In this document: one piece after another, positions 1 through 45,551 of the stretch
Layout: each line of letters begins with the position of its first letter
Position numbering within the stretch: position 1 is the stretch's first letter
NCBI GenBank assembly: GCA_902799555.1
Contig: CADCBB010000002.1
Coordinates: forward strand, 1-45,551
Origin: an uncultured Bacteroidales bacterium
GTDB lineage: Bacteria; Bacteroidota; Bacteroidia; Bacteroidales; Paludibacteraceae
Length of the DNA stretch: 45,551 nt
Direction: 5' to 3'
Position numbers and translations under genes: made by a program
The notes under the pieces: model-generated
Databases searched by the model: none
What the model saw: the letters and a program-made list of their open reading frames with translations, nothing else
Told to the model about the DNA's origin: nothing

Positions 1-86
1 ACGCATAGAACAAGCCTTGTTTCCGCCTCTTATTTGGACCCTTTTGGGGCTCGAAAATATGAGAACGGGGAGTTTTAATTCGGGTG

Positions 87-118
87 CAAAGATACAAAAA
101 TATTTTGGGATATGCAAA
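87..118 (-). promoter_or_regulatory. Bacteroidetes promoter facing left
   Basis: On the minus strand TTTG (118-115) is followed after 20 nt by TATCTTTG (94-87), the Bacteroidetes -33/-7 pair. It would drive a gene starting left of the window. Confidence 0.7.
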
Positions 119-188
119 TTTTTGGACACAAAAAGTTAATTTTTTGGACGAAAAAATGTATAGAAAATTGATTTTTTATAAAAACGTC

Positions 189-218
189 ATGACGTAATGA
201 CGGGATGACGAGATGACG
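189..218. repeat. Octamer array ATGACGNN x4
   Basis: ATGACG occurs at 189, 197, 205 and 213, exactly 8 nt apart, with variable dinucleotides between copies. It lies in intergenic DNA just before a GGCGACA hairpin. It resembles the 7-nt arrays found elsewhere in the window but has a period of 8. Confidence 0.8.
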
Positions 219-229
219 AAGGGGTATAA

Positions 230-249
230 TGGCGACAAAAATGTCGCCA
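230..249. other. Perfect hairpin TGGCGACA/TGTCGCCA
   Basis: An 8-bp perfect inverted repeat has a four-A loop and no T-run on either side, so it is not a clear terminator. It may be an RNA structure or a protein-binding site. Confidence 0.5.
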
Positions 250-351
250 AAATGCACGATGAATCATCCAGGATAGAATCTCTGGAAATCGACGAAGGTG
301 GGTTCCATGCGGAAAGCACATACCGATAGCGTGCAATCCTATTGCCCTGAA

Positions 352-395
352 ATAGAAGAAAAAAAAAGAACGCAGGTCCTCAGGCCTGCGTTCTT
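352..395 (-). terminator. Intrinsic terminator of the lipoprotein pair
   Basis: Arms 366-376 and 385-395 form an 11-bp stem (AAGAACGCAGG with its complement) around an 8-nt loop. On the minus strand the stem runs into a T-rich tract (367-352). It lies just after the stop of the 417-965 lipoprotein. Confidence 0.85.
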
Positions 396-416
396 AATGA
401 AGAAACTAAGAAATGT

Positions 417-965
417 TTATTTTTTCTTCTTATTGGCCGGTTGCTGAGCCGGCTGTTCTTCCGGTTTGGGCATCGGTTTCGGAGCGCAGTTATGGTCGTT
501 GTGGTAGATATTAACCACTTCGCCTTTTGCGTTCATATACTTCAGCACTTCCGTATGATGGAGAATGAGATATTTCTCAATGTCATCACGGCTATAGCGC
601 TGAATAGCCTGGATGTCCTCGTACTGGGTACGCGGGTTAATATAATAGCCACCAAATCCGACTAACGTAGCTTTGCATTTTCTACGTCTAACCTCTAATC
701 TGTAGATAGGATCTACAACGATATCGACCTTATAGTTGGTGATGGCCATGTATTGACACTCTGCCATAGCATCTTCCTTTGTCCTTTGCCAACTCGACGT
801 CACCTCAATCCGTTTGGAGAAATCCGGCTTCACATCCACCACTGTCGGAGTAGCTTCGATATCATGGCGATTGATGTTTGCCTGACGTGCGCCGTATTGG
901 TAGGTAGTACAACCGGTAAATGCGAGGGTCAGTGCACACAAGGTGCTAAAAAATAATTTTTTCAT
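417..965 (-). CDS. Lipoprotein, paralogue of its upstream neighbour
   Basis: The protein has 182 residues. A signal peptide ends in a lipobox (AFTGC), with the lipidated cysteine at residue 19, so it is probably an outer-membrane or periplasmic lipoprotein. The mature N-terminus begins CTTYQ, as in the upstream 303-residue protein. The two also share a VDPI core and a KAT(L/I)xG(F/Y) stretch, so they are tandem paralogues. The C-terminus is a proline/glutamine tail ending in a lysine run. I recognise no domain and the function is unknown. It lies 14 nt after its neighbour on the same strand, so the two are probably co-transcribed from the promoter at 1972-2003 and end at the terminator at 352-395. 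Confidence 0.8.
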   Translation of the reverse strand: MKKLFFSTLCALTLAFTGCTTYQYGARQANINRHDIEATPTVVDVKPDFSKRIEVTSSWQRTKEDAMAECQYMAITNYKVDIVVDPIYRLEVRRRKCKATLVGFGGYYINPRTQYEDIQAIQRYSRDDIEKYLILHHTEVLKYMNAKGEVVNIYHNDHNCAPKPMPKPEEQPAQQPANKKKK

Positions 966-979
966 AATTGTCTATTTTT

Positions 980-1891
980 CTAGAAGGTAAGACCTAAACC
1001 AATTCCATTCGAACCTGTATTAAGGGTGATATCCATCGAACGCTCTTTTTTAGCTCTGTCGTATCGAACTTGCCCGACGCATAAGGTAGGGATACCGGCA
1101 TAGATGCAGATAGCGGCACCAAGACCGGTCACAACGATACCGGAAATTTCGCCTGCATCAGAATTGGATGCGAGCATCAAAGGCAAACCAACAATCAAAG
1201 CTGCAGCTGCGCCTCCCGCCATCAATCCGATACCGGTGTTGCGCAAGCGTAACGCTTCATTAATATCTACAGGTTTTAACTCCTTGGAGTTGGCGCGCGG
1301 AGCTTTTTGGTTGTTCTTAAACATCAAAGAAGATAAGTTAGATTCTTCTCCTTTTTTCTTATTGAACCAACCAAAAGCGGGTGCTGCAGATGAGCCTTTG
1401 GAACTCAGCGCGCCGGACTTAAAAAAATAGTTGTCTCCTTCACTCGATTTACGGTAGTAATTCTGTGGGAAAGCGGGATCGTAGAGGAGTTTGTACTTCT
1501 CGATTTCCTCCAAAGTATATTTCTTGGAGTCATCAAGACGGTTGAGCTCTTCTTTGTACTTTCCGGCATAACCGATGATCGTCGCTTTGTAGCGCATTTT
1601 CATCTTAAACGGATTGTACTCGACTTTGAAAATCGGGTCTACTACGACGTCGATCTTAGCCTCCTGGATGCAGCGGTACTCTGCCTCAGCGATAGCATCT
1701 TTACGCGACATCTGATAATCCGAGGTAGCAGTCACTTGGCGATTGTAGTCCACCACGATGCTCACCATTTGGTCTTTCTGGTCAATCTGACGTTGACGAA
1801 CGTCGGTTTGACGCGCCGTAAATTGGTATGTCGTACAACTTGACATAAACAACGCTACCAACACGAACGGCAAAAAATGAGATTGTTTCAT
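980..1891 (-). CDS. Lipoprotein with C-terminal hydrophobic segments
   Basis: The protein has 303 residues. A lipobox (FMSSC) puts the lipidated cysteine at residue 19. Residues 19-135 match the smaller downstream lipoprotein (CTTYQ start, VVDPIF, KATIIGYAGKY). The C-terminal half has two hydrophobic glycine/alanine-rich stretches (about 220-245 and 252-272), then a basic segment, and ends GLGLTF. A terminal phenylalanine can mark a membrane strand, but the rest does not look like a barrel. No known family was recognised. It is the first gene of a two-gene unit with its own promoter about 80 nt upstream. Confidence 0.8.
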   Translation of the reverse strand: MKQSHFLPFVLVALFMSSCTTYQFTARQTDVRQRQIDQKDQMVSIVVDYNRQVTATSDYQMSRKDAIAEAEYRCIQEAKIDVVVDPIFKVEYNPFKMKMRYKATIIGYAGKYKEELNRLDDSKKYTLEEIEKYKLLYDPAFPQNYYRKSSEGDNYFFKSGALSSKGSSAAPAFGWFNKKKGEESNLSSLMFKNNQKAPRANSKELKPVDINEALRLRNTGIGLMAGGAAAALIVGLPLMLASNSDAGEISGIVVTGLGAAICIYAGIPTLCVGQVRYDRAKKERSMDITLNTGSNGIGLGLTF

Positions 1892-1971
1892 CTGTGTGTT
1901 AGATTGTGATTAGTGCTTTCGTTTGCGGGCAGAAAGCTTCACCCATTTAGGTTCAATAACCATTTTCGCCA

Positions 1972-2003
1972 CAAAAGTACAACTTTTTTCTGAAATATGC
2001 AAG
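1972..2003 (-). promoter_or_regulatory. Promoter of the lipoprotein pair
   Basis: The minus strand reads CTTG (2003-2000), 20 nt, then TACTTTTG (1979-1972). The start codon at 1891 leaves a leader of about 75 nt. It is divergent to the potA promoter. Confidence 0.8.
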
Positions 2004-2038
2004 AGTTAGGGCAAAAAAAGCACAAAAAAGTAAAAAAA

Positions 2039-2070
2039 TTTGCATATATTAGAAATTTGTAGTACTTTTG
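2039..2070 (+). promoter_or_regulatory. Promoter of the pot operon
   Basis: TTTG (2039-2042), 20 nt, TACTTTTG (2063-2070). It lies about 47 nt before the potA start codon and is the only clear promoter before the 2.1-18.1 kb plus-strand genes. Confidence 0.85.
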
Positions 2071-2116
2071 CAGCGTATTTTGCGCGAATGTGCGCGCGTG
2101 TTTTTTATGAAAAGAA

Positions 2117-3583
2117 ATGGCAAAATCGGATTTTATTATTGAGGTCAACCATGTTTCGAAGCAGTTCGAGGATGGTAAGTATGCATTGAATGACGTCAGT
2201 CTTCAGGTGAAGAAAGGCGAGTTCGTTACTATTTTAGGCCCTTCGGGCTGCGGTAAAACAACGTTACTTCGTTGTATAGCCGGTTTTCAAGTTGCGTCTT
2301 CGGGAGATATACTGCTGAAGGGCGAGGATGTCACGAAGACTCCTCCTTATCAGCGTCCCGTGAACACCGTATTCCAGAAATACGCGTTGTTCCCCCACTT
2401 GAATGTGTTTAACAATGTCGCTTTCGGTCTAAAATTGAAGAAAGAAGATCCGGAGACGATCAAGAAGAAAGTGCGTCAGGCGCTGAAGATGGCGAACCTG
2501 ACGGGCTACGAGGAGCGTAAGGTAGATACGCTCTCCGGTGGTCAGCAGCAACGTGTGGCTATCGCGCGTGCTATCGTGAACAAGCCGGAAGTGCTACTAT
2601 TGGATGAGCCGCTGAGTGCGCTGGATCTGAAGATGCGTCACGACATGCAGATCGAGTTGAAAGAGCTGCACGAGAAATTGGGTATCACGTTTATCTACGT
2701 GACGCACGATCAGGAAGAGGCGCTGACGCTGAGTGACCGCGTAGTTGTGATGAGCGAAGGTAAGATCCAACAGATCGGTACGCCGACGGATATCTATAAT
2801 GAGCCGCAGAACTGCTTTGTGGCTGATTTCATCGGAGAAAGTAATATCTTGAGCGGTACGATGATTCGTGACAAGCGGGTTTCGTTCTGCGGACAGGAGT
2901 TCGATTGTATCGATACCGGTTTTGGAGAGAATAATCCGGTGGATGTGGTGATTCGACCGGAAGATATCTATGTTTGGCGCAAGGAAGATGAGAAGCGCGG
3001 TAAGGTGGCTGTGAATGAAGAGGATGATGTAGAAGATCGCGTGCCGAAGGGGAAATTTACGAAATGGTACGGCGAGGTACAGAGTTGTATCTTCAAGGGC
3101 GTACACTATGAGATGCGTGTGCTGACGCCGGATAACTATGAGTTCTTGATTCAGGACTATCACGAGTATTTGCCGGGCACGGAAGTGGGCATGTTGGTTC
3201 GGCCGGAGGATATCCAGATTATGAAGAAAGAGCACTATGTCTATAACTATTTCGAGGGCGAAGTGCTGAAGAACGGTAAGGTTTGGTTCTTGGATGCAGA
3301 ATGGGAAGTAGAGGAGAAGCAACTCGAAGGATTCGAACCGGGCGAGAAAGTGCAAGTGCGTGTGAAGTTCCGCGATATTGATTTGCAGGACTACGAGGAA
3401 GAGGGAACATTGAGCGGCGAGGTGCATTTCATCCTGTTCAAGGGCAATCACTTCCATCTGACGATCCGTACGGACGAAGGACACGACTTGTATGTCAATA
3501 CGAACGATGTGTGGGACGACGGCGACCGAGTTGGTATCGTTATCAAGCCGAAATTCATTAAGATTGATAAAATTGAAGCATAG
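2117..3583 (+). CDS. potA: Polyamine ABC transporter ATPase, PotA-like
   Basis: A 488-residue cytoplasmic ATPase energises spermidine/putrescine import. Visible motifs are Walker A GPSGCGKT (41-48), a Q-loop glutamine near 87, signature LSGGQ (139-143), Walker B VLLLDE (159-164) and the H-loop histidine near 197. PotA proteins are usually about 370 residues; this one has a longer C-terminus. Three similar segments recur there: [10 protein letters not shown] (about 277), [10 protein letters not shown] (about 358) and [10 protein letters not shown] (about 472). They look like three TOBE-type units instead of the usual one or two. The ATG at 2117 gives the family N-terminus. potB, potC and potD follow, which fixes the assignment within the family. 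Confidence 0.93.
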
Positions 3584-3584
3584 C

Positions 3585-3688
3585 GGCTTTAGCATATGCT
3601 ACTCAACAAAAAACGAACTGCCCCGTTCTCGTGTTCCGCGTTCCCCAAACGCTCCACAACGTTTTTGTTTGAGTACATATAGCTAGCC
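3585..3688 (+). repeat. Long imperfect hairpin between potA and potB
   Basis: Arms 3585-3615 and 3660-3688 are near-complementary over about 29 nt (shared GGCT, TATG, TACTCAA and CAAAAA blocks). The loop carries a GC-rich 7-nt-period tract at about 3621-3650 (GTTCTCG, TGTTCCG, CGTTCCC). It fills most of the 129-nt gap and has no T-run. A role in setting the potA:potBCD mRNA ratio is an inference. Confidence 0.6.
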
Positions 3689-3712
3689 GAACGTTAAAAG
3701 AATAAAGAATAA

Positions 3713-4504
3713 ATGAATAAGATAGTACAGATATTTTCTTCGCGAAGGACGTGGGCGTGGCCGTATGTGGCGTTCATGGCGATGTTTGTAGTATTGCCGC
3801 TGATCTTGGTCGGCGTGTATGCATTCACGGACATCGAGGGACACTTTACGCTGCATAACTTCGCGAAGTTCTTCACGCATAGCGAGGCGATACAGACTTT
3901 TTTGTACTCGCTGATGATTGCGGTGTTTAATACGGCGATCTGTCTGCTGATCGGTTATCCGGCGGCGTATATCATGGCGCAGGAAGATTTCAAGACGCCG
4001 AAAGTGATGGCGATGTTGTTTATTCTGCCGATGTGGATCAATTTCCTGTTAAGAACGGTAGCCACAGTGGAGTTGTTCAATATGTGCGGTTTGCCGTTAG
4101 GCGAAGGAGCGTTGCTTTTTGGTCTGTGTTACGACTACTTGCCGTTTATGATTTACCCGATCTATAATACGCTGCAGAAGATGGATAACAGCCTTGTGGA
4201 AGCGGCGCAGGATTTGGGCGCGAGCCGTTGGCAGAGTTTCTGGAAAGTGATCGTGCCGCTGAGTATGCCGGGCGTGTATAGCGGTATTGTGATGGTGTTT
4301 ATGCCGACGGTTTCGACGTTTGCGATTGCGGAGTTACTGACACATAATAATATCAAGTTGTTCGGTAGCCTCATTCAGGACTATATCACGACGACCGACC
4401 TGCTCAATTATGGTGCGGTACTGTCGCTGGTACTGTTGATTATTATCGGTCTTACGTCGTTCTTCGGCGACCATGACAGCAAAGAGGAAGGAGGGCTGGT
4501 ATGA
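3713..4504 (+). CDS. potB: Polyamine ABC transporter permease, PotB-like
   Basis: A 263-residue inner-membrane permease with about six hydrophobic segments. The EAA loop that docks on the ATPase is clear at about 163-187 (EAAQDLGAS, ending PLSMPG). Length and order match PotB/PotH proteins. The C-terminus is a short charged tail. The stop overlaps the start of the next gene in ATGA, so translation is probably coupled. It pairs with the following PotC-like permease to form the membrane channel. Confidence 0.93.
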   Translation: MNKIVQIFSSRRTWAWPYVAFMAMFVVLPLILVGVYAFTDIEGHFTLHNFAKFFTHSEAIQTFLYSLMIAVFNTAICLLIGYPAAYIMAQEDFKTPKVMAMLFILPMWINFLLRTVATVELFNMCGLPLGEGALLFGLCYDYLPFMIYPIYNTLQKMDNSLVEAAQDLGASRWQSFWKVIVPLSMPGVYSGIVMVFMPTVSTFAIAELLTHNNIKLFGSLIQDYITTTDLLNYGAVLSLVLLIIIGLTSFFGDHDSKEEGGLV

Positions 4505-5856
4505 GACAATTTAAACTAGTCGTCCTAGGTATCCTAGGAATCCTAGGTGTCCTAGGTAGTCCTCTAAGCGCGCAGTCGAATGTGACGTATGAGTTGAAGG
4601 TAGGGACGACGGGAGAGAATACGTTGCTGGCTGAGTTTCCGGAATCCTACGCCGGCGAAAAGATCAATATTAATGTACAATGTACAATGTACAATGAACA
4701 AACGGCAGACTCTTTCGATTTCATCTTCTCGTCCATGAATCAGCCAAATTTGGTTGATAGATTCGATTCTATCTATAGTTATACGGATGAGGCGGAGGTG
4801 GCATGGACCGTTTGGCAGAGTAAGAAAGAGATCAAGAACCGCAACCGGCGTGTGATGGCGCAGAACGCGTATAAGACGTTTGACGGATATGTGCGCATGC
4901 ATACTGCGGAGGCTCAACGGAGTCGGGGATGGATCTGGTGGTTGTTTGCCGGCTTGTTGCTGGTAGGTACTGCGCTATATGGCGGATGGATTTTCTATGA
5001 GCGCCGCAAGGAGAAGAATCTTACGGCTGTGGAGCAAGAGACGCTGAGGCGCAAAAGGATGGGTCTGCGTAGGCACTATGGTTCGCAACTCTACCTGTGG
5101 TTGTTGCTTATCATTCTCTATGCGCCGATTGCTTTGATTGCGGTGTTCTCGTTCACGAAGAGTAAGATCTTGGGTAACTGGACGGGTTTCTCGATGGATC
5201 TGTATGTGAATTTATTTACGGGTAAAGCAGATGCGGGTCTGAATAGTGCGATCTGGTACACGGTCGTTATTGCATTGGTTGCAGCCGTTGTTTCGACAAT
5301 CTTGGGTACGCTTGCTGCGATCGGTATTTATAACATGCGGGCAAGAAGCCGTAAGGCGGTGAGTCTGCTGAACTCGGTGCCGATGATTAACCCGGATATC
5401 ATCACGGGTATCTCGTTGTTCTTGCTGTTTGTGGCGTTGGGAATGAGTCAGGGTTTGGCGACCGTTTGTATCGCGCATGTGGTATTCTGTACGCCGTATG
5501 TGGTACTGAGTGTGTTACCGCGATTAAGCCGAATGAACCCGAATACGTATGAGGCGGCTTTGGATCTGGGTGCCACGCCGGCGCAGGCTTTGCGCATGGT
5601 GATGCTGCCGGAGTTATGGCCGGGTATGCTGAGCGGATTCATCTTGGCGCTGACCTTGTCGGTAGATGATTTCGGCGTGACATTCTTCACTAAAGGAAGC
5701 GGCGGTTTGGAGACCCTGAGTACGTTCATCTATTCGGATGCGCGAAAGGGCGGTTTGACGCCGGAGTTACGACCGTTATTCACGATCATATTACTCGTGA
5801 TGCTTATTGCTTTGATTGTAATCAATATTCGTAATACTAAACAAGAAGAAAAATGA
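4501..5856 (+). CDS. potC: PotC-like permease with an extra secreted domain
   Basis: The protein has 451 residues against about 260 for normal PotC. Residues about 196-451 are a standard permease with an EAA loop at about 351-376 (EAALDLGAT, ending LWPG). Residues 1-25 form a classical signal peptide ending SAQ, 26-141 a hydrophilic domain, 142-165 a transmembrane helix, and 166-195 a very basic linker. This topology is consistent: signal peptide, periplasmic domain, helix back to the cytoplasm, then PotC helix 1. The added domain was not recognised; it may sense substrate or contact PotD. The signal peptide is written in a 9-nt repeat and the domain contains a 7-nt repeat. It overlaps potB and potD by ATGA. 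Confidence 0.9.
   Translation: MRQFKLVVLGILGILGVLGSPLSAQSNVTYELKVGTTGENTLLAEFPESYAGEKININVQCTMYNEQTADSFDFIFSSMNQPNLVDRFDSIYSYTDEAEVAWTVWQSKKEIKNRNRRVMAQNAYKTFDGYVRMHTAEAQRSRGWIWWLFAGLLLVGTALYGGWIFYERRKEKNLTAVEQETLRRKRMGLRRHYGSQLYLWLLLIILYAPIALIAVFSFTKSKILGNWTGFSMDLYVNLFTGKADAGLNSAIWYTVVIALVAAVVSTILGTLAAIGIYNMRARSRKAVSLLNSVPMINPDIITGISLFLLFVALGMSQGLATVCIAHVVFCTPYVVLSVLPRLSRMNPNTYEAALDLGATPAQALRMVMLPELWPGMLSGFILALTLSVDDFGVTFFTKGSGGLETLSTFIYSDARKGGLTPELRPLFTIILLVMLIALIVINIRNTKQEEK
4516..4561 (+). repeat. CTAG nonamer array x5 in potC signal peptide
   Basis: CTAG starts at 4516, 4525, 4534, 4543 and 4552, exactly 9 nt apart and in codon phase. It encodes the repeated Leu-Gly-x core of the signal peptide. 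The same five-copy design recurs at 7112 and 10047. Confidence 0.95.
4672..4699 (+). repeat. Heptamer array AATGTAC x3 plus AATGAAC
   Basis: Four head-to-tail 7-mers lie inside the extra domain of potC. The array keeps the reading frame open and encodes a short Cys/Met/Asn-containing stretch. Confidence 0.95.
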
Positions 5857-7097
5857 AAAAGATTTCTATGTTCGTAATGGCTCTTGCGGCCATCGTATTC
5901 AGTTCATGTGGCGGTGCCGACCGCGCTCATCAACTCAAAGTGCTCAACTGGGCGGACTACATCAATGAGGACGTCAAGGAGAATTTTGAACAGTGGTATT
6001 TCGACCAGACAGGTGAGAAAGTGGAACTGGTCTATGAGACGTTCGATATCAACGAAACGGCGTTGACGAAGATCGAAGTGGGTCACGAGGACTATGATGT
6101 ATTCTGCCCGTCGGAGTATATCATTGAGCGTATGCTCAAGAAAGACTTGCTGATCCCGATTCAGAAAGACTTGATCGCCGATAGCATTTATTATTTCGAT
6201 AATATCTCGCCGTTCGTATTGGGTAAATTCCAACAGATGGCTCCGCGTGATGAGGTGCAGGTGAGCGATTATACCTGCGGTTACATGTGGGGTACGACCG
6301 GTTTCATCTACAACCCGCAGTTCGTGAACCGCGAGGATTTGACCAGTTGGGCAGCTATCCTGGATCCGAAATTCGAGAACCGCATCCTGATGAAAGATGC
6401 GTTCCGCGATGTGTATTCGGTACTGGTACTTTATGCGTATGCCGAGCAGATCGAGAAGGGTGAAGTGAACCGCGACGAGTTGGTTCGTAACATCACGCCG
6501 GAGCGTGTGGCTGCTGTGAAGGAGATCTTGTTGCAAGCCAAGAAACAGATCTGCGGATGGGAAGTGGACTTCGGTAAGGAAGAGATGACGAAGGGTAAGG
6601 CATGGTTGAATCTGAGTTGGTCCGGCGATGCACAGTTCGCGATCGAAGAGGCTGCAGAGATGGACGTTATGTTGGATTATATCGTACCGAAAGAGGGTTC
6701 GAACGTATGGTTTGACGGATGGGTGATCCCGAAGTACGCGAAGAACGTGAAGGCTGCTACCTATTTCATCGATTATATGTGTAAGGCGGAGAATGCGCTG
6801 AAGAACATGGACGAGATCGGTTATGTATCGTGTGCCGGAGGTCCGAATGCTGCGGCTGAGATTCTGGAGGAGGTGAACGACGACGAGGAATGGCCGGAGA
6901 CCGTAGATGCTTCTTATTTCTTTGGTGACGAACCGATCGAAGTGGACGGCGAGATGCTTGACCCGCATGCGCTGCACCTCAACCCGGTTTATTATGCCGA
7001 CAAGAGCACCATCGACCGTTGTGCATTGATGCACGATGCAGGCGAGAGCCAGGAGATGCTGCTCGAGATGTGGAATGAAATCAAATTAGCTAGATGA
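5853..7097 (+). CDS. potD: Polyamine-binding lipoprotein, PotD-like
   Basis: A 414-residue periplasmic substrate-binding protein of the PotD/PotF type, anchored by lipid at Cys19 (lipobox FSSC). After the lipobox the mature protein begins with the family pattern LKVLNWADYI, and FETFD- and YDVFCPS-like segments follow. It is longer than the ~350-residue E. coli PotD, with an acidic insertion near residues 335-350. It is expected to capture spermidine or putrescine and deliver it to PotB/PotC. Unlike its neighbours it has an ordinary lipoprotein signal without the CTAG repeat. The stop overlaps the next ATG (ATGA). Confidence 0.93.
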   Translation: MKKISMFVMALAAIVFSSCGGADRAHQLKVLNWADYINEDVKENFEQWYFDQTGEKVELVYETFDINETALTKIEVGHEDYDVFCPSEYIIERMLKKDLLIPIQKDLIADSIYYFDNISPFVLGKFQQMAPRDEVQVSDYTCGYMWGTTGFIYNPQFVNREDLTSWAAILDPKFENRILMKDAFRDVYSVLVLYAYAEQIEKGEVNRDELVRNITPERVAAVKEILLQAKKQICGWEVDFGKEEMTKGKAWLNLSWSGDAQFAIEEAAEMDVMLDYIVPKEGSNVWFDGWVIPKYAKNVKAATYFIDYMCKAENALKNMDEIGYVSCAGGPNAAAEILEEVNDDEEWPETVDASYFFGDEPIEVDGEMLDPHALHLNPVYYADKSTIDRCALMHDAGESQEMLLEMWNEIKLAR

Positions 7098-10045
7098 GAA
7101 AATCAATCAAACTAGGCCTCCTAGGAATCCTAGGTCTTCTAGGTCTCCTAGTGACTCCTTCCTTTGCTCAGACGACGGAGATGGAGACGCGTTACAATGC
7201 CTTGGCCGCACGTTTCGACGGGCGGGACAAGTTGTTGCAGCGTGACCTCAAGACCTATCTGCAGCAATACCCCTACACCACTTTCTTGGATGAAGTGAAT
7301 TTCATGCAGGGTGTTATTCAAGTGGAGAAGGGTCATTATAAACAGGCGCTCAAACTCCTGGAGCCGATCGACATGCAGGCGTTGACCCGTCCGCATCAAA
7401 CGGATTATGCTTTCTATCGCGGGTATGCCTATCTGATGATGCAGGAGTACCAGCGCGCCAGTATCTATTTCTCCATTTTGTCGAAGGGAGACAGCCGTTA
7501 TAAGACGCGCGGCACGTACTATTATGCGTACTGCATGTACAAATTGGAGAAATACGACAAAGCCTTACCGGCGCTGAAGGCCTTGGAACACGAGGCGGCT
7601 TACAAGCAAACCGTGCCATATTACCTGACGCAGATACAGTATGCACAGGGTGATTACAACGAAGCGGCCCAACGTGCGGACAGCCTGTTGCATGCTAACC
7701 CGGACAATGTCAACAACGCAGAGCTCCATCGTATCTTAGGCGAGATGGCGTACCAGCAGAAGGACTACCGCAAGGCAGTAACGCATCTCACGGCTTATCA
7801 GAAAGCGACCGCAGAGGCCAAAGAACCGGTACTGCGCAACGACATGTATATGTTGGGTTCGGCGCAGTATGAATTGGGCGATTATGCGGAGGCCGTTCGT
7901 TCGCTCAAGCAGGTGAAGCAAGAGAAAGACAGCCTTTCGGAAGCGACCTGTCTGACGATGGGTAATGCGTATGTGCAACTCAAGCAGTTGGAGCAGGCGA
8001 AGTTATCCTATCAGGCAGCTGCCGGCTATCAACTCACTCCGGCGGTGACGGAAGAGGCGGCGTATAACTATACGCTGTGTACGTACCAGAGTTCGAGTGC
8101 GTTGGGTGAGTCCGTTCGGGCGTTCAATGATTTCCTGACGCAGTACCCGAACTCCAAATACGAGGAGCGTATCTATCGCTTGTTGAGCGATGCCTTGATG
8201 CAGAGTAAGGACTACGCAGGTGCGATCTCGATCTTGGATTCTATTCCGCACCCGACGGCGAAGATGAAGGAGACGAAGCAGTACTTGCGCTATCAGTTAG
8301 GCGCGGACCTGTTCTTGCAAGGTAAGATGCAGCAATCCGTTAACTGGATGAGCGAAGTAGTGGCGCATGCCGGCGAGTCGGACAAATACACGACGGAGGC
8401 TTATTATATTCGCGCCGAAGCGAACTACCGTTTGCGCAACTATGCCGAGTGCGAGAAAGACCTGAATGCTTTCTTCGCCCGTTCAGACGTGCGCAAGTCA
8501 GCGAACTATTCGATCGCACGTTACTTGCAAGGTTACTGTGCTTTCTCGCTCAAGCAGTATGACAAAGCACGAAATGCGTTCTCCGTGTATATTGACGAAG
8601 CCCGCGCGACCGAACCGACCTATGCCGATGCACTCAACCGTATCGGTGACTGCTATTTCAATGCCCGTCAGTTCAGCCAGGCGATCACGTATTATACGCA
8701 GGTAGCGAAGTTACAGGCATCGGGTGCTGACTATGCGCTCTTCCAACGCGGTTATGCGCTTGGATTGCAGCATAAGTACAACGAGAAAATCGATGTACTT
8801 CGCGAGTTAGTGAGCCGTTATCCCAAATCGGATTATGCCGATGACGGTGTGTATGAGATCGCCCGCGCCCAGTTGCAGCAAGACGATGAAAACGGTGCTA
8901 TCACGACCTATGAGCAGTTGCTCAAGACCTATCCGCATTCGACATTGGCGCGCAAAGCGTCGTTGGAGCGTGCGATGCTTTATCGTAACTTGGGTCAGAA
9001 CGACCAGGCAATAGTCGCTTACCGTCAGACGATCGAGAAATATCCGGCAACGGAAGAGGCATACACGGCTTTAGATGCGTTGCAGGCTCTTTATGTGGAG
9101 TCGGGTAACGTGAATGAGTACCTGGCCTACACCAAGCAGTTGGCGAAGATGAATATGAATGTCACCACGGCAGAAGACTCGTTGTTGTATGCCGCGGCAG
9201 AGATGCAATATATGCAGGCAGCCTACCAGAAAGCGACGGTCAGCCTCAGCAATTATCTGACGCAGTACTGCGCCGGAGGACGTTATTGCACCACCGCCCG
9301 TTATTACCTGGCCGACTCGTATTACCGTCTCGGTCAACGTACGGAGGCCTTGGAGCACTATGCTGTGCTGGCGGAGATGAACGCGAACCCGTATCAGGAA
9401 GAAGCGGCTACGCGCGTAGCAGAACTGTGTTATGACAAGGCAGACTATGCCTGCGCTTTGGAGGCTTTCTACCGCATGCAGGCCTTGGCTTCCAACCGTG
9501 AGAACACGACGGTAGCCCGTCTGGGTATCTTGCGTTGCAGCCAAGCACTCGGACGTCACCAAGCGGCGATCGATATCGCTGACCAGATCTTGAGTGACCA
9601 GCCGGTAAGCGAAGAGACGGAGAACGAAGCGCGCTACGTACGTGCGAAAGCCTATATCGGTTTGAATCAATGGACTCAGGCGCAACCGGATCTGCGTGTG
9701 TTGGCCGAAGAGGTTCGTACGGCACAGGGTGCTGAGGCGAAGTACTTGTTGGCGCAGAGTGCGTATGAGCAAGGTGAACCGGATGCCGCAGAAGCCGAGG
9801 TGATGGACTTCACTCAGAGCAACACGCGTCAGCAATATTGGTTAGCCCGCGCACTCATTTTACTGAGCGACATCAATCGTGATCGCGGTGAACTATTCCA
9901 AGCACGTCAGTACCTGTTGGTGCTGCAGCAGAACTACACCGCTACCGGTGACGATATCCCGTCGCTCGTCAGCGCACGGCTTGCCCAACTCGATCAACTC
10001 GAACAACCCGTAAGAAAGGAGGAGAGCTATGAAGAAGAGAATTAA
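7094..10045 (+). CDS. Large secreted TPR-repeat protein
   Basis: The protein has 983 residues. The signal peptide ends SFAQ after a Leu-Gly core written by the CTAG nonamer repeat. The mature part is almost entirely tetratricopeptide-like helical repeats, visible as recurring A..Y...GDY.EA, Y...L.QY and YP.S.YA patterns, ending in an acidic tail. It resembles periplasmic TPR scaffolds of Bacteroidetes that work with outer-membrane barrels; no enzyme motif was seen. It overlaps potD by ATGA and the following barrel gene by 17 nt, so the three are translationally linked. A scaffold or assembly role for the barrel is an inference. Confidence 0.85.
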   Translation: MRKSIKLGLLGILGLLGLLVTPSFAQTTEMETRYNALAARFDGRDKLLQRDLKTYLQQYPYTTFLDEVNFMQGVIQVEKGHYKQALKLLEPIDMQALTRPHQTDYAFYRGYAYLMMQEYQRASIYFSILSKGDSRYKTRGTYYYAYCMYKLEKYDKALPALKALEHEAAYKQTVPYYLTQIQYAQGDYNEAAQRADSLLHANPDNVNNAELHRILGEMAYQQKDYRKAVTHLTAYQKATAEAKEPVLRNDMYMLGSAQYELGDYAEAVRSLKQVKQEKDSLSEATCLTMGNAYVQLKQLEQAKLSYQAAAGYQLTPAVTEEAAYNYTLCTYQSSSALGESVRAFNDFLTQYPNSKYEERIYRLLSDALMQSKDYAGAISILDSIPHPTAKMKETKQYLRYQLGADLFLQGKMQQSVNWMSEVVAHAGESDKYTTEAYYIRAEANYRLRNYAECEKDLNAFFARSDVRKSANYSIARYLQGYCAFSLKQYDKARNAFSVYIDEARATEPTYADALNRIGDCYFNARQFSQAITYYTQVAKLQASGADYALFQRGYALGLQHKYNEKIDVLRELVSRYPKSDYADDGVYEIARAQLQQDDENGAITTYEQLLKTYPHSTLARKASLERAMLYRNLGQNDQAIVAYRQTIEKYPATEEAYTALDALQALYVESGNVNEYLAYTKQLAKMNMNVTTAEDSLLYAAAEMQYMQAAYQKATVSLSNYLTQYCAGGRYCTTARYYLADSYYRLGQRTEALEHYAVLAEMNANPYQEEAATRVAELCYDKADYACALEAFYRMQALASNRENTTVARLGILRCSQALGRHQAAIDIADQILSDQPVSEETENEARYVRAKAYIGLNQWTQAQPDLRVLAEEVRTAQGAEAKYLLAQSAYEQGEPDAAEAEVMDFTQSNTRQQYWLARALILLSDINRDRGELFQARQYLLVLQQNYTATGDDIPSLVSARLAQLDQLEQPVRKEESYEEEN
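7112..7151 (+). repeat. CTAG nonamer array x5 in TPR-protein signal peptide
   Basis: CTAG starts at 7112, 7121, 7130, 7139 and 7148, in frame and 18 nt after the start codon. It encodes alternating Leu-Gly residues of the hydrophobic core. Confidence 0.95.
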
Positions 10046-11891
10046 ACTAGGCGGCCTAGTAGTCCTAGGATTCCTAGGATCCCTAGCGAATAACGCTTTC
10101 GCGCAGAGCGACAGCGCGCTGAATAGATCGGTGACCGTAGAGCGGGATTTTCAGCCTATCATACAGGCAGCAGGAAAAGTGTCCACTAAACCGGCTGTGG
10201 TAGAGACGAACATCGAGCCGACGCCTATCGAGTATTCCCACTATACGGCATCCGTACAACCGACGGCGACCTTTAATCCCTTGTTGTCTCAACCGACACG
10301 TTTTGAGCCTACCGCCCCCTATAAGGGTTACGTCCGCGGTGCAGTCGGTCACCCGAATACGCTCTTTGGTTTCGGCTACCATCTCGATGACGGCAAGAAC
10401 TCGATCCTCGATGTGCATGCAGGGCATCATGCCGAGTGGGGAACGGCGACCTTGAGTAAGAGTAAATTGGGCTTGAATTTCAAGCATACGTTCTCGACAT
10501 GCGACCTCTATTTTGGTGTAGAAGGAGGAAACATCTACTACAACAAGTACGGTCATTGGTACGACTACACGACTTTCTACACAACGAATCGTGATTTCGG
10601 CGGATGGGAGAAGAACGAAGTAGCCTATGCCAAGAAGGTTCCGGCCATAGATCGTGACCTCACCTCGCTTTGGACGGCAGAGGCGTTTGTAGGTGTGCGT
10701 TCGAACCCCAAACAGGATATCCAATATAAGGTGCAGACGGGTTACATGCTGTTCTCCAAACCCGGCGCGGTGAGTGAGCATCAGATTCGTACACACGGTT
10801 CGGTCGACTGGAGCAGCGAAGCGCATCATGTAGGTGCCAATATCTACGTGCAGAATAACTTCCGTCAGTTGCGCAATGCCTTGGCAGAAGCGATACCGGA
10901 TTCGTTATACCATAACATCCATAATTTCCGCATTGAACCCTATTATGTATATGAAGGAAAACGCGTGCGCGTACACGTAGGCGTGAACCTGGACCTGAAT
11001 CTGGGTCGCGGACAGAATGAGTTATCCGGCGTAGAGAATCTGTCGTTTGCTCCTTCGCCCCATATCAATCTGGAGGCGCAGATCGCCAAACAATGGTTGA
11101 CGATCTATGCGGATATCGAGGGCAGTCACGGTTTCGGTACTTTGCAGGACTATATGGAGGAGAACCGTTATCGTTTGATTCATCAGGGCATCATCGAGCC
11201 GCATGCGGCTTCTTATACTCCGGTAGATGCGGAGTTAGGTTTGCATATCCGACCGTACCGTGACCTGCTCTTTGAGATTCACGGAGGGTATGCGTATATG
11301 ATTCATGAAGATGTATGGGTAGCGAATGCGGACTCTGCATCGGTGGCTATAGGCGGGGTGAATAAGAAGATGGTAGGCGCAGGTGACTTCACCTATTTCC
11401 ATACTAATTACCAGCGTGGGAAAGTAGGTGGTCAGATCAACTACCATTTACGTGACATCTTGCGTATCAACGTCAACGGAGATTATTATTTCTGGAGCGG
11501 TGACACGACGGTGTATGACCGACCGAACTGGGAATTAGCCGTTCGTATTGACGGGCGTATTGACAAACACTGGTCCGTCTATTCGGATAATAAGTTCGTC
11601 GGTGGCCGCAAGGCACTGGTGTATAACGGCGCTACGGACACGTATACGGAGCATATGCTTCGTCCTATCTTGGATTGCAACCTGGGCGTGGAATATAATA
11701 TGTGGGTAGGTAGTAAAGGTGAAAGGTTAAAGGTGAAAGGTGAAAAGGATCAGATTCTTCGTCCTGAACCCAAACCGAACCTCACGCTCTTCCTGCAACT
11801 CAACAACTGGTTGCATCATAAGAACGAATTATTCTACGGATATCGCTCGCAGGGCATCAATTTCCTGCTCGGAGCGACCTATCGGTTCTAA
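10029..11891 (+). CDS. Outer-membrane beta-barrel protein
   Basis: The protein has 620 residues. The signal peptide ends AFAQ and its core again uses the CTAG repeat. A short periplasmic segment contains VERDFQPII, a pattern I associate with Bacteroidetes barrel proteins paired with TPR proteins. The rest is rich in alternating aromatic/hydrophobic strands and ends in YRF, as outer-membrane barrels do. There is no TonB plug domain of normal size, so porin-like or anchoring roles are both possible. Near the C-terminus a four-copy heptamer array inserts a Lys/Gly/Glu stretch, probably in a loop. It is the last gene coupled to potABCD and the TPR gene. Confidence 0.78.
   Translation: MKKRIKLGGLVVLGFLGSLANNAFAQSDSALNRSVTVERDFQPIIQAAGKVSTKPAVVETNIEPTPIEYSHYTASVQPTATFNPLLSQPTRFEPTAPYKGYVRGAVGHPNTLFGFGYHLDDGKNSILDVHAGHHAEWGTATLSKSKLGLNFKHTFSTCDLYFGVEGGNIYYNKYGHWYDYTTFYTTNRDFGGWEKNEVAYAKKVPAIDRDLTSLWTAEAFVGVRSNPKQDIQYKVQTGYMLFSKPGAVSEHQIRTHGSVDWSSEAHHVGANIYVQNNFRQLRNALAEAIPDSLYHNIHNFRIEPYYVYEGKRVRVHVGVNLDLNLGRGQNELSGVENLSFAPSPHINLEAQIAKQWLTIYADIEGSHGFGTLQDYMEENRYRLIHQGIIEPHAASYTPVDAELGLHIRPYRDLLFEIHGGYAYMIHEDVWVANADSASVAIGGVNKKMVGAGDFTYFHTNYQRGKVGGQINYHLRDILRINVNGDYYFWSGDTTVYDRPNWELAVRIDGRIDKHWSVYSDNKFVGGRKALVYNGATDTYTEHMLRPILDCNLGVEYNMWVGSKGERLKVKGEKDQILRPEPKPNLTLFLQLNNWLHHKNELFYGYRSQGINFLLGATYRF
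10047..10086 (+). repeat. CTAG nonamer array x5 in barrel signal peptide
   Basis: CTAG starts at 10047, 10056, 10065, 10074 and 10083, in frame and 18 nt after the start codon, matching the two other arrays. Confidence 0.95.
11718..11745 (+). repeat. Heptamer array GGTGAAA x4 in the barrel gene
   Basis: GGTGAAA, GGTTAAA, GGTGAAA, GGTGAAA run head to tail and stay in frame. They encode a KGE/KVKGE stretch between predicted strands. Confidence 0.95.
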
Positions 11892-11910
11892 AAAAAGTAA
11901 CAAAAAATAT

Positions 11911-12276
11911 ATGAAAGAAGTAAGTACAAAAAAATTATTGGATACCATCATTGAAGGTATTCGCAATCGGAAAGGCCAACGAATCGTCACGATTGATCTG
12001 CGCAAGATCAAAGAGGCACCGGTGGAGATGATGGTGATATGCGAAGGACAGAGTAACACGCAGGTGGCATCTATTGCGGATGAGATCGATGATTTCGTTC
12101 GCACCACAACCCATGTGCATCCGCTGAGTGTCGCCGGTCAAGAGAACGCGGAGTGGATTGCGATGGATTATGGCACGATATTTGTGCATGTGATGCAACG
12201 CGAACCCCGTGCTTTCTATGATATCGAGCATTTGTGGGCAGACGGAAAGGTTACAGAACTACCAGAAATATTATAA
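11911..12276 (+). CDS. rsfS: Ribosomal silencing factor RsfS
   Basis: A 121-residue RsfS/Iojap-family protein, which binds ribosomal protein L14 and blocks subunit joining when nutrients are scarce. Family features are the VTIDLR strand, the MMVICEG segment, WIAMDYGTIFVHVM, and the C-terminal R-x-FYDIEHLW block. The ATG at 11911 gives the normal length; longer upstream frames run back into the barrel gene. It lies 19 nt after the barrel stop and 2 nt before ftsH. The rsfS-ftsH pairing is, from memory, common in Bacteroidetes. Confidence 0.95.
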   Translation: MKEVSTKKLLDTIIEGIRNRKGQRIVTIDLRKIKEAPVEMMVICEGQSNTQVASIADEIDDFVRTTTHVHPLSVAGQENAEWIAMDYGTIFVHVMQREPRAFYDIEHLWADGKVTELPEIL

Positions 12277-12278
12277 GT

Positions 12279-14336
12279 ATGGCAGAGAACAAGAAGCGGC
12301 GAGGACCGCAACAGATGAACAATAATGGTCAGCAACCCGGGAAGGGAAGACGATGGTTGAGTCTGCTCTTTTATACCCTGGCTTTTGCGCTTTTAGGTTT
12401 TTATCTCTTTGGTGACAAGGATAATAACGGCGTCACGAAAGAACTGAGTTACACCAAGCTAACCGCTTATATCGAAGTGGGCGCGATCGATAAGATCGAG
12501 GTGACGGACGACCTGCAAGCCAAAGCGACCGTGAAGCCGCAGAACTACACCCTGGTTTTCGGAACGCAGGGGGACGGTGAGCGTGCCAAAGGGCAATTAC
12601 GGACGCAGGTTCCTTCGATCGAAGAGTTCTCCAAGTACATGGACGGCGTCAATGCGACACGTAAGGCGAACGGGCAAGCGGCGATCGATGTGACGTACGC
12701 CAAGTCACGTGACTACTGGTACTTGATTTTGGTCAATATCCTGCCGTTTGCGTTGCTGATCCTGTTCTTCGTGTATATGAGTCGCGGAATCGGTAGCGCA
12801 GGAGGACCGGGCGGTATCTTCGGTGTCGGTAAAGCGCAGGCGCAGTTGTTCGATTCGAACAAAAAGGACAAAGTGACCTTCGAAGATGTAGCAGGTCTGT
12901 ACGGTGCCAAACAGGAGGTACAGGAGATCGTGGAGTTTTTGAAGAACCCCAAGAAATACACCGAGATCGGTGCGAAAATTCCGAAAGGCGCACTCTTGGT
13001 AGGCCCTCCGGGAACGGGTAAGACCTTGCTCGCCAAAGCCGTTGCAGGCGAAGCGAACGTACCTTTCTTCTCGATGTCGGGTAGCGATTTCGTGGAGATG
13101 TTTGTGGGCGTAGGAGCCAGCCGTGTGCGGGATCTCTTCCGTCAGGCGAAAGAGAAAGCGCCGGCGATCATCTTCATTGATGAGATCGATGCGATCGGTC
13201 GAAGCCGCAGTAAGGGTGTGATGACCGGTGGTAATGACGAACGGGAGAGTACGCTGAACCAACTCCTGACGGAGATGGACGGTTTCGGTACCAACTCCGG
13301 TGTCATCATCTTGGCGGCTACTAACCGTGCCGACGTACTCGACGCGGCCTTGTTGCGCGCCGGTCGTTTTGACCGTCAGATTCATGTCGAGTTACCGGAC
13401 CTGCAGGAGCGTAAGGAGATCTTCCAAGTGCATCTGCGTCCGCTGAAACTGGACGAGACGGTGGATATTGATTTCTTGAGCAAACAAACCCCCGGATTCT
13501 CGGGTGCTGATATCGCGAACGTATGTAACGAGGCAGCGTTGATTGCAGCCCGCGGCGGACGTAAGAAGATATGCAAACAGGATTTCATGGATGCGGTGGA
13601 TCGTATCGTAGGTGGTCTGGAGCGCAAGAATAAGATTATGACCGAAGAAGAGAAGAAATCGATTGCGTACCACGAGGCGGGTCATGCAACCATCAGTTGG
13701 ATGCTCCGCTGGGCGAACCCGCTGGTCAAAGTGACGATCGTTCCGCGCGGCATGGCGCTGGGCGCAGCATGGTACTTACCCGAAGAGCGTCAGTTGACGA
13801 ACGAGGAGCATATCTTGGATGAGCTCTGTTCGCTGTTAGGCGGTCGTGCTGCCGAGCAGTTGTTCCTTAATCAGACCTCAACCGGCGCACTCAACGACCT
13901 GGAGCGTGCCACCAAGCAAGCCTATGCCATGGTTGCATACTACGGTATGAGCGATAAACTGAAGGATATCAGCTTCTATGACTCCACGGGTCGGTACGAC
14001 TACGGATTGATTAAACCCTATTCGGAAGACACCGCAAAGACCATTGACGACGAGACCCAACGGATCATCGCCGAGCAGATGGCGCGTGCAAAACAGATCC
14101 TGACGGACAATGCCGAAGGACATCACCAGATTGCGCAACTGCTTATCGAGCGCGAGGTGATCACCTCCGAAGATGTAGAGCGTATCCTCGGTCCACGTCC
14201 ATGGAAGAGTCGTGGCGATGAACTGCTGGAAGTCAATGCCGCACTCGCTGAATCCGAGAAACCGAAGAAACGCGTTAGTCGAAAGAAAAAAGTCGAAAGT
14301 CAAAAGAATGAAGATAATGAAGAAACTACTGCTTAA
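12279..14336 (+). CDS. ftsH: ATP-dependent zinc metalloprotease FtsH
   Basis: A 685-residue membrane-anchored AAA+ protease that degrades damaged membrane proteins and regulators. The order is a basic N-terminus, helix 1 (about 26-44), a periplasmic domain, helix 2 (about 146-167), the AAA module with Walker A GPPGTGKT (about 243), Walker B IIFIDE and the second region of homology, then the M41 protease with HEAGH (about 464-468). The ATG at 12279 is preferred over one 45 nt upstream that lies inside rsfS. The C-terminal tail is Lys-rich and encoded by a heptamer array that also contains the start of the next gene. Confidence 0.97.
14278..14312 (+). repeat. Heptamer array GTCGAAA at the ftsH/M16 junction
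   Basis: GTCGAAA, GAAAAAA, GTCGAAA, GTCAAAA and GAATGAA follow head to tail. The last unit holds the ATG at 14308, a possible start of the M16 gene, while ftsH is still being read in another frame. Confidence 0.8.
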
Positions 14337-17124
14337 CATCGTGCTGCTCTGCGCAGCCATGAGTCTTGCGGCACAAGAAGCGCCGGAGAAATTACCGATG
14401 GATCCTGAGGTTCGTTACGGCAAGTTAGACAACGGACTGACCTATTATATCCGTCACAACGAGCAACCCAAACAACGCGCGGAGTTCCATATCGCGCAAG
14501 CCGTCGGTGCGATCCTCGAAGAGGATCATCAGAACGGTTTGGCGCACTTCTTGGAGCATATGGCGTTTAACGGCACCCAACATTTTCCGGGTAAAGGCAT
14601 CATCAACTATTTCGAGTCGGTGGGTGTCAATTTCGGTGGTAACATCAACGCCTATACCTCCATTGACGAGACCGTTTATCGGCTGAGCGACGTGCCGACG
14701 TATCGCGAAGGCATCGTGGATAGTGCCTTACTCGTGATGCACGACTGGAGTTGCGGTTTGTTACTCTTACCCGAAGAAATCGATGCCGAACGTGGTGTCA
14801 TCCTCGAAGAATGGCGTACGGGTCGTACGGCGCGTCGTCGTATCTGGAAAGAGATGAACGCGAAGATGTACCCGGGTACGCAGTACGCGAAGCGTGACGT
14901 GATCGGCGATACGGCGGTGATCAATAATTTTGAATACCAGGCCCTGCGAGACTACTACCATAAATGGTACGGTCCTGATAACCAGGCGATCATCGTAGTC
15001 GGCGATATCAATGTTGATACCATCGAAGCGAAGATCAAAGCCCTCTGGGCTGAGGTACCGCGTCGTGCTAACTACGGTGAGCGCCCGATCTATACGGTGA
15101 ACCATAACGACAAACCGCTCGTTGCTATCGTGACCGATCCCGAAGCAGAAGGTAGCCGTATCACATTGGAGTATAAGTTCGACCAGCTGCCAGAGATGCT
15201 GCAAGGTACGGCGCAGGAGTACATGATCAATCTGGTGCGTGAGTTGGCTTGCGACATGCTCAACAACCGCTTCCAGGAGTTGGCACTCGATCCGAAAGCA
15301 TCGTTCACAGGCGCTGGTTGTCAGTACGGCGAGACGGCGAAGAAGATGGATGCTTTCTTCGGTATTGCCATCCCGAAAGAGGGGCGTGAGACAGATGCTT
15401 ATAACGACCTGCTCTTCCAATTGGAGAAGATGCACCGTTACGGTTTCACGCAGAGCGAGTTAGACCGCGTGAAGAGTGAGAAGCTCAACGGAATGGAGAA
15501 ATATTACAACGAGCGTAATACGCGCAAGAACATCACTTTAGCGCGCGAGTGTATCCGTCATTTCGAGAACGGCGAGTCGATGCCCGGCGCAGAGTGGGAG
15601 TATGAGTTCGTCAAAGCGATGTTGCCGATGGTAAACCTCGAGGCCGTCAACCAAATTGCTAAATCCCTGACACATGCGAACCCGACGGTCGCTATCTCCG
15701 GCCCGGAGAAAGAAGGCGTACATATCCCGTCCGAAGAGACCATCCTCGCTTCGCTAGCCGGCTTGAGTGAACTGGCGATCGAGGCACCTGTAGAGGAAGC
15801 CTTCGATAGCGAACTGGTCAAGAAAGCGCCGCATAAAGGCAAGATCAAATCCATGCGTTATAACGAAGAGATCGAGGCGACCGAATGGATGCTGTCCAAC
15901 GGAATCAAGGTCGTCTTCCACCCGACGGAATTCAAAGCGGACGAGATCCTGATGCAAGCCTTCTCCAAAGGCGGTTACAGTCAAGTCAAGACTGCGGACC
16001 TGCCTTCGGCACAGGTGGCCCAATACGTGATTGAGATGTCCGGTATCGGTCGTTTCAATGCTACCCAGTTGCAGAAAGCGCTCACCGGGAAAACCGTTTC
16101 GGTGTCTCCCGAGATAGCAGAGAATACGGAGCGCATCAATGCTTCTTCGTCCGTCAAAGATCTGGAGACGATGCTGCAGTTGACCTACCTCTATTTCACG
16201 GCACCGCGTCGGGACGAAGAGGCGTTCGAGACCCTGATGGGCTTGTTCAAGAACCAACTGATGAACCGCGATAAGAACCCCAAGACCGCTTTCTCCGATT
16301 CGATACAAATGATGGCTAACAACCATTCCGACCGTGCGCCGCTCTTTAACATGGCACTCTTGGAAAAAGTGAACCTGGATAAAGCTCTCGAAGTGTATAA
16401 GGCGCGATTTGCTAACCCGGCGGACTTCACCTTTGTTTTCGTCGGTAACATCGATCCCAAAGATCCCCAAGTGCAAGAGCTGATCAGCTTATGGCTCGGC
16501 GGTTTGAAGACCAAGAAGAATTGTCACGAAGAGGTCATCGATCATCATATCACGGTGGCGCTTGGTCAGCAGAAGAACTATTTCACGCGTCCGATGGAGA
16601 CTACCACGGCTTCGAACCGTATCCAGTATACCTCGTACGACATGCCTTATACCATGGCGAACGACCTGAATATGGAGATGATCGGTCGCGTCCTTAGTAC
16701 TCGCTATCTGGAGTCCATCCGTGAACGCGAAGGCGGTTCGTACGGCGTAGGTACCTATGGCTATATGACCATCATGCCGACTCCGCGTGCCGGACTGATC
16801 ATGCAGTTCGACACCGATCCGAAGAAGCAGACTCGCCTCATGGAGATTATTCACGAAGAGGTGAATACCATCATCGAGAATGGTCCGCTGGCTTCTGACC
16901 TGCAGAAAGAGAAAGAGTCGATGCTCAAAGACTACCAGGAGGATCTGGAGAAGAATACCTATTGGCGTCAGTCGCTCTACATGTATTACATGTACGGAGA
17001 GAATAATATCCGCGACTATAAAGCAGCTGTCGAGGCCATTACCGCCGAGACTGTACAGGCGACCCTCAAGGAACTCGTCAAGGCCGGCAATGTATTCGAA
17101 GTAGTCATGTTCCCTGAAAACTGA
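14317..17124 (+). CDS. M16-family zinc peptidase, secreted
   Basis: A 935-residue pitrilysin-type peptidase with a cleavable signal peptide (SLAAQ), so periplasmic or outer-membrane associated. The inverted zinc motif HFLEH is at about 78-82, with a downstream glutamate in the ERGVILEE region completing the site. Two M16 halves are present; the second lacks the motif, as usual. It would cut small unfolded peptides. The gene overlaps the end of ftsH by 20 nt; the ATG at 14308 is an alternative start adding three residues. surE follows after 5 nt. Larger open frames reaching back to 14212 are not needed. Confidence 0.93.
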   Translation: MKKLLLNIVLLCAAMSLAAQEAPEKLPMDPEVRYGKLDNGLTYYIRHNEQPKQRAEFHIAQAVGAILEEDHQNGLAHFLEHMAFNGTQHFPGKGIINYFESVGVNFGGNINAYTSIDETVYRLSDVPTYREGIVDSALLVMHDWSCGLLLLPEEIDAERGVILEEWRTGRTARRRIWKEMNAKMYPGTQYAKRDVIGDTAVINNFEYQALRDYYHKWYGPDNQAIIVVGDINVDTIEAKIKALWAEVPRRANYGERPIYTVNHNDKPLVAIVTDPEAEGSRITLEYKFDQLPEMLQGTAQEYMINLVRELACDMLNNRFQELALDPKASFTGAGCQYGETAKKMDAFFGIAIPKEGRETDAYNDLLFQLEKMHRYGFTQSELDRVKSEKLNGMEKYYNERNTRKNITLARECIRHFENGESMPGAEWEYEFVKAMLPMVNLEAVNQIAKSLTHANPTVAISGPEKEGVHIPSEETILASLAGLSELAIEAPVEEAFDSELVKKAPHKGKIKSMRYNEEIEATEWMLSNGIKVVFHPTEFKADEILMQAFSKGGYSQVKTADLPSAQVAQYVIEMSGIGRFNATQLQKALTGKTVSVSPEIAENTERINASSSVKDLETMLQLTYLYFTAPRRDEEAFETLMGLFKNQLMNRDKNPKTAFSDSIQMMANNHSDRAPLFNMALLEKVNLDKALEVYKARFANPADFTFVFVGNIDPKDPQVQELISLWLGGLKTKKNCHEEVIDHHITVALGQQKNYFTRPMETTTASNRIQYTSYDMPYTMANDLNMEMIGRVLSTRYLESIREREGGSYGVGTYGYMTIMPTPRAGLIMQFDTDPKKQTRLMEIIHEEVNTIIENGPLASDLQKEKESMLKDYQEDLEKNTYWRQSLYMYYMYGENNIRDYKAAVEAITAETVQATLKELVKAGNVFEVVMFPEN

Positions 17125-17129
17125 ATACT

Positions 17130-17873
17130 ATGAATATCGTAGTAGTAAACGACGACGGCTGGGGAACGGCAGGCATCCGCTTATTGGCCAAAGAGATGAC
17201 CAAGTTAGGCAAAGTGACAGTCATCTGTCCGGATGGTGCGCGAAGCGGAAAAGCGGCGAGTATCAGTGTAGAGACACCGATATACATCCGTCGGGTCGAA
17301 GAGCATGATCTCAACGGCGCGAAGGTCTATACGACCAACGGAACGCCGGCGGACTGCATCAAGATCGCCCGCGAGTACCTCTTTCCGGATCAGCCGATCG
17401 ACCTCGTCGTGTCGGGTATTAACCACGGCTCCAATGCGGCTGTCAATGCCATGTATTCGGGTACGATCGGTGCCTGTCTCGTGGCGGCGGAGAAGGGCAT
17501 TCCGGCGATCGGCTGGTCGATAGACAGCCATGCGATGGACGTCGATCTGCATTGGTTGCAACCCTTCTTGGTCGAAGTGACGCAACATCTGTACGAAGAA
17601 GGCATCGCACCGCGAACCGTCTTTAATATCAACGCGCCGGTAGGGGAGATAGAAGGTATACGTTGGACACGGCAATGCGTCGGGCACTGGTCCAAAGAGT
17701 TGGTGCCCCTCACGGACGAACTGCCCGAAGGCGTTCTCCAAGGATGGAAACTCGGCGGCGAGTTCGTCAACGATGAACCGTCTGCTACCGATACGGATAT
17801 ATGGGCGATGCAGCATCAGTTATTAGCCATCACGCCGCTTACATTAGACTGGACGGACTATGGATCGCTTTGA
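17130..17873 (+). CDS. surE: 5'-nucleotidase SurE
   Basis: A 247-residue SurE, a metal-dependent 5'/3'-nucleotidase acting on nucleoside monophosphates. The metal-binding aspartates are in VVNDDGW (residues 8-9), with a serine near 39 (ARSGKAAS) and the asparagine of SGINHGSN (about 94-101). Length is normal. It lies 5 nt after the M16 gene and overlaps a small membrane-protein gene by 14 nt. Confidence 0.97.
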   Translation: MNIVVVNDDGWGTAGIRLLAKEMTKLGKVTVICPDGARSGKAASISVETPIYIRRVEEHDLNGAKVYTTNGTPADCIKIAREYLFPDQPIDLVVSGINHGSNAAVNAMYSGTIGACLVAAEKGIPAIGWSIDSHAMDVDLHWLQPFLVEVTQHLYEEGIAPRTVFNINAPVGEIEGIRWTRQCVGHWSKELVPLTDELPEGVLQGWKLGGEFVNDEPSATDTDIWAMQHQLLAITPLTLDWTDYGSL

Positions 17874-18138
17874 CCGCTATTGGATAGGGATATTGGTAGG
17901 TCTGTTGTTGCCTGCTGTCTTCGGACTCACCTATATCGAGGTGATGAACCTCTGGTATCCGCTGCAGACCCTGCAGTTCGAAGCCGGAGGTGTCTTGTCC
18001 AAACTGCTGCTCGTCAGTGTCTTTCCGGACTTGGCGCTTATCTTCGTCTTCTACACGACGGACACATGGCGCCTCTCCAAAGGCGTCTTAGCGGGTGCCA
18101 TGCCCTATATCCTGGCAGCGATTATTGTTTCGATGTGA
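17860..18138 (+). CDS. Small three-helix membrane protein
   Basis: A 92-residue, strongly hydrophobic protein with three predicted helices (about 8-30, 45-65, 73-91). It has no recognised domain. Its start lies inside the end of surE, so it is probably co-translated. Its last 17 nt overlap the end of the convergent lpxB. Position between surE and lpxB suggests an envelope role, but this is inference only. Confidence 0.72.
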   Translation: MDRFDRYWIGILVGLLLPAVFGLTYIEVMNLWYPLQTLQFEAGGVLSKLLLVSVFPDLALIFVFYTTDTWRLSKGVLAGAMPYILAAIIVSM

Positions 18139-19219
18139 TAATCTCGGCCGCAGTGACCGAAGCGGGTTGAGAACCCAAGAGTTGAACGAGGTGCTCGTAC
18201 GATGCGAGCATCTCTTTTTTATAGTCTTCATCACGCAGCAGACGATTCAGTTCGGCGGCTACGTTCTCGGTCGTGAACGCATCTGCAATGCATTCTTTGA
18301 TCACCTCCTTGCCGGCGATGATATTGACCAAAGTAAAATAAGGGATGGAGAAAAAGAGCGGTTGTGCCCAACGAATCAAACCGATCAACTTGGAGCCGGC
18401 CAGATGATAAACCGCTACTTGCGGACAACCCAATAAGGCGGTCTCTAAGGTTGCCGTTCCGGAGTTGACCACGGCGGCAGAGGCTTGCTGAACCGCATCA
18501 TATGTATCACGTGTCAGCCTTTCATTGGCGCGAAGATACGGAGCGTAGAAGGCATCTTCGATGTTCGGCGCCGCACACACTACGATCTCATAATCCGCAA
18601 ACTGCCGTGCAGCTTCCAACATACGCGGCAGACAGTTCGTGATTTCAGAAGGTCTGCTGCCCGGTAAGATAGCTAGGATATTAGAATCCCTATACCTTCT
18701 AGGTACTCTGGCGATTTCCTCCGCCGTCGGATTTCCCACATAGCGGCAGGTATAGCCATACTTCGCATAAAACGCCGGCTCAAAGGGGAAGATACCGAGT
18801 ACCTCATCGCATAGACGCGTGATCTGATGCACGCGCCTGCGTTTCCAAGCCCATATTTTCGGCGGAATATAATAGATGATCTTCGTCTGAGGCAAGTACT
18901 GCTTGCAAAAAGCTGCCATGCGCAGGTTAAACGAAGGGTAGTCGATCAAAACCAGCACGTCCGGTTGCTCCTTCAACAGCGCCTCACGGGCAATTTCGAA
19001 ATTAGCTTGTACTTCCTTCCAATGACGCATTACGGTAACAAAACCCATAAAGGCCATATGGCGGATATGCCGGTACAACCGACACCCGGAGGCTTCCATG
19101 CGGTCGCCTCCGAGGCCTGCTATCTGTGCCTTCGGGTCACGCAACCGGATCTGCTTGATTAGTTCTGCTGCGTGCGTATCGCCCGATGCCTCACCTGCTA
19201 TGAAGAAATAATTTTTAAT
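18122..19219 (-). CDS. lpxB: Lipid-A-disaccharide synthase, apparent ATT start
   Basis: LpxB joins UDP-2,3-diacylglucosamine and lipid X to make the lipid A disaccharide at the inner membrane. The conserved N-terminus (IAGEASGDTHA) is encoded upstream of the first in-frame ATG (19144), so that ATG cannot be the true start. Reading back, the frame is closed by a TAA that is also the stop codon of glmM (19238-19236). Between it and the IAGE motif there is no ATG, GTG or TTG. ATT at 19219-19217 gives (M)KNYFFIAGEASGD, matching the usual MKY-IAGE start, and a 365-residue protein. Other features: YYIPPKIWAWK, the PGSRPSEI donor-site block, NSGTATLE. A degenerate CTAG-rich patch lies at 18668-18708. 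Confidence 0.9.
   Translation of the reverse strand: MKNYFFIAGEASGDTHAAELIKQIRLRDPKAQIAGLGGDRMEASGCRLYRHIRHMAFMGFVTVMRHWKEVQANFEIAREALLKEQPDVLVLIDYPSFNLRMAAFCKQYLPQTKIIYYIPPKIWAWKRRRVHQITRLCDEVLGIFPFEPAFYAKYGYTCRYVGNPTAEEIARVPRRYRDSNILAILPGSRPSEITNCLPRMLEAARQFADYEIVVCAAPNIEDAFYAPYLRANERLTRDTYDAVQQASAAVVNSGTATLETALLGCPQVAVYHLAGSKLIGLIRWAQPLFFSIPYFTLVNIIAGKEVIKECIADAFTTENVAAELNRLLRDEDYKKEMLASYEHLVQLLGSQPASVTAAEIITSKQ
18668..18708 (-). repeat. Degenerate CTAG-containing patch in lpxB
   Basis: Two CTAG sites (18673, 18699) flank loose 7-9-nt periodic sequence in the codons before PGSRPSE. It is weaker than the other arrays and may be a decayed copy. Confidence 0.4.
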
Positions 19220-19246
19220 TCTTAATTTTTAATTTTTAATTCTTCA
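19212..19246 (-). repeat. Heptamer array AATTAAA at the glmM/lpxB junction
   Basis: On the plus strand TTTTTAA, TTCTTAA, TTTTTAA, TTTTTAA and TTCTTCA follow head to tail. The array contains the glmM stop codon (19236-19238) and the only plausible lpxB start (ATT, 19217-19219). Confidence 0.95.
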
Positions 19247-20609
19247 CGACATCGATCACTTTCTGCGCAAGCGCATTCGCTTCGTCCATCGTCGCGGCTT
19301 CCGAATACACGCGAATGATAGGCTCCGTATTAGACTTACGCAGATGAACCCATCCGTCCGCAAAATCGATCTTCACACCGTCGCGGTCGTTCACGCGCTC
19401 GTTCTTATAGAGTTCCTTCACGCGTGCCAGGATAGCGTCCACATCGGTGTCCGGCGTCAGGTCAATACGGTTCTTACTGATGCAGTAGTTCGGCAGCGTA
19501 CGACGCAGTTCGCTCACTTTCATATCCAGGTGTGCCAGATGGCTTAAGAACAACGCGATACCTACCAGCGCATCACGACCGTAATGGCATTCCGGATAGA
19601 TCACACCGCCGTTTCCTTCACCGCCGATCACGGCATTCACGCGCTTCATCTCCGCTACTACGTTCACTTCGCCTACCGCACTCGCGCTGTACTCACCGCC
19701 ATGCGCACGCGTCACATCGCTCAACGCACGCGTACTCGACATGTTACTTACCGTATTGCCCGGCGTGTGACGCAAGATATAATCGGCTACGCTCACCAGC
19801 GTGTATTCCTCGCCGAACATATCGCCGTTCTCACAGATGATCGCCAAACGATCCACATCCGGATCCACTACAAAACCTACATCCGCTTTCCCGCTCTTGA
19901 GCAGATCACTAATCTCGGTCAAGTGTTGCGGAAGAGGTTCGGGATTATGCGGGAAATGACCGTTCGGTGTGCAGTTCAGTTCGATGATGTTCTCTACGCC
20001 TACCGCCTTTAATATCGCCGGAATAGCGAGACCACCTACCGAGTTCACGCAGTCGATGGCAACGGTGAAGTTGCGCTTCTTGATCGCCTCCACATCGACC
20101 AACTTCAGATTCAGTACCTGCTGCACATGGTAGGGCAAGTAGTCTTTGTGGGTCATGTGACCTAAATTATCTACCTCTGCGAACTGAAAATCTTCCGCTT
20201 CTGCAAGCGCCAACACACCCTTCCCTTCGGCATCGTTGAGGAACTCACCATGCTCGTTGAGCAACTTCAGCGCGTTCCATTGTTTGGGGTTGTGACTTGC
20301 CGTCAGGATGATACCTCCGGCGGCCTTCTCACCCGTAACGGCCAACTCGGTCGTCGGCGTCGTCGCCAAACCGATATTGACCACATCGTACCCCATACCC
20401 ATCAGCGTGCCGCATACGATCTGCTCCACCATCGGCCCGCTCAAACGCGCATCACGTCCCACTACAATCGTGTTGTTATCAGGCATCGCTGCGCGACGTT
20501 GGGTGGCGTAGGCTGCCGTAAAACGAACGATATCCACAGGGTTCAGACCCTCACCCACGCGACCACCTATCGTGCCGCGGATACCGGAAATAGATTTAAC
20601 TAAACTCAT
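19236..20609 (-). CDS. glmM: Phosphoglucosamine mutase, GlmM-type
   Basis: A 457-residue alpha-D-phosphohexomutase that most likely converts glucosamine-6-phosphate to glucosamine-1-phosphate for UDP-GlcNAc. The phosphoserine loop is TASHNP (Ser105), the metal loop DPDVDR, the sugar-binding loop GEGNGG, and the phosphate-binding loop RKSNTEP. Phosphomannomutase/phosphoglucomutase specificity cannot be excluded from sequence alone, but co-transcription with lpxB favours GlmM. Start ATG at 20609 lies 1 nt after the upstream lipoprotein stop. Its stop is inside a heptamer array. Confidence 0.9.
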   Translation of the reverse strand: MSLVKSISGIRGTIGGRVGEGLNPVDIVRFTAAYATQRRAAMPDNNTIVVGRDARLSGPMVEQIVCGTLMGMGYDVVNIGLATTPTTELAVTGEKAAGGIILTASHNPKQWNALKLLNEHGEFLNDAEGKGVLALAEAEDFQFAEVDNLGHMTHKDYLPYHVQQVLNLKLVDVEAIKKRNFTVAIDCVNSVGGLAIPAILKAVGVENIIELNCTPNGHFPHNPEPLPQHLTEISDLLKSGKADVGFVVDPDVDRLAIICENGDMFGEEYTLVSVADYILRHTPGNTVSNMSSTRALSDVTRAHGGEYSASAVGEVNVVAEMKRVNAVIGGEGNGGVIYPECHYGRDALVGIALFLSHLAHLDMKVSELRRTLPNYCISKNRIDLTPDTDVDAILARVKELYKNERVNDRDGVKIDFADGWVHLRKSNTEPIIRVYSEAATMDEANALAQKVIDVVKN

Positions 20610-20610
20610 A

Positions 20611-21180
20611 TTATGGTTTTACTTTGATTTTTAAAATATACACATATGGCGTCACCGAGTTCTGCTCGGTGGAGAATCCCAGTTTACTCGGTACAATCAC
20701 CTCGCATTGCGAGTTCGGGTAGCCCATCAGACCTACCGCCACATGCCATGCTACGCACTCGCACTCGGTCGTGTTGTAATAATGGAACTCGGTCGGATAA
20801 GCTTGTTCCAGCGTCGTCCAATAATCCAAAGTATCAGGGTTCTCCGTCAAATCAAACCGCTTATACCGCATAATGATCAGGTCGTTGGCTACGATCTTCA
20901 TATCTACCGTATCATGCCTTACGCTATCGATGCTCACCGTATCGCCGCGCGAAATCAGATGGAAATAAAGGTTGTCGTACCCTTTCACTTTATAGTACTC
21001 TTTCTCTGCCCATACATGATCTTTCGCCGGCTCTTCGTCCAGGATCACTAAGTTTTTCCGACTGATATAGTTAGCGATCAACTTATCTTCCTGATCACGC
21101 AGTCGGGAATAGGTGTTGTTATTGCATCCCATTACGATGAACGCGATGCCGATCAATGCCCATACAATTCTTCTTTTCAT
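20611..21180 (-). CDS. Lipoprotein, possibly DUF4827/FKBP-like
   Basis: A 189-residue lipoprotein (lipobox VMGC, Cys19). Segments such as YISRKNLVILDEEP, VKPYDNLYFHLISRGD-type strands and an HVAVGLMG-VIVPSKLG region recall the DUF4827 lipoproteins of Bacteroidetes, which are relatives of FKBP isomerases; this assignment is from memory and tentative. No catalytic residues can be named. It lies 3 nt after the FKBP-like gene and 1 nt before glmM, inside the envelope operon. Confidence 0.75.
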   Translation of the reverse strand: MKRRIVWALIGIAFIVMGCNNNTYSRLRDQEDKLIANYISRKNLVILDEEPAKDHVWAEKEYYKVKGYDNLYFHLISRGDTVSIDSVRHDTVDMKIVANDLIIMRYKRFDLTENPDTLDYWTTLEQAYPTEFHYYNTTECECVAWHVAVGLMGYPNSQCEVIVPSKLGFSTEQNSVTPYVYILKIKVKP

Positions 21181-21183
21181 TTT

Positions 21184-21711
21184 TTATCTCAATTCGATGT
21201 CTATAATCACATTCTCATACGGCGGAATACGATCTGTTCCGCGTAAGCCGAAGGCAGTGTACCAGGGAGCCAACAGACGTGCTTGTGCGCCGTGATGCAT
21301 CTCGCCGATATTCTCTTCCACCGCTTGCGGTAACTCTTTCTTGCCGATGCGGTAACTCGCTTCGCTATCTTCCAACAGCTGCATCTTCAGGTCGTACACA
21401 CGCATGCGGATCGTCCATTCTTCATTGGCTTGCGGAGTCGGGGTCGTCTCGTCACCCTTGCTCATGATCCGCATCCAGGTGCCGGCTTCGTATAAGGCGA
21501 ACGCACTATCCTGCTCCTGAGCCAACGCCGTCAACTCTCTGTCTGCTGCCTCCGCCAACTGTTGGTTGAGTTGCAGCAAAGCCAAAGCCGCACTGTCCAC
21601 TTGCGGCTCCTGCCCTTTGCGTTGACTCGGCGTCTGAGGCGCTTGATGTCCGCAACCTACGAACATCATTGCCATCAACACAAAAACGACTATGCTTCTT
21701 TCAACTTTCAA
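21184..21711 (-). CDS. FKBP-like lipoprotein, TTG start in a repeat
   Basis: A 175-residue lipoprotein (lipobox MFVGC, Cys20) whose C-terminal 100 residues resemble an FKBP-type peptidyl-prolyl isomerase: a GEMHHGAQARLLAP flap, TAFGLRG, and the terminal PPYENVIIDIEL strand. Active-site aromatic residues are not all conserved, so activity is uncertain. No in-frame ATG lies before the signal peptide core; TTG at 21711-21709 is the best start and lies within a heptamer array. The same array holds the stop of the upstream kinase. The encoded N-terminus MKVER is also the start of the MBL protein at 35338. Confidence 0.82.
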   Translation of the reverse strand: MKVERSIVVFVLMAMMFVGCGHQAPQTPSQRKGQEPQVDSAALALLQLNQQLAEAADRELTALAQEQDSAFALYEAGTWMRIMSKGDETTPTPQANEEWTIRMRVYDLKMQLLEDSEASYRIGKKELPQAVEENIGEMHHGAQARLLAPWYTAFGLRGTDRIPPYENVIIDIELR

Positions 21712-21733
21712 CTTTAAACTTTCAACTTTCGCC
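21699..21733 (-). repeat. Heptamer array GTTGAAA at the kinase/FKBP junction
   Basis: On the plus strand TTTCAAC, TTTCAAC, TTTAAAC, TTTCAAC and TTTCGCC. The unit at 21720-21726 contains the kinase TGA stop, and the unit at 21706-21712 contains the TTG start of the FKBP-like gene. Confidence 0.95.
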
Positions 21734-24700
21734 TTTATTCGCCAACGCAGCCCTGCGGTATTCGCTTGGCGTCACGCCATACGTGTTCTTGAAGCATTTT
21801 GCGAAATAACGGCTGTCGTTCATACCCACCATATAGGTCACTTCCGTGATGTTATATCGCTGCTCTTCCAGCAGTTGTGCCGCACGCTTGATACGCATCT
21901 CGCGGATGAACTCCACCGGACTCAGACCCGTCAGGCTCTTCAATTTATTGAAGAATACCGTACGACCCATACCCATCTCGTCCACCATCTCATCGACCGT
22001 CAGCGTGTTATTGTCCATCTGCCGCTCCATCACATCCAGCAACTTTGCCAGGAACGAGTCGCTTGGGATAGGCTCATCGGCTTTCTGCGGCTCCAGACGC
22101 ATCAGACGTTCGCGGTAACTTTGCTCCAACTGATTGCGTTGTACTAATATATTATGGATACGCGCGCGCAGGTATTCGGGTTCGAAAGGCTTGGTCACAT
22201 AGTCATCCGCGCCGTCTTCCATCGCCTGCAAACGACTCTCGATAGCTGTCTTGGCGGTCAGCAGAATCACCGGAATGAAGTCGTAGTCTTTATTGCGCTT
22301 GATGAACTGGGTCAACTCCAACCCGTCCACATTCGGCATCATCAGGTCGGTCACTACCAGATCTACCGCCTTCGTCCGGATGATCTCTTCCGCTTCTGCG
22401 CCGTCGCTTGCCGTCAGCACATGGTAGTCGTGACTGAGGATGTTGGTCAGGAAATTACGCATATCGACGCTGTCATCAACCACGAGGATCGTGCGAGCCG
22501 AGTCTTGTGCATCGCCTTCCAACTGCTCCATCTTGTCTTCGAAGGTGGGAGCAACGGTCGGAGGTGCTACCGTCTCTTCATCGGCGAGAAACTCCACATC
22601 ATCCCCGAAATGTTCCTTACCGGTATGCAGCAGGATGGTGATGGTCGTACCCTTGCCCACTTCGCTCTCCACATCGATATAACCGTGGTGCAGGTCCACC
22701 AACTCTTTGGTGAGGTTCATACCGATACCCGTACCTGTTATTCCGGTGTTGTTCAACTCGTTGTTGCTGGAGAAGCGCTCAAACAGCACACTGCGTTTCT
22801 CGGGCGCGATGCCGATACCTTCATCTTGCACGGCTAGCGTCACAAAGCCCGGTTTGGAGTCAATAATCACGCGGATCGCTTTGCCGGCCGGCGTGAACTT
22901 AAACGCATTGCTCAGTAAGTTCCACAAGATCGTATCCATTCGCTGCCGATCCACCCAAACGGTGGAGTCTTCGGCGCGGTTCTCTATCTCAAACTGAATA
23001 TGTTTCTCGTACGCCTCTTTCTTGAAGTTCGCGCTGGTCTCTTCCACAAGGCTGCTGAGCATCGTCTGTTGCAGTTTGAGTTTCATCTTCTGGTTCTGCA
23101 CCTTACGGAACTCCAGCAGTTGGTTCACCATGCGCAACATACGTTGGCCGTTGCTCTGCACGATCTCCAATTGGCTGCGGACGCTCTGACTGATGCGCTC
23201 GTTCTGCAAGATGTTGTCGATCGGCGCTACAATGAGCGTCAGCGGCGTACGTAACTCATGACTGATATTGGTGAAGAATCGCAACTTGATATCCGTCACC
23301 TGTTGCTCCACTTTCACGCGTTGCCGCAGGTTGTTATAGGTTGCGATCGTGTAAATCGTCAAGCCGATGAAGAGGATGATAGCTAATACGTACAGCATGA
23401 TTGCCCACCAGCTGAGCCATATCGGCGTCTCCACCTCGATCACCATCGTCTTTTCATTATCGACCTCGCCACCCTCGCGGTTCGTCGAACGCACATGGAA
23501 GACGTACGTCCCGTGAAGCAGGTTGTTATAGGTCACGCGGCGGATATCTTTCGCATACTGCCATCCGTGGTCGATGCCGTCCATCCGGTAGAAATAGAGT
23601 ATCTTGTCCGCACCCACATAGTCCATCGCCGCATATTCGATCGTGATATTACTACCGTTCGGGATGGTGATCGTGTCGCCCGATAAGGTTTGGTCCTGCA
23701 CCGCCACACGCGTGATACGCAAGGGGGGTATCGAGTTGGTACGACGTATACGACTCGGGTCAAACGAACAGTAACCGTTAGAGTAGCCGAATAGAATGTG
23801 TCCTTCCGGCGTACGCAGCGCCTCTGCCTCCGTGAAGTACGTATTCTCTTCGCCGTCCAGCGCGTCGTAATAATATAGTTCACCCGTCACCAGATTCAAT
23901 TGCGCGATATCGCTCTCTGAACTGAACCATAGACTTGTTCCGTCGCCTACCATCGATAGGATGATATCGTGGTAGGTCTCCACGCGTGTGATCTCCACGT
24001 TCGGATCTTTGGGATTCAATGTCATCAATCCGCCGCCGAACGAACCTAACCACAGTTTATCCAGACTGTAGTGGATAGCGCGGATGTCATAGCATGGGAT
24101 CACCGTGCTCTCTAAGGTGCTCAGGTTCACGCGCATCACACCCGTCGTCGTGCCGCACCAGAGCGTCTCATCTACGATCTCGATATCGCGCACTTTCATC
24201 CCTTGGCCTACTACCTCCGGTGCATCCCATCCTGCACCGTTCCAACGGATGATGTTCACACCGCCTCCGTAGGTAGCCACGTATAACGTGCCGTCACGAC
24301 CTTCCTCTATATCATAAATATCCGGATGGGAAGTAGGTATCCTTTCGCCTTTAATCTTTAACCCTTCACCCTTAATCAGACCATTTCCTTTCGTGCCATA
24401 CAGCATACCGTGACGGGTTTCCAGCGCACTATACACGTTCGTCTCCGATTTGATCAGCGTCAGTACCTCCCCTTTCTTCGTGCGAGCGAAAGCACGTACC
24501 TCGCCGTTATCGCGATCTGAATGACGCAGGTCATGCAGTTGGTATGGCGTCGGCTCCATGTTGATGCAATCCACACCGCCGTCGTATGTCGCTACCCACA
24601 TCAATCCGTCCCGATCTACATACGCCGTGTGAATCATGTTCGTCAACCCGTCGATCGGATACACCAACTCATCTTTGTCGTAGTCATAGTAACTCCAACC

Positions 24701-25294
24701 GCCGCCTGTCGGATTCACCCACGTACGGCCTTGCGAGTCTTCCAGCAGGAAGAAGTGTTGTCTCAGACGTCCCGCATAACGACTGTCCAAAGGCGGCGTA
24801 AACCGTTTCCATTGTCCGAATCGGTAGCGCAAGATACCGTACGTATCATCTGCCTGCCAGATAATGCCCCTACTATCCACTTTTGTGTTCTTGTCCGCCT
24901 CGCTCATCTTGGCGAGCATCCCTTCCGGCAGACTGTCATACGGCTGCTCCGTCGTGATCGTGCGGGTTGCATCCAAACGATAGTAATGGCCGTCATACGT
25001 CGTCCACCAAATCTGCTCCGCTTCATCTTCGTATATCAAGTCCACACGATTGTTCACATGCGCCTCCATGCCGTTGTTCATGGCTTTGAAGGTCTCGAAC
25101 ACATAGCCGTCAAAGCGGTTCAGTCCGTCCCACGTACCGAACCACATGAAGCCCTGCTTGTCCTGCATGATCGCCATCACCGTGTTCTGACTCATGCCGT
25201 CCTTGATGGAGTAATGTTGTATCACATAGTGCTCCTTTGCGGACACGTTTGCCAGACAAGCCAACAGACAGACAGCCCAAAGAAATCGTTTCAT
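21722..25294 (-). CDS. Hybrid two-component regulator (HTCS)
   Basis: A 1190-residue one-protein signalling system. Signal peptide 1-19; periplasmic two-component-type beta-propeller repeats and a Y_Y_Y-like domain to about 620; one helix at about 627-650; histidine kinase with NISHELRTP (His near 680) and an HATPase domain with the GIGIAPE and GTGIGMNLTKEL boxes; a receiver domain with TDLMMP (Asp near 983); and a C-terminal AraC-type DNA-binding domain. Such proteins usually sit beside polysaccharide-utilisation genes and sense glycans. Here no susC/susD pair is near; it is embedded between rfbA and envelope genes. A heptamer array inserts a Lys/Gly-rich stretch in the propeller. Ligand and targets are unknown. 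Confidence 0.95.
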   Translation of the reverse strand: MKRFLWAVCLLACLANVSAKEHYVIQHYSIKDGMSQNTVMAIMQDKQGFMWFGTWDGLNRFDGYVFETFKAMNNGMEAHVNNRVDLIYEDEAEQIWWTTYDGHYYRLDATRTITTEQPYDSLPEGMLAKMSEADKNTKVDSRGIIWQADDTYGILRYRFGQWKRFTPPLDSRYAGRLRQHFFLLEDSQGRTWVNPTGGGWSYYDYDKDELVYPIDGLTNMIHTAYVDRDGLMWVATYDGGVDCINMEPTPYQLHDLRHSDRDNGEVRAFARTKKGEVLTLIKSETNVYSALETRHGMLYGTKGNGLIKGEGLKIKGERIPTSHPDIYDIEEGRDGTLYVATYGGGVNIIRWNGAGWDAPEVVGQGMKVRDIEIVDETLWCGTTTGVMRVNLSTLESTVIPCYDIRAIHYSLDKLWLGSFGGGLMTLNPKDPNVEITRVETYHDIILSMVGDGTSLWFSSESDIAQLNLVTGELYYYDALDGEENTYFTEAEALRTPEGHILFGYSNGYCSFDPSRIRRTNSIPPLRITRVAVQDQTLSGDTITIPNGSNITIEYAAMDYVGADKILYFYRMDGIDHGWQYAKDIRRVTYNNLLHGTYVFHVRSTNREGGEVDNEKTMVIEVETPIWLSWWAIMLYVLAIILFIGLTIYTIATYNNLRQRVKVEQQVTDIKLRFFTNISHELRTPLTLIVAPIDNILQNERISQSVRSQLEIVQSNGQRMLRMVNQLLEFRKVQNQKMKLKLQQTMLSSLVEETSANFKKEAYEKHIQFEIENRAEDSTVWVDRQRMDTILWNLLSNAFKFTPAGKAIRVIIDSKPGFVTLAVQDEGIGIAPEKRSVLFERFSSNNELNNTGITGTGIGMNLTKELVDLHHGYIDVESEVGKGTTITILLHTGKEHFGDDVEFLADEETVAPPTVAPTFEDKMEQLEGDAQDSARTILVVDDSVDMRNFLTNILSHDYHVLTASDGAEAEEIIRTKAVDLVVTDLMMPNVDGLELTQFIKRNKDYDFIPVILLTAKTAIESRLQAMEDGADDYVTKPFEPEYLRARIHNILVQRNQLEQSYRERLMRLEPQKADEPIPSDSFLAKLLDVMERQMDNNTLTVDEMVDEMGMGRTVFFNKLKSLTGLSPVEFIREMRIKRAAQLLEEQRYNITEVTYMVGMNDSRYFAKCFKNTYGVTPSEYRRAALANKGES
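24341..24375 (-). repeat. Heptamer array in the HTCS propeller
   Basis: On the plus strand CCTTTCG, CCTTTAA, TCTTTAA, CCCTTCA, CCCTTAA. In frame on the minus strand it encodes a KGEGLKIKGER stretch, close to the one in the barrel protein at 11718. Confidence 0.92.
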
Positions 25295-25311
25295 TGCCGA
25301 TCGTAATTAAG

Positions 25312-26187
25312 TCAAAATCCTTTTGCTGCGAGTCTCTCCAGATAGCGGCCGTAAGCTGTCTTCATCTCTTTGCCGAGCGCAGCCAACTGCTCCGTACTGA
25401 TCCATTCGTTGCGCCATGCGATCTCTTCGATACAGCTTACATAGAAGCCCTGACGATTCTGGATGGTAGCGATGAAATTGCCCGCCTCCAACAGACTGTC
25501 GCAGTTACCCGTATCAAGCCATGCAAAACCGCGGCTGAAGAGTTTAACTTTCAGCTTGCCTTCGTTCAGATATACTTTGTTCAAGTCAGTGATCTCGTAT
25601 TCACCACGCGCACTCGGCTTCAGGGCTGCCGCCTTTTCGCATACCGTCTCGTCATAGAAATACAATCCCGGCACCGCATAATTGCTCTTTGGATTTGCCG
25701 GTTTCTCTTCCAGACTCAGAACCTTACCATTCTCATCGAACTCTACTACGCCGTACGCGCGCGGATCTGCTACTTCATAGCCGAAGATACATGCACCGCC
25801 TTCTTGCGCACTTGCTACCGCTTCTTTGAGCATATGTCCGAAATGCTGACCGTAGAACATATTATCACCCAGAATTAAACAACCCGGCTCTCCGTTGAGG
25901 AACTCTTTGCCTAATACAAACGCCTGTGCCAAGCCGTTCGGTACCAATTGCACTTTATAACTCAGTTTCATACCGATACGACTGCCGTCGCCTAATAACT
26001 CTTCGAACATCGGCAGGTCACGCGGTGTACTGATCACCAGCACTTCGCGGATGCCGGCAAGCATCAAGGTGCTTAGCGGATAATAGATCATCGGCTTGTC
26101 ATATACCGGCATGATCTGCTTACTAATCGCTTTACTCAACGGATACAAACGCGTCGCGCTTCCTCCGGCTAAAATAATTCCTTTCAT
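25312..26187 (-). CDS. rfbA: Glucose-1-phosphate thymidylyltransferase
   Basis: A 291-residue RmlA/RfbA enzyme that makes dTDP-glucose, the first step to dTDP-rhamnose. The N-terminal nucleotide motif GGSATRLYP, KQIMPVYDKPMIYYPLSTL, LGDNMFYG and the EEKPANPKS block are all present, and length is normal. It is the first gene of the long minus-strand run, with a promoter at 26221-26252. rfbB, C and D are not in the window. Two ACAGCAT heptamers directly precede the ATG (26188-26201), in the place of a ribosome-binding site. Confidence 0.96.
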   Translation of the reverse strand: MKGIILAGGSATRLYPLSKAISKQIMPVYDKPMIYYPLSTLMLAGIREVLVISTPRDLPMFEELLGDGSRIGMKLSYKVQLVPNGLAQAFVLGKEFLNGEPGCLILGDNMFYGQHFGHMLKEAVASAQEGGACIFGYEVADPRAYGVVEFDENGKVLSLEEKPANPKSNYAVPGLYFYDETVCEKAAALKPSARGEYEITDLNKVYLNEGKLKVKLFSRGFAWLDTGNCDSLLEAGNFIATIQNRQGFYVSCIEEIAWRNEWISTEQLAALGKEMKTAYGRYLERLAAKGF

Positions 26188-26220
26188 ATGCTGTATGCTG
26201 TTAATTTTTCAATCTGCCCG

Positions 26221-26252
26221 CAAAGATACAACAATTTTTCCACATATGCAAA
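26221..26252 (-). promoter_or_regulatory. Promoter of the rfbA-lpxB operon
   Basis: Minus strand TTTG (26252-26249), 20 nt, TATCTTTG (26228-26221). No other promoter of this type is visible within the six tightly spaced genes downstream. Confidence 0.85.
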
Positions 26253-26541
26253 TAAATGTGTAATTTTTTACTTTAATGTGTATTTTTTAGTTAAAGAATC
26301 CTTTTTCATGGGGAACCATAATAAAAAAGAGCCTCTCACTGGAATGATTAACTCGACTTTCATGAATTACACATTTAACATTACACATTAAACATCTTTT
26401 AGCACTAGCGAACGTTCGCATCTCGTTCGCATTACGGACATCTACGGTGGGTGCTTTTTCCGGTCTTGGAGGTTATAGGAGGAATACCCTAAGTAGAGTA
26501 AGTCTAATATATGTAATAATATTAGACCTACTTAGTGGTTC
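26253..26541. other. Intergenic region with repeats, no gene
   Basis: The gap holds a four-copy heptamer array (26366-26393), a GCGAACGTTCGC palindrome with a nearby second GTTCGCAT (about 26406-26431), and the left part of a large inverted repeat (26471-26549). A 67-codon frame at 26188-26391 starts inside the rfbA leader and has no family resemblance. Confidence 0.6.
26366..26393. repeat. Heptamer array ATTACAC/ATTAAAC x4
   Basis: ATTACAC, ATTTAAC, ATTACAC and ATTAAAC follow head to tail in intergenic DNA. Confidence 0.95.
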
Positions 26542-26549
26542 CTATAACC
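26471..26549. repeat. Large nested inverted repeat
   Basis: Three perfect arm pairs nest with small internal loops: 26471-26480 with 26540-26549 (10 bp), 26489-26496 with 26528-26535 (8 bp), and 26502-26510 with 26519-26527 (9 bp). It overlaps the stop codon of the 26542-26769 ORF. No T-run follows, so it is not a standard terminator. Confidence 0.85.
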
Positions 26550-26769
26550 GTCCAAAATCCAACTGTGGTTCGTACATATTTTCACCCGGTAGATAATATA
26601 CTTCACGGTCAGAAACAACGCGTTTAGTAAGTATACCTTCATGTAAAGCGGCACTTAAGAGTGCTCCATAATCCTCATCTCGCGTGATGCGATAGCGCAT
26701 CCTTACCTGCGCCTTCAGTGCATCACGTTGCGCATGTCTCTGCGCCTCGTCTTGTTTATCTTTTGTCAT
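26542..26769 (-). CDS. Hypothetical 75-residue protein
   Basis: A short hydrophilic protein beginning MTKDKQDEAQRH, rich in Arg/Lys in the first half and ending PQLDFGRL. It is not recognised. The frame stays open to an ATG at 26829, but that ATG lies in a duplicated non-coding block also present at 28255, so the start at 26769 is preferred. An 8-bp inverted repeat (26779-26786 with 26819-26826) lies just upstream. No Bacteroidetes promoter was found directly before it. It could be a small DNA-binding or stress protein, but nothing in the sequence proves it. Confidence 0.45.
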   Translation of the reverse strand: MTKDKQDEAQRHAQRDALKAQVRMRYRITRDEDYGALLSAALHEGILTKRVVSDREVYYLPGENMYEPQLDFGRL

Positions 26770-26819
26770 GTAAGAACACCGGAGACGGAAAGCCCGTGGA
26801 CAACGTGTCCGCGAGTGTG

Positions 26820-26912
26820 TCTCCGGCATACTTACGCAAAAAAGAGACGGTAACCCGCATGGATTACCGCCTCGATTGATATAGATTGCCTAACGGCTAT
26901 GAACGTACAGGG
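26820..26912. repeat. Copy A of a ~92-bp direct repeat
   Basis: Nearly identical to 28255-28346, with roughly six to eight differences by eye. It includes an intrinsic terminator and a conserved flank. The two copies bracket the DUF1016 gene and its promoter. Confidence 0.92.
26838..26873 (-). terminator. Terminator of the DUF1016 gene
   Basis: Stem GAG-CGGTAA with TTACCG-CTC (one internal mismatch) followed on the minus strand by TTTTTT. The identical hairpin ends the surface-protein unit at 28273-28308. Confidence 0.85.
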
Positions 26913-26951
26913 ATGAGAAAGAGGAATATTTACCCTTTCTTGTATGATATA

Positions 26952-26994
26952 TTATACAAATTTGGTTGTATTTTGTATAGTCCGTTATACAAAT
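26952..26994. repeat. Three TATACAAA motifs after the DUF1016 gene
   Basis: TTATACAAAT occurs directly at 26952 and 26985, and its inverse TTTGTATA at 26972. The region is the 3' untranslated part of the nuclease transcript. It could be an operator, but no promoter is paired with it. Confidence 0.5.
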
Positions 26995-27018
26995 CCGCTG
27001 AAAAGGTACGGTTGAGAA

Positions 27019-28173
27019 TCAGCTTAGGTCTGTATCTTGCATGAGTTCATTAAGTCCATTTGTGTTAGGCAAAATACGGTTGTACACATCGGGTGCATCC
27101 TCTCCCAAACGGAATGTAGCCACACCCATTGGTTTGTTATAATCGCGTATAGCTAACTCGACAACCGTTCTATCCATTTCACGACACAGGATTAATCCGA
27201 TAGATGGATTCTCATGAGGTTTCCGTACTTGCTCGTCCAAGACAGACAAATAGAAACTGAGTTGTCCAAGATGGGCCGGTTTGAAACGGCAATCCTTCAA
27301 TTCGACAGCCACCAGACAATTCAATTGACGATTAAAGAATAACAAGTCGATGAATTTTTCTTCACCTCCGATCACCATACGATAGTATGGTTGAATGAAT
27401 ATAAAATCATTACCGAAGCGTAAGATGAAGTCACGGATATTCTCAACAATTTTAGAAGTTAAAACGGGTTCATTACGTTCTTCTTCATTCTCATAGAGAT
27501 CTTCTGCATTGATAAAATTGAGCAGATAATTCTCCTTAAACGCTTTGAGTGTTCTTATCGCCAAGCGTGTGTCAGAAATCGTTTCTGTGAAATTAGAGGG
27601 AAGAGAACCTCGATTCTTGTACAAGTCCTGTTTGATAAAATCCTCTAAGGCATATTTGTTCCATGCCCGGGAAGCACACATATGGATATAGAAAGCACGC
27701 TCTTCCAAGTCTTTTACTTTACGTAAGATGATGACATGATGCGTGAATGGAACACGAAGAAAATCAGTCCAATTCAATTCGTCACCCAGCGGTTGACGAA
27801 TTTGAACAAGCAGTTCCGTTTCGTCAATAGGCAATTCGTCAACTGCCGGTTGACGATTTACATATTCGCACCATTCTTCGTAGAATGTACGCATGTTCTT
27901 AAGGCTCGTTTCTCCAAAACCGGTAAGACCGGGCATCTCTTTCTGTAACTGGTCACTGATTGTCTTCAGCGCCCCTGTGCCCCAGAAATGATGACGCGTA
28001 TTCTCGGAAATATACTGTCCTATACCATAGTACAAAGAAAGTACCTCATTATTGACATGCTGCAACGAACGAGCTTGGCTACGTTGAATGGCTCCTTTAA
28101 TAACCTGAACGGCTTGCTGCAAATCGGTCGTTAGAATCATATTTGTTGCCTGATGCTTCTGAATCTCTGACAT
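27019..28173 (-). CDS. DUF1016 / YhcG-type PDDEXK nuclease
   Basis: A 384-residue protein with an N-terminal DUF1016_N helical domain (GTGALKTISDQLQKEMPGL, typical ISWTHH-like PFTHHVIILRKVKD) and a C-terminal restriction-endonuclease-like domain. Putative catalytic residues are the Asp of KFIDLLFF and the Glu and Lys of VAVELK (about 290-292). Family members are found with defence or mobile DNA; their cellular job is unsettled. ATG at 28173 is preferred to a GTG two codons upstream. It has its own promoter (28199-28230) and terminator, and the whole unit is bracketed by a ~92-bp direct repeat. A repeat-rich stretch at about residues 106-127 interrupts the N-terminal domain. Confidence 0.93.
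   Translation of the reverse strand: MSEIQKHQATNMILTTDLQQAVQVIKGAIQRSQARSLQHVNNEVLSLYYGIGQYISENTRHHFWGTGALKTISDQLQKEMPGLTGFGETSLKNMRTFYEEWCEYVNRQPAVDELPIDETELLVQIRQPLGDELNWTDFLRVPFTHHVIILRKVKDLEERAFYIHMCASRAWNKYALEDFIKQDLYKNRGSLPSNFTETISDTRLAIRTLKAFKENYLLNFINAEDLYENEEERNEPVLTSKIVENIRDFILRFGNDFIFIQPYYRMVIGGEEKFIDLLFFNRQLNCLVAVELKDCRFKPAHLGQLSFYLSVLDEQVRKPHENPSIGLILCREMDRTVVELAIRDYNKPMGVATFRLGEDAPDVYNRILPNTNGLNELMQDTDLS
27792..27855 (-). repeat. GTTGACG/CGTCAAC cluster in the nuclease gene
   Basis: GTTGACG at 27792 and 27849, CGTCAAT at 27822 and CGTCAAC at 27837; the last pair forms a perfect 7-bp hairpin (27837-27855). All spacings are multiples of three, so the frame is kept. Confidence 0.75.
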
Positions 28174-28198
28174 GGTCACATATTTTAAAATCCCGCTG

Positions 28199-28230
28199 CA
28201 AAATTACAATATTTCTTTGATATATGCAAA
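28199..28230 (-). promoter_or_regulatory. Promoter of the DUF1016 gene
   Basis: Minus strand TTTG (28230-28227), 20 nt, TAATTTTG (28206-28199), about 25 nt before the ATG. Confidence 0.85.
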
Positions 28231-28254
28231 TTATTCCGAAGATTTTTGTGATCT

Positions 28255-28346
28255 TCTCCGGCATACTTGTGCAAAAAAGAGACGGTAACCCGCATGGATT
28301 ACCGCCTCGATTGATATAGATAGCCTAAGGGCTATGAATGACAGGG
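28255..28346. repeat. Copy B of the ~92-bp direct repeat
   Basis: Matches 26820-26912. This copy has an intact extra hairpin (ATAGCC, loop, GGCTAT at about 28319-28334) that is imperfect in copy A. Confidence 0.92.
28273..28308 (-). terminator. Terminator of the surface-protein unit
   Basis: Same stem and T-run as at 26838-26873. It lies just beyond the small glycine-rich ORF. Confidence 0.85.
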
Positions 28347-28349
28347 GAT

Positions 28350-28481
28350 TTAGATACCGCTGCCGGGATCGCCGCCAATGGGGTCACCGCTAAAGCCGGG
28401 ATTGGGGCTTCCGGCAAGAACCATCGATTGCAATGCAATAGACGCTACGTTTACTTCCGGTTGAAAATATGTCTTTTTCAT
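28350..28481 (-). CDS. Small glycine/proline-rich peptide
   Basis: A 43-residue frame starting MKKTYFQPEVNVASIALQ and ending in a Gly/Pro/Asp-rich tail. This matches a kind of small Bacteroidetes protein often annotated just downstream of large exported proteins (MKK-Y--PE--V at the start, a hydrophobic LQSMVLA patch, a Gly-rich end); I know of no assigned function. It lies 26 nt after the surface-protein stop and before their common terminator, so it is co-transcribed. Confidence 0.65.
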   Translation of the reverse strand: MKKTYFQPEVNVASIALQSMVLAGSPNPGFSGDPIGGDPGSGI

Positions 28482-28507
28482 AATAATTCTTATTTGTAAA
28501 TTGTGAA

Positions 28508-31288
28508 TTACTTTACAATCTGACCTTGTGCATTGTAGCGCACGTCATTCTTGATAATAATGAGTTGTCCGTTCACAATGACTTTGGTGCTCTGATTTGC
28601 GCTTTGTGCATTCTCTACACCGGTAGCCACGTTCTTACCCTCCACAATGCGTGCGGGCATGCCGCGGTATTTAGGAGCATTGCCCGGAGTCGAAGACTCT
28701 ACATCCACATAGAAATATGCACGGAACGGCTTGAGCGGGTTGCTGGTGTTCGGCCAGAAGAGTTGGTTGTTCTGTCCGAGGAACAGATAACCGCCTTGGA
28801 AGTTGAGACCGTTCGGCATCACGAACGGAGTGAAGGTACCCTTGAAGGTCACGCCGTCTAAGGTGACAGCCATATTGTCAAGAAGCGCATTGTTGATGGT
28901 TACGTCCTCAAAATGCAGGTCATCCAGTTGCGAAGCCGCGCTGTATTTCACGAAGTACGGACGACCGGCTACAACAGCATTCACCGGATCGCCGACAGAC
29001 AGGTTGAGGGTCGTACCTTCTACGCTTGCGCCGGTGAACTCACGGATCTCTACGCCGTTGAGCGAGCTGGCAGCAATCTGCGCAGCGTTCATGTCGAACG
29101 GCAGGCAGAGGGTGTTGTACATGTTATTCAGTACAGGACGGTCAATAATCAGTTCGTCAATCGTCTGTCCGTCATAGGTCGACAGGAAGGTCTCTACCTC
29201 CGAAACGTTGTTCAGATCACCGATAACAACTGCCGGTTGCGGTTGCGGAGCGGGATCGGGAGCAATGTCGCTGACGAGGCGCACGGCTTCACCGGTGACG
29301 CGGTTGTAGTTGTACGCGGGCAAGAGAAGAGACTCATTGAAGGCCAAGTACCACGCGTATTCCGCGCCATCAGGCGAAGCGGACCAGTAGTTAGCGAACA
29401 TGCCTACATGTTCGACAGACGTACCGAGGCGGTAGCCTGCAGCAGGCAAGAAGACAGCACCGTGAGCCTCGAAATCACTTGACCATATAGCAGCGTCAAA
29501 GGTGTTGGAGGTGAAGGCAGCGTCATCAGTGTTAGCGCTCGCGAGGGCGTGATAAGATTCGCTCCAATCATCCGGCAGAATGATCAAACCGGTCTTGTAG
29601 GCCACAGTGGCTTTAGCATAACGCACACCACTGGTGGTGGTTCGGGTGTTCAACAGATAAGTCCACTCAGCACTCGTCAGCGTACGCCAACCCTCGCCGA
29701 GCGAGGCAATCAGATCCGGGTTGCTGCCCCAATCCACAAAGTCACCGCTGTAGATAGAGTTGGATCGGCTGTTATTGATACCATATTTGGTGGTAGCGGT
29801 GCTCCAGCCGAACAGATCGACTGTACCGTTAGCGGAGACCGTACCGTTGCCGTTGATGGCTGTGTTGGCGGTAGCATTACCGACAAAGGTCAGCTGGTCA
29901 GCTGCGAAAGCCCAAGTCCAGGTTGTACCGTTATCAGCGGTAGTAGCCTGCAAGTTTCCCTTGGAGAAGCAAACGACTTTGTCGTCTGCAACGGAGAACT
30001 TACCATTCAGCTTGATTTCCGGATTAGACGGTTCGGGAGTTTCCGTACCGATAAGGCGTAACTCGCAAAGCTGCATTACATTAGCGCCCTGATTTGCAAA
30101 CACTTCAAAGCGGAAATATTTGTACGAACCCGATTGATCCACAAAGAACTTGTAGTCTTTGAAACTTTTATTTTTCATAGTGACATCATTGGTCACAGTA
30201 GCGATCGTGGTCCATGCGTCATCGGCATTGAGTTTGGCTTTGAGGAGCCAATTTCTCGGGTTACGTCCGTGCTCATTGCCGGTGTCATTACCGGTAGTCA
30301 GAATGTAACCGGTCGGATTAAGGGCTGCACTTGCCTCGAAATCTATCCACCAGCAAGCATCACCGGTCTCGCCCATCGGAACGCTCTTATAACTATTGTC
30401 GGCACACCATTTTGTCCAATCCGAGCTAATAAACTTGTTATCTACCAGATTGGCAGAACCTTCATTAGTAAATCCGCCCGAACCTGCCGTTGCCGTGAAG
30501 CCTGCGAAAATGTCTCCTTCCGGAACCAACTTTAAAGCAATCGTAGCATCGATGGTTACGTCAGCTGCCGGCATCTTGAAGCTATATGCACCGGTCTCGG
30601 GATTGAGCGTTGCGTCGATTGTATATATAGTACCCAACTGACCTACTACAACCGCATAGGTAGCCGAGAATTCCGTGATCTCACATTCCTCATTCGGAGT
30701 AACGGTAACGGTTGTGCATTCTTCAGCAGAAGTTGCACTCAGCGTTACTTTGTCGGCATTGGCTGTGCCGTCTCTCAGCGCTACGGTGTAAGTCGGATCG
30801 GGCTCTTCACTGTCACCCTCAAAGTAGAACTCGATTCTTTTCACGTTTTCACCATGGAAATGAGATTCGTCTTTCACCAGGTCAACCGTCGAGGCATTGC
30901 CCGTCCAGATGACTTTCATGACATCCCAAGGATCTCCAACAACGTTCCAACCATTGCCGAGATTTGCATAATCCCATCCGCCGGGGCCTCTGAGCGTCAT
31001 CTCGATCTTTGTGAAGTTCTTGCCGAGGGTGTTGCTGAAGGTATAGCCGCCGGTTTCGTCAGTCATGAAATAGATGCCACTATGGCTTTCATCTCCTTCG
31101 TAACCCTCCCACCTAGCAATAATGTGGTCGGCATTAGCACTCAGCGTGACGCCCTCCTTTGAATAGGATTCGTAAGTGCCATAAACCTCAAGGTCACTGA
31201 TGTTGCAGCTTTTCCAAGTGACTTTTGCGTTCATCAGCCCTACGCTTGCCGCGAGGGCGAGAAGAAATGTAAAAATCTTTTTTCTCAT
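28508..31288 (-). CDS. Large exported multidomain surface protein
   Basis: A 926-residue protein with a signal peptide (cleavage near GLMNA, residue 21). Visible parts: an N-terminal strand-rich domain; a repeat-like linker; a discoidin/F5-8-like jelly-roll at about 265-415 (WWIDFEA, RNWLLKAKLN, YFRFEVF, LCELRLIG); a domain beginning GKFSVADDKVVCFSKGNLQ and closing YWSASPDG-AVRLV, a module common in Bacteroidales surface proteins (about 425-685); and a C-terminal region ending NGQLIIIKNDVRYNAQGQIVK-like, which resembles a type IX secretion sorting tail. No hydrolase motif was seen. Adhesin or carbohydrate binding is likely but inferred. The leader upstream contains a C9 tract and a hairpin. 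Confidence 0.82.
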   Translation of the reverse strand: MRKKIFTFLLALAASVGLMNAKVTWKSCNISDLEVYGTYESYSKEGVTLSANADHIIARWEGYEGDESHSGIYFMTDETGGYTFSNTLGKNFTKIEMTLRGPGGWDYANLGNGWNVVGDPWDVMKVIWTGNASTVDLVKDESHFHGENVKRIEFYFEGDSEEPDPTYTVALRDGTANADKVTLSATSAEECTTVTVTPNEECEITEFSATYAVVVGQLGTIYTIDATLNPETGAYSFKMPAADVTIDATIALKLVPEGDIFAGFTATAGSGGFTNEGSANLVDNKFISSDWTKWCADNSYKSVPMGETGDACWWIDFEASAALNPTGYILTTGNDTGNEHGRNPRNWLLKAKLNADDAWTTIATVTNDVTMKNKSFKDYKFFVDQSGSYKYFRFEVFANQGANVMQLCELRLIGTETPEPSNPEIKLNGKFSVADDKVVCFSKGNLQATTADNGTTWTWAFAADQLTFVGNATANTAINGNGTVSANGTVDLFGWSTATTKYGINNSRSNSIYSGDFVDWGSNPDLIASLGEGWRTLTSAEWTYLLNTRTTTSGVRYAKATVAYKTGLIILPDDWSESYHALASANTDDAAFTSNTFDAAIWSSDFEAHGAVFLPAAGYRLGTSVEHVGMFANYWSASPDGAEYAWYLAFNESLLLPAYNYNRVTGEAVRLVSDIAPDPAPQPQPAVVIGDLNNVSEVETFLSTYDGQTIDELIIDRPVLNNMYNTLCLPFDMNAAQIAASSLNGVEIREFTGASVEGTTLNLSVGDPVNAVVAGRPYFVKYSAASQLDDLHFEDVTINNALLDNMAVTLDGVTFKGTFTPFVMPNGLNFQGGYLFLGQNNQLFWPNTSNPLKPFRAYFYVDVESSTPGNAPKYRGMPARIVEGKNVATGVENAQSANQSTKVIVNGQLIIIKNDVRYNAQGQIVK

Positions 31289-31346
31289 AGATTTGAATTT
31301 TTAGTTAATAAATATGGTTAATTAGTTTGATTATTTCCATAAAAAT

Positions 31347-31381
31347 ATAAGCAGCACTCACAATTAGTGAGCACCGCTTAT
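31347..31381 (-). promoter_or_regulatory. Leader hairpin before the surface protein
   Basis: Outer arms ATAAGC/GCTTAT and inner arms CTCAC/GTGAG around an AATTA loop, followed on the minus strand by ATTTTTA. The stop codon of the leader ORF lies inside it. It could act as an attenuator. Confidence 0.5.
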
Positions 31382-31468
31382 GCGTTGCGAATTATGTCCT
31401 ATACCCATTAAGCCGCCATTCGCGACATGGGGGGGGGTAAAATTCAATATCGAATTACACATTTGCAT
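31364..31468 (-). CDS. Possible leader peptide with a C9 tract
   Basis: A 34-residue frame starting MQMCNSILNFTPPH lies entirely in the surface-protein leader, with its ATG about 20 nt after the predicted transcription start. Codons 11-14 are written by C9 (31437-31429). Its stop lies in the loop side of the leader hairpin. A gain or loss of one C would change where the leader frame ends. Whether it is translated is unknown. Confidence 0.3.
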   Translation of the reverse strand: MQMCNSILNFTPPHVANGGLMGIGHNSQRISGAH

Positions 31469-31489
31469 GATTCGTAAAAAAAAATCGCA

Positions 31490-31521
31490 CAAAATTACAA
31501 AAAAATATGCACATACGCAAT
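31490..31521 (-). promoter_or_regulatory. Promoter of the surface protein
   Basis: Minus strand ATTG (31521-31518), 20 nt, TAATTTTG (31497-31490). This gives an unusually long leader of about 195 nt before the ATG at 31288. Confidence 0.65.
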
Positions 31522-31613
31522 ACGTACGCGCATTTTTTTTACGCAGAGTATCTTTTTTATGTAATTTTTTATGAAAAGTCATATAATATGTGTCAATTTT
31601 TCCACATAAATGT

Positions 31614-31635
31614 AAAAAAACGCACCCGAAGATGC
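31614..31635 (-). terminator. Terminator with UUCG tetraloop
   Basis: On the minus strand GCATC-TTCG-GGTGC is followed by a seven-T run. It closes the short unit that starts at the promoter 31813-31845. Confidence 0.7.
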
Positions 31636-31649
31636 ATTTATTAGGCAGG

Positions 31650-31769
31650 TTAATACAAGAAACCGATAATCCATAGCGGGAGTTTGTGACCATACGGAAA
31701 TTCCATATCGTCAGCCAGAATGTACGAATTGGGCATAAATTTATGTTTTGTGCTTTCCACAACGAACAT
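31650..31769 (-). CDS. Candidate 39-residue small protein
   Basis: The frame starts MFVVESTKHKFMPNSYILAD and ends LPLWIIGFLY. A Bacteroidetes promoter precedes it by about 45 nt and an intrinsic terminator follows within about 15 nt, so this is a compact unit of roughly 190 nt. The product is not recognised. It might be a true small protein, the remnant of a larger gene, or an incidental frame in a small RNA. Confidence 0.4.
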   Translation of the reverse strand: MFVVESTKHKFMPNSYILADDMEFPYGHKLPLWIIGFLY

Positions 31770-31812
31770 ATATTAATTGCTCGTGTTTTTTACATTGAAC
31801 ACAAATCCGGTG

Positions 31813-31845
31813 CAAAGGTACTACTTTTTTTCTGAAATACGCAAA
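31813..31845 (-). promoter_or_regulatory. Promoter of the 39-codon unit
   Basis: Minus strand TTTG (31845-31842), 21 nt, TACCTTTG (31820-31813). The spacer contains ATTTCAGAAAAAA, also present in the promoter at 1972-2003. Confidence 0.65.
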
Positions 31846-32003
31846 TTTATTGCAAGAAAAAAATATTTTTTTTCAAAAAGTCCAAAATATTTGCTCTAAG
31901 AGATCGTTGTTTTTTCGACCTGAGCGACCACGAAATCGTGGGCGGTTTGCTCTACCTTGCTCGCGAAATCGAATAAAAAAAATACATTTTTCGCGACCAA
32001 GGT

Positions 32004-32035
32004 CTTGTGTATATCAAAAAAATGTTGTACCTTTG
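32004..32035 (+). promoter_or_regulatory. Promoter of the AbiE-type pair
   Basis: CTTG (32004-32007), 20 nt, TACCTTTG (32028-32035), about 57 nt before the ATG at 32093. Confidence 0.8.
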
Positions 32036-32092
32036 CAGCGTTTTTCGCAAATATAGATACAAATTAGCGAAAAAATATGGGTAAAAAATAGC

Positions 32093-32704
32093 ATGGGAAG
32101 TATTGATAATTCTATATTAACGAGCCTAAAAAAACGCGGCAGGGGTGTAGTGTTTACAAAGGACGATTATGCACACTATTCGAATCCCAAACGGGTGCAA
32201 AAAGCATTAGAGCAACTGGTGAATCAAGGTCTCGTGGTTCGGGTTGCTCGTGGGATATATTGCTACCCCAAAAAAGACAAGGTTTGGGGCACGGGTTATT
32301 TGCCACCTTCGTATGATGATATAGCCAATGCGATAGCGAAGAAAGAGCGGGCGAAGATCGTCCCGACGGGTGTTCATGCGTTGAACCGGTTAGGGCTATC
32401 GGAACAGCTACCGATGCGGTTCGTATATCTGACGAGCGGTCGGACAAGGAGTATAGAGTTGGCAGACGGTCACACGATGCAGTTTGTGCATACAGCCTTG
32501 CGGAATATAGCCTTTCAGAACCGGACAGCGATGCTGGTAACTTTTGCGCTGAAGGAGATTGGACGGGAACATCTGACGGAAGAGCAGAAGGCGCACGTTT
32601 TAGAACTGTTACAAAAAGAGGACAAACATGGCATTCAGCACGATTTGGCACTGATGCCGGATTGGGTACAAACAATCGTGATGGAGGCGATAGATAACAG
32701 GTAA
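32093..32704 (+). CDS. AbiEi-like antitoxin (DUF6088 type)
   Basis: A 203-residue protein with an N-terminal winged-helix region (KRGRGVVFTKDDYAHYSNPKRVQKALEQL-type) followed by the antitoxin body (GIYCYPKKDKVWG, VPTGVHALNRLGLSEQ, VYLTSGRTRSIEL). It matches the type IV toxin-antitoxin antitoxin/DUF6088 proteins, which repress their own promoter and block a nucleotidyltransferase toxin. The toxin-like gene follows 3 nt downstream. There is a clear promoter just upstream. Confidence 0.88.
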   Translation: MGSIDNSILTSLKKRGRGVVFTKDDYAHYSNPKRVQKALEQLVNQGLVVRVARGIYCYPKKDKVWGTGYLPPSYDDIANAIAKKERAKIVPTGVHALNRLGLSEQLPMRFVYLTSGRTRSIELADGHTMQFVHTALRNIAFQNRTAMLVTFALKEIGREHLTEEQKAHVLELLQKEDKHGIQHDLALMPDWVQTIVMEAIDNR

Positions 32705-32707
32705 ATT

Positions 32708-33710
32708 ATGGTAGCATTTTTGAAATACACAGACGAGCAGCGTCGTCAGGCCCTTTTGCTGACCGCTCAGAAAAAGGGATTGCCCGAGCCGATTATAGAG
32801 AAAGATTGGTGGGTGAGCCAAATATTGAACATCGTGTTTGATCTGGAGATTGCGGATCAGTTGGTATTCAAGGGAGGAACGAGTTTGAGCAAGGGATGGA
32901 ACCTAATAGAGCGTTTTTTCGGAGGATATTGACTTGGCTATCAATCCTGCTTATTTCGGAGTGACGGACCTGCCAACGAAGAAGCAGATCAAGAGTTTGC
33001 GCAAGCGTTCGTCGTTGTTTGTAGCTCAAGAGTTAGCCGGGTTGTTGCAGCAGGCGTTGGATGATGCTGGTTTATCGGGCGAGTGTCGGTTGGAAGTACA
33101 GCCGGATGGCGAGGGTGATGGTACGTATCCCGAACCGCGCGTGATTAGTCTGTATTACCGCAGTTTATACGAAGAGAGTTCGATATCGTACGTGCAGCCG
33201 ATTGTAAAATTGGAAGTGGGTGCTCGTTCGTTGATTGAGCCGACGGAGGAGATTGCATGCCGCAGTATGGTATCGGAAGTGCTGCCGGTTGAGGATTATA
33301 AGAATGTAGCAATCAGCGTTGCTGCTCCGCAAAAGACATTCTTGGAGAAGGTATTTCTGCTACATGAGTTGTTCTCTATCGAGCGCAAATCATTGTCTGC
33401 CAATCGCAGGAGTCGGCACTTGTATGACATAGAGCGAATGATGGATAAGCCGTTTGCAATAGCGGCTGTGAAAGATGATGCATTATGGGAGCATATCCGT
33501 CAGCATCGGATGGCTTTTACTGCAATGGCGGGAGTAGATTATAATGAACACATGCGCGCAGAGTTGTGCCTTACGCCGCCGGAACGGTGGATGCGTGAAT
33601 GGAAGGATGATTATCAGCGAATGAGCGGAACTATGATCTACGGAGAGAAGTTACCCTTTGAGCAATTAGTTGCGAGGATGAAGGAATTGGAGAAGCGTTT
33701 TCGGGAGTAA
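32708..33710 (+). pseudogene. AbiEii-like nucleotidyltransferase toxin, frameshifted
   Basis: Two frames together give one ~333-residue toxin of the AbiEii/AbiGii nucleotidyltransferase family. Part one (32708-32932) ends just after FKGGTSLSKGWNLIERFF; part two (from about 32920, first possible start TTG at 32934) continues DLAINPAYFG. The break is at T6 (32914-32919): with five Ts the frame reads ERFSEDIDLAINP, which restores the metal-binding Asp-x-Asp. So the active site is cut between its GS and DxD motifs. As written no full toxin is made unless slippage occurs. It could be a decayed gene, a phase-variable switch or a sequencing error in the homopolymer. Confidence 0.88.
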
Positions 33711-33782
33711 AAAGTGAAGGATTTATTAGTTCATCCAAAAACAACCAAAACAAATTTTTCTTTTATTTCTGCCAAAAAACAT

Positions 33783-33809
33783 AAAAAAGGCTCACTACGA
33801 AGTGAGCCT
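33783..33809 (-). terminator. Terminator of the marC-menA operon
   Basis: Perfect 9-bp stem AGGCTCACT/AGTGAGCCT with a 4-nt loop, then TTTTTT on the minus strand, about 65 nt after the menA stop. It may also limit read-through from the toxin gene. Confidence 0.9.
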
Positions 33810-33813
33810 GAAT

Positions 33814-33848
33814 GGGTCGCGGGGTGAGGGGTTACCGGTTACGGCGTC
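33814..33848. repeat. Heptamer array GGGGTTA type
   Basis: GGGTCGC, GGGGTGA, GGGGTTA, CCGGTTA and CGGCGTC in the menA 3' untranslated region, next to the terminator. Confidence 0.75.
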
Positions 33849-33871
33849 GAAGGCGGCGGGGTTTGCGTATA

Positions 33872-34714
33872 TCAAAAGAGTGCTAAAATTGACACAATAA
33901 GCGTAGAAAACATGAGAACCGGCATCTGCTTATCCAGCATTTCGTTATGTGTCCCCAGCATACGGATATGCCATGCCCAGATAGGAACGATACATCCTAC
34001 CCAATAATGTCCTTCGATGACAAAAATCATCAAACAGAAGAGGAGTAATAGATAATGATAGATCCGTGCGCCTATCGGTCCCAGCACGCTGGCAAAAGTG
34101 CGTTTGCCATGCAGGATATCATTCTGCATATCGCGGATGTTATTGAGGTTCAATACCCCAACGCAGGGTAAACCGATGGCGATACCGCACCATACCACTT
34201 CCCATGTTACCGTCTGCGTCTGCAGATAATAACTACCTATCGTACTCAGCAAACCAAAGAAGAGGAACACTCCTAAGTCGCCCAAACCGATATAGCCGTA
34301 ACTATGCTTACCCAAAGTATAGGTCATGGCGCCGATGATCGCCAGCGCACCCAAACCGATGAACGCTAAACTCTGCGTACAAAGCAACGAACCGAAAGCC
34401 GCCCATAGTAGAGCCAAACCGGACACGATCGCTAAACCGATAAAGAGCAAGATCATCCCTTTCATCTGCTTCTGCGTGATCGTACCCGCCTGCAGACCAT
34501 ATGCCTCACGTCCATGCTGATCGGCATCCGTACCCTTCTGCGCATCACCTAACTCATTGCTTAAGTTACTCAAAATCTGGAGACATAAGGCGGTGCAAAC
34601 AGCCAACGCAAATACGCCCAAATGGCAAAAGCCGGCGAGACCGCTTCCTAAGATAATACCCGCTACCGAAAGGGGTAAGGTTCTTAAACGGAGTGATGTG
34701 ATATATGGATTCAT
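33872..34714 (-). CDS. menA: 1,4-dihydroxy-2-naphthoate prenyltransferase MenA
   Basis: A 280-residue polytopic UbiA-family enzyme that attaches the isoprenoid tail in menaquinone synthesis. The first aspartate-rich motif is NLSNELGDAQKGTD (about 50-63) and the second is in NLNNIRDMQND (about 187-197). About eight or nine hydrophobic segments follow. Length fits MenA. It lies 3 nt after the MBL gene and is the last gene of the marC operon. Other men genes are not in the window. Confidence 0.94.
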   Translation of the reverse strand: MNPYITSLRLRTLPLSVAGIILGSGLAGFCHLGVFALAVCTALCLQILSNLSNELGDAQKGTDADQHGREAYGLQAGTITQKQMKGMILLFIGLAIVSGLALLWAAFGSLLCTQSLAFIGLGALAIIGAMTYTLGKHSYGYIGLGDLGVFLFFGLLSTIGSYYLQTQTVTWEVVWCGIAIGLPCVGVLNLNNIRDMQNDILHGKRTFASVLGPIGARIYHYLLLLFCLMIFVIEGHYWVGCIVPIWAWHIRMLGTHNEMLDKQMPVLMFSTLIVSILALF

Positions 34715-34717
34715 AGT

Positions 34718-35338
34718 TTATCTTCTTTCTTCTCCAATAGTTGTTTCCGCGCCATGCCCCGGATAGACCAAGGTATCGGCAGGGAGTGTAAATAAATGCT
34801 CTAAGGATTCAATCAGTTGTCCCATATTTCCTCCGGGCAAGTCGGTACGACCATACCCCATCTGAAAGAGCGTATCACCGGAAAGTAACACTTTTTCTTC
34901 CGGCCAATAGAGGCATATCGAACCGGGAGTATGACCGGGTGTTTCGAGCAATTCAAAATTGCTCATTTGAGATTTAAGATTTAAGATTGAAGATTTTATA
35001 TCTTCGATCGGAAAAGCCTCTGCGGTTCGGTGGATACCGAAGAGGTCGTATTGTTGCTGCATGGCTTGCGCCATCGGGATATCCGCCTCATGCATCAAGA
35101 CCGGTGTATGCCATTGTTCGGTTGCCCATTTGGCGCCCCATAGATGATCCAGATGTCCATGGGTCGCTATAATTGAAAATTGAAAATTGAAAATTGAAAG
35201 TTTTTCTATATAGCGCAGCAATACCTGCTCCTCGTACGGGTTGCTGCACGCGGGATCCACAAGCAGAACCTGCTGCTCGTCCGACACGACATAGCAATTC
35301 GTCTGAAACGGACCAAATATAAACCTTTCAACTTTCAT
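34718..35338 (-). CDS. MBL-fold hydrolase (glyoxalase II-like)
   Basis: A 206-residue metallo-beta-lactamase-fold protein of the small glyoxalase II-like group. Metal ligands are in THGHLDH (His60, His62, Asp64, His65), with TPGHTPGS, LSGDTLF and a C-terminal PGHG. The substrate is unknown. Two in-frame heptamer arrays interrupt it: one writes KLSIFNFQFSI directly before the THGHLDH motif, the other an ILNLKSQMSNFE stretch before TPGHTPG. The ATG start is inside a third array at the junction with the radical SAM gene. Confidence 0.9.
   Translation of the reverse strand: MKVERFIFGPFQTNCYVVSDEQQVLLVDPACSNPYEEQVLLRYIEKLSIFNFQFSIIATHGHLDHLWGAKWATEQWHTPVLMHEADIPMAQAMQQQYDLFGIHRTAEAFPIEDIKSSILNLKSQMSNFELLETPGHTPGSICLYWPEEKVLLSGDTLFQMGYGRTDLPGGNMGQLIESLEHLFTLPADTLVYPGHGAETTIGEERR
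34946..34994 (-). repeat. Hairpin plus heptamer array in the MBL gene
   Basis: GAGCAATT/AATTGCTC forms a perfect 8-bp hairpin (34946-34964). TTGAGAT, TTAAGAT, TTAAGAT and TGAAGAT follow at 34967-34994, all in coding sequence. Confidence 0.93.
35172..35199 (-). repeat. Heptamer array ATTGAAA x4 in the MBL gene
   Basis: Four perfect copies of ATTGAAA in frame, encoding the Phe/Ser-rich stretch just before the metal-binding motif. Confidence 0.97.
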
Positions 35339-35352
35339 CTTTCACTTTTCAA
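35325..35352 (-). repeat. Heptamer array at the radical SAM/MBL junction
   Basis: Plus strand CTTTCAA, CTTTCAT, CTTTCAC, TTTTCAA. It fills the 14-nt gap, abuts the radical SAM stop (35355-35353) and contains the MBL ATG (35338-35336). Confidence 0.95.
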
Positions 35353-36345
35353 CTATTTATAGCATTCTTGACAGATTTGTGGTTGTTCGTTCAGTGCCGC
35401 TTTTCGGAATGCGGTCGCTTTCTCATTGCCAAACAAGTCCTTCAGCGATGACTCCATAATATTACCGTACGCATGCGCGTGCGTTTTGTCATAGCAACAG
35501 GGCAGCACTTCGCCTTTCGTAGTAATCACCGCTCCGCTCCATACGCGGAAACAGCCTTTGTGAAGAGGACGGCGGTGATAGACACCATCCTTGCCGAGCA
35601 CATACCGGCTATATCGCTTATCGGATGGCATCAGCGGGTGACCATGCGTATAGTCGTACAGTTGTGCGGTCTTGAAGACCAAGCGATCGGCGCCTAAGGT
35701 CTTATATTGACGTTTAAACTGCGCCCATTCGTGCTCATTGGTCTTTAGCCGCAAGCATTGCAGTTCGATGATGGGAGATGACGACAGTTCATTTTTCGCT
35801 TTGCGAAGGAAACGTAAAGCCTGTTTGGTTTTTTCGAGGCTTCCGCCGATGCGGTAGGCGTTGTAGGTTTCATCGGAGAGGCCGTCCATGGAGACGATGA
35901 TACGGTCCAGACCTGCTTCCACTAAGTCCTCCGCCATCTGTTCGGTCATCGCCTGCGCATTGGTGCTGACGATGGTATACAGCCCTGCCTCATGCGCCTC
36001 TTTTATCATCTGCGGCAGGTCCTTATTTAGTAGCGGTTCTCCCTGGAAATAGAACTGCACGATAAGAGCGGTATCACGTATCTCAGCGAGAATACGATGC
36101 CATGTATCAAGGGACATCGTCCTTTCGAGATCTTGAGATTTTGAGGTCTCGACATGTCGAAGCCCAACAGGGCAAGCGGGGCAGCGCAATTGACAAACGG
36201 CTGCCGGCTCCACACTGACGAATAAAGGCGAAAGGTGAAAGGTGAAAGGTGAAAGGAAACGCGCTGAACCGAGACGATTCAGCGCATAACTCACATAGCA
36301 ACGAAGCGCGTTACTTACACGGGATCTTGTTAACACGACGCTCAT
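35353..36345 (-). CDS. Radical SAM / SPASM-like protein
   Basis: A 330-residue radical SAM enzyme. The 4Fe-4S cluster motif is CQLRCPAC (Cys51, Cys55, Cys58), then GEPLLNKD, an SMDGLSDETY strand and C-terminal cysteines (GCFRVWSG, LPCCYD, CQECYK) that suggest a SPASM-type auxiliary cluster. The substrate is unknown; such Bacteroidetes proteins are often annotated only as radical SAM. Two periodic arrays flank the cluster motif: one writes FLSPFTFHLSP just before it, the other ETSKSQDLE just after it. The start overlaps rpiB by 35 nt. Confidence 0.88.
   Translation of the reverse strand: MSVVLTRSRVSNALRCYVSYALNRLGSARFLSPFTFHLSPLFVSVEPAAVCQLRCPACPVGLRHVETSKSQDLERTMSLDTWHRILAEIRDTALIVQFYFQGEPLLNKDLPQMIKEAHEAGLYTIVSTNAQAMTEQMAEDLVEAGLDRIIVSMDGLSDETYNAYRIGGSLEKTKQALRFLRKAKNELSSSPIIELQCLRLKTNEHEWAQFKRQYKTLGADRLVFKTAQLYDYTHGHPLMPSDKRYSRYVLGKDGVYHRRPLHKGCFRVWSGAVITTKGEVLPCCYDKTHAHAYGNIMESSLKDLFGNEKATAFRKAALNEQPQICQECYK
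36124..36161 (-). repeat. Periodic tract after the radical SAM cysteines
   Basis: Loose 7-nt units (TTGAGAT, TTTGAGG, TCTCGAC, ATGTCGA) encode residues just beyond the CxxxCxxC motif. Weaker than the other arrays. Confidence 0.55.
36224..36251 (-). repeat. Heptamer array AAAGGTG x3 plus AAAGGCG
   Basis: AAAGGCG followed by three AAAGGTG copies in the radical SAM gene, encoding the segment just before the cluster-binding strand. Confidence 0.96.
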
Positions 36346-36760
36346 GGCGTTCTCCTTCGAAATCCGTCTGGAAGAACGTACGTACGATGTCCAGCGCCTG
36401 TACGGCAGAGATGAAGCTTGCCGGCAAACCTAATACATTCGCATTATTGTGTGCTCGTGCCAATTCAGCCAACTTCGGCTCCCAACACAAAGCGGCACGG
36501 ATACCCTGATGCTTGTTGGCCGTCATACAGATGCCGTTACCGGTCGAGCAGATGACGATACCGTACTCGTACTCACCTTTTTCTACCGCCTCAGCCAACG
36601 GATGGGCAAAATCCGGATAGTCGCAACTCTCGGTGTTGTAGCATCCGAAATCTTTCACTTTAGCGCCATTGTCCTCCAAGAACAATTGCACTTTCTGCTT
36701 CAATGCAAAACCGGCGTGGTCACTCGCCAACGCGATGGTCATCTCACTAAAACTTTTCAT
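36311..36760 (-). CDS. rpiB: Ribose-5-phosphate isomerase B
   Basis: A 149-residue RpiB that interconverts ribose-5- and ribulose-5-phosphate. Family motifs are ALASDHAGF near the N-terminus, the catalytic-cysteine loop ICSTGNGICMTANK, and AHNNANVLGLP. ATG at 36760 gives the normal length; a TTG three codons upstream is possible. It follows marC closely and overlaps the radical SAM start. Confidence 0.96.
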   Translation of the reverse strand: MKSFSEMTIALASDHAGFALKQKVQLFLEDNGAKVKDFGCYNTESCDYPDFAHPLAEAVEKGEYEYGIVICSTGNGICMTANKHQGIRAALCWEPKLAELARAHNNANVLGLPASFISAVQALDIVRTFFQTDFEGERHERRVNKIPCK

Positions 36761-36777
36761 ACTTATCAATGTTTCAA

Positions 36778-37389
36778 TTAGAATACGATTGCAAGGTTTC
36801 CAAACATCAACTTACATGCGATCGCCAATACGATGATGCCGAAAAACTTACGGATGATATAGAGCGTGGTCTGCCCCATGAATTTCGTCAACCAGTGCGT
36901 ACCGATCAGCACCAGATACAGCACTAAGATACATAATATCAGGGCAACGCACAGATTACTCGTGCTATACTCCGCCGTGATAGCCAGCAAGGCCGTAAAA
37001 GCACCCGGACCTGCGTACATCGGGAAAGCCAGCGGCACGATCGAACTGCCGTTTCCGATCTCGCCCTCCAACTTATCGTTCTGGAAAATAGTGATATCCA
37101 ACACCATCTCCATTGCCATCAGGAAAATCACAAAACCACCGGCGATAGCAAAATACTCAATCCTCACGCCGAAGATCTTCAATATCCATTCACCCGCAAA
37201 GAGGAAGGCCATCAAGATGATCAAACTCGCCAGACAAACCCGCCACGCGCTGATCTTGATACCCCGCTTCTCCATGTTGATCGTGATAGGAATATTACCA
37301 AACGGATCGATGATAGCGATCATGAATACAAACGCCGACAAAATCTGCCAAATATCCAAGTCAGCGAAGAAATTTTGTATAGTTTCCAT
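36778..37389 (-). CDS. MarC-family membrane protein
   Basis: A 203-residue integral membrane protein of the MarC/UPF0056 family with six hydrophobic segments. Family signatures are [10 protein letters not shown] near helix 1 and [17 protein letters not shown]. Its physiological role is unsettled; it was once linked to multiple antibiotic resistance. ATG at 37389 fits the family start; an upstream extension to 37443 would cross the promoter. First gene of the marC-rpiB-radical SAM-MBL-menA run. Confidence 0.92.
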
Positions 37390-37412
37390 AGGTATTTTAT
37401 CAAATTTGAGTG

Positions 37413-37444
37413 CAAAATTACAAAATTTCTTGCATATATGCAAA
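37413..37444 (-). promoter_or_regulatory. Promoter of the marC operon
   Basis: Minus strand TTTG (37444-37441), 20 nt, TAATTTTG (37420-37413). It overlaps the divergent efp promoter. Confidence 0.85.
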
Positions 37445-37460
37445 TTTTTTACTAATTTTG
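37429..37460 (+). promoter_or_regulatory. Promoter of efp
   Basis: CTTG (37429-37432), 20 nt, TAATTTTG (37453-37460). The two opposed -33 boxes are joined by the palindrome TTGCATATATGCAA (37430-37443). Confidence 0.85.
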
Positions 37461-37495
37461 CAGCGATTTTTCGAAAATATATAATTTATACTAGT

Positions 37496-38059
37496 ATGAT
37501 AAACAGTCAAGACATCAAAAACGGCGTATGTATCCGCATGGATGGCCGTCTGTATTTCGTAATCGAGTTCCTGCACGTAAAACCGGGTAAGGGTAACACC
37601 ATTATGCGTGTTAAATTTAAAGATGTAGTCGATGGTCGCGTATTGGAGCGCCGCTTCAATATCGGTGAGAAACTGGAGGATGTACGCGTAGAGCGTCGTC
37701 CGTACCAATTCCTCTACAAAGAGGGTGAGGACTTCATCTTCATGAACAACGAGACTTTCGAGCAAGTGCCTATCGCACATGACCTGATCACCGGTGTTGA
37801 CTTCCTCAAAGAGGGTATGACAGTTGATGTTGTTTCCGATGCTTCGAGTGAAACCGTTCTCTTTGCCGAACTGCCGACCAAGGTAGAGTTGCAAGTAACC
37901 TACACCGAGCCGGGTCTCAAAGGCGATACCGCTACCAACACGCTCAAACCGGCAACGGTTGAGACCGGCGCTGAGGTACGTGTTCCGCTCTTCATCAACG
38001 AAGGCGAGATCATCCGAATCGATACCCGTGACGGTTCCTACTGCGAGCGCGTTCGTTAA
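37496..38059 (+). CDS. efp: Translation elongation factor P
   Basis: A 187-residue EF-P, which rescues ribosomes stalled at polyproline. The order of domains is normal: an N-terminal KOW-like domain with the modification loop HVKPGKGNT, then two OB folds ending in [14 protein letters not shown]. Lysines at the loop tip are where modification would occur. Start ATG at 37496; longer upstream frames run through the marC gene and promoters. A bidirectional terminator follows. Confidence 0.97.
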
Positions 38060-38076
38060 TAGAGCGTCTATAAGTA

Positions 38077-38119
38077 GAAAAAAAGAAGCACAATCCGAAA
38101 GGGTTGTGCTTCTTTTTTG
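38077..38119. terminator. Bidirectional terminator
   Basis: A long stem (AAAGAAGCACAATCC with its complement) has a GAAA tetraloop at 38097-38100 and A- and T-runs on its two sides. It ends efp on the plus strand and the 38129 gene on the minus strand. Confidence 0.92.
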
Positions 38120-38128
38120 TCGATCGCC

Positions 38129-39349
38129 TTATTTCTTTTTGTTGAGGATCAGATAGATGATCAAGACTACAACCAACAGGATCGTGCTCACAAAGCGGAA
38201 ACCGAAATGGTCGCTTGGGAAGACATCCGCGTACCCGAAACTGTCGTTAAATAAACTTGCGGCATCGTAAATCGCCGAGAAGAGCGTCAAGCAGGTCAGG
38301 AAGGTTAGGAAATGGTTCGTCTTTTCCTCAGCCTGGTTGCGACGGATATCCAACTCTTTATTGATCATGCGATTCAACTGGTCATAGTCGCGCTGCGTGT
38401 TCAGACTCTTCTCAATGGCACTGTTGATAATATTCGGCAGGAAATTATAGGAGATAGCCGGATAACTGTGGTTCTGCTCAAAGAGACTCAGTTTCTTCTC
38501 CAACTCCAATACATCTTCTGTACGACGACGGTAGTGCAGGTTGACCGAATAGAGGAATACCTTGCGGAAAAGCTGATAAATATATATCTTATCGAAATAA
38601 TCCTTCTCCCAGTTAGCGATCACCCATTCCGGCGTGTCGGTGGTCATAAGCGTGAAGGTGTCCAAGAGGGCAATCCCGGACCAACCGGAGAAGACGGATA
38701 TATAATGCTCATCCAGCACATGCTGCACGTAGGTAGGACTGTTGATGCCTGTCGAATGCGGCGTATGAGCAGCCAAAGTAGCCGCATCATAGATGAGCAA
38801 CTGTTCATCCCCTTGCTCAATAGGCTCTGCGGTCTTGAGAATCTGGAAGATCTTGAATTTATTACCGCTCTCTGCCAACCACGATATATCCTTATCGAAG
38901 GTCTCATGCGTATCCATGGTCTTGTTATAGATCTCTATGATGGGGTATAGCGCAGCATTCATGAACGGACGATGCATGTCATGATAGAAAACAAAGTTAC
39001 GAAGCGAGTTCAGCGCCCGGGTCACGCTATTGAACTCCACCTCTTCGAATCGCAGTTTGACTGCATAGAGAATGATGTGAAACGGTGCCTCCCAAAGACG
39101 TATTTCTTCGATAAGGAAGGGCACTTTTTCTCCGTTGAAATCGAGCGAACATGCATTATGGATAGGCATCGAGTATAAGGTGATCTCGTCCGCCATACAT
39201 TGCGCAAACTCCGGGAAATAATAGTTCTGCAATTTGATAACGTCTTCCTCTGTATATGTACGTTTGACCCAACCGCCTTCTTTCAAACCTTTTACCGGGC
39301 AATTTGCCGAGAAATAGCCACACAAAAAAGCCGTATTCGTTATTTTCAT
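38129..39349 (-). CDS. Unknown protein with two C-terminal helices
   Basis: The protein has 406 residues. Residues 1-320 are soluble and mixed; then a charged helical region (ELEKKLSLFEQ to NRMINKELDIRRNQAEEK) leads into two closely spaced hydrophobic helices (about 345-362 and 383-402) and a KKK end. This layout (large cytoplasmic domain, long helix, two helices) recalls CorA-like transporters, but the GMN motif is absent, so function is unassigned. It is divergent from the HEPN-NACHT gene and their promoters overlap. Confidence 0.75.
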   Translation of the reverse strand: MKITNTAFLCGYFSANCPVKGLKEGGWVKRTYTEEDVIKLQNYYFPEFAQCMADEITLYSMPIHNACSLDFNGEKVPFLIEEIRLWEAPFHIILYAVKLRFEEVEFNSVTRALNSLRNFVFYHDMHRPFMNAALYPIIEIYNKTMDTHETFDKDISWLAESGNKFKIFQILKTAEPIEQGDEQLLIYDAATLAAHTPHSTGINSPTYVQHVLDEHYISVFSGWSGIALLDTFTLMTTDTPEWVIANWEKDYFDKIYIYQLFRKVFLYSVNLHYRRRTEDVLELEKKLSLFEQNHSYPAISYNFLPNIINSAIEKSLNTQRDYDQLNRMINKELDIRRNQAEEKTNHFLTFLTCLTLFSAIYDAASLFNDSFGYADVFPSDHFGFRFVSTILLVVVLIIYLILNKKK

Positions 39350-39374
39350 ACCTGCTATGATTAAAATTTGGCTG

Positions 39375-39406
39375 CAAATTTACACTTTTTTTTGCATATG
39401 TGCAAA
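39375..39406 (-). promoter_or_regulatory. Promoter of the two-helix protein
   Basis: Minus strand TTTG (39406-39403), 20 nt, TAAATTTG (39382-39375). Confidence 0.85.
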
Positions 39407-39422
39407 TTTTTTTGTACTTTTG
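39391..39422 (+). promoter_or_regulatory. Promoter of the HEPN-NACHT gene
   Basis: TTTG (39391-39394), 20 nt, TACTTTTG (39415-39422). The two -33 boxes lie in one palindrome-like TTTGCATATGTGCAAA (39391-39406), so polymerases cannot occupy both at once. Confidence 0.88.
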
Positions 39423-39441
39423 CACCGCAAAATTGTGACTT

Positions 39442-42400
39442 ATGGCAGATAAACTACTACCTATTTCGTTGGCTCACCCTTTAGAGCAATACCGTAAGCA
39501 ATTGGCAAACGGTGTTTATTCCAAAGCGATGAACTATGCGCTGGATTTCTTTGAGATCTCTGCGCAATACTTGTCCATTGTTCTGCTTGGTTTGGTACGT
39601 GAAGCGGAAAAGACACCCCATCCGCAGGCGGTTTTTGTGATCAATAAGATCGATACCAAGCGTCCGCTCTCGTTCGGAGACTGGGCGAACGATATCCTGC
39701 CTAAGGTCGTTTCGGCTGCCAAGGATGAACTGCCGGACGAACCGCTCACGAAAGCACTCCTCACGATTGCCACCTCCAAACGTAACTTATGGCTCGGGAG
39801 TAAGAAAGAGAAGAGTCTCGTGCAGATACGTAATGAGTACAAAGGACACGGAACGACCCTGGCAGAGAGCATCTATGAAGAGGTAGTCGACCAAATCAAA
39901 GACCGTGTGGAAGAGTTGGCGCAGGCTATCAGCGTGTTAGCACAATATCCGGAAAAAGCGGAAGAAGGACATTTCTATATCGTTTCGCCGACACACGGAC
40001 AGATCGAACTCTACCCGCTGATCCATCAGTCCGAGAAAGGGTACACCTATATCTTCCAGACGCTCAAAGAGGAAGAGATATCGTTTATCTCCTCCGATGA
40101 ACATGCGGTAACGCGTATCAGCAATGAACTGAACCCCTCCTTGGATGCCTGGTGCAAGACTATCGTACCCTCGTTCGATGTCGCTAAAGATCTCAACTGG
40201 AGTGAGCTGAGGCAATGCATGGCCAACTACTCGCAGGACTATCTCGACCATATGTACGCAGAGAAGAAATATAACCGCGAGTTGTTTGTGGAGCGTGATA
40301 ACTTAGCGGAGATCTTTGCTGCCTTCGGGACTTCCGACGACCGTCTTCTTCCGCTCTTAGGTGAAGCCGGACAAGGAAAGACCACCCAACTATGCCATTG
40401 GACGGAACAGTTGATTCAGTCTGAAGATGCCGTGATCACGTTCGCCAGTTCGGAGTTTGCCGAGCAGACGCTTGAACAACGCCTCCGCACGATCTTCGAA
40501 CTCTCCCGCAAGAAAGATATCCGTCAGTTTTTGCGCAATACTTCCGACAAAGCGGTTGAAGCCGGCCATCGTATCTTCATCCTCTTTGATGCCATTAATG
40601 AGGTACTCAGTTATCCCGCTAAAGCCGAAGGAGACACCGGTCCTTTGGCGTTGTATAAAGATCTGTATGCGCTGTTCGGCAGCCATGACCTGAGGGCTTT
40701 CCGCGTGATCTTCACCTGTCGTAACTACACCTGGCAGAATGAATTGCGTCCCGAACAGAAGCAGCAGGATATGTCACTTTTCAGCGCCTTAGGCGAAGAG
40801 ACGACGGTACGTTCGTTTACTGACTCCGAACTCACACGCGCGTATGTGATCTATCAAGATTTATACCAGATGGATACGCCGTATGAATCTATATCGCGGA
40901 AAAATATTATCCGTATCAAGAACCCGCTTATCCTCAAGATTGTCTGTACGAACTACTTAGGATACAGTCTGCCGGAGAGCAATGATGCCTATACCTCTAT
41001 CGCACTGTTCGGTAAGATGCTGTCCGATATCGGTCACTCCTATGCCGGTAACAAACAAGTGGAGATCCTGCGGGAGATAGCCGCCTATCTCTTGGCGGCT
41101 TATGAGAACGGTACGGCGCAGGACTCCGTGATGCTGGAGTGGTTTGGCGCCAAAGCCGATACGATCGCCTTCAAAGAGCTGCTCAATAAACCCGAACGTC
41201 CTATCCTTCGACTCGTCAAAGAAGAGAAAGTGCAGTTTATCTATGAGCGCTTTTTGGAGTACATGTTGGCACTCGTTTATTTTGAACGCGAGACCGCCTC
41301 TTTGGATCAAAAAACGCCGATTTCAACGGAAGTTTTCGCGACGACCATCCAACAAGCATGCATGAACGAAGTGTTCATCAGTACACTGCGAAATGTGCTG
41401 ATCATGGATTATATGCGTACGGGTGATCCGCAGACTATTATCCGTCTGGCAAGCGACTATAGCGATAACTTCACCATCGTCACGCTCGTGACGGATATCC
41501 TCAATACACTGGTGACGGAGAACTTCGAACAACCGCTCTTCTCGCTCTTAAACGAACTATTGACCTATACCGAGGATGACTTGCGCGAGACGATCACGCG
41601 ATATAACAGTGTTTGGAAAATCATCGAGAAGAACAAGGCAGATAACGATACTATTAGTCAGTATAAGCAATTGAGTGCCGCTTTAGCACCGCTCATGAAC
41701 CGCAAACGCATGGCAGCCGGAACGCTGATCAATGGTGTTTTCATGACCGACTACCACAACGAGCATCTCTACAACCAAGACCCGTTTGCCTTACTCGATA
41801 TCATTATGGACGATGCCATCACGGAAATCCGTGATAACGTCTGCCTTATGATCTACTATGCGTCCAATAAGACCCATACCCTCTCTTATGCACCTTTGCA
41901 GGAGAACGTGACGCGGCAGATTGTGGCGCATATGTACGATTATATCCATCAAACGCCGCTTGTGGGCTTGGCGAATGGTAAACGGCGCAAACGCGTCATG
42001 ACCTTCCTTGAGACCGGTACGCGTATTAACATTCTGCTTATCATCGACCGCGTCTTGGCGGGTGACGAAGCGGCAGAGAGCGGCATACAGGTCAGCGATA
42101 TCTTTGATGATATCACGGCGGTTGCCAAACATCTGACGGCAAACTTCACCCTCTTCCGTCTCGTCTTGCCGTTCATCCAACTCGTCATGCGTCGGCAGGT
42201 GCTCTTTCAGTCGGTTTACGTGAACAACGTGATCGAGTACGCCACCTACTGGGATACCCATGCTATCGACTTGGCGAAGATAGCTCCTTTCGCTTATTTG
42301 TACTCCAAGCAAGGCCAACCCGATGCACCGACAGCGGAACAATGGAAAGCATGGATCCCCAAAGTGATCGAGGCATACAAATCCGGTGACAGCCTCAGCT

Positions 42401-43323
42401 ATTTTGCCTTGGAGCGTATCCTGATCATCGCCGGCGTAGCAGACTATCAAAATGTGCAACCCATCCTGCAAGCTCTGCGCGCCGGTTCTAATCGCGATTC
42501 GGAATGGTTTGACTATTCGCAGATGTCCTTCATCTACGTACTTTATCAGTTAGGTTTGAAGATGCCGCAACTCCCCCATGAGGTAGAAGAGATGCTTACC
42601 GAATGGTGTGTAGACTGGACGCTCCGTTGCCGAGGCTGGTTCAAAGGACGCAACAGTTACAAGGCTAACCCCATGCAACTATACAAGCGCAATGTCATGA
42701 CCTGGTACGCCATGGTTTATTGCGTGCGTTATGGGGACAACAGAGACCCGGAAGCCAAGAGTGTGCCGGCTTTCCGACAATTGATTAATCAAGCGATCGA
42801 GACGCGCGATAAAGAATTGCTCGTACACTTGCTCAATAATATCTCTGAACTGGTAGCGGACTCCGGGTATATTTACACTTCACTGGACCTTTTGCTCTCT
42901 GTAATGGAGCAGATTCCGAACCGCAAAATCCTCGATGAATTCGAGCAAAATGTCAACTTGCGCTATCCGGATACGGGTGAGTCAATCATCACGCTTATCG
43001 GAAAAATCTTAGGTACCGCCAAGAATTATTTCCCGCAGCAAGTGAACGCGTTCCTGACCAAAGATATCGTCCGCCTCACCTTCCCGGGTATCGGTGATTA
43101 TAAGGATGAAATCCTGGGTTACAACCCGGGCGGAGAACGGCTATCAGATCTATTCACCCATAAGTTCGGTAACGCCCTGATCTATACGCTCATCCATGAA
43201 GAGGCGATCGACGATGTCGTTGTCCGTTCCCTTCAGGCGACCGAGAAAGCGAACGACAGCTTCGAGTGGTTTGAGTACGTAGTCAAGATTGTATTTAATA
43301 AAATGTTTAACCTTCGTTTATAA
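39442..43323 (+). CDS. HEPN-NACHT STAND NTPase, candidate defence protein
   Basis: The protein has 1293 residues and no signal peptide. Residues 1-165 form a helical domain with RNEYKGH (Arg130, His136), an R-x5-H pattern within the range seen in HEPN ribonucleases. Residues 300-620 are a NACHT-type NTPase: Walker A GEAGQGKTT (307-315), Walker B RIFILFDAINE (Asp383, Glu387), a sensor-like FTCRN near 425-428, and a winged-helix-like FIYERFLEYMLALVYF. The remaining ~670 residues are helical repeats, a likely sensor. This resembles NLR-like anti-phage proteins (Avs/bNACHT class), but I cannot name the subfamily. Its stop shares an A with the start of the GDPD gene. Confidence 0.82.
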   Translation: MADKLLPISLAHPLEQYRKQLANGVYSKAMNYALDFFEISAQYLSIVLLGLVREAEKTPHPQAVFVINKIDTKRPLSFGDWANDILPKVVSAAKDELPDEPLTKALLTIATSKRNLWLGSKKEKSLVQIRNEYKGHGTTLAESIYEEVVDQIKDRVEELAQAISVLAQYPEKAEEGHFYIVSPTHGQIELYPLIHQSEKGYTYIFQTLKEEEISFISSDEHAVTRISNELNPSLDAWCKTIVPSFDVAKDLNWSELRQCMANYSQDYLDHMYAEKKYNRELFVERDNLAEIFAAFGTSDDRLLPLLGEAGQGKTTQLCHWTEQLIQSEDAVITFASSEFAEQTLEQRLRTIFELSRKKDIRQFLRNTSDKAVEAGHRIFILFDAINEVLSYPAKAEGDTGPLALYKDLYALFGSHDLRAFRVIFTCRNYTWQNELRPEQKQQDMSLFSALGEETTVRSFTDSELTRAYVIYQDLYQMDTPYESISRKNIIRIKNPLILKIVCTNYLGYSLPESNDAYTSIALFGKMLSDIGHSYAGNKQVEILREIAAYLLAAYENGTAQDSVMLEWFGAKADTIAFKELLNKPERPILRLVKEEKVQFIYERFLEYMLALVYFERETASLDQKTPISTEVFATTIQQACMNEVFISTLRNVLIMDYMRTGDPQTIIRLASDYSDNFTIVTLVTDILNTLVTENFEQPLFSLLNELLTYTEDDLRETITRYNSVWKIIEKNKADNDTISQYKQLSAALAPLMNRKRMAAGTLINGVFMTDYHNEHLYNQDPFALLDIIMDDAITEIRDNVCLMIYYASNKTHTLSYAPLQENVTRQIVAHMYDYIHQTPLVGLANGKRRKRVMTFLETGTRINILLIIDRVLAGDEAAESGIQVSDIFDDITAVAKHLTANFTLFRLVLPFIQLVMRRQVLFQSVYVNNVIEYATYWDTHAIDLAKIAPFAYLYSKQGQPDAPTAEQWKAWIPKVIEAYKSGDSLSYFALERILIIAGVADYQNVQPILQALRAGSNRDSEWFDYSQMSFIYVLYQLGLKMPQLPHEVEEMLTEWCVDWTLRCRGWFKGRNSYKANPMQLYKRNVMTWYAMVYCVRYGDNRDPEAKSVPAFRQLINQAIETRDKELLVHLLNNISELVADSGYIYTSLDLLLSVMEQIPNRKILDEFEQNVNLRYPDTGESIITLIGKILGTAKNYFPQQVNAFLTKDIVRLTFPGIGDYKDEILGYNPGGERLSDLFTHKFGNALIYTLIHEEAIDDVVVRSLQATEKANDSFEWFEYVVKIVFNKMFNLRL

Positions 43324-44075
43324 TGAATAAATTGCTAATTGCTATGTCTGTTATGACAGCTATCATTATTGCTCACCGCGGTGGAGCGCTTTTAGGAACA
43401 GAAAACAGTCTTTCATGCATTGAAAAAGGTATCCGGACGGGTGCCAATATGGTAGAGGTAGACCTTCATCTGACCGCCGATAAGCGTATCGTCGTATGCC
43501 ACGACCAGAGCGTGAACCGTACTACCAACGGAAAAGGAAAGATCGAAGAGATGACCCTCGAAGAGATTCAGCGTTTGCGGATATTGAATCACGACGGTAC
43601 GGTGTCCAATGAGAGCATTCCTACTTTGGAGCAGGTACTTGCCTTATGCAAAGGGCGTTGTCCGCTGCTTTTGGAGATCAAAAAGAAACGCGATGACCAA
43701 TATTCCGGTATCGAGGCGCTGGCAGACAGCATCGTCAAGTCCTATCAGATGGAGAAAGAGGTCGTTTTTCAGTCCTTCAACGATGATGTGCTCTTTAAAC
43801 TGCATGCGATCGACCCGACCTTACGCTTGGAAAAACTACTGATTGCGCGTATGGGAAGTGTCCTTTTCGACAACGGTTTCTCAAAGTTCAGTTGGGAGAA
43901 ATACGATTTCGTGGCATCGTTTAATATCTTCCGCTGTTTTGCCACAGATCGTTTTATCGACGATATGCATGCGCATGGTAAGGAAGTCAAAGTGTGGACC
44001 GTCGATGATCCTGCCAAAGCACCGACTAAGGCCGATGGCATCATCTCCGACCGCCCGGATTTGTTCATTCATTGA
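43323..44075 (+). CDS. Glycerophosphodiester phosphodiesterase
   Basis: A 250-residue GDPD-family enzyme that would release glycerol-3-phosphate from deacylated phospholipids. Catalytic residues are visible: AHRGG (His18, Arg19), EVDLHLT (Glu45, Asp47) and VVCHD (His60), with LLEIKKK and KVWTVDD further on. The short hydrophobic N-terminus leads straight into the first strand, so it is probably cytoplasmic. TAATG coupling to the HEPN-NACHT gene suggests co-translation. Two ATTGCTA heptamers lie in its first codons. Whether it serves lipid metabolism or the putative defence locus is open. Confidence 0.93.
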   Translation: MNKLLIAMSVMTAIIIAHRGGALLGTENSLSCIEKGIRTGANMVEVDLHLTADKRIVVCHDQSVNRTTNGKGKIEEMTLEEIQRLRILNHDGTVSNESIPTLEQVLALCKGRCPLLLEIKKKRDDQYSGIEALADSIVKSYQMEKEVVFQSFNDDVLFKLHAIDPTLRLEKLLIARMGSVLFDNGFSKFSWEKYDFVASFNIFRCFATDRFIDDMHAHGKEVKVWTVDDPAKAPTKADGIISDRPDLFIH

Positions 44076-44122
44076 CGTTTTTCTGTATTTTTTAACAAAA
44101 AATGCATTTTTTCGTCCTAAAA

Positions 44123-44154
44123 TTTGGTAGTTTCGTAAAAAAGCAGTAATTTTG
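44123..44154 (+). promoter_or_regulatory. Promoter of rpsO
   Basis: TTTG (44123-44126), 20 nt, TAATTTTG (44147-44154). About 90 nt of leader follow, including a 7-bp hairpin near 44158-44179 that could take part in S15 autoregulation. Confidence 0.85.
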
Positions 44155-44250
44155 CAGGCTTTTTCGCGTGAAAAGGCACATTAATGCCACGAAGTTGGGA
44201 TGATAGATTCGGCTTTAGTGGTGATTGTATAACTAAAAAACAAATCAGAA

Positions 44251-44520
44251 ATGTATTTAACAGCTGAGAAAAAAGCAGAGTTGTTCGCAAAGTACGGCAA
44301 CGACGCTAAGAACACCGGTTCTGCTGAGAGCCAAATCGCATTGTTCACCTTCCGTATCAACCACCTGACCGAGCACCTGAAGGCTAACCGTAAGGACTTC
44401 GGTACAGAGCGCGCCCTGACCGCATTGGTAGGTAAGCGTCGCCGCATGTTGGATTACCTGAAGGCAAAAGACATCGAGCGTTACCGCGCAATCATCAAAG
44501 AACTCGGTATTCGTAAGTAA
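44251..44520 (+). CDS. rpsO: 30S ribosomal protein S15
   Basis: An 89-residue S15 protein, which binds 16S rRNA early in 30S assembly. Signature segments are TGSAESQIALFT, INHLTEHLK and the RRRMLDYLK block; length is exactly normal. Monocistronic, with its own promoter; a hairpin (44521-44535) lies directly after the stop and an intrinsic terminator at 44571-44609. Confidence 0.98.
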   Translation: MYLTAEKKAELFAKYGNDAKNTGSAESQIALFTFRINHLTEHLKANRKDFGTERALTALVGKRRRMLDYLKAKDIERYRAIIKELGIRK

Positions 44521-44570
44521 GTCGAGCGGCTCGACACCCAATTGGGCCATTCGGTTACGGAAAAAATCAA

Positions 44571-44609
44571 AAAAGTGGCATACACTCTTGTGTATGTCAT
44601 TTTTTTTTT
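44571..44609 (+). terminator. rpsO terminator overlapping the hflX promoter
   Basis: A stem of about 11 bp (core GCATACAC/GTGTATGT) with a TCTT loop and a nine-T run. The loop and descending arm contain the -33 box of the next promoter. Confidence 0.9.
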
Positions 44610-44618
44610 GTAACTTTG
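44587..44618 (+). promoter_or_regulatory. Promoter of hflX
   Basis: CTTG (44587-44590), 20 nt, TAACTTTG (44611-44618), only about 12 nt before the ATG at 44630, so the mRNA is nearly leaderless. Confidence 0.8.
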
Positions 44619-44629
44619 CGCCAAAATTT

Positions 44630-45551
44630 ATGATAGAGATAAAACCATATATTGAGCATGCCGTTTTGGTTGGATTGATTACACCCAACCAACCGGAAGA
44701 TCGCACCAAGGAGTACTTGGATGAGTTGGCGTTTCTTGCTGATACACACGGCATCGTGCCGGTGAAGCGGTTCACGCAACGGCTCGATCAGCCGAATACG
44801 GCGACATACGTAGGCGAAGGTAAACTTGAAGAGATTGACCAATATATCCAAGGAAGGTTACAGGTGACGGGTGACGGGTTACCGGAACCGGTCGATGTGG
44901 TCATCTTTGATGACGAACTCAGTCCGCGGCAGATACGTAATATTGAGAAAGCGTTGAATCACAAAGGTCAGCCGGATGTGCGGGTTATTGACCGAACGAT
45001 ATTGATTCTGGAGATCTTTTTGCAGCGTGCGCAGACGAGTTACGCCAAGACGCAGGTGGAGATGGCGCATTTGCAGTACATGCTTCCGCGCCTGACACGT
45101 ATGTGGTCGCACTTGGATCGTCAACGAGGCGGTGGTGGCACCAACCGCGGTATGGGTGAGACGCAGATAGAAGCCGATAAGCGTGTCATCGGTCAGCGTA
45201 TCGCGTTGCTGCGGGAACAACTCAAAACGATCGATAAACAGATGGCGACTCAACGCCAGCATCGCGGAAAGATGGTTCGTGTAGCCCTCGTAGGCTATAC
45301 CAACGTAGGCAAATCGACGCTGATGAACCTGCTCTCCAAATCCGATGTGTTCGCGGAGAACAAACTCTTTGCAACCTTGGACACCACCGTCCGCAAGGTG
45401 ACGATTGAGAACCTGCCGTTCTTGCTTTCTGATACGGTAGGGTTCATCCGTAAGTTGCCTCATCATCTGGTAGAGTCCTTCAAATCGACGCTGGACGAGG
45501 TGCGCGAAGCCGACCTGCTGGTACACGTAGTGGATATCAGCCATCCGAATT
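44630..45551 (+). CDS. hflX: GTPase HflX (3' end missing)
   Basis: Partial gene, 307 codons to the right edge. HflX is a ribosome-splitting GTPase of the stress response. Family features are the N-terminal domain (TYVGEGKLEEI, VIFDDELSPRQIRNIEK, VIDRTILILEIF), the GGGGTNRGMGETQIE loop, and the G domain with P-loop VALVGYTNVGKST, TLDTTVRK switch I, and LSDTVGFIRKLPHHLV (G3). The window ends after VVDISHPN. A heptamer array at 44856-44883 adds a Gly/Asp/Thr stretch in the N-terminal domain where related proteins have only a short loop. Confidence 0.95.
   Translation, partial: MIEIKPYIEHAVLVGLITPNQPEDRTKEYLDELAFLADTHGIVPVKRFTQRLDQPNTATYVGEGKLEEIDQYIQGRLQVTGDGLPEPVDVVIFDDELSPRQIRNIEKALNHKGQPDVRVIDRTILILEIFLQRAQTSYAKTQVEMAHLQYMLPRLTRMWSHLDRQRGGGGTNRGMGETQIEADKRVIGQRIALLREQLKTIDKQMATQRQHRGKMVRVALVGYTNVGKSTLMNLLSKSDVFAENKLFATLDTTVRKVTIENLPFLLSDTVGFIRKLPHHLVESFKSTLDEVREADLLVHVVDISHPN
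44856..44883 (+). repeat. Heptamer array GGTGACG in hflX
   Basis: GGTTACA, GGTGACG, GGTGACG and GGTTACC in frame, encoding a QVTGDGLP stretch between IQGR and the VDVVIFDD strand. Confidence 0.95.

What the first reader, a model, noticed from the sequence alone, without database searches (positions are those of the whole stretch)
3621..44883. A dispersed family of 7-nt-period microarrays
At least sixteen places carry three to five head-to-tail 7-mers whose unit sequence differs from site to site but whose period is fixed: potA-potB loop, 4672, 11718, 14278, 19212, 21699, 24341, 26366, 33814, 34967, 35172, 35325, 36124, 36224, 44856, plus two-copy cases before rfbA (26188) and in the GDPD start. 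Many units fit a loose (R)(N)TGAAA pattern. They are in intergenic DNA and in frame inside genes. A fixed period with a free sequence suggests a generating mechanism (replication slippage with a 7-nt step, or a template-copying enzyme) instead of selection for one binding site. I know of no named family that this fits.
Basis: partly seen in the sequence, partly recalled or inferred. Interest (0 to 1): 0.78.

Follow-up and report, generated by a model that had tools for sequence, protein, structure and literature searches.

The report
Dispersed heptad-repeat inserts in Bacteroidales
This uncultured Bacteroidales genome and its relatives are peppered with short inserts of about 33 bases, built from up to about five copies of a 7-base word, that appear, disappear and change their word between sister species at gene junctions and inside protein loops; they resemble heptanucleotide repeats known from other bacteria, but with an unexplained ceiling at five copies.

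Summary
The lag-7 signal is real: 118 arrays in 844 kb of this genome (Markov controls 0 and 2), 53 in called genes (codon-shuffled 0).

Two claims fail. The period is not fixed: 8, 9 and 11 are enriched too, while 10, 12 and 13 are near zero. The sequence is not free: units coincide in 290 pairs (16 expected, AT-matched), and favourites are genome-specific (AAAGGTG here, AAAAATT in sister genome G061).

New points: period-7 arrays stop at five cores (59 with five, 4 with six) with almost no excess of two-core seeds, so simple slippage is not the main generator. Among 44 orthologous sites in the two sisters, 20 are empty in one, 9 the same, and 15 hold a different array at the same place. In G061 arrays fill 14 of 19 tandem gene gaps of 30-39 nt (4 of 17 here); others sit in proteins, one in RNase P RNA.

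This works like cyanobacterial STRR and other heptanucleotide repeats: a new variant of a known kind. Best reading: discrete ~33-nt inserts copied between loci, tolerated at permissive spots, slippage secondary. The enzyme is unknown.

The parts
3697..3713 (.). weak period-7 array AAAGAAT (2.4 copies) running up to the potB-like start codon
4672..4701 (.). period-7 array AATGTAC, 4.3 copies, in frame in the potC-like gene; sister genome G061 has a GTATTCA-type array at the same place
11715..11745 (.). period-7 array AAAGGTG, in frame near the end of ORF 10029-11891; no array at this place in G061
14277..14306 (.). degenerate AGTCAAA array near the 3' end of ftsH; near chance by lag-7 score (8)
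19209..19241 (.). period-7 array TAATTTT (33 nt) at the 3' end of gene 19236-20609(-), before the next gene on that strand; identical in G061, where this unit is the favourite
21698..21730 (.). period-7 array CTTTCAA (33 nt) in a gene junction; G061 carries extra CTTTAAA variant units
24349..24373 (.). weak period-7 array (CTTTAAT/CCTTCAC), genic; a different array lies at this place in G061
26366..26395 (.). weak period-7 / period-14 array (ACATTTA/ACATTAA), intergenic upstream of the rfbA-like gene
34965..34995 (.). period-7 array ATTTAAG in loop B of the MBL-fold hydrolase gene 34718-35338(-); same in G061, other units in some other congeners
35171..35199 (.). period-7 array AATTGAA (4 copies) in loop A of the same gene; one base differs in G061, other units in some other congeners
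35325..35351 (.). weak period-7 array CTTTCAA/CTTTCAT across the start of the same gene; absent in the sister
36224..36256 (.). period-7 array AAAGGTG (33 nt, five cores) in frame in the radical-SAM gene; absent in the 20 other orthologues read
44855..44885 (.). period-7 array GGTGACG/GGTTACA (five GG at 7-nt steps, by eye) in frame in a loop of the HflX-like GTPase; absent in the sister, whose protein is 9 codons shorter
36123..36145 (.). weak period-8 (not 7) array; the sister reads TCGAGATCTCGAGATC here
26187..26201 (.). two-copy TATGCTG before rfbA; near chance level
43330..43344 (.). two-copy AATTGCT at the GDPD start; near chance level

Best explanation
The arrays are short dispersed inserts, up to about 31-34 nt long, of three to five copies of a 3-6 nt core spaced every 7 nt, with a ceiling at five. 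They are gained as discrete pieces and survive where they are tolerated: between cotranscribed genes, in protein loops, and once in a variable region of RNase P RNA. Shown: the ceiling, presence/absence between sisters, the location bias, and genome-specific favourite units. Inferred: new arrays are copied from other arrays in the same genome, and an existing array can be overwritten by another, perhaps through short homology during template switching or gap repair. Whole-unit slippage then adjusts copy number locally. They look nearly neutral or selfish rather than selected for a sequence. No enzyme is identified.
For: Size (period 7): excess over Markov expectation by number of cores is 2:+4, 3:+48, 4:+69, 5:+59, 6:+4 here; 2:-6, 3:+23, 4:+37, 5:+53, 6:+6 in G061; 2:+2, 3:+39, 4:+30, 5:+30, 6:+6 in a genus sample. 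Lengths of 30-34 nt: 62 of 150 and 54 of 106 arrays of score 10 or more. Exactly five units in 22 of 27 AAAAATT arrays of G061 and 12 of 17 AAAGGTG arrays here (counted).

Gain and loss: of 44 deduplicated orthologous period-7 sites 20 EMPTY, 9 SAME, 13 SWAP and 2 swapped to period 9; 8 of the 17 EMPTY rows labelled intergenic differ by 32-40 nt. Radical SAM: array in 1 of 21 orthologues read.

Units: AAAAATT 27 of 94 arrays in G061 against 2 of 118 here, Fisher P 4e-9; AAAGGTG 17 of 118 against 3 of 94, P 0.008. Coincident unit pairs 290 against 6.9 expected, 16.1 AT-matched. Shared four-unit variant strings: 11 pairs against 1.9 shuffled in G061 and 5 against 0.5 here, each reached by 1 of 500 shuffles. 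No shared flanks seen.

Same site, different unit: with at most 80 nt unaligned on either side, 6 of 10 genic arrays here and 5 of 10 in G061 face a period-7 array of a different unit in the sister, intergenic 5 of 14 and 5 of 21; array-free control segments 3 of 778 genic and 0 of 35 intergenic. The two directions share sites.

Location: in G061 14 of 19 tandem gaps of 30-39 nt hold an array, here 4 of 17. RNase P RNA of G061 holds a five-CAAT array.
Against: No enzyme, target-site duplication or constant end was found. Periods 8 and 11 do show two-core excess here (+18 and +15), and period 11 declines without a step; period 8 stops after five here (18, then 1) but after four in G061 (7, then 3) and in the genus sample (17, then 4), so the five-core ceiling is firm for period 7 only. 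The shared variant strings weaken when unit position is kept: 7 and 12 of 500 shuffles reach the observed value. Looser alignment limits raise the control to 26 of 834 genic and 3 of 49 intergenic; an earlier loose run gave 22 of 388 and 19 of 177 for any period-7 array. Some pairs show plain whole-unit slippage (L067:13227; window 21698). Arrays of three and four cores are as common as five here; I read many as decayed or partly detected five-core arrays, without proof. The core count is a length-based proxy. A few longer arrays exist (2 here, 3 in G061 with seven or more cores).
Confidence: 0.55

Rival explanations
1. Local replication slippage with a preferred 7-nt step, as proposed for heptanucleotide repeats in general (Mrazek et al. 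2007, read only as reported in MacGregor 2015), with an expansion/contraction balance that holds arrays near five copies.
For: Whole-unit copy differences between sisters (L067:13227, two units; window 21698); a balance of growth and shrinkage can give a preferred length in theory; heptanucleotides are the commonest class in most genomes of that survey (passage); periods 8 and 11 show a two-core excess here.
Against: No two-core excess and a drop after five cores at period 7; favourite units differ between sisters about 93% identical; different units at the same site, no closer to each other than random pairs (mean distance 2.8 against 3.1, P 0.13).
Confidence: 0.2
2. Functional modules: unstructured, stop-rich linkers between cotranscribed genes that end the upstream gene in every frame and give an open leader for the next start codon, selected for length and openness rather than sequence.
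For: Many intercistronic arrays abut stop and start codons; of 48 tandem sites here 24 have stops in all three frames on the sense strand and in none on the other, 7 the other way round; 14 of 19 gaps of 30-39 nt are arrays in G061; arrays fold weakly, -0.03 against -0.13 kcal/mol per nt for random 32-mers.
Against: 53 of 118 and 34 of 94 arrays lie inside called genes, where the open strand tends to be the sense strand (17 against 0), so orientation follows from what is tolerated; only 4 of 17 such gaps are arrays here; fast gain and loss; G028 had 0 period-7 arrays in 100 kb. The folding comparison was not matched for base composition.
Confidence: 0.15
3. An array-writing enzyme, such as a reverse transcriptase with a short template or a telomerase-like antiviral RT (the latter recalled), that lays down about five copies of a 7-nt template.
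For: Length ceiling at period 7, several preferred periods, a favourite unit per genome.
Against: PF00078 in only 7 of 23 congeners and in 2 of 8 of good completeness; 15 of the 16 without a hit have period-7 arrays in my samples, though many are incomplete; variants inside arrays argue against copying from one template.
Confidence: 0.1

Closest known systems
STRR, short tandemly repeated repetitive heptanucleotides of heterocystous cyanobacteria (Mazel 1990 and Vioque 1997: content recalled; only a citing sentence on Calothrix and the Vioque title seen)
   Same: 7-nt units, several unit types per genome, dispersed. Recalled: present in rnpB, with unrelated units in closely related strains, as here in G061 rnpB and at the swapped sites.
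   Different: Other phylum; here a ceiling at five copies, many insertions in coding sequence, and companion arrays of period 8, 9 and 11.
TAACTGA direct repeats (MacGregor 2015, PMC4679880; passages and the Bacteroidetes section read)
   Same: [quoted passage not shown] related genomes with no repeats at the same gene pair are reported there too.
   Different: One fixed unit there, with arrays of up to 43 copies in some genomes; here 47 unit classes in 118 arrays, 1 of them the TAACTGA rotation, and 53 of 118 arrays genic.
GGGAATC / GGGGATT heptamers of Xanthomonas and Nostoc (PMC4692102; passages read)
   Same: Heptameric, kept between the same genes in related species while length and sequence vary.
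   Different: G-rich with G-quadruplex potential, a few related units, 2-26 copies; here mostly A+T-rich, weakly folding, ending at about five cores.
Rickettsia palindromic elements inserted in frame in protein genes (recalled; search listing only)
   Same: Short dispersed repeats tolerated in frame in proteins.
   Different: Palindromic and longer (recalled); arrays here are direct repeats that fold weakly.

Membership tests
Heptanucleotide simple sequence repeats / STRR-like | tandem units of 7 nt in clear excess over chance | tested here: met
   118 arrays against 0 and 2 in controls
Heptanucleotide simple sequence repeats / STRR-like | dispersed at many unrelated loci with several unit types in one genome | tested here: met
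   47 unit classes, unrelated flanks for the 53 arrays of three classes viewed
Heptanucleotide simple sequence repeats / STRR-like | mainly intergenic | tested here: inconclusive
   65 of 118 outside called genes, 53 inside; above the 13% non-coding share, but not exclusive
Heptanucleotide simple sequence repeats / STRR-like | related strains carry unrelated units at one site, rnpB included (recalled from Vioque 1997) | tested here: met
   15 of 44 sites swapped between sisters; array inside rnpB in 1 of 20 rnpB genes read, swap in rnpB itself not seen
Slippage contingency repeats | copy number declines smoothly from short to long, with short seeds abundant | tested here: not met
   period 7: no two-core excess, drop after five cores; periods 8 and 11 come closer to a smooth decline
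TAACTGA repeats | one conserved heptamer | tested here: not met
   1 of 118 arrays
REP elements with RAYT (Y1) transposase | palindromic hairpin | tested here: not met
   mean folding energy -0.03 kcal/mol per nt over 118 arrays, both strands
REP elements with RAYT (Y1) transposase | Y1_Tnp gene in the genome | tested here: inconclusive
   10 of 23 genomes, 8 above cut-off; this genome 21.4 bits, below it
CRISPR array | repeats separated by unique spacers of similar length | tested here: not met
   head-to-tail units with 1-4 nt between cores, no spacers

The most novel reading that the evidence does not exclude
An undescribed array-writing process in this Bacteroidales genus lays down pieces of about 33 nt with up to five cores, in a small set of periods (7, 8, 11), and can overwrite an existing array in place with the genome's current favourite unit. 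The unit would be supplied by a template that changes between species, so that sister genomes rewrite the same sites in different words.
Probability: 0.15. Interest if true: 0.9.

Novelty: new variant of a known kind. Interest (0 to 1): 0.6.

Why it matters
Why heptanucleotides are so common in bacteria is an open question, for which polymerase slippage has been proposed. Here sister genomes about 93% identical give many filled, empty and swapped sites, a ceiling at five copies, and genome-specific units. That makes slippage, copying between loci, and selection on linker function directly testable. It also shows a source of in-frame inserts in conserved proteins (HflX, radical SAM, MBL hydrolase) and in RNase P RNA.

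Tried and rejected
Chance and codon bias: rejected by Markov, codon-shuffle and synonymous-shuffle controls. A first pattern search used an 8-nt spacing by mistake and found period-8 TGAAAGAR arrays instead. Constant flanks or a larger carrier element: none seen by eye around 27 AAAAATT, 17 AAAGGTG and 9 AAAGTTG arrays. Reverse transcriptase (PF00078, 7 of 23) and Y1 transposase (PF01797, 10 of 23) as required enzymes: not supported, though many genomes are incomplete. The AATTGAA unit as an order-wide signature: 7 of 119 genomes including this one, while the reversed control pattern hits 7 others, so no excess outside this genome for that unit. A first gene caller found only 69% coding and was replaced; the second still misses parts of some genes, so the window sites 36224 and 44855 are labelled intergenic although they lie in the radical-SAM and HflX genes, and L096:6628 although it lies in menA. 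Swapped units as point mutants of each other: not supported. A plasmid protein search for the MBL gene gave only matches under 60% identity. Order sample: 6 of its 20 genomes were picked because they hold the AATTGAA unit, and 10 of its 12 period-7 arrays are in those six. MBL alignment: 6 of 35 rows were skipped by a motif filter. Sister sites: 22 of 71 rows dropped as duplicates. A control with unequal limits for arrays and control segments was replaced by one with equal limits.
Full report
WHAT IS THERE. The window lies in an uncultured Bacteroidales genome (2.34 Mb in 82 contigs, 86% complete). The nearest named relative found is a metagenome-assembled Bacteroidales record, L028, in genome G061, about 93% identical in DNA. 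Lag-7 runs are far above chance in the window. In 844,142 bases (the window plus 40 stretches) there are 118 period-7 arrays, against 0 in one Markov-4 control and 2 in another. Inside called genes 53 arrays fall to 0 when codons are shuffled and to 2-3 when only synonymous codons are shuffled.

THE PERIOD IS NOT FIXED. In the same sample there are 35 arrays of period 8, 18 of period 9 and 17 of period 11, but only 2 of period 10, 2 of period 12 and 1 of period 13. One stretch from each of 20 congeners (358 kb, one stretch masked) gives 43, 12, 5, 2, 18, 2 and 0 arrays for periods 7 to 13. Species differ: 100 kb of G011 has 2 arrays of period 7, 10 of period 8 and 8 of period 11; 100 kb of G028 has 0, 0 and 3. 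The other periods have their own cores, such as ACGTCATG and TCGAGATC (8), CCTAGG (9), AGTAGGT and AGTACT (11) (by eye).

THE SEQUENCE IS NOT FREE. The 118 arrays fall into 47 unit classes with 290 coincident pairs, where 6.9 (16.1 matched for A+T) are expected; 54 of 118 contain TGAAA or its complement. The favourite differs between sisters: AAAGGTG 17 of 118 here and 3 of 94 in G061; AAAAATT 2 of 118 here and 27 of 94 in G061 (Fisher P 0.008 and 4e-9). Arrays of one unit at unrelated places share the order of variant units more often than shuffled (G061 11 pairs against 1.9; here 5 against 0.5; 1 of 500 shuffles each), though less strikingly when unit position is kept (7 and 12 of 500). I saw nothing shared in their flanks. 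This argues for copying between loci (inference).

A CEILING AT FIVE CORES. Counting cores by length, the period-7 excess over Markov expectation here is +4, +48, +69, +59, +4 for 2 to 6 cores, and -6, +23, +37, +53, +6 in G061; the genus sample gives +2, +39, +30, +30, +6. In G061 22 of the 27 AAAAATT arrays, and here 12 of 17 AAAGGTG arrays, split into exactly five units (counted). Slippage from short seeds should leave many two-copy arrays and a smooth decline; neither is seen at period 7. Periods 8 and 11 are less clear: two-core arrays are in excess here (+18 and +15); period 8 falls from 18 with five to 1 with six here, but from 7 with four to 3 with five in G061 and from 17 to 4 in the genus sample; period 11 has no step.

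SISTER COMPARISON. With both 200-nt flanks matched, 44 deduplicated period-7 sites between this genome and G061 give 20 EMPTY, 9 SAME, 13 SWAP and 2 swapped to period 9; by my gene calls the genic ones are 7 SWAP, 4 SAME and 3 EMPTY, but at least three EMPTY sites labelled intergenic (36224, 44855, and L096:6628 in menA) are really in genes. Five period-8 sites give 4 SAME and 1 EMPTY. Swapped pairs can have equal length, for example 37/37, 36/36 and 52/52 nt between aligned flanks. With at most 80 nt unaligned on either side, 6 of 10 and 5 of 10 genic arrays (from this genome and from G061) face a period-7 array of a different unit, 3 and 3 the same unit, 1 and 2 none; intergenic arrays 5 of 14 and 5 of 21 different, 5 and 4 same, 4 and 12 none; array-free control segments 3 of 778 genic and 0 of 35 intergenic. 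With limits of 400 nt the control rises to 26 of 834 and 3 of 49. The two directions count some sites twice. An earlier loose control gave 22 of 388 genic and 19 of 177 intergenic, so the intergenic excess is less firm than the genic one. Swapped units are no closer than random pairs.

SINGLE GENES. In the MBL-fold gene, two loops carry arrays in 8 and 6 of 29 aligned homologues, with about seven and five different units (counted by eye). In the radical-SAM gene 20 of 21 orthologues read have no array and this genome alone has one, so it was gained here. In HflX the loop has an array only in this genome among 23; in three others (G054, G058, G002) it holds a palindrome-like insert, so the same loop accepts several kinds of short insert. 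G061 has a five-CAAT array inside a variable region of RNase P RNA; the 19 other rnpB genes read have none inside, and in this genome rnpB was not found.

WHERE THEY SIT. With my own simple gene caller (87% coding), 53 arrays are genic, 48 lie between tandem genes, 9 between convergent and 8 between divergent genes; in G061 34, 51, 3 and 0, with 6 at ends of stretches. In tandem gaps here 24 arrays have stops in all frames on the sense strand and in none on the other, 7 the other way round; inside genes it is 0 and 17. In G061 14 of 19 tandem gaps of 30-39 nt hold an array, here 4 of 17; overlapping gene pairs do not (0 of 48 and 0 of 110). Arrays fold weakly, in a comparison not matched for composition. 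This fits tolerance: an insert that stops translation survives at a gene end, an open one survives inside a gene.

MECHANISM. Best supported: discrete inserts of about 33 nt, copied within a genome, surviving at permissive places, with local unit-by-unit slippage as a second process. Shown: the ceiling at period 7, gain and loss, location, genome-specific units, different units at one site. Inferred: copying between arrays and overwriting in place. Unknown: the enzyme. PF00078 (7 of 23) and PF01797 (10 of 23) are not required on present evidence.

WHAT IS KNOWN. MacGregor 2015 (PMC4679880, passages and the Bacteroidetes section) describes TAACTGA heptamers near start codons in Beggiatoaceae, cyanobacteria and five Bacteroidetes, and reports the proposal of Mrazek et al. 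2007 that 7 nt fits the polymerase contact and favours slippage. PMC4692102 (passages) describes heptamers in Xanthomonas and Nostoc and cites three heptanucleotides in Calothrix. That unrelated STRRs sit in rnpB of closely related cyanobacteria is recalled from Vioque 1997; I saw only its title in reference lists, and the paper is not held. In four searches of the held library I saw, by title and opening of abstract, no paper on such arrays in this genus, on a five-core ceiling, or on unit swaps between sister Bacteroidales; most subscription papers are not in that library.

Noticed in passing
window 4523-4563, 7112-7151, 10047-10086: Three ORFs of one gene cluster begin with signal-peptide-like sequences whose hydrophobic part (LGILGILG and the like) is coded by 9-nt CCTAGGNNT repeats.
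   Followed up: partly
window 4501-5856: The potC-like permease ORF has an N-terminal signal-peptide-like stretch and an added part before the permease part; the 4672 array lies in that added part.
   Followed up: no
L204:1552-1584: A five-core heptad array inside the RNase P RNA of the sister genome G061.
   Followed up: yes
L206, L218, L221 (HflX loop): The HflX loop of three congeners holds palindrome-like inserts (CTCCCCTCAAGGGAGGGAG or a variant) where this genome has a heptad array.
   Followed up: partly
L020:15845-15897, L026:11920-11952, L027:14219-14278: Period-8 TCTTTCAY arrays; the five period-8 sites compared between the sisters were the same in 4, against 9 of 44 for period 7.
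   Followed up: partly
L009:2296-2360, L013:8790-8852, L017:9833-9884: A period-11 family (AGTAGGTGATT) with nearly the same long array at three places.
   Followed up: no
window 26255-26294: A 19-20 nt tandem repeat (AATGTGTAATTTTTTACGTT) upstream of the rfbA-like gene.
   Followed up: no
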